A stretch of 64,000 nucleotides of DNA from Adineta ricciae (taxonomy: Eukaryota > Rotifera > Eurotatoria > Adinetida > Adinetidae), in contig CAJNOJ010000286.1 in NCBI GenBank assembly GCA_905250025.1, forward strand, positions 1 to 64,000. Reading direction: 5' to 3'. A program made the translations under genes and the position numbers. The notes beneath the pieces are model-generated. The model ran no database searches. It was not told the DNA's origin and was given only the letters and a program-made list of their open reading frames with translations. How positions within the stretch are numbered: position 1 is the first letter of the stretch; each line of letters begins with the position of its first letter. Below, piece after piece: positions 1-64,000 of the stretch.

Positions 1-1649
1 CATCGTTCTTGTTATTTATGTAATGTCCATTATTCATGATCATTTTTCACACATGAGACAGCAGTCCGCTATGAATAGCTACTATGATCCTTGCGTCGTT
101 TAGTAATGCGAAACTCGAAATTCGTTTTTTGACCACTTTTTTTCGACATGACGCTCCTTTCAGTCGAGGGAATTAGTATTTAAAGTATTTCAGTTGGGTT
201 TGTGTTGATTACCCATTCACCATTTTATTTTGACAGAAGTCCCTTTATACATAGAAGTGTATTTTTCATTGCAACTATCTTCACAACTGTTCAAACGAGT
301 AAGTCCCATTAAAGATTTCTTTTTCTCTCGTCAGCCTAAAATCTTCCGCTTAGTTCTATACCTAAGTATTAACCCTTCCTCATAGATTCCTATTCCAATT
401 AAGATAATTATTTAATTAGATATTCTCCCTATTGAGAATTCCGAAATCCAAGAAAAATCCTTGTAGAAATCGACTAAAAATCAAAGGAAACCTTTGTAGA
501 GATTCTGTTCGAATACAGGATTTAGATTTGGAATAGTGTGGGTTTCGATAATTTCCGACAAGTAACATAATTTTTTCGACCGTTTCCAATCGGATACTAT
601 GATGATCCTGAGAGATATGTCTGCGTTCCTTTCGTTTCCAGCGGGTAGAATGTGTGGGGTTTCACCGGTTCCAGTACAGGTATATTCCGATAGGAAAACT
701 GGTTCCGACTTCCGTGCATATTTCCTGCGGGTTCCGTTTTAATCCTTGCAGGAAACGGTGGGAAGACACCGAAATAAGTCTAGTTTTCCTTGAAGTTTCA
801 GCAGGATCCTGACGCCGGAAGCATCGACTGGGGTTAACCCACGTATTGATAATGCATGTGTCCAATAATGAAGACATCCCCTTTCTCTAACTATAAGTGT
901 ATTTCTCAGCACAATGATTGTGAAGCAGAATATGAGAAAGCAAAGACTGTGTCAGTTTGCTCGAGAAAGATATAAAAAAACAGTCTAAAGAGAAGTAAAA
1001 GAGTGCTGACGTGATAAAAGAATGAAGTTAAAAGAAATTCTGAGATGATAAGGATGGAAAAAAAGAAGTATGAGTGAGATCGTATATATTGAAGAAGAGT
1101 AGAAAAGGATTTGATGAATATCAACAATAAGGTAAATAAGGAAATCATTTTATTTCTTTCATTAACAAGTTAGAAACGATCATTGTATTAGTTAATGTGT
1201 ATAAGTAGACAAGGATATCGTCGATAAGACTAAAGGTAATGGATCTATTAATCGATTGTTCTTCAGAATATGTCTATAGGATGGAGTGTCAAAAGCTACA
1301 CAGCGTAAAGATAATTAGTAAAATGTGTCTCACTTGCTAGATCTCATATTCAGATTGAATTGCACGATTAAAGTCTTCTAGCGTGAGCATTTTGTTAGTT
1401 CTATGAGACCCAAGTCCGTTCCGACATATCTGATAGAAATAATGTTGATCAATCTGCTGTGACTAGTGCACAAACAAACCACACTGATTAATAATCATGT
1501 GCAAAGGGCTTTACTACGAATATTAATTTGATCTACCCACCCCCTCACCCACACCCTCAAGATGCATAGATTTAAAATTGGATTATTCCTACAAAAGTAA
1601 AGCAATGAGAATTCTTTTGAAAGATCTCTTCAAAATATATTTATTTTTA
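1..1649. other. intergenic, no supported gene
   Basis: No convincing coding signal on either strand; the open frames here are short, AT-biased and lack recognisable motifs. Bases about 112-165 resemble 25812-25870 (shared core TTTTTTGACC followed by CTTTTTTTCGA), so this is part of a dispersed repeat. A GC-richer patch at about 600-830 contains several GGTTCC/TTTCC-type motifs and may be an old repeat. Confidence 0.5.
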
Positions 1650-2942
1650 TTATTTTATTCTATTGAATTTTTGTACACGATAATTATACGTATCTGTGAC
1701 ATATAAGTTCATGTCAGAATCAAATGCTACAGCACGAGGTAAATTTAATTCATTACTTGCATTGCCTCTATTTCCTGTCCCAGCAATAGTAATACCGAAT
1801 ACAGCACCTGGACAAAACATTTGTATTCTATGATTTCCCGAATCAGTTATATATAAATTGCCATATTTATCACGAGTTAAACCTTCAGGACTATAGAGTT
1901 GAGCTGCACTATTACCAGGTCGTCCGGGAATTCCCGCAACTATAGTTTTATCTCCATAACTATCCATATTATATTGTGTTACTGAATGTGAATTTCCATT
2001 TACTATATATAAATCATCATTTGGTTCATCTAAATATAAACCAACAGGACCATTCAACTGATATAGATTAAGACCGGCACCATGACCGCCCTAAAAACAT
2101 CGACAAAAAGATTTTTATGATGATATTTTCTCAAATTAAAAGTCTAACTTACTGCTACGATTTGACCAGCAGATGTTTTTGGAATATAGATTGATGACCA
2201 ATTCATGATACGTTCATTTTGTGTATCAGAAACGAAAATATTTTTTTTCGAATCAAGGACGAGTCGAAATGGATAACTAAATTGATTTAATGATGAACCT
2301 CGAGTTTCATCCCCAGCAACCATTTTACCACTTTTCGCATTTTTTTTCCAAAATTGAACTCGTTGATTACCTTCATCGACAACATAAACATTTTCATTTT
2401 CATCTGCAACAACATCTCTTGGACCATCCAATTTATCTGGTGTTGATCCACCTTCACAATTAGCTTGACCAGCTGCAGTTTTAATTTCACCATTTGAATA
2501 TCTTTTTTGTACGCGATTATTTGATACATCAGTAACATATAAGATTTGTGTTTTGGGTTCAATAAATAAACCTTCAGGGAACTGAAATTGATCTGGATCT
2601 GTACCATAGCCATTACCCATTATTGTTATTCCATTCGCAGACCATTTATAATTCCCAGGACCTAATCATCAAATTATTTGAGCTTTTTTATTATTTTATT
2701 TACTTACAATCATTAGATTGTTTATAAACAGGTTGAGCTGGAAATAAATAGTTTTAGATTTCTTCAAATAGTATTAATAAATACTTACCATTCGTTGATG
2801 CAAATACTCTATAAGTGAAAGAAGATATACTTAGAACATCAAGTTTGTGTTTTAATGTACTTACATAAATAAGAGTAAAAAATATTCGAATAACATACTT
2901 TCGTCTTAATAATAGAATGAAAAGCAATTGTGCTTTTGTCAT
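1650..2942 (-). CDS. NHL-repeat secreted protein (five exons)
   Basis: Likely a secreted beta-propeller protein. My model is complement(2899-2942, 2789-2808, 2708-2737, 2153-2661, 1650-2090). All introns are GT..AG, all junctions keep frame, and the total is 1044 nt (347 aa plus stop). The start at 2942 gives a hydrophobic leader (MTKAQLLFILLL), followed by a short Cys-containing linker and repeated NHL blades with motifs such as PEGL, NLYITDSGNHRIQ, NVYVVDEGNQRVQ and NLYVTDTYNYRVQKF. NHL blades usually form protein- or glycan-binding propellers; the partner is unknown. Two exons are only 20 and 30 nt, so the model needs transcript support. This gene lies outside the duplicated block and has no second copy in the window. 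Family assignment is firm; function is not known. Confidence 0.85.
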
Positions 2943-3926
2943 CTATTTAAATTTTAAGCTGTTCTTATTTTATCTCTGCATTGTCATTTCAACAGAGCAG
3001 ATTTTTTTATATGAAAGAATGACAATGACAAAAACAGTATTAAATTGGTCATACAGGTGTCATTAAAATATTTCGATGTTCTCTGGCAATGTATTCGAGC
3101 ATGCACGAATGGAAAGAAAACATCCTACAATATTCTTTGGAATATTGTGATTTATATTCAACCTTTTGATTTTGTTCAATTTCTCGCACATACTTTATAT
3201 TGAATTAATCCGAAGAATATTGGATCACTTTATGCTTGGAGATTCTTGCTGATAATAAATCTTTCATTCATTTCACTTATATTCGTTCACTTACTTTGTA
3301 TGATAGTCAAAGAAGTTTTATTGAAAATATCCTCTCACGTATTCAGTTTATTTTATCTTGAACATGTTTTAATAATTAACTTTCAAAGTTCTAATAACTG
3401 TTCATCTTTTCGACATTTTTTTTTATTACGAATCGATATCCTTATCTTCGAACTTATTGCGATTACAATAGCATATCTGACAATGTCATATCACTAAGCC
3501 AATTTTGTATGAAAACATTGGATTATCTGTTGAAATGTCTTCCTCGAATATTTAATTTTTAGCTTAGTGGCAAATGTATTTTATCCAATTGAACATATTG
3601 AACCACTATTTTGGGGAAGATTTTGAAAACGATTCGTTGTATAGAACTCAAACAAACATCTTTCCCAGATGAATACCCGGCGAAATTTTTAGTTTTTTAT
3701 TAATTCAATATATCATATGAATAACCATTACTAATAGTCAATAGTTCTTTCTTAATAATAATATTTTTTGTATAAAAGAAAATCCTATCATATGTAAACT
3801 ACTTACTACAAACTGAAAGCACTGAAAAAACTATAGAGAATATTTGATGAAGGGTAAGCATGGAAGCGTACAACACTCATTTTCGGCCTGAATAAATGTT
3901 TCGAACTAATTTCATCAAAACACTAG
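2943..3926. other. intergenic, no supported gene
   Basis: AT-rich spacer upstream of the NHL gene. A plus-strand open frame at 3246-3497 is hydrophobic but has no motif, no ATG at its start and no counterpart elsewhere, so I do not call it. The spacer ends where similarity to 28694 begins. Confidence 0.5.
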
Positions 3927-4639
3927 ATTACAGCGAGCGGAGTGGAAAAACTTTTTGCAGTGTTCCATGTATTAATAAATAACGTTCATCTTTCAGATCC
4001 ACCGACTATCTTCTGAAAGAGCTGTCGTAATGTCGAACCACTGACGTTAGTCATTTCTCAGTGACTAGTTTTCGGATACTAATTGTGTGCACTAGAAATG
4101 TCATTACTTTACAGCCAGTCGGTCACTGACGGTTAGCCATTGATCTTTGTAATCTGTTTTTCCATTTTCACATTATACACATAAAAGCTTTTATAGACAC
4201 TATGCTTAGCTGTTCACAAAGAAATGGTGCATACCCGGCGGCCTGCAATGCTTGGATATTCAGGCGGAGAGAAACGAGATCTATGTGATCCTAGAAATCT
4301 CAAGATTCTTCCGCAACTATGAGAAACTGTAGAATCTTATAGACGAATATTATTTCTCATTACTAGAAATAGAATGTTACTTAAAGGTATGGGCATTATT
4401 TTACACCCTTTTTCAAACTTTAGATGGATATTGTCTAAAAACTCATATACAGTAAAAATTACAGTCAATAATTTTCTAATTTTGTGTACGGTTTAGTTCG
4501 CTTAAAAAGCGTTGGTCAGCACGCAAATCTCGACACATTAGTGATCGTAAGACTATAATGTATAACATCATCCTCATATTTGGTTAAATGAAAACAAACA
4601 TTTACAACATCATCATGAATAAATAATAATCCAATCTAT

Positions 4640-5520
4640 TCAGTTGGTCTTCCACCGAATAGTATTGTTAATAGCAATATTTCTTTGACACGTTCGTCGA
4701 TATAAATCATTAGGTAATAAATTCCAAATACCTTTAATCATTGCCTCTCGGAAGAGACGAGATGTTAATGTCGATAAATTAAACGATCGCACATTGATCA
4801 TATAGTACAAATTATTTGTTAAACCCAACATAAAATATATGACCGTCCATTCTTCAACATTTTTGTTATCGTTCTTCGTTGCCAAAAAGTAAGAATACAT
4901 TCGAATCCATTGTAAAATAAAGAAACTACTTGCAACTTTGAGAAAATTTCCCATAAGTTAAAAATACAAAGATTAACATTATAACTGATGTGTTATAATT
5001 CCATGAATAACAATATAACTCACAGCGTTTTCTGTTGGATGTGTTACTCCACATCCATAATCAGAAAAGATATCATACGAAAGAGAAGAATATAATGATA
5101 CAATACAACTAATGATGATAGTGAAAAAAATCATCATCGGTACCATTTTCAGTAGAAGAATTCGTTGCATTTGAGATGTTAGACCACATGTATATGCATA
5201 GTGATCAATGAGACACATTATTAAAAGATTTAATGATAATTGAGGGAAAAATACTAAAAGAAAAAGTCTTAATTTACACGTAAAACTATCAGATATATTT
5301 GAAAAAAGATTTCCAGATGATGGATTAAAGTAATGTGGAAATAAATTAACAAACAGATTGAGAATATCAACAAATGATGCTACGAGGGTGTACAAATAAA
5401 ATGAATTTTTTCGAAGAGTTGGTTGAAGAAATGTAAAAACATTGTTATAAACCTTTCTTGTACGACATTGAAATCATCGATTATTGATTTTGTGAACGAT
5501 ATTGTATTATTTGCTAGTAT
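4640..5520 (-). pseudogene. rhodopsin-like peptide receptor, decayed copy A
   Basis: Homolog of the intact gene at 29406-30471, with several disabling changes visible by direct comparison. The start codon position reads ATA instead of ATG (5518-5520). A 48-nt in-frame deletion removes much of TM1. A 2-nt insertion near 4985 shifts frame and creates a stop in the TM5 region. A deletion of about 137 nt near 4929 removes the intron together with flanking codons of the third intracellular loop. A 1-nt insertion shifts the last codons. The motif after TM3 reads IDHYA where the intact copy has IDRFA, so the key arginine is lost too. The remaining frames still show TM2-TM4-like hydrophobic stretches. 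Clear pseudogene relative to the other copy. Confidence 0.85.
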
Positions 5521-6244
5521 GATATCATCTTATGAATTATATTCTACAAATATGATAGACTAGATTGTATTAATAAATAAAGATTGTTCAAGCAAGGACC
5601 TATATTATTAGAAATTTTAATTCAAAGCTTTGCTTCAAACGTGCTTCATTTGCCATAAATTATTTTAATAATTCATGGCATTCATCCATTATCAGGCAAA
5701 AAAGATTTGAACACATAATAAGTCTCTGTGATAATGGAGTTATTTTTAATTCTTGTCAAAGTCAACAAGTCTGACTGGAAGTTCTTTCTTCTATTCTTAG
5801 AACAAAATAAGTAACATTCCATAAGAATTGTTTATCATGCAGAAAATTCATATCAATGAATGATCATCATATCAATTCCGACAGAATGTAAAGAACTGAA
5901 AGATGATCAAAGGAAAATGGTTTTGTTTTTCTTAATAAACACAATATTTAAAAAGTACTGAGAGACATCGAACTGATATTATATAAGTACGAACGAATAT
6001 TATACATTTTGTCTACAGTATTCAATTAATATTTAGTAAATCTGTTATAGATGACTTGTTTGAAAACAAAATTATTCTTCAATTGGCTGAAACATCTGGT
6101 CGAACATTGACATCAAACAATGGTGCAAGAACTTTTAATGATTATACAGTTGCAACGAGTTTTCTTTGAAGACATTTGAAATCAACTGACTGTTGCTCAA
6201 AATTAAATCTACATCCATAAAATATCAGTAAGAATTGATACTAT
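5521..6244. other. intergenic spacer shared with copy B
   Basis: Aligns with about 30472-31214. No open frame longer than a few dozen codons is conserved between the two copies, which argues against a gene. Confidence 0.5.
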
Positions 6245-6500
6245 TCAACAGGTATGAAGTCTCATCGAGACTCTTCTTTGGTTTATTCGATAAAAATCTT
6301 CGAATCAATCCAAGTGACTGAGTACTTCGTCGAAAACTTGGAAATATTCCTTTGACAACAATTGCACTAACAAAACCGACTCCAAATATTACACTTTCAA
6401 GTAGAGCTCAATGTTCTTTGAACAATGAGAATGCAATAACTATGTTGTGTAAAAATCCGAATGCGTCATAAGTGTAAATACCAATTGAACTTACATTAAT
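6245..6500 (-). pseudogene. fragment of an unidentified membrane protein gene
   Basis: Read on the minus strand, one frame gives a protein-like stretch (SIGIYTYDAFGFLHNIVIAF, then LFKEH, a TGA stop, and ALLESVIFGVGFVSAIVVKG followed by a basic tail). Copy B (31215-31455) carries the same TGA at the same place and has gained a second TGA nearby. The shared stop implies the gene was dead before the two copies separated. Hydrophobic and basic segments suggest a transmembrane protein; I do not recognise the family. Confidence 0.45.
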
Positions 6501-7500
6501 AAAGTCACTATACACAAGTATCTAATACTCATTTTCGTCTTCTTTCAACACATATGCTTACTAGAGTTTCGTATGTTATGTTAGACAATCAATTGGCAAT
6601 CCATTATTCCCTCGTAATACACTCTAGCGATAAGACGCATCTACCCCTTTCTCTCCTATTCCATATATATATATATGCAACAACCGAATCAAAATAATAT
6701 ATAGAATCAATTTGTTTCAACTAATGCACCAACACAATACTATTGTCAACAACTTGTATATCAACCTGGACATCTAAGCAGCGAACGATATAATTGTAAT
6801 AACAAAAGAGAACGTAATGATATAAAATGGGTAGATCTGGCCTGGTTCGAGTTCGAATTCCAGGAAACTTTTGGACATAGAGAAATTACCAAAGATTCTT
6901 ACTTTACTTTTTCTCAACGAAAAATTCACTAAGAAAGTTCAGAGATATGTCAAATATGCCAGTCATGAATATCGATAACTTAGGAACATGACTATGTATT
7001 TGTAGAACGGTTACGATAAATGAAAACTAGTGAAGAGTTACTCTACACTTCGAGATAATCAGAGTCGTGGTCTGAGTTCGAGACCTGGTCAAAAAGTCAT
7101 TGGATCCAACCGGTTCTATACAAGACATCTCAGGGTGTAAAATGATATCATACACACACATATTTTATACACATATAATACTTAAGGATCAACAATCGAT
7201 TAATAATGACATAACTGCGAAAAACTGTATGGCGTATTAGTTTATAGAGCAATATCATTCCACTTGCACTTTATACGCGTTTCGTGTTGTGATATTCAAT
7301 AGATTAAATCGATAAGATATTACGTTAATTTTATCGAAGTTTCTATAAAGAACTCATATTACTCGTCTAATTTCGAAATATCTGATAGAAATGAGGCAAT
7401 CAACTTGACAAGAAACAGAAAAGCAGCATTTTGTTTTGCGTATAATTATGTAAGACTTGAAATTACTCAATTCTTTGAGTATGATGTGTCAGTGTGCGTC
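6501..7500. other. spacer upstream of eIF5A
   Basis: Aligns with about 31456-32525 of copy B, with indels. It contains a TA microsatellite (about 6662-6676) and a 70-75 bp insertion absent from copy B (7055-7130, listed separately). No supported gene. Confidence 0.45.
7055..7130 (+). other. tRNA-like insertion, copy A only
   Basis: Copy B reads straight from CAGAG to TGTAAAAT (about 31995), whereas copy A has about 74 extra bases. The insert includes GGTCTGAGTTCGAGACC, a hairpin-capable segment with a near-consensus RNA polymerase III B box (AGTTCGAGACC). No A box or complete cloverleaf is evident, so it may be a tRNA-derived SINE fragment rather than a gene. Confidence 0.3.
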
Positions 7501-7508
7501 TATATAAA
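7501..7508 (+). promoter_or_regulatory. TATA box of eIF5A (copy A)
   Basis: TATATAAA lies 38 bases before the start codon and is conserved in copy B (32526-32533). A start about 30 bases downstream would leave a very short 5' leader around TTCAGTTTC. The assignment rests on spacing and conservation. Confidence 0.55.
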
Positions 7509-7545
7509 GCACTACTTTATGTGTAGAAGTTCAGTTTCATTTACA

Positions 7546-8097
7546 ATGGCTTCACGCGATTTTAATTACGCCGAACCAAGCGCTTCGTCCGATAATGCAT
7601 CTGATTCCGATATGAATTCAACTCCAGAACGTGTTGGTGCAATTCACAAGTCAGATCACGTCGTGCTCAATGGACGTCCCGTCAAAGTAGTTGAAGTAGC
7701 ACATTCAAAACCAGGAAAACATGGTCATGCAAAGGTTAATTAACAAGCTCTTTCACTTTTTTTTAATCTTTAATCTGATCTTCTTCAGGTTCATTTAGTT
7801 GGTATCGACATTTTTACAGGTCGTCGGTATGAAGATGTTCGTCCAGTTGGACATATGATTGAAGTACCAAATATCCAAAAGAAAGAATATAGCGTGGTTG
7901 AGCTCAATGAATGTAATTCTATTATATTACGTGACGATAATACAGGTAAAATGCGAAATGATTTAAAATTAAAAAAAGATTCGGATGTTACCGCTCGAAT
8001 CCTCGACAAATACAACGAAGGGAAGGGTCGAATAAAAGTTACCGTTTTCAAAGTACTTGGCGAAGAGCAAATCAAAGCATTTAAAGTAATTGAATAG
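7546..8097 (+). CDS. eIF5A: translation factor eIF5A (copy A)
   Basis: Translation factor that helps ribosomes through difficult peptide bonds and termination; it acts in the cytoplasm and needs hypusine on one lysine. Exons 7546-7734 and 7789-8097 give 165 aa; the 54-nt intron is phase 0. The hypusination loop SKPGKHGHAKV is intact (the modified lysine lies between the two glycines), followed by HLVGIDIFTGRRYED and the C-terminal OB fold. The family is usually about 155-160 aa; the extra length is a Ser/Asp-rich N-terminus. I chose the ATG at 7546 because it sits just after the TATA box and gives a normal-length protein; the open frame extends upstream without support. The protein is identical to copy B, and the DNA from 7564 to 8148 has no substitution relative to it. 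Confidence 0.95.
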
Positions 8098-8997
8098 CGC
8101 CGATGAATGCATATTGATGTCTACAGAACATTGATCTCAACAAAATAAGAAAAAAAACATTATGTTTTCCTAAATTTCATTGTAAAATGAAGATTCATCG
8201 GTTTATGTTTTTAATTCAAATTGAGGATGTGTAATTAGTTTTCTCTCATTCTCAGTCTCGTCATTGAAATTAGAACTATTTTCATGGAACAATAGTTTTG
8301 CGACGTATGTAAAGAAAAGTAAATACGATTTCTTCATTTAAAACTTCAATTTTTATACTTGGAATTTTTTCTATCGTTTCTACGAGTGACTCCATGGGGA
8401 ACGTGGCACGTTTACCACAATAATTCATAATTATGATTAAATGCGATATATTCCTATAGTTTCCAGGATAACCTGAAATTGATCGAAATGTTAAAATGTC
8501 GAAAACAAAAAAGAGAGTGCAGATAGATGTGTAAGATTGAGGGCAAAGGTGAAGAACAATGCCTTTCTCAAACTAAATCATTCGCACCTTGTTCATTTTT
8601 CGAGGTTTGTATAATTTGTGTATTCGATATTTTTTTATTCTCGATCTTTTTAAATTCGATATTTTTACTTTCGACATTATTCAGTAGAATCTGTCGTCCA
8701 TGTCGAGAGAGCTAATCAACGATCAATAAAACCAAACTTCATGACAATTAACCATTAATTATGTCCTTTAATTTATATCTGATTGTTAGTCTCGGGATCT
8801 CTTGACTATAAAAGAGCAGATTAAATAGTCTTCAATCATAAGAAGCAAAGAAACTGAATTGTTGTGAGTCGATATTATTCAGATCGGATTTGTTCGTCAA
8901 GTTGTTATTCGTGAACAATTTCAAATAAATAAATCTGAGATCTCATTTATTTGATGTTATATTTTAGCGTTACTCAATTGATAGTTCTAACTTGACG
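8098..8997. other. spacer between eIF5A and the VCBS gene
   Basis: No supported gene. Similar to copy B at both ends, but copy B carries more than 1 kb of additional sequence in the middle (about 33480-34620) and a second extra segment of about 260 bp. Confidence 0.5.
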
Positions 8998-10105
8998 ATG
9001 AAAGCAAATAGTGAAGCACGAAGGACGCTGTCTATGTATGTAAATAATATCTACGAATAGAAATATTTCAAGTTTGTGTCTTAGTTACTGCTGTAATTTA
9101 AAGAGAGAGGTTGTGTGTGGAATGCTATTGATTATTATTATCACAACCGTCGTTGTAAGCGTTTTAACTCCAACAGTTATTGTTAAAAAGAATAAAAATG
9201 GATCTTTATCAACAACAACAATGGATCGAGGTATAAACTTGCGTAGTATTTGTTCTATTGCATGAATGTGTATAGTGTACACAAGATTTGATATGCGATA
9301 GGGATTTCTGAGAAATTTGTTTCCGCATTAAATGCAAATCTTACGGTAAACATATAAGGGATGTTATATCAAGCATATCTTCTATAATTTCCGTGATGTC
9401 CAATAAAACACTTTGATAAGGAGATCACTCAGTTCAATATTTGCCTATTTCTCAACTATCAGAAAGTAGAGGTATAAGTTGATGATACCCGATTGAGTTA
9501 CAACTGCAAGCAACGGAAGAACAGATTGTGATCTGATTCGTTCACGCTCGATCGAGACCGGCACATTTGAAGGGTTTGAGAACCACCTCAATAAGGGTTA
9601 TCTTATGTTGATTATGTGAATATCTGAGAAAAGGCTTTTTCGGAGGTATAGTAAAGCATTATCTTTCTTTTCAAAATTCGAACCATTCTATAGCTTGTTC
9701 CATAAGTAACACTTGGATTATTGTGAATGTTGCCCGATAGCCCTATCTTAGTACGTTAATTTTATTTCAGTCGCGATGTTTCATAATCAAGTTACTTATC
9801 CAACTAATTCTAATCCACAATCAATTGCTGCAATGGATTTAAATAATGACGATATGCCTGATATTGTAGTTGCAAACAACGCAGATCACACCGTTAGTGT
9901 TCTTCATAATGTAGGCGACGGCACATTCCTTGGACAACCTGCTTACGCAGCAGGTGCTTATGCACAGTCGCCAATAGTAGCCGACTTGAATGGTGATAAC
10001 AAATCAGATATTGTTGTTGCCAACTCTCGTTCCAACAATATCGGTTGTTTTCTAGCATCGCTAGGCATTGATTATGAGCTCGTTTCATTATTTTGTTCAC
10101 CGTGA
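8998..10105 (+). CDS. VCBS/FG-GAP-repeat membrane protein, contracted copy A
   Basis: Single-pass surface protein with extracellular integrin-alpha-like beta-propeller repeats. Proposed exons: 8998-9035, 9073-9230 and 9771-10105. The first encodes a short cytoplasmic tail (MKANSEARRTLS), the second a Cys pair, basic residues and a membrane anchor (LLIIIITTVVVSVL), the third the repeats (MDLNNDDMPDIVVA, NVGDGTFLGQ, ADLNGDNKSDIVVA). Compared with copy B (35268-36924) the repeat region is reduced to about one third by two internal deletions between similar repeat units plus the loss of 18 nt. A 1-nt insertion near the end replaces the terminal residues by an unrelated tail. It is probably non-functional or strongly altered, though the frame stays open. 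The 540-nt intron is long for this window. The first exon is the least certain. Confidence 0.65.
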
Positions 10106-11876
10106 CATCACATTCCAAACATACTCTTTCCTTTTGTTATATTCCTAATTGTTGCTTCGTATTTGAGGAAAAATTCATCAATATCTTCATGGTTTTTTTT
10201 CAATTTAGAAGTCTACGTTGTATTATCTTGTCAATAAAACAACTCAGTGCAAAATCATTTCCAACACTTTTAACGTCAGATTCGTTCGTTACTTCAAGCC
10301 TGCTGGCCCTTTTCAAATTTCTAGATCATCTAAATATTCTTGAACCGCACATCAGTCGTCTTTACGAGTACTCAGAAGCAATTCTGGAAGTTTCAAGAAA
10401 CATTCACTTTTTTATAGGACAATAGAGAATGACTTTCTATCTCATTATTCTATACACCTGCTGTCATAATCATAGGAATCTCATAGAAAAATAATTTTCT
10501 ATAAAACTCGATTAATGGTTGAGGCACAGTAAGCAGCAAAATTTAATGTTTCAATTTTCTTTTCTGTCGCTATAAAAGTTGTGTTAAAGTAGTAAGTGTG
10601 TCACGAAATAACGAGTGAAAGGTCCAATAACTTGTAGAACAGTGTTCATTGGAAGATAGTATCGCCGTGTGAACAGTTTATGCTACATTGAGAAAACTAC
10701 TTTTCTATATTGACAAGAAACTCTCACATTGGATCTTGCAGTAAACTGCATCGTTTGACACAACTTGCGTAGCAATGGAAAATGACATGTAACGGATAGT
10801 TATCTACGGAGTCTCTACCAACAGTTAAGTGTTGAATGAGATTAGCTTTTTCTATCAAAATTTTTTGATTGTAGTGGCAAATGTGAGATTCTTCTTCACT
10901 GCGTTGGCGATGCCAGAGTTGACAAGAAAGCCGAAGGACAGAGAACGAAATTAAAAGAAAAATAATGAATTAGCAGAAACAGACTCAAAATAGAATGCAA
11001 TAGATTTTGTACCTGAAGCAAGGATATAAAAAGTATCATTCTGTTCTTTTGTCTGATCTTGAACATTAAAAAATAGACGGGTACATTTTAATATCATTTA
11101 AACTTCGGAAGACAACTTTCTACTTTAAAATAAAATTTTCCTTTATATTCATATTCCCTCTTATTCTCCAAGACGTAAGTAGAGTACGTTCTAAATGATT
11201 TAGAGCGCTTATAACTATGTATTAACAGTCAACTCAGTGTTCTTTTCCACTGTTCAAATGAACCTTTTTCTTATCGCTTAATATAATGAAGTCATAAAAT
11301 AGGCAATAGCTATCGGCTGCTTATCCTCATTATTAAGGATATTCAGCAAAGCAATCTTAGCGTTTCATCTGATATAAAGTAAAGAGCTTCTTTTAATAGC
11401 CTTTAATCTTCTGTTTTCTCTTTTCATACTACTCATTCATCTACAAGGTACAGATCAAAATTGACTGTTACGAAACGAAAAGACTTTTTCATGAAAGTTT
11501 CTTCGAAGTTTGACAATCCTGTAGATCTTCTCCTCTGAATGATTGATGACAGGTCGTGAGTAAGATTATTTCTTTACTTTCTTGATGTTTGATCTCTGCC
11601 GTAGACCAGACAAATCTGATAACAGCTGACAGATCGAGAGGTTTCTTTTTTTTTGGTGTTACATATGTTGATACAGACTGTCAAGGAAGTTAATCTTTCT
11701 ATCACAAAACAAAAAAAGAGAGTATTATAATGTCTATTCTAGATTTGTCTCAGCACATCAGCAAGGAAAAAAACGTACGGGCGCGTAACTAACGATTTTG
11801 TATCCTTTCAACACAATCCCACCTTCGCACAATCGGTCCGAAATTTTTCCGTTCATCTAAATAAATTTCAAGCATC
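10106..11876. other. spacer with a decayed minus-strand open frame
   Basis: Aligns with 36925-38782. At about 10880-11170 the minus strand corresponds to the open frame 37681-38055 of copy B, but here it contains stop codons and a deletion of about 31 bp. If that copy B frame is a gene, this is its pseudogene. Nothing else is supported. Confidence 0.4.
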
Positions 11877-12863
11877 ATGGTAGATTTAAAAACCGGTCTT
11901 GCTCAATTCAATATTTATACCGGAATATTGCTGATGATCATTGGCATATTTGGAAATATTTCCAATATGGTCGTCTTTTGTAAAACGAATCTTCATCATC
12001 CAACTACTTACATACTGTTTTGTACTTCGTGTGCCAGTTTATCGTATCTATCGATAGGTTTGTTCACAAGAGTGATTACCACTGGGTTTTTGATTGATTG
12101 GACGACAATGAACATGGGCTGGTGCCGAGCTCGCTTATATTTTGCTCATGTGATTGTGCTTATTTCAGTTTGCTTCACGTGTTATGCATCAATTAATCAG
12201 TTCTTCTCGACTTCTCAGAAAGAAAAACTGCGTCGATTGAGCAATTTAACTCGTGCTCGATGTGTAACGTTTCTTATTGTTGTCACATGCTTCTTACATC
12301 ATCTCCCACTTACAATATTGGCACAACAGATTCCCAATGGAACTGGAGGTGTTGTTTGCAATCCTGTGATCAATCCTTATTTGAGAGGCTATATTTCATA
12401 CTTTATTGTTCCGTTTGTATTATCTCTTATTCCAGTTACTTTCTTAATTATTGTTGGTGCGTTGACATACCGTAATGTAAGTATGTTACAAGGCGTCAAT
12501 TCGCGACAACGCACTCAACGTCATCTCGTATCGATGATTCTTCTCCAAACAGTTTCAATTACTATTGGATCACTTCCATATGGTTTACAAAGCTTCTACT
12601 CGGCTATCACGACATATGTAGTTAAAGATAGTAATCGAAAAGCCGTCGAAGATGCCATCTTCCAAATTGTCAACACTACGTATTATATTCCGCACGCGTT
12701 CTCGTTTTTTATTTATCTAATTTCGTCAGCAACGTTTCGTGATCAAGTGAAAACAATTTTACATTTACATCCGAAAGAAAATCGTGTGGCACCGTTTTTA
12801 CCAACAGGTACTGGCTTACGTGATATTCACACAAAAAAAGAGCATATGCATACATTAACATAG
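11877..12863 (+). CDS. rhodopsin-like G-protein-coupled receptor (copy A, full length)
   Basis: Single-exon 328-aa seven-helix receptor at the plasma membrane, probably for a peptide ligand. TM1 has the typical GNISN motif and TM3 starts from a conserved WCRARLY. The DRY position is replaced by ASINQF, common in bdelloid receptors as I recall. TM6 has SLPYGL in place of CWxP, and TM7 ends HAFSFFIYLISSATFRDQ in place of NPxxY. The ATG context (ATCATGG) is good. The cytoplasmic tail runs to HMHTLT. Copy B (38783-39706) is truncated by a stop 21 codons earlier. A degenerate fragment of this same gene lies at 16466-16566. Ligand and G-protein partner are unknown. Confidence 0.88.
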   Translation: MVDLKTGLAQFNIYTGILLMIIGIFGNISNMVVFCKTNLHHPTTYILFCTSCASLSYLSIGLFTRVITTGFLIDWTTMNMGWCRARLYFAHVIVLISVCFTCYASINQFFSTSQKEKLRRLSNLTRARCVTFLIVVTCFLHHLPLTILAQQIPNGTGGVVCNPVINPYLRGYISYFIVPFVLSLIPVTFLIIVGALTYRNVSMLQGVNSRQRTQRHLVSMILLQTVSITIGSLPYGLQSFYSAITTYVVKDSNRKAVEDAIFQIVNTTYYIPHAFSFFIYLISSATFRDQVKTILHLHPKENRVAPFLPTGTGLRDIHTKKEHMHTLT

Positions 12864-13902
12864 GAGATCGATATTAGTTACTAATACCACAGTAGTTTAT
12901 ATCCTACAAATTGTCTATGTCGTCATTTTTTTCTTTTCTTATTGTTGGCCGTTAAAGTGGGCTAAACACATTGTTACTGTTATCACATGTTCGAGTTATT
13001 TTAAAAAAGTATAACAATAGTGAAAGTGACGAAAGGATTTGAATGTTATAATGTGTGATATAAGACGAATAAAATAACCTACAACACAGATTTGATCCAT
13101 ACAGTAAAACTCGTTCAAAACTATACCGGCGGTGACCAACTCTCGATCTATTTAATGGTGTACAAAAAAAGTCAAGAAATCATTTCTTAGAAGTTCTTAT
13201 TCTGCATTCAAATTGAGATGTTTTCCTCTTTATAATTAACCTTTCCTTGGAAAATGAATTGACATTTATAAATCAAATGATAAAATCGAAGTAGCAGACA
13301 ATTGATTCGATTCTTTTCCTGTTCATTATCATCCATAACTCTTTCACCTTCTCGATTTCCTTCATTTTTTTCGATGTATGAACTTTTAACGAATCAATCG
13401 CCGAGATATTGAAAAATCCTTGTAGAGACATCAAAATGGGAAAAAATGAGTTGATGATTATGCGATAGTGGACTCGAGCAAGCGTTATTGGAATGTAACA
13501 CAACTATCCTCATATAAATATCAGTTTCGTGAATAATGAACACATGTGATCTTGTTCGAAACAATCATTACCTTAGTAGAAAGAAAATATCCTTTTTAAC
13601 TCAAAAATCAATTCCGACAGGCACGACTGATTTTTCTCCATTGCAAAAGTATCTTTTCGAAGACGAAAAAAGACACACACAAAGTGATGTTATGCATCAG
13701 TACTCATATAAAACGAAAAGAAAAGGAACATGTTTGCTTTCTCGAAAAATCTGCATTACAAGGGATACAAGTCAACGTGTATTCGAGGTTTGTTTTCTTT
13801 CGCATCGCCTTTCTCCTCAATACATTCGAATTGTAATAAGTATTATGATAAGTATAATTTGCTTCTAATATTTCCGATCATATTTTTGTTACATTAATAA
13901 AA
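12864..13902. other. spacer, no supported gene
   Basis: A plus-strand open frame at 13536-13868 just upstream of the transporter is not preserved in copy B (frameshifts, large insertions), so I treat it as non-coding. Confidence 0.5.
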
Positions 13903-15463
13903 ATGACGTTTGATAATTTATCTCAATATTCACAAGCATCACATCTTATAGTTGGATTAGACTTAACCAATGAATTGATACATCAACAAAACTTATTGAA
14001 ACTTCACGAAATGTTCAATAATGTTAAAGATTGCGAAAATTTCATTGAAAAACAATCCAATGAAAAGCAAATTATCGTCGTGATTTCCGGACACATATCT
14101 CTCGCTGAAATAAATCAATTGGAAAAATATTCAAACATCGCCGCTATTTATCAGTTCTTGCAATCAAATGATCAAAAAGAGCAACTCAAATGTATTTATA
14201 CGAAAAAAGTCACACAATCTTACAGAGAAACAATTGTTAAATTATTGGAAAAATTTTGGTTTCTTGTCGGCTTAGCTATTGCCGTCGTACTTGCCGCTCT
14301 ATTTCCATCTATAGGTGCATCAAATGGGCCACTTCATGCTGAATATACATTGAAATGGGGATGTGTTATCGTGATATTTTTACTTAGCGGTTTAGGATTA
14401 CCAACAAGGACACTCAAGAACGAATTATTTCATTATCGTTTACATATTTTCACTCAAACGTTTAATCTCGTTTTTATTCCATTGGTCGTCTTTGGAATTT
14501 GTTTATTACTCGCTGAAACATCATTCAATAAGATATTCATCGCTGGTATTATCACCATGGCCTGTACTTCTACGACTATTTCAAGTAATGTAAGTGTTGA
14601 GAGAAACATTGTTATTCGATTAAGTCATCGTTTTACGAAAGAAAAAGAATCAAATTTGCTTTTAGGTGATCATGACAAAAAATGCTGGAGGAAATGAAGC
14701 TGCAGCATTAGTCAATGCCGTATTAGGTAATGTACTTGGTATAGTGGTATCACCTGCCTTAATTTGGCTTTTTATGTCAAATTCGAATTTGAATGTTTTA
14801 AATGAACCATATCGAATTCAAGATTATCTAAATGTATTGATGAATTTAAGTATAACGGTGTTGCTTCCTCTCATTGTTGGACAAATTATTCATTTTATTT
14901 GGACCGAACAAGTTACGATATTGAGACAACGGTTTCATTTTACAGAATTGAATAGTCTCGCATTGTTATGTTTACTCTGGTCTATTTTATGTGATTTATT
15001 TAAGAGTGACTCATTCAAAAAGGTGAAAATTGCCGATATTTTAGTGATTATCATCCTTAACGCATTATTCTACATTTCGTTTTCTTTATTAGCAATGTTT
15101 TTTGCGAGAGCACCTAATGTTTTCCGATGTTGCAAACGAAATCAGCACAATGATAAAACACTCTTATTAATCAGTTCAACCGATCGTCATAAAAAGACAT
15201 GGATTGACCGATGGCGATTCTCCCGAGAAGATACTATAGCGATTATGTTTTGTGGTGCAACAAAAACTGTAGCAAAAGGTGTACCATTAATCAATGCCGT
15301 TAATTCAGCGAATAATCAGCAATTGATTGGTCTGTTAGCATTACCATTGATATTTTATCACGTTGAACAATTAATTATCGGTGCTGTAGAAGTTCTCCTA
15401 CTTCAATATTGGTTGAAATCGAAGTGTGAGAGAAATGCCGAAGAACTTATTGAAAAGAATTAA
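13903..15463 (+). CDS. SLC10A7-like transporter with an N-terminal extra domain (copy A)
   Basis: Multi-pass membrane protein of the SBF-like/SLC10A7 (Rch1) type, linked in other organisms to calcium homeostasis. Exons 13903-14589 and 14666-15463 give 494 aa; the intron is phase 0 (SSN|VIMTKNAGGN). The membrane part begins at about residue 115 (FWFLVGLAIAVVLAALFPS) and carries the family motifs GLGLPTRTL, CTSTTISSN, NAGGNEAAA, FCGATKTVAKGVP and LPLIFYHVEQLI. Residues 1-113 are hydrophilic and not part of usual SLC10A7 proteins. They contain CENFIEK and IIVVISGHISLAEINQLEKY, followed by an IYQF strand, reminiscent of a module seen at the N-terminus of many bdelloid multidomain proteins. The fused frame is kept in both copies. 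The transported substrate cannot be read from sequence. Confidence 0.88.
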
Positions 15464-17834
15464 AATATATTCACATTTGCCATTTTCCCATCGACTTTCC
15501 ATCGTTCTTTTTACGAACAACTGAAAACTTCATCTATTTATAAATAAATGAAATCAGTAATTCTTAATAAATAGGTAATATTTATTGTTTTCAATATCTA
15601 TTAGAGTGCAGAAGTTGTTGATCTCTTCCTAAAACATTCGTCGAAGAATCTCTTAAGAATAGTCAAGTTCATCAAAATATGTGTAAATAAACGAATGGAT
15701 TTCTCTCAAACATCCTTTTCATCTGAGTCAAATTCATATAGAAACACAATCAAAATCGCAATAAATCATTTAGCAACATATGTTCTAGTGATTCACATTT
15801 TTCTAATAACGATGAATGAATACTTTCTAGTTGTAATGTTTTACATAATTGAGATGCTTCGTAAAACTACGCTTCACTGCAGTAGTCAAACTATCATTTA
15901 TGAATTCTAAAAACTTTCACCCTTTGTTTGGTTTTGTAAAATACTTCTTTAAATGGCAGAAAACTGATATGCAAAACATAGTTCCTTGTTACACCTCAGT
16001 TGATAATTGAGTTTCACACGGGATTAACTTTCTATTAAAATTGTTCTATTTTAACACCACGGATAAAGGACACTGAAATATCTGAGAAAAGAAGCTTTGC
16101 TTTTGTTAATCTTCACATGAAAAGATGAAAATTTCTCTCGATTTCAATAACAAAATTTTCGTTCTCGTCTTTCAACGAATGTTTTTGAGAAATATTGAAA
16201 AAAAATCGTGGTTTTGAAAGTGTATCCTCTTTCGTGACAAAAGGAACCATATCGACTTATCCACAACGATTTATTTTTCCTTTTTAACTAAATGAGATAG
16301 ATTATAGACATTATTAATTCTCACAAAATACCTCGTTGACAATGGAATTGTATTCTCTCACCAAATTGGTACGAAGAAAAAGGAAATAGTAGATCAGTTT
16401 TGTCATCTTCCCCACACTAATATTGTGTGTGACAAACAAAACAAAGAAAAGAAAAGAATGAAGATTTGATCTATTTAAAACTCAGCCTTGCTCAATTCAA
16501 TATCAACACTGGTTTCTTGATTGATTGGACGACAATGAACATGAATGCTATGCATCCATTAATCATAGAGTGGCAAAATTAACCACAAATTTACTTCTAT
16601 TCTACTGTTCTAGTATTCCCTGTAATGCGAGTGGGAGTAGAAAGAGTAATCAGACGACACTTTCCTGCACATGAGTTGTCTAATTCGAATTCAAATATAA
16701 ATGAAGATCTAACAAAATGAAAACACTCAAAAATAAATTTAAAAAACTTTCGACTGACATTAGACTCGAAAAAAAACCAAAAAGCCAAAGTTTTCTTCGT
16801 TTATAATTTCAGTTCAAATTATATGCCTCACCCACGTCACTATAATCCAAGGTGCATCAACGATTGAAATCCTGTATATATGTGGTACTGAGAGGTTGAC
16901 TTCAACTATTCATTTATTCCTTCATCGGTTAATCACACAAAAATTAACAAATCGGAGGGCGTTTTACTATAGTGAGAATGTCTATCTCAACTGTTTTCCA
17001 CAAAAGATTCTGATCTGAGCAAGAAAATCAGGATAAAATGCGTAGAAATTATCTTAGAACATTTTCTAGAAACCTGAAATAAGTAAAAGATTCTTGTCAA
17101 CATTTGACTTCTTTATGTAAGAAAAACTTAACTTAAGTCTCTGTCATTGGCACAAATATCAGAGGTTTACCGAATGACCGATGAACAAATGTTAATACGA
17201 AGATGAGGTTATGGTGATGACATGATTATTGTTGGGACTTCTGTTCAAGTTTATTCAATTGCAGAGATCTGTCTGAATTAGCAACAAGAAATTGTGGATA
17301 TTAATTTAGAGAGAACGAACTTTTCTCAATAAAATAATTTATGAAGTTTTAGGTGAATGAAATGCGACAGCTGTATCTGCACTTGTCGAACGAACCATTT
17401 TCTTTTTACTATATAAACAAAACGAATAATCATTACCAGATGACTTCGATCAAAAAGATAATCATCTAATATTATAACTAAAAAGGTAACTGCATGTGCC
17501 TTTTTTTGAATACGAAATGAGTTGAAACTTATTTTGACATTTGAATTCAATAAGAACCAATTAGATGTATATCTTGAGTTAGAAAGCAAAGTAAGTACGT
17601 AATTTATTTTTTTCTTTTGCATCCAATAGTCATTATATCTGCATATACCATCAATTGGTGCATTTTCAATAGATTGTCTACGTTGTTTTGCGCACTGTCA
17701 TCAAGCATCTTATGATTAATTATGAAATTTTCTTTTTCTTATTTTTCATAAATTATTTATCCTCATCGAGTAATATATAATTGATTGTACTACACAGTCC
17801 TTTTTACTTTGTACTGATTGTGCTTGTATTTCTC
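15464..17834. other. spacer with about 1.3 kb not present in copy B
   Basis: The flanks align with 42463-43444, but about 15866-17155 has no counterpart in copy B. The extra part includes a degenerate receptor fragment (listed separately) and otherwise AT-rich sequence without supported genes. Confidence 0.5.
16466..16566 (+). pseudogene. shrunken fragment of the neighbouring receptor gene
   Basis: Three short pieces of the receptor at 11877 appear here in the original order with the sequence between them missing: the start region (CTTGCTCAATTCAATAT), the TM2-TM3 loop (TTGATTGATTGGACGACAAT plus GAACATGA) and the end of TM3 (TATGCATCcATTAATCA). Found only in copy A. Confidence 0.7.
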
Positions 17835-20453
17835 ATGTGGAAATTTTATTTCATATTTTTCCAATTTCTTCATTTTGTTGAATCAACTTGGCCAATTTCT
17901 TCTTCATCAAATGTTCAAATTTTGGGTTTATTCGAAACTATTTCAAATGACTCCGAATTAAGTTTTATCCCAAGACAATGTCATGCGATGTTCCAATCTG
18001 CAATAATTCTTTCTCAACGATACAATATAAAAGTTAACAATCAATCAATTGGAGGTCAAATAGGACAAACAAAAGGTAATTCAATCTATGCTCTTAATGA
18101 TACATGTCGAAGTTTAACAACTTCAAACATTGTTGGCGTTATTGGTCCACCGTATTCAAGAGAAGCTCATGTTGTTGCTGCATTTGCTGAAGGAATTAAT
18201 ATTCCCGTTATTTCCTATTCTGCAACTGATCCAACATTGTCTGACCGAGCAACATATCCAAGTTTCTATCGTACAATTCCTTCAGATGGTTTAATAGCGT
18301 TGAAAATTGTCGAATTGTTTATTCGATTTAATTGGACATCATGTTTAATTATCTATCAAAATGATCAATTTGGTTCCAATGGTGCTGATAGTATTAGTGA
18401 TGCATTTGATAAAAACAATTTAACAATTACTGATTTCGTCGTATTTGACATGGCGACAGCAAGTATTCGAGGCAATTTCAAGGATACTTTAACTCATAGT
18501 TTATCCCGAATTGTTCTCTTATGGGCAGATGAAACTCGTACATCGATTATTTTACAAACTGCACTTCTTAATGACCTTATTGGTCCACATTTTCTTTGGA
18601 TTTTAAGTTCAAATATTCCTCTGGATTCATTTAATGAAACTTATTACGATGAATTAATCGGTATATTAACAATTACAGCGACTGTTGGAAGTCGAATTAA
18701 TACAACATTATTAAATGCGGCATATGAAATTTGGCAAGAATATGAACCGGAAACATTTCCTGGAACAGCCAACGTTTATAGTCATGCGTTATTTACATTT
18801 GATAGCACTTGGTTTTTAATTCAATCATTACAAAATTATTGTTCAGTCAATTCGAATATTTCTTGTTTATCTCGAACGAATGCGACATTTTGTTTTGATA
18901 TTCATTATGACAATTTCGATCTACTTATGAAAACATTGAATCAAATGCAACTTCTTGGTGTCACAGGTCCTATTCGATTCGATGGAAACGTAACTGATCG
19001 AATCGATGGAAATAGTTTTCTGATAAAAAACGTTCAATTGACTGCAGATGAGATTAGTTTTGTATCAGTTTTGAAATATATCGATGAAAATGGTTGGCAA
19101 AAATATGACAAATCAAGTGTGATTATCTGGCCGAATAATACGTTAACTCCACCAACTGGTTTTCCTAAACTTGACGCAGTGAAATTGCGAATTGGTCTTA
19201 TCCAATCAGCTCCATTTGTTATGACAAAAAATGTTATCGATGCATCCGGAAAAGAAAATGTACAATTAGTTGGTTTTATTCTTGATTTTATCGATCGTTT
19301 ACAAACTGTAACTGGATTTATTCCTGAACTTGTCTTGGCACCATCGAATACAACATATGGCGGAATGGTTCAAGCAGTTGTTGATAATGTTTATGATATT
19401 GTTATCGGTGATGTGACTGTGACTTCAGCACGAAGAGAAATTGTGGATTTTTCAACTCCATTTTATGATAATACTTTTAGTGTTATTATTAAGAAAGATT
19501 CAACTGTGAAATTAGATTATTTTTCATATTTAAAACCTTTTTCTCGTAATGTTTGGTTAACATTATTAGGTGCTTGGCTTTATGCTGCAATTATATTTTG
19601 GATATTGGAACGAAATGTCAATGATAGTTTAAGAGAAAAATCGATAATGTGCTCAATAATGTTAAGTATTTGGTATTCTTTATGTACAATTTTCGGTTTT
19701 GGAGCCGAATTCGCTGTACAAACAGCAGCTGGACGTGTTTTAACATTTGGTTTATATATGCTGAGCATTATTTTAGTTGCAACATATACAGCTAATTTAG
19801 CATCTGATTTAACATTATTAAAATCTCAAGGGATTATATCTGGAGTTGATGATCTTAAAAATGGAAAAATTCCGTTTAGTCGAATAGGAATTCTTGTTAA
19901 TTCATCATTTGAAGATTATTTTCTACGAGAAATTTCTTCTGGAAGTCGAAATTATTATCCATTAAAAGAACAGAATGAAATTTATACAAATTTGATTGAA
20001 AATCGAATTGATGCATCGATTATGGACACAGGAATTTTACAATATGTTACGAATACACTTTATTGTGATTTAACATTAGTTGGAACAACTTTTAATCCGA
20101 ATGTTTATGCCATTGTTATTCCTAAACAATGGTTATACACGCGGACGATGGATGTGCAGATTTTAGCATTGAAAGAAGCAGGATTTTTAAATGATTTAAT
20201 AACAAAATGGTTTCAAGGACAAACGTGTTCTGATTCTTCATCGGATAGTTCAACTGCGATTAGTATTTCCTCCCTTGCTGGTTTATTTCTTACATTTTTA
20301 GTTATTACGGCTCTTGCGCTATTGCTATTTTTATGGACAAAACGATTCACTATAAAAGATTATTTACGTCGAACCGAATTCAAAAAAAACTCCAACGATA
20401 CTTCAAGTCCAAGTGAACTTAAATCAGAATCGGTTATTACTCAATATTTGTAA
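17835..20453 (+). CDS. ionotropic glutamate receptor with GFG pore signature (copy A)
   Basis: Ligand-gated ion channel of the plasma membrane, 872 aa, single exon. I start at ATG 17835, which gives a hydrophobic leader (MWKFYFIFFQFLHFVEST); the frame is open further upstream without an ATG. Order: amino-terminal ANF-type domain (about 30-430), S1 ligand-binding half from VKLRIGLIQSAPFV, M1, re-entrant pore loop, M3 with ATYTANLASDLT (the SYTANLA gate motif), S2, M4, and a short tail ending QYL. In S1, the arginine in SARREIVDFS matches the residue that grips the alpha-carboxylate; MDTGILQY in S2 supplies the acidic residue for the amino group, so an amino-acid ligand is likely. The pore loop reads TIFGFGAEF (residues 618-626), resembling a potassium filter (TVGYG/GFG) rather than the usual iGluR Q/R/N site. 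The rotifer Adineta vaga AvGluR1 is a known potassium-selective iGluR. Confidence 0.92.
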   Translation: MWKFYFIFFQFLHFVESTWPISSSSNVQILGLFETISNDSELSFIPRQCHAMFQSAIILSQRYNIKVNNQSIGGQIGQTKGNSIYALNDTCRSLTTSNIVGVIGPPYSREAHVVAAFAEGINIPVISYSATDPTLSDRATYPSFYRTIPSDGLIALKIVELFIRFNWTSCLIIYQNDQFGSNGADSISDAFDKNNLTITDFVVFDMATASIRGNFKDTLTHSLSRIVLLWADETRTSIILQTALLNDLIGPHFLWILSSNIPLDSFNETYYDELIGILTITATVGSRINTTLLNAAYEIWQEYEPETFPGTANVYSHALFTFDSTWFLIQSLQNYCSVNSNISCLSRTNATFCFDIHYDNFDLLMKTLNQMQLLGVTGPIRFDGNVTDRIDGNSFLIKNVQLTADEISFVSVLKYIDENGWQKYDKSSVIIWPNNTLTPPTGFPKLDAVKLRIGLIQSAPFVMTKNVIDASGKENVQLVGFILDFIDRLQTVTGFIPELVLAPSNTTYGGMVQAVVDNVYDIVIGDVTVTSARREIVDFSTPFYDNTFSVIIKKDSTVKLDYFSYLKPFSRNVWLTLLGAWLYAAIIFWILERNVNDSLREKSIMCSIMLSIWYSLCTIFGFGAEFAVQTAAGRVLTFGLYMLSIILVATYTANLASDLTLLKSQGIISGVDDLKNGKIPFSRIGILVNSSFEDYFLREISSGSRNYYPLKEQNEIYTNLIENRIDASIMDTGILQYVTNTLYCDLTLVGTTFNPNVYAIVIPKQWLYTRTMDVQILALKEAGFLNDLITKWFQGQTCSDSSSDSSTAISISSLAGLFLTFLVITALALLLFLWTKRFTIKDYLRRTEFKKNSNDTSSPSELKSESVITQYL

Positions 20454-20815
20454 AACAAACAAACAAACTTGTCCTTCAGTATAGATAAACAAATTGTTTT
20501 TTCAATAATTAAATTCTACGTTTCGAAAGATATGTAAACAAAAGATTTATTCTGATTACCAGTAATTGAGCGCGAGTACGAGTATACTTGTAGTATATCA
20601 CTTCTATGGTTTTTCACTATTAAAATTCACTCAAGGCTTTTCTAATAGTTCCTAAGAATTTTCGAGAACTTTAAACACAAAAGCTTTGTTCTTTTGCATA
20701 GAACGATAACATTCACATTATCTCCTCGTTGAACGTATATTAACATAGTTCTGATTTATTTCAGCAGTAAGGTTCAAGGTCGAACAAACTACAATTTATC
20801 TTTTGTGTAGAGATA

Positions 20816-21430
20816 TTATATTGAATTGATTTGTTGAATTCGACATTGATTCAGGTGAATTTCAATTAGAACATAACGTAATTGATGGAGAACGAATATT
20901 AAATAATAAAAAAATAAGAATCGACTTATTATTGTAAAGGAATGATGCTGAATAAAGATAATAAAGAAAAGCAGCAGTAGTAAGAGCAAATTTGGTTTTA
21001 TTTGTAGTTGATGGATTATCTGAGAAGAGTTGGATAATTCGCAACAAAAATAACATAAGAAAGAATTTTTATGGAATTGAAAATAATTTATACTAAAACT
21101 ATTATTGTCAATTGTCGAACATAATGATATGAGGAATTGAATGTATAACACTTAATCATCGTTGTGTCATCGAAGATGACTTGAAATCGAAAAGTATTGA
21201 TCAATTACTGCTAAACTTAAAATATATAATAGACAAAATTCTGCTGAATAATCCTCGGAACTTACGATAGAATTTCGACAATGTTATCCAATCAATACTC
21301 GTTAGAAAACCGGTTATTAATTGAAGTATTTTAATAATGGGTGATAATGTTAAATAAAAATCACATGAACTTTCTCGAAATGTTTGCAGAATGAGAAAAA
21401 CCACGATATTTAATGAATGATCAATCATAA
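20816..21430 (-). pseudogene. possible decayed receptor gene (copy A)
   Basis: Minus-strand frames show hydrophobic, receptor-like stretches: 21201-21428 (HSLNIVVFLILQTF, LITGFLTSIDWITLSKFYRK, like TM2-TM3 of a GPCR) and 20862-21056 (TTAAFLYYLYSASFLYNN, like TM7). They lie in different frames with stops between. Copy B (46400-47110) shows the related pieces in the same order, also broken. Identification as a GPCR rests on pattern only. Confidence 0.35.
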
Positions 21431-22559
21431 CAAATATAAAAATAATAAATATATCGAAATAATTGATAATAATATTGGAATTTAGAAGAATAGTTGAAGG
21501 TAATACTGTCGAAATAGTTTACGACGAAATTTTATTGAAATAATTCCAATAAAAGAATTTATTAATGAGAAAACGTGATTTTTTGAAAATGAAAATCTAT
21601 TTTGAACATAATTAAGAGATGTTTTTGATCTGGAATAAAAGAAAATGAAAAAATTGATTTCACTAATTTATTTGTATCGAGTACTTTAAGATCAAACACG
21701 CAAGATTTTCAATAACTCTTGTTACTTTTGATATTATTTATCAGAATTGATCACACTGTTGAAAAGTGTTCATTTGAATTTGTTTTTATACAATTTCCTC
21801 GACTGAGAATGAGAATGAGAATGTAGATGTTGGAAAAGATTGAATTCATCATCATACACTCTCATCCCTTGTTTGTTTTTTTAGAAAGTTTTATTTATTC
21901 TTCTCCTTTTGAGATTGTTGATGCCGAGCTTTGTTCTATATGATGATCTGATCCATTGGAAAAGATAAAGACATAGGTGTATAGACGTATAAATGAATTT
22001 CTATTGCTTTTGGTTGTTTTTATACTTCATTAAAGATCTTCATAGACATTTAAAATCGATATATGAAAGACTTATTCGAAAAAATTCTTATCTCCTTCGT
22101 TGAATGACATTGTTGATGTAGAGTACATTCTTTCTATTATAATCTTCTTGTTATTGATGTAAATCAATGAATAGATTTATTGATTTTGATTCGAAGCAAA
22201 GAATTTACTAAAAAAACTTGTTCAATGCTTTGGTTTTAAATCAATGTTGATTAATTCAAAGCGAAAGAAATCTTCATGGAAAATTAATTCTGCCATCAAA
22301 TAATGATTTACAAGTTGGTTTTATCAAATATTTCAAAGGATTTTAATCTTTGCTATTATATTCAACTTGTCAGCAAATGTTTAATATATATCGAAAAGAT
22401 TTCAATTATATATGTTTATAATTCAGTCAATGTCAACGTCAAATTAGTATCAAATCTCAATCTCTGTCAAATGAATTTGATAAATGCTTCGACTCATTCA
22501 TTTTGTTGATAATCAGATTATAAATAGTGAAGTTTTATTATAAATTCCAAAAATTGTTA
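21431..22559. other. spacer, no supported gene
   Basis: AT-rich (mostly A/T runs). The plus-strand open frame at 22303-22509 is not conserved in copy B as protein. No other signal. Confidence 0.4.
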
Positions 22560-22910
22560 TTGGAATCATAAATGTTGAAGAAAATTCAACAAAACATTTT
22601 AATTATCCATTTGGAATTGCAATTGACAAATATAGAAATATTTACATAGTTGAAATAAGTGTACATCGAATAACATATTGATGATTATTGAATAATCCGA
22701 ATGGAACAATCATCATTAGAATAGAATTCACGGGAAACGATTTATTTTCTTTGAATAAATCACATGACTTATTCTTAAACTGTAAGAATTCATTTCTTTC
22801 TGTTGTTGATACATTTAATCATCGAATTCAAAGTTTTTCATTGATTAACATCACTAATTCAAATAATGAGACAACAATTGACGGAGGAAATGATTCAGAA
22901 TCTTAAAGTA
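22560..22910 (+). pseudogene. NHL-repeat gene remnant (copy A)
   Basis: One plus-strand frame reads FNYPFGIAIDKYRNIYIVEI then SVHRITY and a TGA where NHL proteins have tryptophan. It continues with LNNPNGTIIIRIEFTG, then SVVDTFNHRIQSFSLINI. These are two recognisable NHL blades of a secreted propeller protein, interrupted by stops. Copy B has the same remnant with further deletions (about 47900-48130). Confidence 0.65.
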
Positions 22911-23396
22911 ATCAACTAAATCGACTTTTTGCTGTTTATATGTCGAAAACAAAACTAAATAATCGTATTCAATGTTTAACCGCAAATTCAATGTCAATCT
23001 GTTATTATTGATCGATGATGATCCGAATAGAAGTGTGAATATATGACACTTAATAATTACTTTAAATTATGATGAAATATTTTTCTATATTGTCGATATT
23101 GCAACTCGAAAGTTGAAAGATTTTCATTTCAAATCGAAAATGAAAATAAAGGGTGTGAGTGTCTCTTCCAGTTATTTACTTTCTTCCCTTGTGTCCGTAC
23201 TTTTGTGTAAAAATAAAATATGCTGATAAAATAGATCTATTTATCTTAGAACTGTTTGAAAAGAAAACATTGCAAAATGAAAACAATTTATAAGGTGATT
23301 CACTATCGTACCTAATCTAACCTTTGCAAAGCTGAATCTACGAGAAATTTTCTCTATTTTCTTTTAACAAGAACAGCAAAAGGACAGAAGACGAAA
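22911..23396. other. spacer upstream of SIAE
   Basis: AT-rich, aligned with 48131-48521 of copy B with indels; nothing supported. It should contain the SIAE promoter, but no clear TATA box was found. Confidence 0.4.
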
Positions 23397-24346
23397 ATGC
23401 AAGTTGATATTTACTTGGTTGTTTTTCTTTCGATTCTAATCGTTCAAAGTATATTAAAATCATTGTCAAGTTGACAAATAGATTCTGTCGATCTTTTAGC
23501 CAATGGAGTTCCTCGTTTTGCCAATTATTATCAAGATCATATGGTGTTACAAAGAGGACCTCAACGCGCTTTAGTTTGGGGTTATGGTGATGCGAATAAA
23601 TTAACAAGTTTAAGAATTGGAGACAAAATCTACGAAACTGTCAGCCGATCAAAGTCTGCGGATGGTTTCAGCGAAGGTACATGGTCGATAACACTTGATC
23701 CTGTTGATGATGAAGGTCCTTATGATATTCAAGTGTCTCAACCATTGACGAATGGAACATTGATGACAATTACTCTTCATGATGTTCTTTTCGGTGATGT
23801 TTGGCTTTGTTCAGGACAGTCCAATATGCAAATGACAATGAGAGATATTTTCAATGCAACAGAAGAAATAGCCAATGCAGAAAAATACCCAAAAATACGT
23901 GTATTCACTAACGGACGTACACCTTCCTCTACACCTGTAGAAGAATCAATACAAATTATACAAAAATGGTCAATTGCTTCATCTTCAAGTATTGGTGGTC
24001 CATCATGGACATATTTTTCAGCTGTTTGTTGGCTTTATGGTCGAATGATTCATGAAGCATTGGGTGGACGACCAATTGGACTGATTGCAACGAGTTATGG
24101 TGGTACAGCGATTGAATTATGGATGCCACAAGATGCTTTTCTAAAATGTTATCCACCATCGTAAGTAAAGATAACTTCATAAAAGAATTCTTTTGGTAAA
24201 TATGACCAATAGACTCAACTCGAAGAGAATGGCTGATCCGATGACAAATTCAAGTTTATATAACGGAATGATACATCAATTTACACGAATGGTGATCTAT
24301 GGTGTTATTTGGTATCAAGGTGAATCAAATAGTGGAAGAAACAATG
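23397..24346 (+). CDS. SIAE: sialate O-acetylesterase, copy A, 5' part
   Basis: Secreted or lysosomal esterase that removes O-acetyl groups from sialic acids. Exons here: 23397-23448 (signal peptide MQVDIYLVVFLSILIVQS), 23482-24160 and 24213 to the break at 24346. The 33-nt first intron is very short; the second has 52 nt. FANYYQDHMVLQRGPQRA and the nucleophile block WLCSGQSNMQM (catalytic Ser in GQSN) are intact, followed by PIGLIATSYGGTAIELWMP and VIWYQGESNSG. The gene is cut by the N at 24347. Its 3' end is found at 61077-61606, with about 299 nt missing (matching 49472-49770 of the intact copy B). It is interrupted by assembly rather than by mutation. Confidence 0.88.
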
Positions 24347-24347
24347 N
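24347..24347. other. single N: contig junction
   Basis: Copy A similarity to 49471 ends exactly here; the next base begins unrelated sequence. The counterpart junction is at 61076. Confidence 0.85.
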
Positions 24348-24499
24348 TCCCGTATCATTATTTCTCTCTAAATCTCTTTATTTTTCGAAAAATCACTACG
24401 ACTGTTGATGACTTATAATAAGTTTTCTTAAACTCTACTAAATTTTTGTTGAAGTTCATGAATTTTATTTGTTTTATTGCGATTTCACGAAGCTGGTTC

Positions 24500-24592
24500 A
24501 GGATCCTCCAGGATCTCATAGGATCCCTAGGATCCACCAGGATCTCGTAGGATCTCTGGGATCCACAAGGATCTGAGGATCCAGGATCCGCT
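24500..24592. repeat. tandem GGATC repeat
   Basis: About ten GGATC cores in 93 bases with spacing near 10 bp; units vary (GGATCCACCA, GGATCTCGTA, GGATCTCTGG). Many units include the palindrome GGATCC. Not present elsewhere in the window. Confidence 0.8.
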
Positions 24593-25689
24593 TTTCTCCC
24601 CTTGTGATGTTTCTAATTCAAGAAATCGGAAAAAGTGATATGAGCTTAGTATTATCTTTGCTTTGTAGGCTACATACATCATGTCTTTTCATAGGATTTT
24701 AGTAGAAGTAGTTTGCAAAGTGATATACCCGTTGATGAAATTCCATCTTCGTAAATACAGGCGCATGGACTATACAAACAGTATTCCGAACGCATGCGGC
24801 ACTATGAAAGATGTTCGTTTCGAAGCAAATCCTACAGTAAGATTTTCTGATCTAGTTTCTTTTGATAGTCGAATGAATAGAAGATCATGACTGTTGAAGC
24901 GACAATAAAAGAAAACCCAATCGTTCAGTTTGAAAGTTAATCAAAGGCGAAAGAAATAACAGAGACAGCATGGCAGCGGCTAGCCGTGAGTGGCTGACCG
25001 AAGGGAGGACGACAGACGACTAGACATTTAAATGCTAGATTAATCCTAAAGTGTACGCTTAGAATAACCTTGCCAAGCTTCTGATAACTTTGAAAGGGAT
25101 GTGACGAATGAATATTCCTCAATGAAAATATCCGACAAGGTATCATTTCGTTGACAGGAGAGAAAAGAATCGGATTATCGCTGGAAGACACGGACGAATG
25201 TCCAAACATTTCAAGTAGTGTACTGTATATCGTCCGTCTATGGGTAACTTAGTAAATCATTTATGAAAATTTCCATGCGCGCGATGTGAAAATAGAAAAG
25301 CAGAGGAGAAAGGTCAATGGTTGGCCTTGAATGGCCATCTGACTAGCCGTTGAGCGATGAATTTTGCAGTCAATATAGTGAGTGCTGGAGAATTGTCCAC
25401 TGACAAATGGCTAATCGGTCTGATTCCTAAAAAGACCTCTGTATCCTATTCATTCCAGTTCTAGTGTGTGACATAGTGACATGATTCAGTTGAGCACTAG
25501 TAGCAATCGCAGTGCGTTTTTTTTTCTTTCAAACTCTGTGAATGTGTTCAGCATTCGGAAAAATCTTTCACAAAAGGGTCAGCGAATCCAAAGGATGAGC
25601 GTTACTTGTTGATACAGACATGATATATATTATCCATTATAAAAACGTCAATTCCGGCTCGACAAAGCATCTAGATTCGTGTCCGTATC

Positions 25690-25807
25690 AAGTATCATCG
25701 AAAAGATACGCAGCCGGTTTGGAGCCGGCAAAATATTGTAGGCTCCGGCTCCACTTACAATCCTCTAAACACAGCTTCCGCTCCGGAGCCGGAGCTGCCC
25801 ATCTCTG
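25690..25807. mobile_element. truncated hAT-like MITE end
   Basis: A GC-rich patch with repeated GAGCCGG/CCGGCTCC motifs ending in GAGCTGCCCATCTCTGG. The terminal TGCCCATCTCTG equals the terminus of the element at 27889-28068. No left terminal inverted repeat was found, so one end is missing or diverged. Confidence 0.45.
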
Positions 25808-26213
25808 GTCACAAACGAATTTCAGTTTTTTGACCGCTTTTTTTCGATATGAACTCCTTACAATCAAGTGGAAAATTGCCATTGAGAATTTTCAGAAGAA
25901 TAGAATGTTATAGTGCAGCTTTTGAAAGGTGATGAAAGTGTTTGCATCAATTATCATCTTGAGAAAGAAAGCGAAACTACTCTCTCCTTTTAGTTGAGAA
26001 TGCAATCACTCTCATCTGATAATGAGTATTCACTTATAGAATAAAGCACAATTATTGCTCTTACATTACACTAGAAAATAAAAAACAGGAAGATCTCGAA
26101 TGGAACATATTTCCTTGTTTTAAGAAGAGAAAGGAACATCAGTTAGTTCAATTTCTTTCTAACTTGTCACATATTATACACAACGTCCGGTTTTCATTTT
26201 ACTTTGAACTATA

Positions 26214-27359
26214 ATGTTACTCTTATTTCTGTTCATTGTGCATAGCATCATTAGTAGATTGGCATTATCTTCATTACCTATTCGGTCTGCTCAAATCAAA
26301 ATTTATCACCAACATTCGTATATTGTAAGTCATATAATCAACCAAATTGGTTTTGGAGTGTATGCAAAAGATTTGTATTCATGCATATACAGTTGTCAGA
26401 ATAATGATTTCTGTCGAACAGCTGTTTTTGATTCTCAATTATTCACATGTCGTCTCTACGAAGAGTGTAATACTCAAGGACAAATGGTTTTTGATCCTTA
26501 CCAAACTCTTATATCATTTTTGGTATGTAAAGATGAGCCGGACAATGCAGGTTTTAGTTCACCTTTGATCGAATCTATTCCAATGCAAACTGTCATGTCA
26601 AATGCAGTATGGATTCAAAATTTGACACCAACATCAGATTCTTGGTGGCCATTTTTTGTCAATGATGAAATTTATGTTCCCATTGATAATGTTGTTTATA
26701 TTTATGAAACAAATACTTATTCATTTGTTCGATCTCTTATGATCCCAGTTACATCATCACTTTCTTACTTACGCGGCGATAGTCAAGGTATACTTATGTA
26801 TACACAACAAGATGATCCCAAGTTTTACATATACTCTTTAATAACAAATCAACTGACTACTATTGATATTTCATTTACAGGTGATACTTTTTGTTATTCA
26901 ACTAGTTTTATTGCAATGATTTCAACGTCGTTGAATGTAGTTGATGTGTATCTTCGCACGTCTATAAATAATTCTGCCACATTTATTTATCGAATCAATG
27001 GTTGGAATTCGATAGATCACTGTATCATTATCAACGATGAACAAATGATCACTACAGTGAATACTGGTGGTCTTCAAACAACGATGCTTAGTAAAGCAAA
27101 TTATAACTCGACCATTACAACATTATCATTGAATACCAGTTATTTACCAACAGGTGCAGCGTTAAATATAGATGCTGCAAATCGACTTTACGCAGCTCCT
27201 GATTCTTTCTGGCAAACATCAACAGCATTTTCAACAGATGGAAAACTGCTTGGTACTCATGGAGGTACACAAGATTGTGCTGGAAAGGCTAGCAAATATA
27301 AATTTATTCTTTTGACAACTGATGGAAGTCAAGTATCAGTATACGAATACAAACCTTAG
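26214..27359 (+). CDS. secreted apple/PAN-like domain protein
   Basis: 381-aa secreted protein of unknown function, single exon. The leader is MLLLFLFIVHSIISRLALSS. Residues about 45-105 look like an apple/PAN module with spaced cysteines (CIYSCQNNDFCRTAVFD, FTCRLYEEC, LVCKD), a fold that binds proteins or glycans. The C-terminal part alternates beta-strand-like segments (NAVWIQNL, WWPFFVNDEIYVP, LYAAPDSFW), which suggests a beta-propeller; this is inference. Such apple-plus-propeller secreted proteins are frequent in bdelloids as far as I recall. It stands to the left of copy B, where copy A has the NHL gene, so the two copies have different left neighbours. Confidence 0.75.
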   Translation: MLLLFLFIVHSIISRLALSSLPIRSAQIKIYHQHSYIVSHIINQIGFGVYAKDLYSCIYSCQNNDFCRTAVFDSQLFTCRLYEECNTQGQMVFDPYQTLISFLVCKDEPDNAGFSSPLIESIPMQTVMSNAVWIQNLTPTSDSWWPFFVNDEIYVPIDNVVYIYETNTYSFVRSLMIPVTSSLSYLRGDSQGILMYTQQDDPKFYIYSLITNQLTTIDISFTGDTFCYSTSFIAMISTSLNVVDVYLRTSINNSATFIYRINGWNSIDHCIIINDEQMITTVNTGGLQTTMLSKANYNSTITTLSLNTSYLPTGAALNIDAANRLYAAPDSFWQTSTAFSTDGKLLGTHGGTQDCAGKASKYKFILLTTDGSQVSVYEYKP

Positions 27360-27888
27360 TATAATATCGAGTTGATTTTAATTGTATGTCGTGTAAAAGT
27401 ATGAATAATTACAATCGAAGTTTTATCGAAATAAATAAGCATTTTTTTTCGAAATTGGAAGCCAATAAGAATAGAAATGAGTTCCTTCTTAACTTGTTAT
27501 TTGATCAGTTATTCTATACTTTTTACTTAGGTGTATCCAAAAGTAATGTCATATCTATTTTATTTCTTTATTAAAAAGTCAAAAGAAAATTCTTTTCTTA
27601 CAAAAAAGATAGAGAAAGTGAAACTCTCTTGTTCTATGCTATTTGATTCTCATTCAGTTAATGCCATAGCAACAAAATTTTCGATGTGAATTATTTTTGT
27701 GCAAAACTTAGGTAACGAAGTGACCATTATAAGTGTTAACATTTCTAATACAGTATGTTAAAAATCGGTATGTACCAAAAGATACAGCATGAGGTATTCT
27801 ACAATCTGCAGAATAAAATTTATTTGAATTATGTATTTTTTGTTTTCGAGAAAAAAACAAAACTCCGCACGACTAATTGTGTCTGTGG
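27360..27888. other. spacer, no supported gene
   Basis: AT-rich sequence with short chance open frames only. Confidence 0.5.
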
Positions 27889-28068
27889 CAGAGATGGGCA
27901 AGTCAGAGGTTTTTCCAAGTCAAGTCCAGTTTGACCTGACTTGACTCCGTTCAAGTGAAAAAATGATCTGATATGGCCATTTTTGACATTGAAAACCTCT
28001 TTCCATGTGCCTCTTACATTGATTTGAGTTGGTTGAAGTCAAAAAATGACTTGACTTGCCCATCTCTG
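27889..28068. mobile_element. hAT-like MITE, 180 bp
   Basis: Begins CAGAGATGGGCAAGTCA and ends with its exact 17-base reverse complement TGACTTGCCCATCTCTG. The inner parts also match imperfectly (repeated AAGTCAAGTC/GACTTGACTT). CAGxGxTGGGCA termini are characteristic of hAT elements, which duplicate 8 bp; the flanks (GTCTGTGG and TTCGTTGC) match at only half the positions, so the insertion is old or the duplication decayed. No coding capacity. Confidence 0.8.
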
Positions 28069-28071
28069 TTC

Positions 28072-28091
28072 GTTGCCGACGCGTCGGCAAC
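28072..28091. repeat. perfect 20-bp palindrome
   Basis: GTTGCCGACGCGTCGGCAAC, three bases to the right of the MITE. It is GC-rich in an AT-rich region and has no second copy in the window. Confidence 0.75.
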
Positions 28092-28693
28092 AAGTCATAG
28101 ACAGTGATGGAGGTTAAATTGTTGAAACCTAGTTGTATCTTTTGAAGTTAAGAAACAAAAAGAAAATTTTCAAAAAAAACGCAAAAACTTTCTGGCTAAC
28201 CCAATATATCGTCTCGACCTATGTGACACCAGCGATAATCAGTCTTTATCAACTGTACTGAGATACAGTCTGATGATTCTTACGCGACCTATCAACTAGG
28301 AATATAAATAACACTTATTTGTGAACTCTCGTCATATACGATGATATTTACATGATAATACATAAGACATCATAAAACGTCTTTTAGCCTACTTCACTCG
28401 GAGACCTAAATAAGAGTTGATTATGTCGCCATCATGCCCAAATATACGTATGCAGAGCTATGCACAACGTTTCAGGCTAATATGCCTAATGCATTGTCGC
28501 AATCTATTATTTCATGACATCAAGTGCACACGGTTTTAACCTTTTAATGATTTATGTTCGACAACATACTACACCACAATATTGTCTTTCTTAATAGTGG
28601 CTTCTGATGTTTGAAAAATACTCAAATTTCGATCGGTCAAGTCGTCAGAAACATACAACCTTACCCAATTTACTGATATTGAGGGGTTAGTAA
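28092..28693. other. spacer left of copy B
   Basis: No supported gene and no similarity to the left flank of copy A. Confidence 0.5.
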
Positions 28694-29405
28694 ATTACAG
28701 CGAGCGGAGCGAAAAAACGTTTTGCAGCGTTCCACGTATTAATAAATAATGTTCATCCTTCAGATCCGCCGACAATCTTCTGAAGGAGTTGTCCTAGTGT
28801 CGAGTCACCGGCGTCAGTCTTTTCTCAGTGACTAGTTTTCGGGTACTAATTGTGTGCACTAAAAATGCCATCGCTTTACAGTCAGTCGGCCACTGCGACG
28901 GTTAGCCGTTGATCTTTGTAATCTGGTTTTCCATTTTCACATTATACACATAAAAGCTTTAAAAGACACTATGCTTAGCTACTCGTAAACGAATGGTGCA
29001 TACCCGGCGGCCTGCAATGCTTGGATATTCAGGTGGGGAGAGCGGGATTTATGTGATCCTAGACATCCTCAAGATTCTTTCGCAACTATGAGAAACTATA
29101 GAATCTCATAGAAAAATAATGTTTTTCATTACTAGAAATAGAATTCTATTTAAAGGTGAGGGCACTATTTACACCCTCTTTCAAACTTTAGACGGATATT
29201 GTCTAAAAACTCATATATACAGTAAAAATTACAGTCAATAATTTTCTAGTTTTGTGTACGGTTTAGTTCGCTGAAAAAGCGTTGGTCAGCACACAAGTCT
29301 CGATACATTAGTGATCGTAAGACTATAATGTATAACATCATCCTCATGTTTGATTGAATGAAAACCAACATTTACAACATCATCATGAATAAATAACAAT
29401 CCAAT

Positions 29406-30471
29406 CTATTCAGTTGGTCTCCGACCCATAGTATTGATGATAGCAACATTTCTTTGATATATTCGTCGATATAAATCATTAGGTAATAAATTCCAAATAC
29501 CTTTGATCATTGTCTCTCGGAAAAGACGAGATGTTAATGTCGATAAATAAAACGATCGCACATTGATCATATAGTACAAATTGTTTGTTAAAACCAGCAG
29601 AAAATATATGACCGTCCATTCTTCAACAGTTTTGTTATCGTTCTTCGTTGCCAAAAAGTAAGAATACATTCCAATCCATTGTAAAATAAAGAAACTACTT
29701 GCAAATACTTGCGCAAATACCATTGCAATAAAGTGATTTCGAAAACGATTTCGCTTTCCAATCGTCACTACACTCTACAACAGAATATATGAATGAATAT
29801 ATATAATAATATGGCACAACACTTACAACTCGTTGTCGACTTTGAGAAAATTTTCGATAAGTTAAAAATACAAAGATTAACATTGTGACTGGTGTTATGA
29901 TTCCATGAATAACAATATAACTCACAGCGTTTTCTGTTGGATGTGCTGTTCCACATCCATAACCAGGAAGAATATCATACGAAAGGGGAGAATATAATGA
30001 TACAATACAACTAACAATAATAGTGAAGAAAATCATCATTGGTACCATTTTCAGTTGAAGAGTTCGTTGCATTCGAGATTTTAAACCACATGTACATGCA
30101 AAGCGATCAATGAGACACATTATTAAAAGATCTAATGATAATTGAGGGAAAAATACCAAAAGAAAAAATCTTAATTTACATGTAAAAATATCAGATATAT
30201 TCGAAAAAAGATTTCCAGATGATGGATTAAAGTATTGTGGAAATAAATTAACAAACAGATTGAGAATATCAACAAATGATGCTACGAGGGTGTACAGACA
30301 AAATGATTGTTTTCGAAGAGTTGGTTGAAGAAATGTAAAAACATTACCAATGAATCCAATAAGACCAAGAATTGGAATAATTAAAGAAAGTTTTGTTATA
30401 AAATTTTGCTGTGCGACATTGAAATCATCGATTATTGATTTTGTAAACGATATTGCATTATTTGATAGCAT
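29406..30471 (-). CDS. rhodopsin-like peptide receptor (copy B, intact)
   Basis: Seven-helix receptor of 337 aa. Exons complement(29827-30471, 29406-29773); the intron is GT..AG, phase 0 (SRQRV|SVVTIGKRNRF). TM1 is LIIPILGLIGFIGNVFTFL, TM3 begins from FTCKLRFFLLVFF, and the DRY position reads IDRFACT. An extracellular Cys pair (FTCKL and YGCGTAHP) would form the usual disulfide. TM6-TM7 lie in exon 2 (FASSFFILQWIGMYSYF, YFLLVLTNNLYYMINVRSF). The ligand is unknown. Copy A (4640-5520) is a pseudogene, so this may be the only working version at this pair of loci. Confidence 0.85.
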
Positions 30472-31214
30472 AATATCGTTTTATGAATTGTATTCTACAG
30501 ATATGATAGACTAGATTATATTAATAAATAAATAAAGATTGTTCAAGCATGGACCTATATTATTAGAAATTTTAATTCAAAGCTTTGCTTCAAACGTGCT
30601 TCATTTGCCATAAATTATTTTAATAATTCATGGCGTTCATCCATTATCAGGCAAAAAAGATTTGAACACATAATGAGTCTCTTTGATAATGGAGTTATTT
30701 TTAATTCTTTTCTAAGTTAACAAGTCTAAGTAGAAGTTCTTCCTTCTATTCTTACAACAAAATGAGCAACATTCCATGTGAATTGTTTATCGTGCAGAAA
30801 AACCATATCAATGAAATGATCATCATATAAATTCCGACAGAATGCAAAGAACTGAAAGATGATCAAAGGAAAATGGTATTGTTTTTCTCAATGAACACCA
30901 TATTAAAAAGCACTATGGGATACATCGAATTGATATCATATAAGTACGAACGAATATTATACATTTTATCTGCAGTATTCAACCAATATCTATTAAATCT
31001 GTCATAGATGACTTGTTTGAAATCAGAATTATCCTTCAATTGGCTGAAACATCTTGTTAGGTATCGACATCAAGGAATGGTGCAAGAATTTATAAGGATT
31101 ATACAGTTGCAACGAGTTTTCTATGACGACATTTGAGATCAACTGACTGTTGCTCAAAATTAGATATATATCCATAAAATATCAGTAAGAATTGATACTA
31201 TTCGACAGGTACAG
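30472..31214. other. spacer, no supported gene
   Basis: Counterpart of 5521-6244; no conserved open frame. Confidence 0.5.
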
Positions 31215-31455
31215 AGTCTCATCGAGACTCTTCTTTGGCTTATTCGATAAAAATCTGCGGATCAACCCAAGTGACTGAGTACTTCGTCAAAAGCTTGGAA
31301 ACATTCCTTTGACAACAATTGCACTAAGAAAACCGACTCCAAATACTACACCTTCAAGTAGAACTCAGTGTTCTTTGAACAATGAGTATGCAATAACTAT
31401 GTTGTGTAAAAATCCGAATGCATCATAAGTGTAAATGCCAATGGAACTTACATTG
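31215..31455 (-). pseudogene. membrane protein gene fragment (copy B)
   Basis: Counterpart of 6245-6500. The minus strand reads NIVIAYSLFKEH, TGA, VLLEGVVFGVGFLSAIVVKG, MFPSF and then a second TGA not present in copy A. The first stop is shared between the copies. Confidence 0.45.
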
Positions 31456-32525
31456 ATATAGTCACTATACCAAAGTATCTAATACTCATTTTCGTCTTCT
31501 TTCAACACATATGCTTACTCGAGTTTCGTATGATATGTTAGACAATCAATTGTCAATTGATTATTCCTTCAGAATACACTCTAGCGATAAGATGCGTCTA
31601 TTCCTTTCTCTACTACTCCATATATGTATATGCAAAAGCCGAATCAAAATAATATAGAGAATCAATTTGTCTCAACTAATGCACCAACACAGTACTATCG
31701 TCAACGACTTGTATATATGAACCTGGACATCAAGCAGTGAACATATTAATTGTAATAACGAAAGAGAACGTAATGATATAAAATAGATAGAATCCGTTGG
31801 GTAGACCTGGTCTGGTTCGAGTTCGGATTCCAGGAAACTTTTGCACATAGAAAAATTCACTAAGAAAGTTCAAAGATATGTCAAATACGCCAGTTATGAA
31901 TATCGATAACTTAAGAACACGACTATGCATCTGTATAACGGTTACGATAAATGAAAACTAGTGAAGAGTTTACTCTAAACTTCGAGATAATCAGAGTGTA
32001 AAATTATAGCATACACACATATTTTATACACGTATAATGCTTCATTTCACTACATAGAACGAGAAATGTCTCTTGCAGCGACACCCTATATCTTGTCAAT
32101 AGAAAAAGAGAACTTTTTTCTCAGTTCAATAAAAGCATATCGCTCGTTCAGGAGCTCTGGTTCAGATATGTGCTTTTTTCTACCTCGAAAAAACCTTCCG
32201 TGGCTTTTAAGGATCAACAATCGATTAATAATGACATAACTGCGAAAAAGTGTATGGCGTATTAGTTTATAGAGCAATATCACTCCACTTGCCCTCTATA
32301 TGCGTTTGGTGTTGTGATATTCAATAGATTAAATCGATAAGATATTACGTTAATTCTATCGAAGTCTCTATGAAAATCTCCTATTATTCATCTACTTTCG
32401 AAATATCAGATAGAAATGAGGCAATCAACTTGACACGAAACAGAAAAGCAGCATTTTGTTTTGCGTATAATTATGTAAGACTTGAAATTACTCAATTCTT
32501 TGAGTATGATGTGTCCGTATGCGTA
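31456..32525. other. spacer upstream of eIF5A (copy B)
   Basis: Minus-strand open frames at 31672-31930 are not preserved in copy A. About 165 bp at 32045-32210 are absent from copy A (which reads directly from ATAATACTT to AAGGATCAACAA at 7180). The insert has a CTT repeated at both edges but no clear inverted repeats. Confidence 0.45.
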
Positions 32526-32533
32526 TATATAAA
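32526..32533 (+). promoter_or_regulatory. TATA box of eIF5A (copy B)
   Basis: TATATAAA 38 bases before the ATG, same spacing as in copy A although neighbouring bases differ. Confidence 0.55.
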
Positions 32534-32570
32534 GCACTACTTTATGTGTAGAAGTTCAGTTTCTTTTACA

Positions 32571-33123
32571 ATGGCTTCACGCGATTTCAATTACGCCGAA
32601 CCAAGCGCTTCGTCCGATAATGCATCTGATTCCGATATGAATTCAACTCCAGAACGTGTTGGTGCAATTCACAAGTCAGATCACGTCGTGCTCAATGGAC
32701 GTCCCGTCAAAGTAGTTGAAGTAGCACATTCAAAACCAGGAAAACATGGTCATGCAAAGGTTAATTAACAAGCTCTTTCACTTTTTTTTTAATCTTTAAT
32801 CTGATCTTCTTCAGGTTCATTTAGTTGGTATCGACATTTTTACAGGTCGTCGGTATGAAGATGTTCGTCCAGTTGGACATATGATTGAAGTACCAAATAT
32901 CCAAAAGAAAGAATATAGCGTGGTTGAGCTCAATGAATGTAATTCTATTATATTACGTGACGATAATACAGGTAAAATGCGAAATGATTTAAAATTAAAA
33001 AAAGATTCGGATGTTACCGCTCGAATCCTCGACAAATACAACGAAGGGAAGGGTCGAATAAAAGTTACCGTTTTCAAAGTACTTGGCGAAGAGCAAATCA
33101 AAGCATTTAAAGTAATTGAATAG
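32571..33123 (+). CDS. eIF5A: translation factor eIF5A (copy B)
   Basis: Exons 32571-32759 and 32815-33123; 165 aa, identical to the copy A protein, with the hypusination loop SKPGKHGHAKV. Only one silent substitution (codon 6) distinguishes the coding sequences. The 55-nt intron differs from copy A by one T in a homopolymer. This identity contrasts with the strongly diverged intron of the neighbouring transporter pair and points to recent gene conversion, or to assembly read mixing. Confidence 0.95.
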
Positions 33124-35267
33124 CGCCGATGAATGCATATTGATGTCTACAGAACATTGATCTCAACAAAATAAAAATAAAAAACATTGTGTTTTCCTAA
33201 ATTTCATTGTAAAATGAAGATTCATCAGTTTACGTTTTTAATTCAAATTGAGGATGTGTAATTAGTTTTCTCTCATTCTCAGCCTTGTCATTGAAATTAG
33301 AACTATTTTCATGGAACAATAGTTTTGCGATGTATGTAAAGAAAAGTAAATACGATTTCTTCATTTAAGACTTCAATTTGTATACTTGGAATCTTTTATA
33401 TCATTTCTACGAGTGACTCCATGGGAAACGTGATACGTTTACCACAATCATTCATAATTATGGTTAAATTCCTATAGTTTCCATTATTGTAAAATGATTC
33501 TATATTCACTATTGTTAAAGGAGAAGAGAATTTATTTAAAAGACACCTATCAGAACGGAAAAGCAACATAGAAAGTTTTGTTTATTGTTGCTCAAAGCAT
33601 AATCGTGCGTCGATCTATAATCTGATAAAACACAAAATGGCACAATAATTGAAGGAACAAAGATCATTTATGTCAAAGACGGTGAATAAATATTCCTTGC
33701 AAATCTTGGATAACCCGATGCTTGCACAATCAGAATAGAATTACTTTGTAAATCACAAATACTAGGAACACTTGATAGTAACAAGAGTTGAAAAATCAGG
33801 TCATGACAATGACACTATGTGCCGTTTCTGCTTAATAAATCGCAACAGAAGTGTAGAACTACAAACAGAAATCAAAATAATTGGTAGTGTATAATCGTCA
33901 TATATATCATATGATTTTAACTAATAGGGGATATCTATATACAAACAAATTGGTTCACAACGCATCTTAGCGGAATTCAGAGTTTGACCACAAGAATAAA
34001 GAAAAAGCACAGAATGTACAGAGAAAAGAAGATCAACGGTAAATAATGAATCAGTAAACGTCGACGAAAGGTGGAAAGGAGATTTGTATGAAATAACAAT
34101 ACGTGTCGTTCGAATAATGCCAAAAAAATATTAACGAAACAGCTCTATACTAAATTCCATGATCGACACATTGCCAAATCAAACAAAGTGATGGAGTAAA
34201 CGGTAAAACACAAAGATATGAAATGGAATTGATATGTCGATGTTCACCAGAAATAATGAAAAGTAAATGTTCGATCAAAAGAATGGAACATTTTATACAG
34301 TTGAAAGGAGATTTCACATTTGGATTTTCAAATCTTTTATTAAATAAATTGTTACTAACAGAAATACTAATGTGTTAACACGAAAGTTTAATTAGAATAA
34401 TGGAGAGAAAACAATGTGAAAAGAGATTTTGATGAAAAAAACTTTGATGTTTTACAAACTGAAATGTAATTGGGTTTTGTGACGATTCATCAAATAGAGT
34501 CAGATGTGATTATCTTTCATTTTTATTCTATTTTAACAAACACCAAACATTATTAGTGAGGAGTAAGATGTTTGACAGGTTGAGAATTACCTACATATTT
34601 ATATTTCTTGCAACTCATTTCATTCCAACTTGATAAAAACTAAACCTTCTTGTCGTCTATGTCGTAAGAACTAATCAACAAACCAAACTTTATGACAATT
34701 AAACACTAATTATATCCTTTAATTTATTCACCATTTGAAGAGATTTCAGAGAAGAAACTGAATCTTAACTGATATGCAAATGGTGTAGCTGTCATACATA
34801 GAGATATGCCATAATTCATGAGCTATGCAAATATAAAAACTATAACGTTAATGTATTTTTATGAGAATTATTCATCCATTTAAATATTTTTATTTCTTAA
34901 AAATATGATTACTTGTATATGAATAATCGCATGTGTCATAAAAATACTGCAAATGAAAAGTGAGATGTTATTCTTTCATATATATCTATGATTGTTAGTC
35001 TCGGGATCTCTTGACTATGAAAGAGCAGGTTTAATAGTCTTCAATCATATTTGGTATTTGTTAATATTCTGTTCTGATTTTTTATTCTGTATTTTTCTTC
35101 AGTGATCAACAAAAGAAACAAAGAAACTGAATTGTTGTGAGTCGATATTATTCACATCAGATTTGTTCGTCAAGTTGTTGCTCGTGAACAATTTCAAATA
35201 GATAAATCTGAAATTTCATTTATTTTATGTTATATTTTAGCCTTAGTCAATTGATAGTCCTAACTTG
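33124..35267. other. spacer with insertions relative to copy A
   Basis: Contains about 1.1 kb (33480-34620) and about 260 bp (34726-34985) absent from copy A. In 34150-34377 one plus-strand frame reads KTQRYEMELICRCSPEIMKS followed by a basic stretch, which looks protein-like but has no start or recognisable family. I call no gene. Confidence 0.4.
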
Positions 35268-36924
35268 ATGACGAAAGCAAACAGTGAATCACGAAGAACG
35301 CTGTCTATGTATGTAAATAATATCTACGAATAGAAATATTTCAAGTTTGTGCCTTAGTTACTGCTGTAATTTAAAAAGAGAGATCCTGTGTGGCATACTA
35401 TTGATTATTATTATCGCAGCCATCGTTGTAAGCGTTTTAATTCCGACCGTTATTGTCAAAAAGAATAAAACTGGATCTTCATCAACAATAACAACAACAA
35501 CTACTGCTGCTGCGAGTAAACCAACCATAATAACAACAACGGATCGAGGTATAAACTAGCGTAGTATTTGTTCTATTGCATGAATATGTATAGTGTACAC
35601 AAGATCTGATATGCGATAGGAATTTCTGAGGAATTTGTTTCCGCAGTAAATGCATAAAAGATAATCTTACGGTAAACGTATAAGGGATGTTATATCGAGC
35701 ATATCTTCTATAATTTCCGTGATATCCAATATGACACTTTGAAAAGGAGATCATCCAGTTCAGTATTTGCCTATTTCTCAATCATCAGGAAGTAGAGATA
35801 TAAGTTAACGATACTCGATTGAGTTTCAACTGCAAGCAATAGAAGAACAGATTGTGATTTGATTTGCTCACGCTCGATCAAGATCGGCATATTTGAAGGG
35901 TGTGGGTGTAGTATCATCTTTCTTTTCGAAATTCGAACCATTTCACAGCTTGATACATAAGTAATATTTGGATTATTGTGAACGTTGCCCGATAGCCCTA
36001 TTTTAGTACCCTAATTTCATTTCAGCTGCGATGTTTCATAATCAAGTGACTTATTCAACTAATTCTAATCGACAATCAATTGCTGCGATGGATTTAAATA
36101 ATGACGATATGCCTGATATTGTAGTTGCAATGTTTGGAGGATCCACAATTAATATTTTCTTCAACACTCGAAATGGTACTTTTAATAAACGAATGAGCTA
36201 TGCAACTGGCACTCATCCACTCGGAGTAGCGTTAGGAGATGTTACTGGTGATAATAAGGCTGATATTGTTGTTGCAAACAACGCAGATTACACCGTTAGT
36301 GTTCTTCATAATGTGGGCGACGGTACCTTTCTGTCTCAAAGCACATTCCTTGGTCAAACTGCTTACACAGCTGGTGCTTATGCACAGGCGCCAATAGTAG
36401 CCGACCTGAATGATGATAAGAGACCTGATATAGTTGCCGTCAATGGTGATTCAAACACTACTAGTATTTTCTTCAATGCAGGTAATGGTACGTTTCTAAA
36501 TCAAACTATATATGCTGTTGGCTCTACACCATCATCAGTAGCTGTTTGTGATGTTAACTTAGACACTAAACCTGATATTGTCGTTTTGAATCAACGTTGG
36601 AATAGCGTCAGTATTCTCCTTAATGTGGGCAATGGTACATTTCTCGACCAAAGAACATATACCGTTGGCAACATGCCAAATTCATTAGCCATCGCTGACA
36701 TGAACTTGGATACGAAACCTGACATTGTTGTAACCAACTGGGCTTCGCACACTATCAGTGTGCTCCTCAATGCAGGCAAGGGTACATTTCCCAATCAAAT
36801 CAGTTATACAACTGGCAGACATCCTGTCCCGTTAGCAGTGCTTAATTTGAATGGTGATAACAAACCAGATGTTGTTGTTGCCAACTCTGGTTCCAATAAT
36901 ATCGGTGTTTTCTTGCATCGTTAG
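35268..36924 (+). CDS. VCBS/FG-GAP-repeat membrane protein (copy B, full)
   Basis: Type II-like surface protein. Proposed exons 35268-35308, 35346-35548 and 36026-36924 keep frame (381 aa). Short cytoplasmic tail (MTKANSESRRTLS), membrane anchor (LLIIIIAAIVVSVLIPTVIV), a Ser/Thr-rich stalk (SSSTITTTTTAAASKPTIIT), then about six VCBS/FG-GAP units with D-x-N-x-D-x-x-x-D calcium-loop motifs (MDLNNDDMPDIVVA, GDVTGDNKADIVVA, CDVNLDTKPDIVVL, ADMNLDTKPDIVVT, LNLNGDNKPDVVVA) and GNGTF turns. The calcium-binding acidic residues are intact, consistent with a folded beta-propeller outside the cell. The 477-nt intron is long for this window. The binding partner is unknown. The first 41-nt exon is a prediction. 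Confidence 0.82.
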
Positions 36925-38782
36925 ACATTAATTATGAGCTCGTTTCATTATTTTATTCACCATGACATCACATTCCAAACATACTCTTTCCTTTTGTGAT
37001 GTTTCTAATTGTTGCTTCGTATTTGAAGAAAAATTCACCAATATCTTCATGGCTTTTTCAACTTAAAAGTCTATGTTGTATTATTTTGTCAATAAAATAA
37101 TTCAGTGCAAAATCATTTCCAGCACTTAACGTCAGATTCGTTGATTGTTTCAAGCTTGCTGATCCTTGTAAGATTTCTAGAACATGTAAATCTTCTTGTG
37201 TCGCACATCAGTCGTCTTTAAAGAAACATTCACTTTTTTATAGGATAATAGAGAATGACTTTCTATTTCATTATTTTATACACCTACGATCATAATTATA
37301 GGAATCTCATAGAAGATTAATTTTGTATAAAACTCAATTAATGGTTGAGGTACAGTAAGCAGCAAAATTTAATGTTTCAATTTTCTTTTCTGTCGCTATA
37401 AAAGTTGTGTTAAAATAGTAAGTATGTCACAGGATACTGCGTGAAAGGTCCAATAATTTATAGAACAGTGCTCATTGAAAGATAGCATCGCCGTGAGAAC
37501 AGTTTACGCTACATCGAGAAAACTATTTTTCTATATTAATAAGAAATTCTCAGATAGGATCTTGTAGCAAACTGCATCGTTTGACACAACTTGCGCAGCG
37601 ATAGAAAATGACATGTAACGGGTGATTATCTACTGAGTCTCTACCAACAGTTAAGTATTGCATGAGATTAACTTTTTCTATCAAAACTTTTTGATTGTAG
37701 TAGCAAATGTGAGATTCTTCTTCATTGCGTTGACGATGCCAGAATTGACAAATATTATTGAATCAAAGAAGACGCCTTGGAGAAAGCCGAAGGGCAGAGA
37801 ACGAAATAAAAAGAAAAGTAATGAATTAGCAGAAACAGACTCCTGATAAAAAGCAATAGATTTTGTACCTGAAGCAAGGATATAAAAAGTAACGTTCTGT
37901 TCTTTTGTCTGATCTTGAACATTAAAAACATAGACGGGTACATTTTGATATTGTTTAAACTTCGGAAGACAACTTTCTACTGTAAAATAATATTTTCCTT
38001 TATATTCATATTCCCTGTTATTCTCCAAGAAAATGATCCTTTCATAAGATTCCAATACGTAAGTAGAGTGCGTTCGAAATGATTTAGAACGCTTATAACT
38101 ATATAGTAACAGCCAACTCAGTCTACTTTTCGACTGTTCAAATGAAACTTTTCTCGCTGATTAATATATTGAACTTATAAAATAGGCAATAACTATTGAG
38201 CTGCTTATCCTCATCATTAAGAATATTCATCAAAGCAATCTTAACGTTTCATCTGATATAAAGTAAAGAGCTTTTTTTAATTGTCTTTAGTCTTCTGTTT
38301 TGTTCTCTCATCCTACTGATTCATGTACAAGATACAGATCAAAATTGACTACTACGAAACGGTCAGGTTTTTTCATGAAAGATATTTCGAAGTTTGACAA
38401 TCCTGTAAATCTTCTCCTATAGATGATTGATGACAGGTCATAAGTAAGATTAGATTTTTCAATATTACTCATTTCTTTACTTTCTTGATGTTTGATCTTT
38501 GCCATAGACCAGACAAAACATTCTGCTCTGATAACAGCTGACAGATCGAGAGGATTCTTTTTTTTTGGTGTTACATATGTTGATACAGACTGTCAAGGAA
38601 ATTAATCTTTCTGTCATAAAACAAAAAGAGTATTATAATGTCTGTTCTAGATTTGTCTCAACGCATCAATAAGAAAAAAAACGTAAGGGCGTGTAACTAA
38701 CGATTCTGTTCCATTTTAATATAATCGCACCTTCACAAACGATCCGAAAATTTTCCGTTTATCTAAATAAATTTCAAGTATC
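36925..38782. other. spacer between VCBS gene and receptor
   Basis: Counterpart of 10106-11876; apart from the minus-strand frame listed separately nothing is supported. Confidence 0.45.
37681..38055 (-). CDS. possible small unidentified protein
   Basis: Open minus-strand frame of 124 codons with a hydrophilic first half (YEYKGKYYFTVESCLPKFKQ, then VPVYVFNVQDQT) and a hydrophobic second half (NSLLFFLFRSLPFGFLQGVF). The first half looks protein-like. The homologous stretch in copy A (about 10880-11170) has stops and a 31-bp deletion, so either copy A is dead or the frame is fortuitous. The protein may also be a last exon of a longer gene. No family recognised. Confidence 0.3.
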   Translation of the reverse strand: MESYERIIFLENNREYEYKGKYYFTVESCLPKFKQYQNVPVYVFNVQDQTKEQNVTFYILASGTKSIAFYQESVSANSLLFFLFRSLPFGFLQGVFFDSIIFVNSGIVNAMKKNLTFATTIKKF

Positions 38783-39706
38783 ATGGTAGATTTAAAAACC
38801 GGTCTTGCTCAATTCAATATTTATACTGGAATATTGCTTATGATCATTGGCATATTTGGAAATATTTCCAATATGATTGTCTTCTGTAAAACGAATCTTC
38901 AACATCCAACTACTTACATACTGTTTTGTACTTCGTGTGCCAGTTTATCATATCTATCGATAGGTTTGTTTACAAGAGTGATCACCACTGGGTTTTTGAT
39001 TGATTGGACGACAATGAACATGAGCTGGTGCCGTGCTCGCTTATATTTTGCTCACGTGATTGTACTTAGTTCTGTTTGTTTCACGTGTTATGCATCTATT
39101 AATCAGTTCTTCTCGACTTCTCAGAAAGAGAAATTGCGTCGATTGAGTAATTTAACTCGTGCTCGATATGCAACGTTTCTTATTCTTGTCACATGCTTCT
39201 TACATCATCTACCACTTGCAATATTAGCACAACAGATTCCCAATGGAACTGGAGGTGTTGTTTGCAATCCTGTGATCAATCCTTATTTAAGAGGCTATAT
39301 TTCATACTTTATTGTTCCATTTGTATTATCTCTTATTCCAGTTACTTTTTTAATTATTGTTGGTGCGTTGACATACCATAATGTGAGTATGTTACAAGGT
39401 ACCAATTCGCGACAACGTGCTCAACGTCACCTCGTATCGATGATTCTTCTCCAAACAGTTTCAATTACTATTGGATCACTTCCATATGGTTTACAAAGCT
39501 TATACTCGGCTATCACGACATATGTAGTTAAAGATAGTAATCGAAAAGTCGTTGAAGATGCCATCTTTCAAATTGTTAACACTACGTATTATATCCCACA
39601 CGCTTTCTCATTTTTTATTTATCTGATTTCATCGGCAACATTTCGTGATCAAGTGAAAACAATTTTACATTTATCTCCGAAAGAAAATCGTGTGACACCG
39701 TTTTAA
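38783..39706 (+). CDS. rhodopsin-like receptor (copy B, C-terminally truncated)
   Basis: Homolog of 11877-12863 with about 4% protein difference; all seven helices are present (307 aa). One T-to-A change turns TTA (Leu in copy A) into TAA at 39704-39706, removing the last 21 residues, including the basic HTKKEHMHTLT tail. The frame after the stop remains open up to the original TAG with matching codons, so the mutation is recent. Loss of the tail could change desensitisation or trafficking but should leave the seven-helix core intact. Confidence 0.82.
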   Translation: MVDLKTGLAQFNIYTGILLMIIGIFGNISNMIVFCKTNLQHPTTYILFCTSCASLSYLSIGLFTRVITTGFLIDWTTMNMSWCRARLYFAHVIVLSSVCFTCYASINQFFSTSQKEKLRRLSNLTRARYATFLILVTCFLHHLPLAILAQQIPNGTGGVVCNPVINPYLRGYISYFIVPFVLSLIPVTFLIIVGALTYHNVSMLQGTNSRQRAQRHLVSMILLQTVSITIGSLPYGLQSLYSAITTYVVKDSNRKVVEDAIFQIVNTTYYIPHAFSFFIYLISSATFRDQVKTILHLSPKENRVTPF

Positions 39707-40920
39707 CCAACAGGTACTGGTTTACGTGATATTCAAACAAAAAAAGAACATATTCATACATTAACATAGAAGATCAATATTAGTTAGTAACACTACAGTA
39801 GTTTATATCCTACAAATTGTCTATGTTGTGATTTCTTTTTTTTTAATTGTTGGGTATTAAAGTGTGTTAAACACATCAGTACTTTTGTCACATGTTCGAT
39901 TTATTTTATTATCAAGAAATAATTAAGAAAAAAAGTATAACAATAGTGAAAGTGACGAAAGTATTTTGAATGTTATAATGTATGATATAAGACAAATAAA
40001 ATAACATAAAAACAATTCATTTGATCTATAAGATAGAATCGATCTATACAATAAAACTCATTCGAATCTATATCGGTTCTCGGTCTATTTAATGATGTAC
40101 AACAATAGTCAAGAAATCATTTCTCATAAGTTTTCATTCTACATTCAAATTGAGATGTTTTCCTCTTTATGATTAACATTTCCTTAGAAATTTATTTGAA
40201 ATTTATAAATCAAATGACAAAACAGAATTAGCAAACAATTGATTCGATTCTTTTCCTGTCTGCTCATTATCATCCACAACTATTTCACGTTTTTTCGATG
40301 TATGAACTTTTAACAAATCAGTCGCAGAGATATTGAAAAATTCTTATAGAAACATCAAAATAGGAAAAAATGAGATGATGATTATGCGAATGAACTCGAA
40401 CAAGCGTTATTGGAATATAACACAACTATCCTCATATAAATATCAGTTACATTTTTGTTTTTTTCTTACTAATTAACATTGATAGACAAATATTTTCATT
40501 GATCAAAGCAAGTGAGGATAAAGAAAATGATTCTGGTTGATCGATATTTCTTGTTAAAAATTATTAATGATACTTTTTCATTCGCCTTTTTTCTCCTTTT
40601 GAACTTAAAAATAAATTTCGAAAAGTACGACTGATTTTTTTTCCACTATAAAAGTGTCTTTTCGAATACGAAAAAAGGACAAATACAAAGTGATGTTATG
40701 CATCAATACTCACATGAAACGAAAAAAAGTAACATGCTTGCTTAAAACGAATCATTCTCGAAAAATCTGCATTACAAGTGATACAAGTCAACGTGTATTT
40801 GGGGTTTATTTTTTTCACATCGCCTTTCTCCTCAATACATTAGAATTATAACAAGTATTTACGATAAGTAAAATTGACTTCTAATATTTCTCATCATATT
40901 TTTGTTACATTAATAAAAAA
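39707..40920. other. spacer, no supported gene
   Basis: Counterpart of 12864-13902. The first 60 bases are the former tail codons of the receptor. Confidence 0.5.
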
Positions 40921-42462
40921 ATGACGTTTGATAAATTATCTCAATATTCACAACCATCATATCTTATGATTGGATTAGATTTAACCAATGAATTGATAAA
41001 TCAACAAAATTTATTAAAACTTCACGAAATATTCAATAAGATTAAAGATTGCGAGAATTTTATTGAAAAACAATCCGATGAAAAGAAAATTATTGTTATT
41101 ATTTCTGGACACATATCTCTCGCTGAAATAAATCAATTAGAAAAATATTCAAACATCGACACAATTTATCAGTTCGTGCAATCCAATGATCAAAACGAAC
41201 AACTCAAATGTATTTATATGAAAAAAGTCACACGACCTTACACAGAAACAATCGTTGAATTATTGAAAAAATTTTGGTTTCTTGTCGGTTTAGCTTTTGT
41301 CGTAGTACTTGCCGCTCTATTTCCATCTATAGGTGCATCAAATGGACCACTTCATGCTGAATATACATTGAAATGGGGATGTGTTATCGTGATCTTTTTA
41401 CTTAGTGGTTTAGGTTTACCAACAAGAACACTCAAAAATGAATTATTTCACTATCGTTTACATATTTTCACTCAAACATTTAATCTCGTTTTTATTCCAT
41501 TGATTGTCTTTGGAATTTGTTTATTACTCGCTAAAACATCATTCAATAAGATATTTATCGCTGGTATTATCACTATGGCCTGTACTTCTACGACTATTTC
41601 AAGTAATGTAAGTGTTGATAGAAATATTGATATTCGACGAGAAAAAAATCTAATTTGATTTTAGGTGATTATGACAAAAAATGCTGGAGGAAATGAAGCT
41701 GCAGCATTAGTTAATGCCGTATTAGGTAATGTACTTGGTATAGTGGTATCACCTGCCTTAATTTGGCTTTTTATGTCAAATTCGGATTTGAATGTTTTAA
41801 ATGAACCATATCGAATACAAGATTATCTAAATGTATTGATGAATTTAAGTATAACGGTGTTGATTCCTCTCATTGTTGGACAAATTATTCATTTTGTTTG
41901 GACCGAACAAGTTACAATATTGAAACAACGGTTTCATTTTACAGAATTGAATAGTCTCGCATTATTATGTTTACTTTGGTCTATTTTATGTGATTTATTT
42001 CAAAGTGATTCATTCAAAAAGGTGAAAATTATCGATATTTTAGTGATTATCATCCTTAATGCATCATTCTACATTTCATTTTCTTTATTAGCAATGTTTT
42101 TTGCAAGAGTACCTAATGTTTTCCGATGTTGCAAACGAAATCAACATAATGATAATACACCATTATTAATAAATTCAATCGATCATCATGAAAAGACATG
42201 GATTAACCGATGGCGATTCTCTCGAGAAGATACGATAGCGATTATGTTTTGTGGTGCAACAAAAACTGTAGCAAAAGGTGTACCATTAATCAATGCTGTT
42301 AATTCAGCACATAATCAGCAATTGATTGGTCTATTGGCATTACCATTGATATTTTATCATGTTGAACAATTAATTATCGGTGCTGTTGAAGTTTTCCTAC
42401 TTCAATATTGGATGAAATCGGAATATAAGAGAAATACAGAAGAATTTATTGGAAAAAATTAG
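40921..42462 (+). CDS. SLC10A7-like transporter with an N-terminal extra domain (copy B)
   Basis: Exons 40921-41607 and 41665-42462; 494 aa, same length as copy A. The transporter motifs GLGLPTRTL, CTSTTISSN, NAGGNEAAA and FCGATKTVAKGVP are unchanged. The N-terminal module is also retained (CENFIEK, IIVIISGHISLAEINQLEKY) with several conservative replacements, so it appears to be under constraint and truly part of the protein. The intron is shorter (57 versus 76 nt) and poorly alignable beyond the splice sites. Likely a plasma- or Golgi-membrane protein; substrate unknown. Confidence 0.88.
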
Positions 42463-43444
42463 AATAGATTCACATTTTTCATTTTCCAATTGACTTTCTA
42501 TTGTTGTTTTAACAAACAATTGAAAACATCATCTATCAATAAATAAATGAAATCAGCAATTCTTAATAAATAGGTAATATTTATCGTTTTCAATATCTAT
42601 TAAAGCACAAAACTTGTTGATCTCTTCAGAATATTCAAGTTCATCAGAAAAATGTATAAATAAACGAATAGATTTCTCACAAACATTCATTCTATCTGAG
42701 TCAAATTCATAAAAAAAAACACAATCAAAATCGCAATAAATCATATAGTAATATATGTTCAAGTGATTTACAATTTTTCTAATAACGATAAAATACTTTC
42801 TAACTGTAATGTTTTACATAACTGCGAGATGCTTTTAAAGATGAAATAAATTCCGGTCGGATTATGTTTTATTTATGGAAGATTTACCGAATAATCAATG
42901 AACAAATGGTAATAAGGAGATGGTGATGTTAATTTAGAGAGAACGAATTTTTCTTAATTCAAAAATGCAACAACTTTGCCTGTACTTGTTGAACGAACCA
43001 TTTTCTTTATCTTATGTAAACAGAACGAATGATAATTAATTAATGACTTCGTTCAAAAAGATAATCAACTGATATTATAACTAAAAATGTAACTGTAAGT
43101 GTTTTGTTTTTGAATACGAAATGTGTTGAAATTTATTTTCACATTTTAAACTTGACCAAATCTAATTAGATACATATCTTGAGTTAAAAAGCAAGTCAAG
43201 TATGTAATTTACTTTTATTTTTGCATTCAATACTCATTATATCTGCATATACCATCAATTGATGCATTTTCAATAGGTAGTTTACGTCGTTTTGCGCACA
43301 GTCATTAAGCACCTTATGATTAATTATAACATTTTCGTTTTTTTTTATTTCTCATATATATATTTTTATCCTAACCGAGTAGTACATATTTGATTGTATG
43401 ATACAATCATTTCTATTTTTGTGTTGATTGTGATTGTATTTCTT
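42463..43444. other. spacer, no supported gene
   Basis: Counterpart of 15464-17834 but about 1.3 kb shorter. The region just before 43445 is open in the iGluR frame but lacks an ATG. Confidence 0.5.
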
Positions 43445-46006
43445 ATGTGGAAATTTTATTTAATATTTTTACAATTTCTTCATTTTGTTGAATCAACTTG
43501 GCCAATTTCTTCTTCATCAAATGTTCAAATTTTGGGTTTATTTGAAACTATTTCAAATGATTCCGAATTAAGTTTTATACCAAGACAATGTCATGCAATG
43601 TTTCAATCCGCAATAATTCTTTCTCAACGATACAATATAAAAGTTAATAATCAATCAATTGGATGTCAAATAGGACAAACAAAAGGTAATTCAATCTATG
43701 CTCTTAATCATACATGTCGAAGTTTAACAACTTCAAATATTATTGGTGTTATTGGTCCACCATATTCAAGAGAAGCTCATGTTATTGCTGCATTTGCTAA
43801 AGAAATTAATATTCCAGTTATTTCTTATTCTGCAACTGATCCAACATTATCTGAACGAGAAACATATCCAAGTTTTTATCGTACAATTCCTTCAGATGGT
43901 TTAATTGCATTGAAAATTGTCGAATTATTTATTCGATTTAATTGGACATCATGTATAATTATTTATCAAAATGATCAATTCGGATCCAATGGTGCTGATA
44001 GTATTAGTGATGCATTTGATAAAAATAAGTTAACAATTACTGATTTTGTTGTATTTGACATGGCAACAGCAAGTATTCGAGGAAATTTCAAGGATACTTT
44101 AACTCATAGTTTATCACGAATTGTTCTCTTATGGGCAGATGAAACTCGTACATCGATTATTTTACAAACTGCACTTCTTAATGATCTTATTGGTCCACAT
44201 TTTCTTTGGATTTTAAGTGCAAATATTCCTCTCGATTCATTTAATGAAACTTATTACGATAAATTAATCGGTATATTAACAATTACAGCGACTGTTGGAA
44301 GTCAAATTAATACAACATTATTAAATGCAGCATATGAAATTTGGCAAGAATATGAACCGGAAACATTTCCTGGAACAGGTAATGTTTATGATCATGCGTT
44401 ATTTACATTTGATGGCACTTGGTTTTTAATTCAATCATTACAAAACTATTCTTATTCATTTCGAACGAATTCTACATTTTGTTTTGATATTCATTATGAT
44501 AATTTCGATCTACTTATGAAAAAATTGAATCAATTGCAATTTCTTGGTGTTACAGGTCCTATTCGATTCAATGAAAATGTAACTGATCGAATCGATGGAA
44601 ATATTTTTCTTATAAAAAATGTTCAATTGACTGCAAATGATATTAACTTTGTATCAGTTTTGAAATATGTCGATGAAAATGGTTGGCAAAAATATGACAA
44701 ATCAAGTGTGATTATCTGGCCGAATAATACATTAATTCCACCAACTGGTTTTCCTAAACTTGATGCAGTGAAATTGCGAATTGGTCTTATTCAATCAGCT
44801 CCATTTGTTATGACAAAAAATGTTATCGATGCATCCGGAAAAGAAAATGTTCAATTAGTTGGTTTTATTCTTGATTTTATTGATCGTTTACAAACTGTAA
44901 CTGGATTTATTCCTGAACTTGTCTTAGCACCATCGAATACAACATATGGTGGAATGATTCAAGCAGTTGTTGATAATGTTTATGATATTGTTATTGGTGA
45001 TATAACTGTTACTTCAACACGAAGAGAAATTGTAGATTTTTCAACTCCATTTTATGATAATACTTTTAGTGTTATTATTAAGAAAGATTCAACTGTAAAA
45101 TTAGATTATTTTTCATATTTAAAACCTTTTTCTCGTAATGTTTGGTTAACATTATTAGGTGCTTGGCTTTATGCTGCAATTATATTTTGGATATTGGAAC
45201 GAAATATCAATGATAGTTTAAGAGAAAAATCGACAATGTGCTCAATAATGTTAAGTATTTGGTATTCTTTATGTACAATTGTAGGTTTTGGAGTCGAATT
45301 TGCTGTACAAACAGCAGCTGGACGTATTTTAACATTTGGTTTATATATGCTGAGCATTGTTTTAGTTGCAACATATACAGCTAATTTAGCATCTGATTTA
45401 ACATTATTAAAATCTCAAGGAATTATATCTGGAATTGATGATCTTAAAAATGGAAAAATTCCATTTAGTCGAATAGGAATTCTTGTTAATTCATCATTTG
45501 AAGATTATTTTCTACGAGAAATTTCTTCTGGAAGTCGAAATTATTATCCATTAAAAGAACAGAATGAAATTTATACAAATTTGATTGAAAATCGAATTGA
45601 TGCATCGATTATGGACACAGGAATTTTACAATATGTTACGAATACACTCTATTGTGATTTAACATTAGTTGGAGCGACTTTTAATCCAAATGTTTATGCC
45701 ATTGTTATTCCTAAACAATGGTTATACACACGGACAATGGATGTACAGATTTTAGCATTAAAAGAAGCTGGATTTTTAAATGATTTAATAACAAAATGGT
45801 TTCAAGGACAAACATGTTCCGATTCTTCATCGGATAGTTCAACTGCGATTAGTATTTCCTCACTTGCTGGTTTATTTCTTACATTTTTAGTTATTACGGC
45901 TCTTGCGCTATTGCTTTTTTTATGGACAAAACGATTCACTATAAAAGATTATTTACGTCGAACCGAATTCAAAAAAAAACTCCAACGATACTTCAAATCC
46001 AAATGA
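43445..46006 (+). CDS. ionotropic glutamate receptor with GFG pore signature (copy B)
   Basis: 853-aa paralog or allele of the receptor at 17835, single exon, start chosen at ATG 43445 (MWKFYLIFLQFLHFVEST). Same architecture: ANF-type domain, S1 (Arg in STRREIVDFS), M1, pore loop, M3 (ATYTANLASDLT), S2 (MDTGILQY) and M4. The pore loop reads TIVGFGVEF (residues 611-619), closer to a potassium filter than copy A. In the amino-terminal domain a net 21-nt deletion removes a Cys-containing loop (copy A has NYCSVNSNISCLSRTN). At 45971-45979 a run of nine A's (eight in copy A) shifts the frame, so the protein ends KKLQRYFKSK instead of the QYL-ending tail, whose codons remain intact downstream. Confidence 0.9.
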   Translation: MWKFYLIFLQFLHFVESTWPISSSSNVQILGLFETISNDSELSFIPRQCHAMFQSAIILSQRYNIKVNNQSIGCQIGQTKGNSIYALNHTCRSLTTSNIIGVIGPPYSREAHVIAAFAKEINIPVISYSATDPTLSERETYPSFYRTIPSDGLIALKIVELFIRFNWTSCIIIYQNDQFGSNGADSISDAFDKNKLTITDFVVFDMATASIRGNFKDTLTHSLSRIVLLWADETRTSIILQTALLNDLIGPHFLWILSANIPLDSFNETYYDKLIGILTITATVGSQINTTLLNAAYEIWQEYEPETFPGTGNVYDHALFTFDGTWFLIQSLQNYSYSFRTNSTFCFDIHYDNFDLLMKKLNQLQFLGVTGPIRFNENVTDRIDGNIFLIKNVQLTANDINFVSVLKYVDENGWQKYDKSSVIIWPNNTLIPPTGFPKLDAVKLRIGLIQSAPFVMTKNVIDASGKENVQLVGFILDFIDRLQTVTGFIPELVLAPSNTTYGGMIQAVVDNVYDIVIGDITVTSTRREIVDFSTPFYDNTFSVIIKKDSTVKLDYFSYLKPFSRNVWLTLLGAWLYAAIIFWILERNINDSLREKSTMCSIMLSIWYSLCTIVGFGVEFAVQTAAGRILTFGLYMLSIVLVATYTANLASDLTLLKSQGIISGIDDLKNGKIPFSRIGILVNSSFEDYFLREISSGSRNYYPLKEQNEIYTNLIENRIDASIMDTGILQYVTNTLYCDLTLVGATFNPNVYAIVIPKQWLYTRTMDVQILALKEAGFLNDLITKWFQGQTCSDSSSDSSTAISISSLAGLFLTFLVITALALLLFLWTKRFTIKDYLRRTEFKKKLQRYFKSK

Positions 46007-46399
46007 ACTTAAATCACAATCGGTTACTACTCAATATTTGTAAAAACAAACAAACAAACTTGTCCTTCAGTATAGATAAACAAATTATTTTTTCAACAAT
46101 TGAATTCTACGTTTCGAAAGATGTGTAAACATAAGATTTATTCTGATTACCAGTAATTGAGCGAGTACGAGTATATTTGTACTAAATCACTTCTATGGTT
46201 TTTCACTATTAAAATTCACTCAAGGCTTTTCTAATAGTTCCTAAGAATTTTCGAGAACTTCAAACACAAAAGCTTTGTTCTTTTGCATAGAAACGATAAC
46301 ATTCACATTATCTCCTCGCTGAACGTATATTAACATAGTTCTGATTTGTTCAAGCAGTAAGATTCAAGGTCGAACAAACTATGATTCATCTTTTGTGTA
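46007..46399. other. 3' flank of the iGluR gene
   Basis: Begins with the out-of-frame former tail codons; the rest is non-coding. Confidence 0.5.
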
Positions 46400-47110
46400 G
46401 AAATACTATGCTGAATTGATTTGTTGAGTTCGATATCGATTCAGGTGAATTTCAATCAGAATATAAAGCAATTGATGGTGAAATCGTTCCGACGCGTACA
46501 CTAATAGATGGAGAACGAACATTGAATAAAAAAATAAGAATTGACTTCCTATAGTCATTATTGTAAAGAAACGATGTTGAATAAAGATAATAAAGAAAAG
46601 TGACAGTAGGACGAACAAATTTTGTTTCATTTATAGTTGATGGGTCAGTGAGAAGAGTCGCATAAGTCGTAACAAGAATAAGAATAACATTAGAAAGAAT
46701 TTCTATGAAATTGAAAATAATTTGTACCAAAACTATTATTGGAAATTGGTGATCAATTCGACGACGAACAAGTGGAACAACATAATCATTTATAAGACAA
46801 GTCTCTTTCTTAGTTGTATCTGACTGAATTAGAACAAAATGAATGAAACCTATGACATTTAACCATTGTTGTCATCGAGGATGACTTGAAATGGCAAAGT
46901 ATCAATCAATTACTGCTCAACATAAAGCACATAATAGACACGAAATTCTGCCGGATATCCTCGAAACTTACGATAGAATTCCGACAATGTTGGTCTAATC
47001 AGTAGTCATTAGACTTGTGATAACACAAGACAAAAGATCGGTTAGTAATTAAAGTATTTTAACAATGGATGATAATGTTAAACAAAAAGCATCTGAACTT
47101 TCTCGAAATG
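46400..47110 (-). pseudogene. possible decayed receptor gene (copy B)
   Basis: Minus-strand counterpart of 20816-21430. Pieces include FIHFVLIQSDTTKKETCLIN (like an extracellular loop 2), PIIVLVQIIFNFIEILSNVI (TM5-like) and TVTFLYYLYSTSFLYNN (TM7-like), interrupted by stops and frame changes. The GPCR assignment is a pattern-based guess. Confidence 0.35.
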
Positions 47111-47899
47111 TTCGCAGAGTGAATACTGTCGACATGTTTGACGACGAAATTTTATTGAAATGATTCCAGTAGAAAGAATTTATTAACGAGAAAACGTGAT
47201 TTTCTTTAATGAAAATCTATTTTGAAGGTAATTAAGACATGTTTTTGATCCGGAATAAAAGAAAATTAAACAATTGATTTCGCGAATTCATTTGTATCGA
47301 ACACGTAACATTTGTTCATCTAAACGTGGCTCTCACCCTCAACAGACTCTATCGTATCTCATTTACTTTTATAATTCGAAAACCGTACTACTTTCAAGTA
47401 ATTCTAATATTGAGATAAAAGTCTCTTTTAACAATTCATGATTTAATAATTCTTGGTTCTATATGATAATCTGACCCTTAGAAAAGATAAAGATATAGTC
47501 GTATTCGTTGAATGACATTGTAGATGTAAAGTACATAGAAGAATATTTAATGTGAGAACATTCTAAATCAATATCGAGTATTTCGAGATGAAAGAAATCT
47601 TCATGGAAAATTAATTCTACCATGAAATAATATTTCACAAGTTGGTTTTGGTAAATATTCGAAAGGACTTTGATCTCTGCTATTCTATTCAATTTGTCAG
47701 CAAACGCTTAACATATGTCGAAAAGATCTGGATTATATACGTTTACAATTCAATGGATGTGAATGTAAATTTAGTATCAAATCTCAGTCTCTGACAGATG
47801 AATTCGAAAAAGAACTTCTATTCATTCGTTTTGATGATAATCAGATCACAAATAGTGAAGTTTTATTACTAATTCCAAAAATTGTTATTGGGATCGTAA
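47111..47899. other. spacer, no supported gene
   Basis: Matches 21500-22560 with deletions. AT-rich; no conserved frames. Confidence 0.45.
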
Positions 47900-48130
47900 G
47901 TGCTCAAGAAAATTCAATGAGACAATCATCATTAGAGTATAAGATTTCCGGGAAACGATCGAAGTATTTTCTTCGAATAAACCGCATGACTTTTTCTTAA
48001 ACTGTAAAAATTTATTTCATTCTGTTGCTGATACATTTAATCATCGAATTCAACGTTTTCCGTTGATTAACATCACTAAGCCAAACAATGAGACAACAGT
48101 TGACGGCAGAAATTATTCAGATTCTTAAAA
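47900..48130 (+). pseudogene. NHL-repeat gene remnant (copy B)
   Basis: Only one blade is still readable (SVADTFNHRIQRFPLINI, followed by ETTVDGRN). The preceding blade seen in copy A (22560-22690) is deleted here. Confidence 0.55.
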
Positions 48131-48521
48131 CAATCAACTAAATCGACCTTTTGCTATTTATATGTCGAAAACAAAATATAATGATCGTATTCAACGTTGG
48201 AACGCAAGAATTACTTTAGATTTTGATGAAACATTTTTCTATGTTGTCGATAATGCAAATGAAGGTGTGAGTGTTTCTTCAAGTTATTTACTTTCTTCCC
48301 TCGTGTCCATACTTTTGTGTAAAAATAAAATATGCTGATAAGATAGATTTATTTATCTTAGAACTGTTTGAGAAGAAAACAATGCGAAGTGAAAACGGTT
48401 TATGAGGTGATTTACTTTCGTATCTTCATCGCGTACCTAATCTAACCTTTGCAAAGCTGTGTCGACGAGAAATCTTCTCTGTTTTCTTTTAACAAGAGAA
48501 GTAAAAAGACAGAAGACAAAA
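48131..48521. other. spacer upstream of SIAE (copy B)
   Basis: AT-rich, nothing supported. Confidence 0.4.
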
Positions 48522-50300
48522 ATGCAAGGTGATATTTACTTGGTTGTTTTTCTTTCGATTCTAATTGTTCAAAGTATGTTAAAATCATTCTCTAGTTGAC
48601 AAATAGATTCTGTCGATCTTTTAGTCGATGGAGTTCCTCGTTTTGCCAATTATTATCAAGATCATATGGTGTTACAAAGAGAACCTCAACGCGCTTTAGT
48701 TTGGGGTTATGGCGATGCGAATAAATTAACAAGCTTAAAAATTGGAGGCAAAACCTACGAAACTGTCAGTCGATCAGAGTCCGCGGACAATTTCGGCGAA
48801 GGTACATGGTCGGTAACACTTGATCCTGTTGATGATGAAGGTCCTTATGATATTCAAGTGTCTCAACCATTGACGAATGGAACATTGACGACAATCACTC
48901 TTCATGATGTTCTTTTCGGTGATGTTTGGCTTTGTTCAGGACAGTCCAATATGCAAATGACAGTGAGAGATATTTTCAATGCAACAGAAGAAATAGCCAA
49001 TGCAGAAAAATACCCGAAAATACGTGTATTCACTAACGGACGTACACCTTCGTCTACACCTGTAGAAGAATCAATACAAATTGTACAAAAATGGTCAATC
49101 GCTTCATCTTCAAGTATTGGTGGCCCATCATGGACATATTTTTCAGCTGTTTGTTGGCTTTATGGTCGAATGATTCATGAAGCATTGGGTGGAAGACCAA
49201 TTGGACTGATTGCAACGAGTTATGGTGGTACAGCAATTGAATTATGGATGCCACAAGATGCCTTTCTAAAATGTTATCCACCATCGTAAGTAAAGATAAC
49301 TTCATAAAAGAATTCTTTTGGTAAATATGACCAATAGACTCAACTCGAAGAGAATGGCTGATCCGATGACAAATTCAAGTTTATATAACGGAATGATTCA
49401 TCAATTTACACGAATGGTTATCTATGGTGTTATTTGGTATCAAGGTGAATCAAATAGTGGAAGAAACAATGATAAATATGTGTGTACATTTACAAATCTG
49501 ATTCAATCGTGGAGACAAATATGGAATCAACGGACAAATGGAATAACAAATCTTCAATTTCCATTTGGTTTTGTTCAAGTAAGATGTGTTTTCTCTTTTG
49601 AACATTTCAAAATTCGAATTCTTTAGTTATCAACCAATAGTAATACAACAACATTTTATGGTTTTCCATGGATTCGTTGGCGTCAAACATTTGAAATTGG
49701 TTATGTACCGAATAATATTGTTCCAAATGTCTTTATGGCTGTGGCTTTAGATTTACGTGATGATCCTTTTGAGTAAAAATATTCTATTGCAAAATTTGAT
49801 TCAATTTCACAAGAAAACATTTTAGTGTTCATCCTCGAACAAAACATGACGTCGCTTATCGATTATCACGGGCAGGTTTAGCAGTTGCTTATGGACAAAC
49901 CGTTGAATTTCAGGGTCCAATTGTCGCGAATGTCACTTATAACTCGGCCACAAACGCAATTATTTTTCGATATACAGCAGTGAAGTCGATTGAAGTGAGA
50001 AATACAAATGGATTTCAAGTAAAAACTTTAAGTTTCGAATATCAAACGAACTTGGATGTAACTTTTAAGGTTTGTTGTCAAGGAACACAATGTCGAAATG
50101 ATAATAATTGGATATCTGCAAATATCATCAGTAGTGATGCACTGAGTGTGACTGTCAAAGCACCGGCTGTGTGTGATTCGAAAGTACTTTATGGAGCGCG
50201 TTATCTTTGGTTAGAAACACCATGTCTATTCAAACAAGCAGCAATTTACAGTTCAACAGATTCCAATTTACCGTCACCACCTTATTACAAAGTCTTTTGA
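48522..50300 (+). CDS. SIAE: sialate O-acetylesterase (copy B, complete)
   Basis: Exons 48522-48573, 48607-49285, 49338-49578, 49627-49772 and 49826-50300 total 1593 nt (530 aa), all introns GT..AG and in frame. Removes 9-O-acetyl groups from sialic acids in the secretory or lysosomal route. Signal peptide MQGDIYLVVFLSILIVQS; FANYYQDHMVLQREPQRA; nucleophile motif WLCSGQSNMQM; oxyanion-region motifs SYGGTAIELWMP and VIWYQGESNSG; C-terminal DVHPRTKHDVAYRL with the histidine of the catalytic pair. Length and motifs match animal SIAE (about 520 aa). The first intron is only 33 nt. The ligand could be host, food or bacterial glycans; the sequence does not say. The second copy is split over 23397-24346 and 61077-61606. 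Confidence 0.93.
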
Positions 50301-51559
50301 CACTTACAAGTACTTTTAAATGAGAATGTCTTCTTTATTTCACAACAAAAACGTTTTGACTTGATAATAAAATGCGAAGAGATAAAAAAAGATTTTTCTT
50401 CTTTAGATGCTCATTGTCCGTTGATTAAAATACATATGGGCCGAGAAAAGAATTAAAGATGGTCGCTTCTATAATCTCAAAACGAAGATTTATTGGAAAC
50501 ATGATCTCATAGATCAACTCTACCGTTTGTCTCTCGTGGAATGACTAGAGAATTGGAATCAAGTCATATCGCATCTTCAACAAACTTTCGTAATATACGA
50601 ACAAACTCAAGTCTAAGTGAGGACATCCGAACGAAGGTTAGAAACAGTAACATCCATGGAAATACTTCTTTTTGCAGATGTCGAAATCAATTGAAATATG
50701 ATCAAAATATCAAGATCGATGTTCTCTTCGTCAATGACGCAATTAGTTTCTTTGTTTATATTTATTATTAATTTTAAAACTCAATTCAAATACTTCATTG
50801 TTTGACAAATCGAACTGTTCTGCTTCCATTTACTTTTGTTGTAATAGGCGTTTTGTTGGAAATTTCTTCACTAAACAAAAAACATATTTTCATTCATAAA
50901 GAAATTTCTCTTGTTAATTTTCTTTTTATGAAAATCTTTTTCCATGGGTTTTATTCGTCGCATTGTAGATACTCAATTTAAGATTATTTGTGGACGAGAA
51001 ATCGAGTGTGCATAACAACAAAAAAAACATGCTCACGTATACATGTGCAATTTCCTCCCTCCTCGAGGGATTTTATCTAAACAACGATACGATCACTGTG
51101 CATCGCTTTTAAACATAAAATCAGCATGCAATAATGTATGACATATTTTCATTTAATTAGCCATAAAAGAAAGATAAAGAATTTACCTTTCTAGTAAATT
51201 AAGATGAGTGACATTAATTCGTGTTTTTGTAGCCCTACATTATGTTGATGTCGTATGATTCACAGCAATGTAAAAGTACATTCGTATGCCCTGAGCAATC
51301 TTATTTTTCTGTACTTTCATCCAGCTTTTCAATAGGAACGTAAAAAAAATGTACAGAAACAGTGTGTCAACTTGTTGTGAAGGAAAAAAAGGCGTAATAA
51401 TCATGACTCTCGAAATACGACGGTTAATTATTCATAAATGTCGAAGGAGAATGAAAAGAAAAAAAAGTGTGCGCGGTGGCCTTACACATTTTTTTAAAAA
51501 TCGATAAACAAGACAACTTACTACTTATATTTGTTGTGAAGTTGTGACATCAGAAAAAA
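50301..51559. other. spacer between SIAE and the b561-like gene
   Basis: A plus-strand open frame (50541-50771) is not conserved in the other copy (62180-62410 carries frameshifts). No gene called. Matches 61607-63232, which is about 370 bp longer. Confidence 0.5.
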
Positions 51560-52357
51560 ATGTCAACAACAACGGTACCGGTCTCTGATAATTCTACTTC
51601 GCAAGAAGATAATCGATTGGCATATGCTCATGGTACAGTAATGGCTATAACATGGATGGTTTTTGCTTCGACAGGTATTCTTTTCGCTCGTTATGGTCGA
51701 TTGTTACGTATTGGTAGTAAAAGAAAAGTTCTTGGTGAATTTGTTTGGTTTCAAGCTCATCGTTTAACTCTTTCTGTGGCTGCTTTTTCTACTCTTCTTG
51801 GCTTTTTTCTTGTATTGGCTCAAGCAACAGGAAGTTGGGTGAGTTTAGATGACGATGGACCGTATGTTGTTGCTCATTCAATCCTGGGCATAATGATTGT
51901 TGGTTTTGCTCTAATTCAAATTTGGATGGCACTATTTCGTTGTCATCCGATTAGTCGTTTTCGTTTTATTTTCAATTGGCTTCATCGATCTGTAGGACTC
52001 TTAGCTTTTGTTCTTTCCATTCCGACTATTTTTCTTATTATCAGTACTTTAACTAATTATCAAAGTGGTTTATACATTGTTATGTCAATTTGGACAGGCT
52101 GGACTGTTTTCATTTTCGGTCTATTTGAAATTTTGACATATCTCAATCAGAGAAACTCTACATCTTCATCAGAACATACTTATAGAACTGACAGAGAATA
52201 TGAACTTCGTCCATCAAGTTCAATTTCAAATAACAATACGGATAGTGATCAAGAAGATCGTTTTAATCAAATAAAGTTAATTCTCCTTGGCATTTACGTG
52301 GTGATTGCTATTGCTCTTGTCATTCCCTTTATTATCCTGATTTGGCAACAGAATTAA
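51560..52357 (+). CDS. cytochrome b561-like membrane protein without DOMON (copy B)
   Basis: 265-aa protein with six predicted membrane helices, of the type that moves electrons across a membrane between two hemes b, as in ferric-chelate reductase/DOMON-linked b561 proteins. Four histidines sit at expected helix positions: AHGTVMAITW (helix 1), QAHRLTLS (helix 2), VAHSILGIM (helix 3) and WLHRSVGLLAF (helix 4). The family usually has an N-terminal DOMON or reeler domain; here only about 20 Ser/Thr-rich residues precede the core. A Ser/Asn-rich loop (SSSEHTYRTDREYELRPSSS) precedes the last helix. Likely donor ascorbate, acceptor ferric iron; this is family knowledge. The other copy starts at 63233. 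Confidence 0.85.
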   Translation: MSTTTVPVSDNSTSQEDNRLAYAHGTVMAITWMVFASTGILFARYGRLLRIGSKRKVLGEFVWFQAHRLTLSVAAFSTLLGFFLVLAQATGSWVSLDDDGPYVVAHSILGIMIVGFALIQIWMALFRCHPISRFRFIFNWLHRSVGLLAFVLSIPTIFLIISTLTNYQSGLYIVMSIWTGWTVFIFGLFEILTYLNQRNSTSSSEHTYRTDREYELRPSSSISNNNTDSDQEDRFNQIKLILLGIYVVIAIALVIPFIILIWQQN

Positions 52358-53484
52358 TATTATTCGTTTGTTCAAATTGAATCAATTACATTTAAAACAG
52401 TTCATATTTTTCTCTAATATTAGTTGAATTAATTTCTTAACAGATTTGAATATTATCTGTGGATTTATTTTTCCGAATGTACAAATTATAAAAAAAGATT
52501 CGTCAATGTTAGTTTTAACAGAAAATGTTCTAATTTATGTACAACTGTAGTCTCTTCCGCTTTATTCGAAATAACACTTGCAAGAAGAAATAGACATTAT
52601 GAGCACAAGACTGTCTAAAAGAATATTCAGAATAGGAGTTATAGCATTCAATTTTTTTGTATCATTGTAAGTATTATGACAATTATTTATCTATGCTAAA
52701 AGTCTATATTCGAATGTAGGTAAAACAATACTAATATCCTTTAACAATATTGATCGTTTGACAGCGACACACTATCTACTGAAATATATTGGATGGATAG
52801 GTCGTAGATACGTCTTTCTTTGCGCATAAATATCTTAACAAGATGTTGTGAATAGTTGGGTTTGGTGAGAAGAAATTATTCATCGAAGTTCATTTTGAAT
52901 GGTAAGATGAAAAAATACTTTATTTGGGAGCGTGTAATCAAGGGGTAAATATAATGTCACTGGTGAGAAGTGAATTGAACTGTCTTTGTTGCACTGAAAT
53001 TCACAAAAAGCAGGATTAGTGTTGGCTGTTGATTTTATCGTTTTTTGCTTTGTTGTTTCGACTAACGCGGATAGGTGAAGATGAGCCCTCACCCATCCTT
53101 AACACCCTCACCCTCGAACGAAGTGTGATTTAGCGTGAGTCGTATTGCTTTCTCACCTTCATTTTCGCAAATATGCCAACAATGGTACGCACATTGCTTC
53201 ATACTTTGCATTGACTTCTATCAAATAGAATACATATTGTATTGAGGGTGTGTGGGTGAGATTTTTAATCGGATTTTGTGTTCTGTTAACGAAACTTTAC
53301 ATAAACTTATCAATGGTGAAGGCTAATCTGATATTCCATTTAATGAGACTCTATGGTATAAATAACTCTTATGATTCGAGCAACTGTACTCTCGTTCAAT
53401 CTTGTCACATATATATTTTTAACTACAATACAGTAATGTCTCTTATCGAAAAACTGTTATCGGAAAAGAAAAAAGCCAATGATT
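52358..53484. other. spacer, no supported gene
   Basis: Contains two short patches of CACCCTCACC/GGGTGTGTGGGTGAG but no telomeric array. The open frame 53250-53492 is motif-free. Confidence 0.5.
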
Positions 53485-53640
53485 GCACATGAAGGCTATA
53501 TTTACAGTCAAGAAGAAGCTAAAACAACTAAAATTATTTTTCGATGTCCGGAACGAAGTTGTAAAGGTAAATATCAAAGCGATATGTTTGATTTAATTAA
53601 AAGACATTTTTACAGTAAGGTCGATTTCATACAAGTTTAT
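53485..53640 (+). pseudogene. FLYWCH-type zinc-finger fragment
   Basis: Reads AHEGYIYSQEEAKTTKIIFR, CPERSCKGKYQSDMFDLIKR, HF: the start of a FLYWCH-like Cys2His2 finger (C-x4-C-x-G), found in DNA-binding proteins derived from Mutator-like transposons. No ATG-initiated gene or downstream domain follows, so I treat it as a relic. Confidence 0.5.
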
Positions 53641-53729
53641 CAATACCAAAATTTATAAACATTTTCTATTAGAACAGCAATAGGAATTTGACATTAGCTT
53701 CGAATGATGAAGTAGTGATTTTATATCAT

Positions 53730-54850
53730 TATGTGTGAACGAAGAAAAAGAATATAAGGCGTATCTATGTACGAATGTTTCGCTTTATCAGTTGCACGAG
53801 GAAGAATTGTTTTTTGGACACTGTTTAACAAAAATAAGTGATGCAGATAAAACTATACAGCTTTTGACGGATGTGAAGCGGATTCGGATAATTTTCATCA
53901 AGATCCCGACTATGAAGAGGAAGATACAAAATCCAAAGTTTTCGAGAACTTCACTCTCTCTCTCTCTCTTATGCAACGGGCTCTAGAATTTTATGATACT
54001 ATCAATCCTACAGCAGGTAAAAGAAATCACACATTGAACAATGTAAAACAAAACTTTCAACGTACAACTTACGAATATTATATGGCTCCTTTCCGAAAAT
54101 GCGTCAAGGAAGAGAGGACGAAAAAGTAGAAGGTCGACTCTGTCGATGATTTCGATTATATCCGAGATTTACTATGTCCTGTGCATGACATCGATCTGAA
54201 AAGATGGGGTTATCAACAAGCAAGATCAATGTCATTAAATTTTAAACAGTAACACGGTATTTGTTCACGTAAAATAACTAAGGTAGTGTCAAAGCGAGAG
54301 ATGAAGAATGAAAATGGTATTCAAAAATCGACTGATCTATCTGTGGCGGAGATACGGAAGCTTCTTTCGCACTATCAAGAAGATAATGTTTTCAATACTG
54401 ATCAGTCGGAGCTGGAACTTGAAATACATTCTGGTCGCACTCTCAGTTACGATGGCAAAAAAAAACGGCGCTTTCAATGATCCGTTCTAGAAATACTACT
54501 ACTCACAGTTAAACTGTACAATCGATGATGATTATGCTGGTAAAGTGAATGGACCGGTTTTCTTACGCGTCTCAAAGAACCGAATGAGCGATACTATCGC
54601 AATAACGTGTAGTGCCTCGGGTAAACGCACGATCTCGTTATTTAAGTACTGACGTGACAACGTGCACATTCCCTCAATCGCTGATTCACCTCGAACCCTT
54701 CTACTCTCTCACAGTTGGCTCGGCCAAGGCGATGGAAAGAGTAATTATGAAAAGGTAAGGGATTGTAAACAAATCGAAATTCCACCAAAGACAACGGCTA
54801 AAATCCAACTTCTTTTTTAACCACAAATATATAGTTATTCTCGATAATAT
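53730..54850 (+). pseudogene. DDE-superfamily transposase relic (pogo/Tc5-like)
   Basis: Pieces in different frames resemble a bdelloid transposase as I recall it: an acidic start (DPDYEEED), PVHDIDLKRWGYQQARSMSL (helix-turn-helix region), CSRKITKVVSKREMKN, then ENVFNTDQSE-like DNVFNTDQSELELEIHSGRT, which carries the first catalytic aspartate (NTDQS), and ILDNID near 54845. Stops and frameshifts throughout show it is dead. The exact superfamily (pogo, Tc5 or CENP-B-like) cannot be fixed by eye. Confidence 0.6.
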
Positions 54851-55343
54851 TGATATCCAAATGGCTTAACGCAATAACACCATCAAACTCCATTTGCTCA
54901 TTCACAATCAAATCTCCGCTTCCATCTATACGCCTATGATACTCAATCTGACATATCTTCTTTGGAAGTCGCTAATGGAGTGAACCAAAAGGGGGTGCTG
55001 CATTACTAACTAGAATCTACAAGACAAGAGTAGTCTGGGCCCTACGGCTTTTTATCAACTCGAGAGATCCATTCAATCTGAGCCACCCGTTAAGCATACA
55101 CCTTTTTCACACCCTTCAGAAAATATGGTAAACAAGAAGAAGAGAAGAGAGAACAGCAATTTTCAGCTAAAAGTTTTCATGTTTTGAAAGAGTAACTACA
55201 GAAATATTTACTTTTCTTATACATAAAGTGAACGCAAAAAGTCTGAATAATACATTTTGTTCTCTCGCTGCCAAAGAAAAACATCAACTTATTTCACTTT
55301 GAATTGTTTCTGTACAAAGAAATTCTTCTTTAATCATATTGAC
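54851..55343. other. spacer, no supported gene
   Basis: May include further decayed transposon sequence; no terminal repeats recognised. Confidence 0.4.
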
Positions 55344-56125
55344 ATGGAGAAAGCTTATTCAAAGTCAGTTTTACGAATTCCATCGAAACAATTAGAAACT
55401 AGAGATCTAAATCAATCGAATAGCTATTCAACAAGAAAATCCAAGTTTGATTTATTATATTGAATTCATTTCTCTTTGTCAATTGTCCAATATAATTAGA
55501 TGTACTATTCGACGATGTATATGTCTTCAATTATTAATTCTCTTGGGTCTTCTTACATTAGCAGCACTTATTATTCCGATTGTTGTTCTCGTATATGGTA
55601 AGTTGAAACAAAAATTCTTTTACTTTTCTTATTTCTTTATATTTTCTAGATAATCTAAACAATGGTAAGTAATCGGAATGAAGTCTTTCTATATATCGAT
55701 ATAATATCATCTTTGTAGCATGTGCAGTCACGTATAGCGATACTTTTACATATACTGCATTTCCAACAACAGCTCAATGTTCAAATTGGCAAACTTTTAC
55801 AAGTACTTTAACTTGTCGAAGCTATTCCAAAATGCATATTTATGGTTCAAATGATCAGACAGGCGTGACTTTAACAGATTCATTTGTTGTTACTGCACTT
55901 GCTACAGCTTTGAGATATAATGGATCAATTACTATTAATTCAAATGGAGCTATTTGGAGTGTTGGTTCATGTTGGGGTGGTTATGGAATTGGTTCGACCG
56001 GTAGTTGTAATTGTGGTAATGGCTATGCAGTTAGACCATGTGTTAATTCTGCTTACTATTGGGGAGGAACAGCTGGTACAATATGTAATGCACAATCGCA
56101 AACTCTATCGATTTCTTTTTCATGA
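55344..56125 (+). CDS. single-pass membrane protein with Cys-rich extracellular domain
   Basis: Exons 55344-55444, 55500-55597, 55650-55664 and 55719-56125 total 621 nt (206 aa), all introns GT..AG and in frame; one exon is only 15 nt. A short cytoplasmic N-terminus with basic residues (RRCICLQ) leads into a membrane helix (LLILLGLLTLAALIIPIVVL). The extracellular part has Thr-rich beta-strands and paired cysteines (QCSNWQTFTSTLTC, WSVGSCWGGYGIG, CNCGNGYAVRPCVN, GTICNAQSQ). Similar lineage-specific domains occur in many copies in bdelloids, from memory; no function is known. It has no second copy in this window. Confidence 0.78.
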
Positions 56126-57229
56126 AATGAGTAAAAATTATGAAATAAAATCAAATTTCATTTGAAAAAAGAGCCTTACAGAAATAGATTATTCGTATTT
56201 CACTATGATTGAAAAACAGTATGTAAGAATGAAAAGAGCAATTTTTCTCTACACAGTTTAACATGAATTCAATCAGAATAAAGGAGCTTGAATGTAGTGC
56301 GTTGGGTCTTAATGAAGAGTTAGCTTAATTGTACTATGAAGGGCTCAGAAACGTATTTCAAAATCCTTAGTGTGATACCGCACTAAAAGATGCAGCATTG
56401 AAAGCTGAGCAAAACTGCCTGTTTGCATCTTCTTTCTCTATTAACTTAAAATTGTTTTCAGACAGCACCATGCTGAAAAGAAGCTATTTTTCCAGTGGAA
56501 AAAGGGAAGTGTCTTTCAGAGTATCAGCTGTCGTTCCGTCAAAACACGAGAACCCAAGCTGAACTTCTGATATATTGTACATTTTATTCTCCTCTGCAAA
56601 ATGATTTTTTTAAAGAAATATCGAATATTTCTCAAGTCTATAGTATCATCAGATCAAGAAATGAATCTAATATTCGGAATCAACACAAAAGCCTGCATTA
56701 AAAACCATCAAAACTAGGGACAGAAAATGTTTGTAAATAAGCTGATCGGAAGAGAATCTCAATATGTAATACTTTGTTCTTCTTCCAATACTCGCATATT
56801 TTCCATATAAAATGAGAGTATAGCAATAATCTAGTGTATTATGAAGTGTTCTGCAAGTTTATAGCCGAGTTATGAATACATTTCATGTTTTTTTCGTTTC
56901 ATTTCTCATTAGGTTCCTCTCGGCGATTATTTTGATTACAAAAATCTCGTCAAAAAGTTTCGCTTTGGTAATAAATAAGTATGCAACAATTCCGATTCGA
57001 TTCTGATTCTAGAATTGGCCCAGAATCGACCAGCAGTGGCTGGAATCGAGCCGAGATATATTCAAATATATTACTACTATTAACTAAACTGTGAAAGTTG
57101 TTAACTATGGTATGTCAGTTCTGAACCAATTCCAGTCAATCCTAGTCAGTTTCATTCGATTTTGGAATCTGGATTGGTGCATGACTACTTCTGACCAGTC
57201 ACCTTCACCCAGTTGCGGGAAGCGAGAAC
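56126..57229. other. spacer with a possible MITE
   Basis: No gene. Segment 56985-57180 starts with AATTCCGATTCGATTCTGAT and ends with an inexact inverted counterpart (ATTCGATTTTGGAATCTGG), suggesting an old inverted-repeat element. Confidence 0.35.
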
Positions 57230-58320
57230 TATGAAACAAGAAATACAGATGATTTGATTTGAGCGGCAAATGGCAAGAGATAATGAAGTACAGTAGGCAG
57301 TCAATTGTACGGGCCCGAGATCATCCAAAATATAACGGCGAGAGATAGATTTGAATTACTCGTCTAGTTCTGGCTTCTTTCGGACAATCATAATCATCAC
57401 TCAAACCAAGATAGGCTAATCAAGCTGAAATCACTTCTGGATTTGCGGAGAGGCAGATTTTCGTCTGTATATGTTCTTGGTGCATTTGTTAAAGTCGATG
57501 AAACTATGACACCATGGCGTAGAAGACTTTTTGTTCAAACAATATATACCTGGAAGAACGCACCAATATGGAATGAAAATGTACAAGATAGCGGCTATAA
57601 ACGGATAAACATGGAATTATTTGATCTATACTGGTGAACAAGATCCGATGGCAGATGCTGGGCAGGCTGAGACAGTCGTGATGAACTTATTGAATGGGCT
57701 CTCAGCATGTTATCGAACTGTAGTAGCTGACAACTTCTCTACCAGTATTTCCCTTGCAAAGTGTTTGTTGGCACACGACACATACCTTATTGGAACACTG
57801 AGAAGTAATCGTGCCGCGTCAGGAAGAGAACTTCTTCAACAACAGCTGCGGTAGACACTGGAAAAGCAAATTTGCAAAATGAGTCAATTATGAAGTCACA
57901 AGTTGTGTTAGATTATAACAAAGGAAGACAAGATATTGATTTATCTGACCAACTGACAGCATATTATACATGTCCCAGTCAATCTATAAAATGATATTGA
58001 TAGGTGGTATTTGAATTGACTTTTGGAACAGCTATAGTGAACAGTTATCTGGTATATAAGGAATAACATTCAGCAAACAATATGACGATTCTGAAGTTTC
58101 GTGAAAGTCTTGTGAGATCGTTACTGCTCGGCATGTTATTCGAGCAACTGAAACTAAGTCTAAGACAAAAATCTATAAGCCAAACGAAGCGCAAACTTGC
58201 TGACCATATACTCGAAGACGCTATGCTGGTTGCTACGAGAAAATCAGTCAACAACAATCGAGAGAAATCGGTCATGCAGCTGCAAAGAACGTAAAAACTT
58301 GCTGCCCTGATTGTTTCAAT
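57230..58320 (+). pseudogene. piggyBac transposase relic
   Basis: The plus strand in shifting frames reads, in family order: RDRFELLV and FWLLSDN (N-terminal part), DRLIKLKSLLDL, VDETMTPWRRRLFVQ (first catalytic Asp), IYTGEQDPMADAGQAE, RTVVADNFSTSISLAKCLLA (second catalytic Asp), HDTYLIGTLRSNRA, LDYNKGRQDIDLSDQLTAYY (third Asp), KFRESLVRSLL, and a Cys-rich end (CCPDC). At least four frame changes or stops separate the parts, so it is inactive. Terminal repeats and TTAA target sites were not found. Confidence 0.85.
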
Positions 58321-58632
58321 CAGAAGCATCTTACTTTCTAATAAACGGCTAAATGATACCAAGGGTACAGTTAATGACATATAATGTGTGACATCTGACT
58401 AAGAAAAAAGATAGAAAAAGGTTTTTCCCTATCGAGTTTCTTATAAAAAAACAGAATGTGGAACCGACTGGTGGGTCCCATCGTGTCGAATGTGTTAAAA
58501 CATTTTCTTTGTAATCATTCCTCATTGATAATATTTTAAATATACATTCAGAGAAGAACGTCAGCGGAAAAGGAAATAGATGGAAAAAGAGCAGATGTTC
58601 TATATTTTCATTTGAAACTCTTCGATAAAAAA
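58321..58632. other. spacer upstream of the LDL-receptor-like gene
   Basis: No supported gene or motif. Confidence 0.4.
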
Positions 58633-61075
58633 ATGAAGTTGATACAGATCTTCATGCTTCTCTCAATATATTTCAAATGTTATTCTCGTTATACATTTTA
58701 TCATAGAAATAACGATCAAACATTCGATTGTTTATATGCTCATATAGAATATTCTCATCAAATCGATAGCGGAGCTTATCTAACACTTTCACACCTCATT
58801 CCTTTTTGTCAACAATTCAATGAAAACGACAAACCAAATGAAAATGTGGAAAATGGCATAAGTTTTGAAGATCTATCGAGAAACGGAATATCAAGTTCGC
58901 AATTATTGAAATGGTTTGTTCCAATTGATATTGCAGAAGAATATGAAATCAATAGTAAACATTCGAATGAATTCTTTTATAATTGTTCATTTCCTTGGTT
59001 TGGTTCAACATGTCAATTTCAATTAATTAAAGATGAAGAAGTCACATTTGGTGAACTTGTTCGTTTTATTTTTCTCGAACGTGATTCTCCATCATCTGAT
59101 CTTGATTTTCCTATTGGTACATGTTATCTCTTCTTGAAGAATTGTATTCGTGGACCATCACCAGTGTGTCTCGATTGGCGTGAAATTTGTAATGGTGTTA
59201 ATGATTGTATTGATGGAGAAGATGAAGAATTTTGTGCTTTATTAGAAGAAAATCGATGTTCAAATGAAGAATTTCAATGTGTGAGAAGTAAAGAATGTAT
59301 TTCACGAACATTTGTCAATGACCACACAGAAAGTCTTGATTGTCTTGATACGAGTGATGAAAAAGAAAAATTCGAAACGGAATTTGGAGAAAATTGTATC
59401 AAATTTCCAACATTTGAGTGTGAAGAAATAGGTCGTGGTGTTCGGGATTATTTTTCATGCGGCGATGGGCAAATAAAGTTAAATCTAATGCCTCGTTTTC
59501 ACGCTTTTTGTGCAAATCTACGAGATCAACACATGACAAAAACTCTTTTTACTTCATTTCATTACATTTCCAATGTTCCATGTCGAAAACTTCTCATGTG
59601 TTACATTCGTCCTGATCGAATTCATTTTCTTTCACATTTACCGGATGAAATTCATTGTGAACTTCCCCTTGAACATTGTCCATTGAAATGGGTCGTCTTT
59701 CCCGAATATCCCATACTTTACTCAACGTTCCAATTTGTTTATTTTACAAATCGATCGATATCTTTATCAACAGATGATATTACACCAGATTTGATTTGTT
59801 TTAACGCAATTCGATGTCCAGAGTATGTCTTTTGTTCGATAGATATCGAAATACAACATGGTCTCCATTGTTGTCGGGCTTTTGATATATTATATGATCC
59901 AATTGATACCTGGGACGCATTTCAGCTTATGTTTGAACTTATTTTTCAAAATTGTTTCAAAATTATTCAAAGTGATACATCATTATCGATTGATGAAAAC
60001 GCAAATTCCTCTGTAAATCTCTGGTTGAATTCACATAAAACATTTCCATTTGCACATTTTTGTGATGGTCAATGGCACATACGAGATAATGACGAATCGA
60101 CGGAAACTGATGAAACTAATTGTGATTTATGGCCATGTAATAATCCGTATACTCGATGTAATCAATATTTACATTGTTGGAATGCAATTGATGAAGTCAA
60201 TTGTCCTAAAGATCAATGTGGATCTGATGAACTTTATTGTAAAGATGAGGCATTTCAGATTCGTTATTGTTTACCGAGATCATTTCTAGCAGATGATCAT
60301 ACGAAATTTACTTCAGATCGATATTCACGAGTTGTACATTTAATCAATGAAACAATCGGTGATGTGAGAAATTATTTCTTTTGGAATCAAACCAAATGTC
60401 TCACTGTGGAATATTCGAATCGAAATGATTTGACACGATTAGTAGCAAATAATAACGATGCTTGTTTAATCCCGAAACATCCGAAATTTGTTTTTCCTAA
60501 AACTATGATTGTTATGAGAAACAAAACAGATCTTTGTAGAGCTGGTTCAACTGTTGCGAGTAATTATATTGAAGATCGACCATATCTTCAATCAGCACAT
60601 TTGGGTTATTTTCCATCGATTGTTCCTCCGACTTCTCATCAATCAACAATGGTTCAATCAGATGAAGCATCTCCTATCGATCTTCATACAGATGAAGTTG
60701 TTAGTTGGTATTGTAATCGAGGATTTGCCATTTTTTATCAAAAAAATCGAACGATCAAATGTCTTTGTCCACCAAGTTATTTTGGTTCACGATGTCAATG
60801 GCAAAACCAATGTATTAGTTTATCATTTCAATTGAAATATTTCACTTTCATGTATGAAATGCCTATTTTCCAAGTCATTCTCATGCTTATTGATGATCAA
60901 AGACAAATTTCCCCGTACAATGAACAAACAATTCATGTCCCGAAACGTGATTGTGGAATTAAATATCATTTTTATTTACTTTATCCATCAAGACCAAAGA
61001 ATTCTTCGCTGAATTATTCAGTTCAGATTGATATTTTCAATCGAATTACATTGACACATTGGGCAAGTTGGCTTT
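58633..61075 (+). CDS. LDL-receptor class A / EGF mosaic protein, 3' end missing
   Basis: Start of a large secreted or membrane receptor; 814 codons are open, then the contig ends at the N at 61076. I choose ATG 58633, which gives a leader MKLIQIFMLLSIYFKCYS; the frame is open a few codons upstream without ATG. Visible modules: LDL-A repeats with the calcium-cage signature (CLDWREICNGVNDCIDGEDE, then EFC; DCLDTSDE; HCWNAIDEVNCP), a Cys-rich region, and an EGF-like module (WYCNRGFAIF, CLCPPSYFGSRCQ). In bdelloid relatives such proteins continue into more EGF units and often a membrane region (recollection, not shown here). No intron is needed in this part. The apparent continuation to 61131 is a false frame that reads across the junction into SIAE intron sequence. 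Confidence 0.82.
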
Positions 61076-61076
61076 N
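61076..61076. other. single N: contig junction
   Basis: Left side is the interrupted LDL-receptor-like gene. From 61077 the sequence equals 49771 onwards (last two bases of SIAE exon 4 and its intron). Confidence 0.85.
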
Positions 61077-61606
61077 GAGTAAAAATATTCTATGGCAAAA
61101 TTTGATTCAATTTCACAAGAAAACATTTTAGTGTTCATCCTCGAACAAAACATGATGTCGCTTATCGATTATCACGGGCAGGTTTAGCAGTTGCTTATGG
61201 ACAAACCGTCGAATTTCAGGGTCCAATTGTCGCGAATGTCACTTATAATTCGGCCACAAACACAATTATTTTTAGATATACAGCAGTGAAGTCGATTGAA
61301 GTGAGAAATACAAATGGATTTCAAGTAAAAACTTTAAGTTTGGAATATCAAATGAACTTGAATGTAATTTTTAAGGTTTGTTGTCAAGGAACACAATGTC
61401 GAAATGATGGTAATTGGATATCTGCAAATATCATCAGTAGTGATGCACTGAGTGTGACTGTCAAAGCACCGGCTGTGTGTGATTCGAAAGTACTTTATGG
61501 AACGCGTTATCTTTGGTTAGAAACACCATGTCTATTCAAACAAGCAGCAATTTACAGTTCAACAGATTCCAATTTACCTTCACCACCTTATTACAAAGTC
61601 TTTTGA
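61077..61606 (+). CDS. SIAE: sialate O-acetylesterase, copy A, 3' part
   Basis: Two bases of exon 4 (61077-61078), a 53-nt intron (61079-61131) and the last exon (61132-61606) with DVHPRTKHDVAYRL, containing the catalytic histidine, and the C-terminal beta domain ending PPYYKVF. The 5' part lies at 23397-24346; together they lack only about 299 nt that correspond to 49472-49770 of copy B. The reading frame is intact in what is present. Confidence 0.85.
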
Positions 61607-63232
61607 CACTTAAAAGTACTTTTAAACGAGAATATCTTCTTTATTTCACAACAAAAACGTTTTGACTTGATAATAAAATATGAAGAGAAAAAAAAGATTT
61701 TTCTTTAGACGCTCGTTGTCCGTTGATTAAAATACATATGAACCGAGAAAAGAATTCAATGGAAGTCATTTATATTCGATTAATTTGGTCAACATATTAC
61801 GAACGCTTTTTCTGATCTCTTTCTTCTTGAATTTCTCATCCTGGTCACTTCTATATTTCTAAAACGAACATTTATTGGAAATATGATCTCATAGATCAAC
61901 TTTATCTGTCTATCGAATGAAATTCATTGATTGTGTATGGAAAAGACTTCGGAATCTTACGGAACTTTTTCTCTGGAAAAACAAAAACTATGATTGATGA
62001 TTGATAAAATCATACTTCAGTAAATGAAAACAACCAAAAGAGTAAATAAATGAATCAAGAAGTGTTCTCGCACGAGATAATTCATTCGAGTCGAATTTCA
62101 GTAAGAGTCACTAAACTGATTTCTAAATCTCAAATTTTTCTTTTGATCTCATTGATTTCTGAGCTGAAAATCAGTTTTTCTCTCGTGGAATGACTAGAGA
62201 ATTAGAATCAAGTCATATTATATCTTCAACAAACTTTGATAATATACGAACAAAATCAGGTCTAAGTGAAGACATTCCAACGAAGATTAGAAACAGTAAC
62301 ATTCATGAAAAGACTTTTTTTGCAGATGTCGAAATTAATTGAAATATGATCAAAATATCAAGAGCAATGTCTTCTTCATCAATGACATAATTGATTTCTT
62401 TGTTTATATTTATTAATAATTTTAAAATTCAATTCAAATACTTCATTGCTTGACAAATCGAACTGTTTCGTTTCTATTTACTTTTGTTGTAATAGACATT
62501 TTGTTGGAAATTTCTTCACTAAACAAAAAAACATATTTTTATTCATAAAGAAATTTCTCTTGTTAATTTTCTTTTTATGAAGATCTTTTTCCATAGGTTT
62601 TATTCGTCGCATTGTAGATATTCAATTTAAGATTATTTGTGGACGAGAAATCGAGTGTGCATAAGAACAAAAAAAAAATGTTCACATATACATGTGCAGT
62701 TTCCTCCATTCTCAAAGCATTGTATCTAAACAACGATACGGTCACTGTGCATCGCTTTTAAATATAAAATCAGCATGAGATAATGTATGATATATTTTCA
62801 TTTAATTAGTCATAAAAGAAAGATAAAGAATTTGCCTTTCTAGTAAATTAAGGTGAATGACATTAATTCGTGTTTTTATATCTCTACATTATGTTGATGT
62901 TTTATGATTCACAGCAAAGTAAAAGTACGTTCGTATGCCCCAAGCAATCTTATTTATAAAGACAATATTTTTTTGTACTTTCATCCAGCTTGTCAATAGA
63001 ATCATTAAAAAAAATGTACAGAAACAGTATGTCAACTTATTGTGAAGAAAAAAGGGCGTAATAATCATGACTCTCGAAATACGACGTTTAATTATTCATA
63101 AATGTCGAAGGAGAATGAAAAGAAAAAAAAAGTATGCGCGGTGGTTGCCTTACACATTTTTTTTAAAAATCGATAAACAAAACAACTTACTATACTTATA
63201 TTTGTTGTGAAGTTGTGACATCAGAAAAAAAA
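61607..63232. other. spacer, continuation of copy A
   Basis: Matches 50301-51559 with extra segments at about 61757-61850 and 61925-62175. No gene supported. Confidence 0.5.
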
Positions 63233-64000
63233 ATGTCAACAACAACGATACCGGACTCTGATAATTCTACTTCACAAGAAGATAATCGATTAGCATATGC
63301 TCATGGTACAGTAATGACTATAACATGGATGGTTTTTGCTTCGACAGGTATTCTTTTCGCTCGTTATGGTCGATTATTACGTATTGGTAGTAAAAGAAAA
63401 ATTCTTGGTGAATTTATTTGGTTTCAAGCTCATCGTTTAACTCTTTCTCTGGCTGCTTTTTCTACTCTTCTTGGTTTTTTTCTTGTATTGGCTCAAGCAA
63501 CAGGAAGTTGGGTGAATTTAGATGACGATGGACCATATGTTGTTGCTCATTCAATCTTGGGTATAATAATTGTTGGTTTTGCTCTAATTCAAATTTGGAT
63601 GGCATTATTTCGTTGTCATCCAACTACTCGTTTTCGTTTTATTTTCAATTGGCTTCATCGATCTGTAGGACTCTTAGCTTTTGTTCTTTCTATTCCGACT
63701 ATTTTTCTTATTATCAGTACTTTAACTAATTATCAAAGTGGTTTATACATTGTTATGTCAATTTGGACAGGCTGGACTGTTTTCATTTTCGGTCTATTGG
63801 AAATTTTGACGTATCTCAATCAGAGAAACTCTACATCGTCATCAGAACATACTTATAGAACTGACAGAGAATATGAACTTCGTCCATCAAGTTCAATTTC
63901 AAATAACAATACGGATAATGATCAAGAAGATCGTTTTAATCAAATGAAGTTAATTCTTCTTGGCATTTATGTGATAATTGCTATTGCTCTTGTCATTCCA
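63233..64000 (+). CDS. cytochrome b561-like membrane protein (copy A, cut by window end)
   Basis: Open from ATG 63233 to the window edge (256 codons of an expected 265). Same four heme-ligand histidine motifs as the copy at 51560 (AHGTVMTITW, QAHRLTLS, VAHSILGII, WLHRSVGLLAF), with a few conservative substitutions. Everything visible is intact. Confidence 0.83.
   Translation, partial: MSTTTIPDSDNSTSQEDNRLAYAHGTVMTITWMVFASTGILFARYGRLLRIGSKRKILGEFIWFQAHRLTLSLAAFSTLLGFFLVLAQATGSWVNLDDDGPYVVAHSILGIIIVGFALIQIWMALFRCHPTTRFRFIFNWLHRSVGLLAFVLSIPTIFLIISTLTNYQSGLYIVMSIWTGWTVFIFGLLEILTYLNQRNSTSSSEHTYRTDREYELRPSSSISNNNTDNDQEDRFNQMKLILLGIYVIIAIALVIP

Follow-up and report, generated by a model that had tools for sequence, protein, structure and literature searches.

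Alternating pieces of two diverged homologs on a scaffold of the bdelloid rotifer Adineta ricciae: very probably a scaffolding artefact

The A-B-A order of homologous DNA at the start of scaffold C286 of the bdelloid rotifer Adineta ricciae is almost certainly an artefact of scaffolding, judging from the sequence: pieces of two diverged homologs of one region, A and B, appear to have been placed in series. The window analysed here is the 64,000-nt stretch formed by bases 1-64000 of this 120,782-bp scaffold, and the gene order across its two Ns is not the animal's. On this reading B (24348-61075) does not lie inside A but continues at 74697 and most likely then to 85789, and A runs from 24346 across an assembly gap of 299 nt to 61077.

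Two diverged homologs in nine pieces

The two Ns listed in Table 1 (24347 and 61076) are the sole non-ACGT letters in the window, as the first-pass annotation had recorded. Past the window, C286 has gaps at 69109-69174 (66 N), 74696, 76619, 85788, 113717 and 119569. The eight gaps split the scaffold into nine pieces, p1 to p9, and the alternation of A and B carries on past the window end. Gap lengths were used for no conclusion.

Table 1. Coordinates of pieces, joints and gene features of A and B
Feature	Position	Strand	Remark
p1, haplotype A	1..24346		matches B from 3924 onward; 1-3923 without match in B
SIAE frame of A	24175..24345	+	open into the N; SASA domain in preceding exon 23475-24161
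First joint, single N	24347..24347		A breaks off within SIAE, B contig starts
p2, haplotype B, 36,728 bp	24348..61075		homology to p1, p3 and p4 starts at 28691 and reaches its final base
B left flank	24348..28690		without homology to A 1-3923
SIAE exons of B, uninterrupted	48600..50297	+	
B stretch without A counterpart, 299 nt	49472..49770		assembly gap of A
Receptor-like open frame, 5' part	58540..61075	+	at the end of B
B terminal 136 bp	60940..61075		same sequence as the first bases of p5, scaffold 74697-74832
Second joint, single N	61076..61076		B breaks off within receptor frame, A resumes within SIAE
p3, haplotype A	61077..64000 in window, on to 69108		has SIAE 3' exon
SIAE 3' exon of A	61106-61603		past the second N, in p3

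Alignment showed that A 3924-24346 is collinear with B 28691-49471. Within one SIAE gene, A halts at 24346 (equivalent to 49471) and restarts at 61077 (equivalent to 49771), 299 nt short; positions 23134-24346 and 48247-49471 share 94.0% identity, and over 687 columns the piece beginning at 61077 is 95.9% identical to B from 49771 onward. These correspondences had already been given in the annotation and were confirmed by the alignment. It had also delimited a homologous block at 28694-52327 with flanks of its own. The block itself holds, with its start at 28691, but its right limit of 52327 merely marks where the window end, 64000, falls on B; blastn over the whole scaffold carried the homology to the last base of B (61075 = 74610), so that B has a flank of its own on the left only. 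The piece p2 is homologous to p1, then to p3 and then to p4, and p7 is homologous to p6 and then to p8. After removal of overlapping HSPs, these five piece pairs together were 93.2% identical across 42,279 ungapped columns, which excludes a chance likeness. The left ends of A (1-3923) and B (24348-28690) showed no mutual match, which may stem either from sequence inserted in A or from another fault. Part of the left flank of B (25872-27185) matched C609:2375-3680 at 90%, and the match stops exactly at a single N on C609, which was reached via homology and lies outside the sample of joints described below.

Bdelloids are degenerate tetraploids, and in some non-coding stretches A and B are only 78-85% identical; both points would suit a reading in which the same scaffolding error had brought together ohnologs from an old genome duplication. 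We consider that reading very improbable. Ks between A and B was calculated for five ORF pairs (Nei-Gojobori), giving 0.143 for the glutamate receptor, 0.193 for the GPCR, 0.169 for the SBF-like transporter, 0.089 for the SIAE 5' exon and 0.046 for the SIAE 3' exon. In A. ricciae, homologs have reported mean values of 0.135-0.14, compared with 1.27 for ohnologs (PMC5916493). Values of 0.046-0.193 therefore place A and B at the level of bdelloid homologs, not ohnologs. Searches of the genome (130.5 Mb, 1033 contigs) also told against ohnologs: among 40 scored candidates out of 43, glutamate receptor DNA matched A at 94%, and none of the further copies exceeded 76% across a stretch longer than 100 nt. 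With a 341-nt SIAE query, A and B matched at 99-100% and the remaining pieces at no more than 86% (16 of 16 candidates scored). A search with 52328-61075 (39 of 145 candidates scored) omitted the 92.8% match to A on the same scaffold that blastn gave, which means that little weight can be put on a locus being missing from such lists.

Shared ends and reading frames at the joints

The 72 ordered pairs of pieces were searched for exact overlaps of 11 to 3000 bp between the end of one piece and the start of the other. The results revealed exact suffix-prefix overlaps in three pairs, p2 to p5 (136 bp), p5 to p7 (166 bp) and p6 to p8 (114 bp), none of which are deposited neighbours, and the reverse-complement comparison of piece ends gave no exact overlap. 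Over 221 bp, the start of p5 and the end of p4 differ at 7 bases, every one within the final 83, which argues that p5 does not belong to A. Between the start of p6 and the end of p5 there are 2 mismatches in 221 bp, both in the first 24. It follows that B would consist of p2, p5 and p7, and A of p1, p3, p4, p6 and p8. The phase from p2 to p5 is firm; the preference for p5 to p7 over p5 to p6 turns on the 2 mismatches, and the predicted path of B past 76618 is less sure. For p9, no match of at least 60 nt was found inside C286; its first 203 nt match C298 directly after the stretch of C298 that matches p7.

Reading frames at the joints were consistent with this assignment. Pfam SASA matched the SIAE 5' exon in both A and B. 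The receptor-like frame at the end of B remained open through p5 (74697) into p7 (85789), with 1509 aa in all; its p2 part gave a weak LDLa match below the Pfam cut-off, and its p5 part contained EGF and 7tm_1. When p2 and p5 were joined, a 1440-aa frame spanned the joint, whereas no frame spanned the joint of the deposited neighbours p2 and p3. As a control, p4 with p5 and p5 with p6 (the 221-bp overlaps with 7 and 2 mismatches) were also joined, and both were open, as expected of homologs. The frame therefore rejects only the step from p2 to p3 and does not by itself fix the phase further on, and the 1509-aa frame was dropped as sole proof of the p2-p5-p7 phase. Taken together, the exact overlap of p2 and p5 and the open receptor frame indicate that B continues at 74697 and not at 61077. 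Among the eight deposited joints, a frame spans four, namely p3/p4 (91 aa), p4/p5 (1484 aa), p5/p6 (783 aa) and p7/p8 (117 aa), those at p4/p5 and p5/p6 being counted with the overlap repeated. By the same rule, neither window joint has a spanning frame; one open frame extends 18 codons beyond 61076, too short for this rule.

A protein database entry identical to the B receptor, P0001, is assigned to a contig 127,491 bp long, about 6.7 kb different from the 120,782 bp of C286. The length of 127,491 bp fits the rank of C286 between C284 (130,156) and C287 (126,912).

A real nested or tandem duplication, with one copy of the region inserted within the SIAE gene of its counterpart on the same chromosome, would agree with the order as deposited, and linked homologs were reported in the 2013 assembly of A. 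vaga (PMC5916493). However, a real tandem duplication would be expected to leave continuous sequence across the A/B junctions, and here each border is an assembly gap instead of read sequence, marked by an N and by cut frames. The end of B overlaps exactly with a non-adjacent piece, and the sequence from 61077 fails to continue the receptor frame. For the glutamate receptor gene and the SIAE piece, the scored candidates (40 of 43 and 16 of 16, respectively) held two homolog-level copies only, both on C286, which would leave none for the other homolog unless it had collapsed. Such a duplication is, in our judgement, extremely improbable. We give practically no credence to homologs truly linked on one chromosome of the clone, with the gaps as hard-to-assemble junctions, since the sequence separates A from B at the window joints.

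The preferred reading is thus scaffolding of two homologs in series, which the first-pass annotation had already proposed and which the 136-bp overlap of p2 with p5 and the receptor frame, open into p5 and not into 61077, now support. Its picture of one contig placed in one gap did not stand, as nine pieces of both haplotypes appear to have been lined up by start position; the assembly error is larger than it had seen. It had also treated the apparent doubling as an artefact, and this is correct for the tandem linkage and order, but the gene doubling is partly real, reflecting two diverged homologs.

Contig ends, piece order and other single-N joints

The aligned columns contained 2,826 runs of A/B identity, 15 of which were at least 114 bp long. 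Ends of A pieces lay near such long runs in five of nine cases within 60 bp, seven of nine within 100 bp and eight of nine within 250 bp, compared with 8.0%, 9.5% and 14.6% of all positions, respectively. Out of 20,000 random sets, 6, 0 and 0 reached the counts at 60, 100 and 250 bp; identical runs cluster, which makes this comparison a rough yardstick. The two A ends farther than 100 bp from any long identical run were 61077 and 69108; only runs on the same piece were counted, and a run across the 66-N gap would raise the count at 100 bp to eight of nine.

The first aligned bases on the B path were 4344 (p1 and p2), 25424, 31820, 36593, 38294, 38349, 46867 and, for p9, 62552. With p1 and p2 tied at 4344 (set as equal) and p9 positioned via C298, the deposited order of the pieces is the order of their start positions, whereas the order of their ends differs. 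These results suggest the following course. A short-read assembly would have held A and B separate wherever the sequences differ, and contigs would mostly have ended at A/B-identical stretches of about 115-200 bp, where the sides could not be assigned; the halting of a short-read graph where haplotypes turn identical would correspond to a mechanism described in PMC8081667. A later step may then have lined up contigs of both homologs by start position. Sorting by start position is likely; the reason for the contig ends, the joining program and the links used are what we infer. The methods section of PMC7943196 carries no statement of how A. ricciae was scaffolded.

To see how other single Ns behave, we took the starts of 20 scaffolds, 200 kb in all; three long runs of N, taken as withheld sequence, make up 21,286 bases of this sample. 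Five single-N joints were found on four scaffolds, and no runs of 2-99 N occurred in these 20 starts. On C285, the 2.1 kb that directly precede the N recur 1.1 kb beyond it at 91%, and further long matches were not found; the same-scaffold pattern was therefore present at one of the five sampled joints. Three of the remaining joints adjoin a piece with a homolog on another scaffold: on C270, the piece between the two joints has its counterpart on C157 (86-91%), and on C320 the piece preceding the joint is homologous to C420 (95% over 7.6 kb). For the piece at the joint of C295, no homolog was found. The error recurs in the assembly, yet not every N means the same.

Comparison with known assembly errors

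Linked homologs on one scaffold have been taken as a sign of bdelloid evolution without meiosis. C286 would probably be counted as such a case in a scan for collinearity, and its own sequence reveals the linkage across 24347 and 61076 as false. The artefact also splits and doubles gene models, namely SIAE and the 1509-aa receptor-like frame. Exact end overlaps between non-adjacent pieces offer a read-free check that is applicable to the whole assembly. In the available text of the literature on this assembly, e.g. PMC7943196, no discussion of scaffold C286 was found.

Nowell et al. (2018; PMC5916493) described two A. ricciae scaffolds, ARIC00305 and ARIC00659, on which linked homologous blocks stand in tandem much as on C286, and noted that scaffold gaps lie within many of the collinearity breaks, some of which may be scaffolding errors; theirs was another A. 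ricciae assembly, of 174.5 Mb in 4,125 scaffolds. The palindrome list of a later survey includes false positives from misassembly (PMC7953838). The heterozygous overlaps treated by purge_dups (PMC7203741) are alike in that overlapping contigs of two homologs are retained and scaffolding is harmed, but purge_dups decides by read depth, whereas C286 was judged by sequence.

The closest likeness is to the false heterotype duplication of Rhie et al. (2021; PMC8081667), in which contigs of divergent haplotypes lie on one scaffold with a gap between them and which starts at graph branches in near-identical sequence. C286 likewise carries two diverged copies on one scaffold with gaps between, and seven of nine ends lie near identical sequence. 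It also shares a feature of homotype duplication in the same paper, short duplicated ends at contig borders, here of 136, 166 and 114 bp. C286 differs from the published cases in that its alternation repeats over nine pieces and its shared ends fall between non-adjacent pieces; the main test in that paper is half coverage, whereas the likeness of C286 is drawn from its bases. The error class is thus already known, and C286 is an ordinary artefact, well shown.

Left ends of the two homologs

At their left ends, A and B, the two diverged homologs (haplotypes) placed in series on this scaffold, had no match to each other up to the homology border. Part of the B left flank had a homolog on another scaffold of the assembly, C609, which stopped exactly at a single N on that scaffold. 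A may carry an insertion that accounts for the mismatch between the left ends, or the mismatch may be a further fault of the assembly.

The B left flank also carried a segment of ~1 kb with copies on dozens of other scaffolds at 87–90% (40 of 609 candidates scored); this dispersed repeat is probably a transposable element. The scaffold itself started inside a 122-bp repeat, which many scaffolds carry at up to 98% (40 of 158 candidates scored).

Identical stretch and scaffold lengths

A and B were identical in two adjoining runs of 193 and 392 bp, while the surroundings were ~7% diverged, which is compatible with gene conversion between the homologs or with collapsed sequence.

The protein database places the receptor of B on a 127,491-bp contig, compared to 120,782 bp for the scaffold here. 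The lengths of several sampled scaffolds were likewise not in rank order.

Coordinates of features in the window and on other scaffolds
Sequence	Position	Feature
Window, A	1-122	repeat at scaffold start
Window, A	1-3923	left end unmatched in B
Window, A	3924	homology border
Window, A	7564-8148	stretch identical to B
Window, B	24348-28690	left end unmatched in A
Window, B	24605-25610	dispersed repeat
Window, B	25872-27185	homolog on C609
Window, B	28691	homology border
C285	1650-3775	first copy
C285	3776	N
C285	4903-7042	second copy
C202	171651-174278	glutamate receptor gene
C202	189482-192106	glutamate receptor gene

Similar or possibly similar arrangements on other scaffolds

Within the first 10,000 bases of scaffold C285, the sequence abutting an N was repeated beyond it at 91%, a pattern as in the window. 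Scaffold C202 carried two glutamate receptor genes with ~15 kb between them, which showed 100% (first) and 94% (second) identity to P0051, an Adineta ricciae database protein. These genes represent either a tandem pair or further interleaving of homologs.
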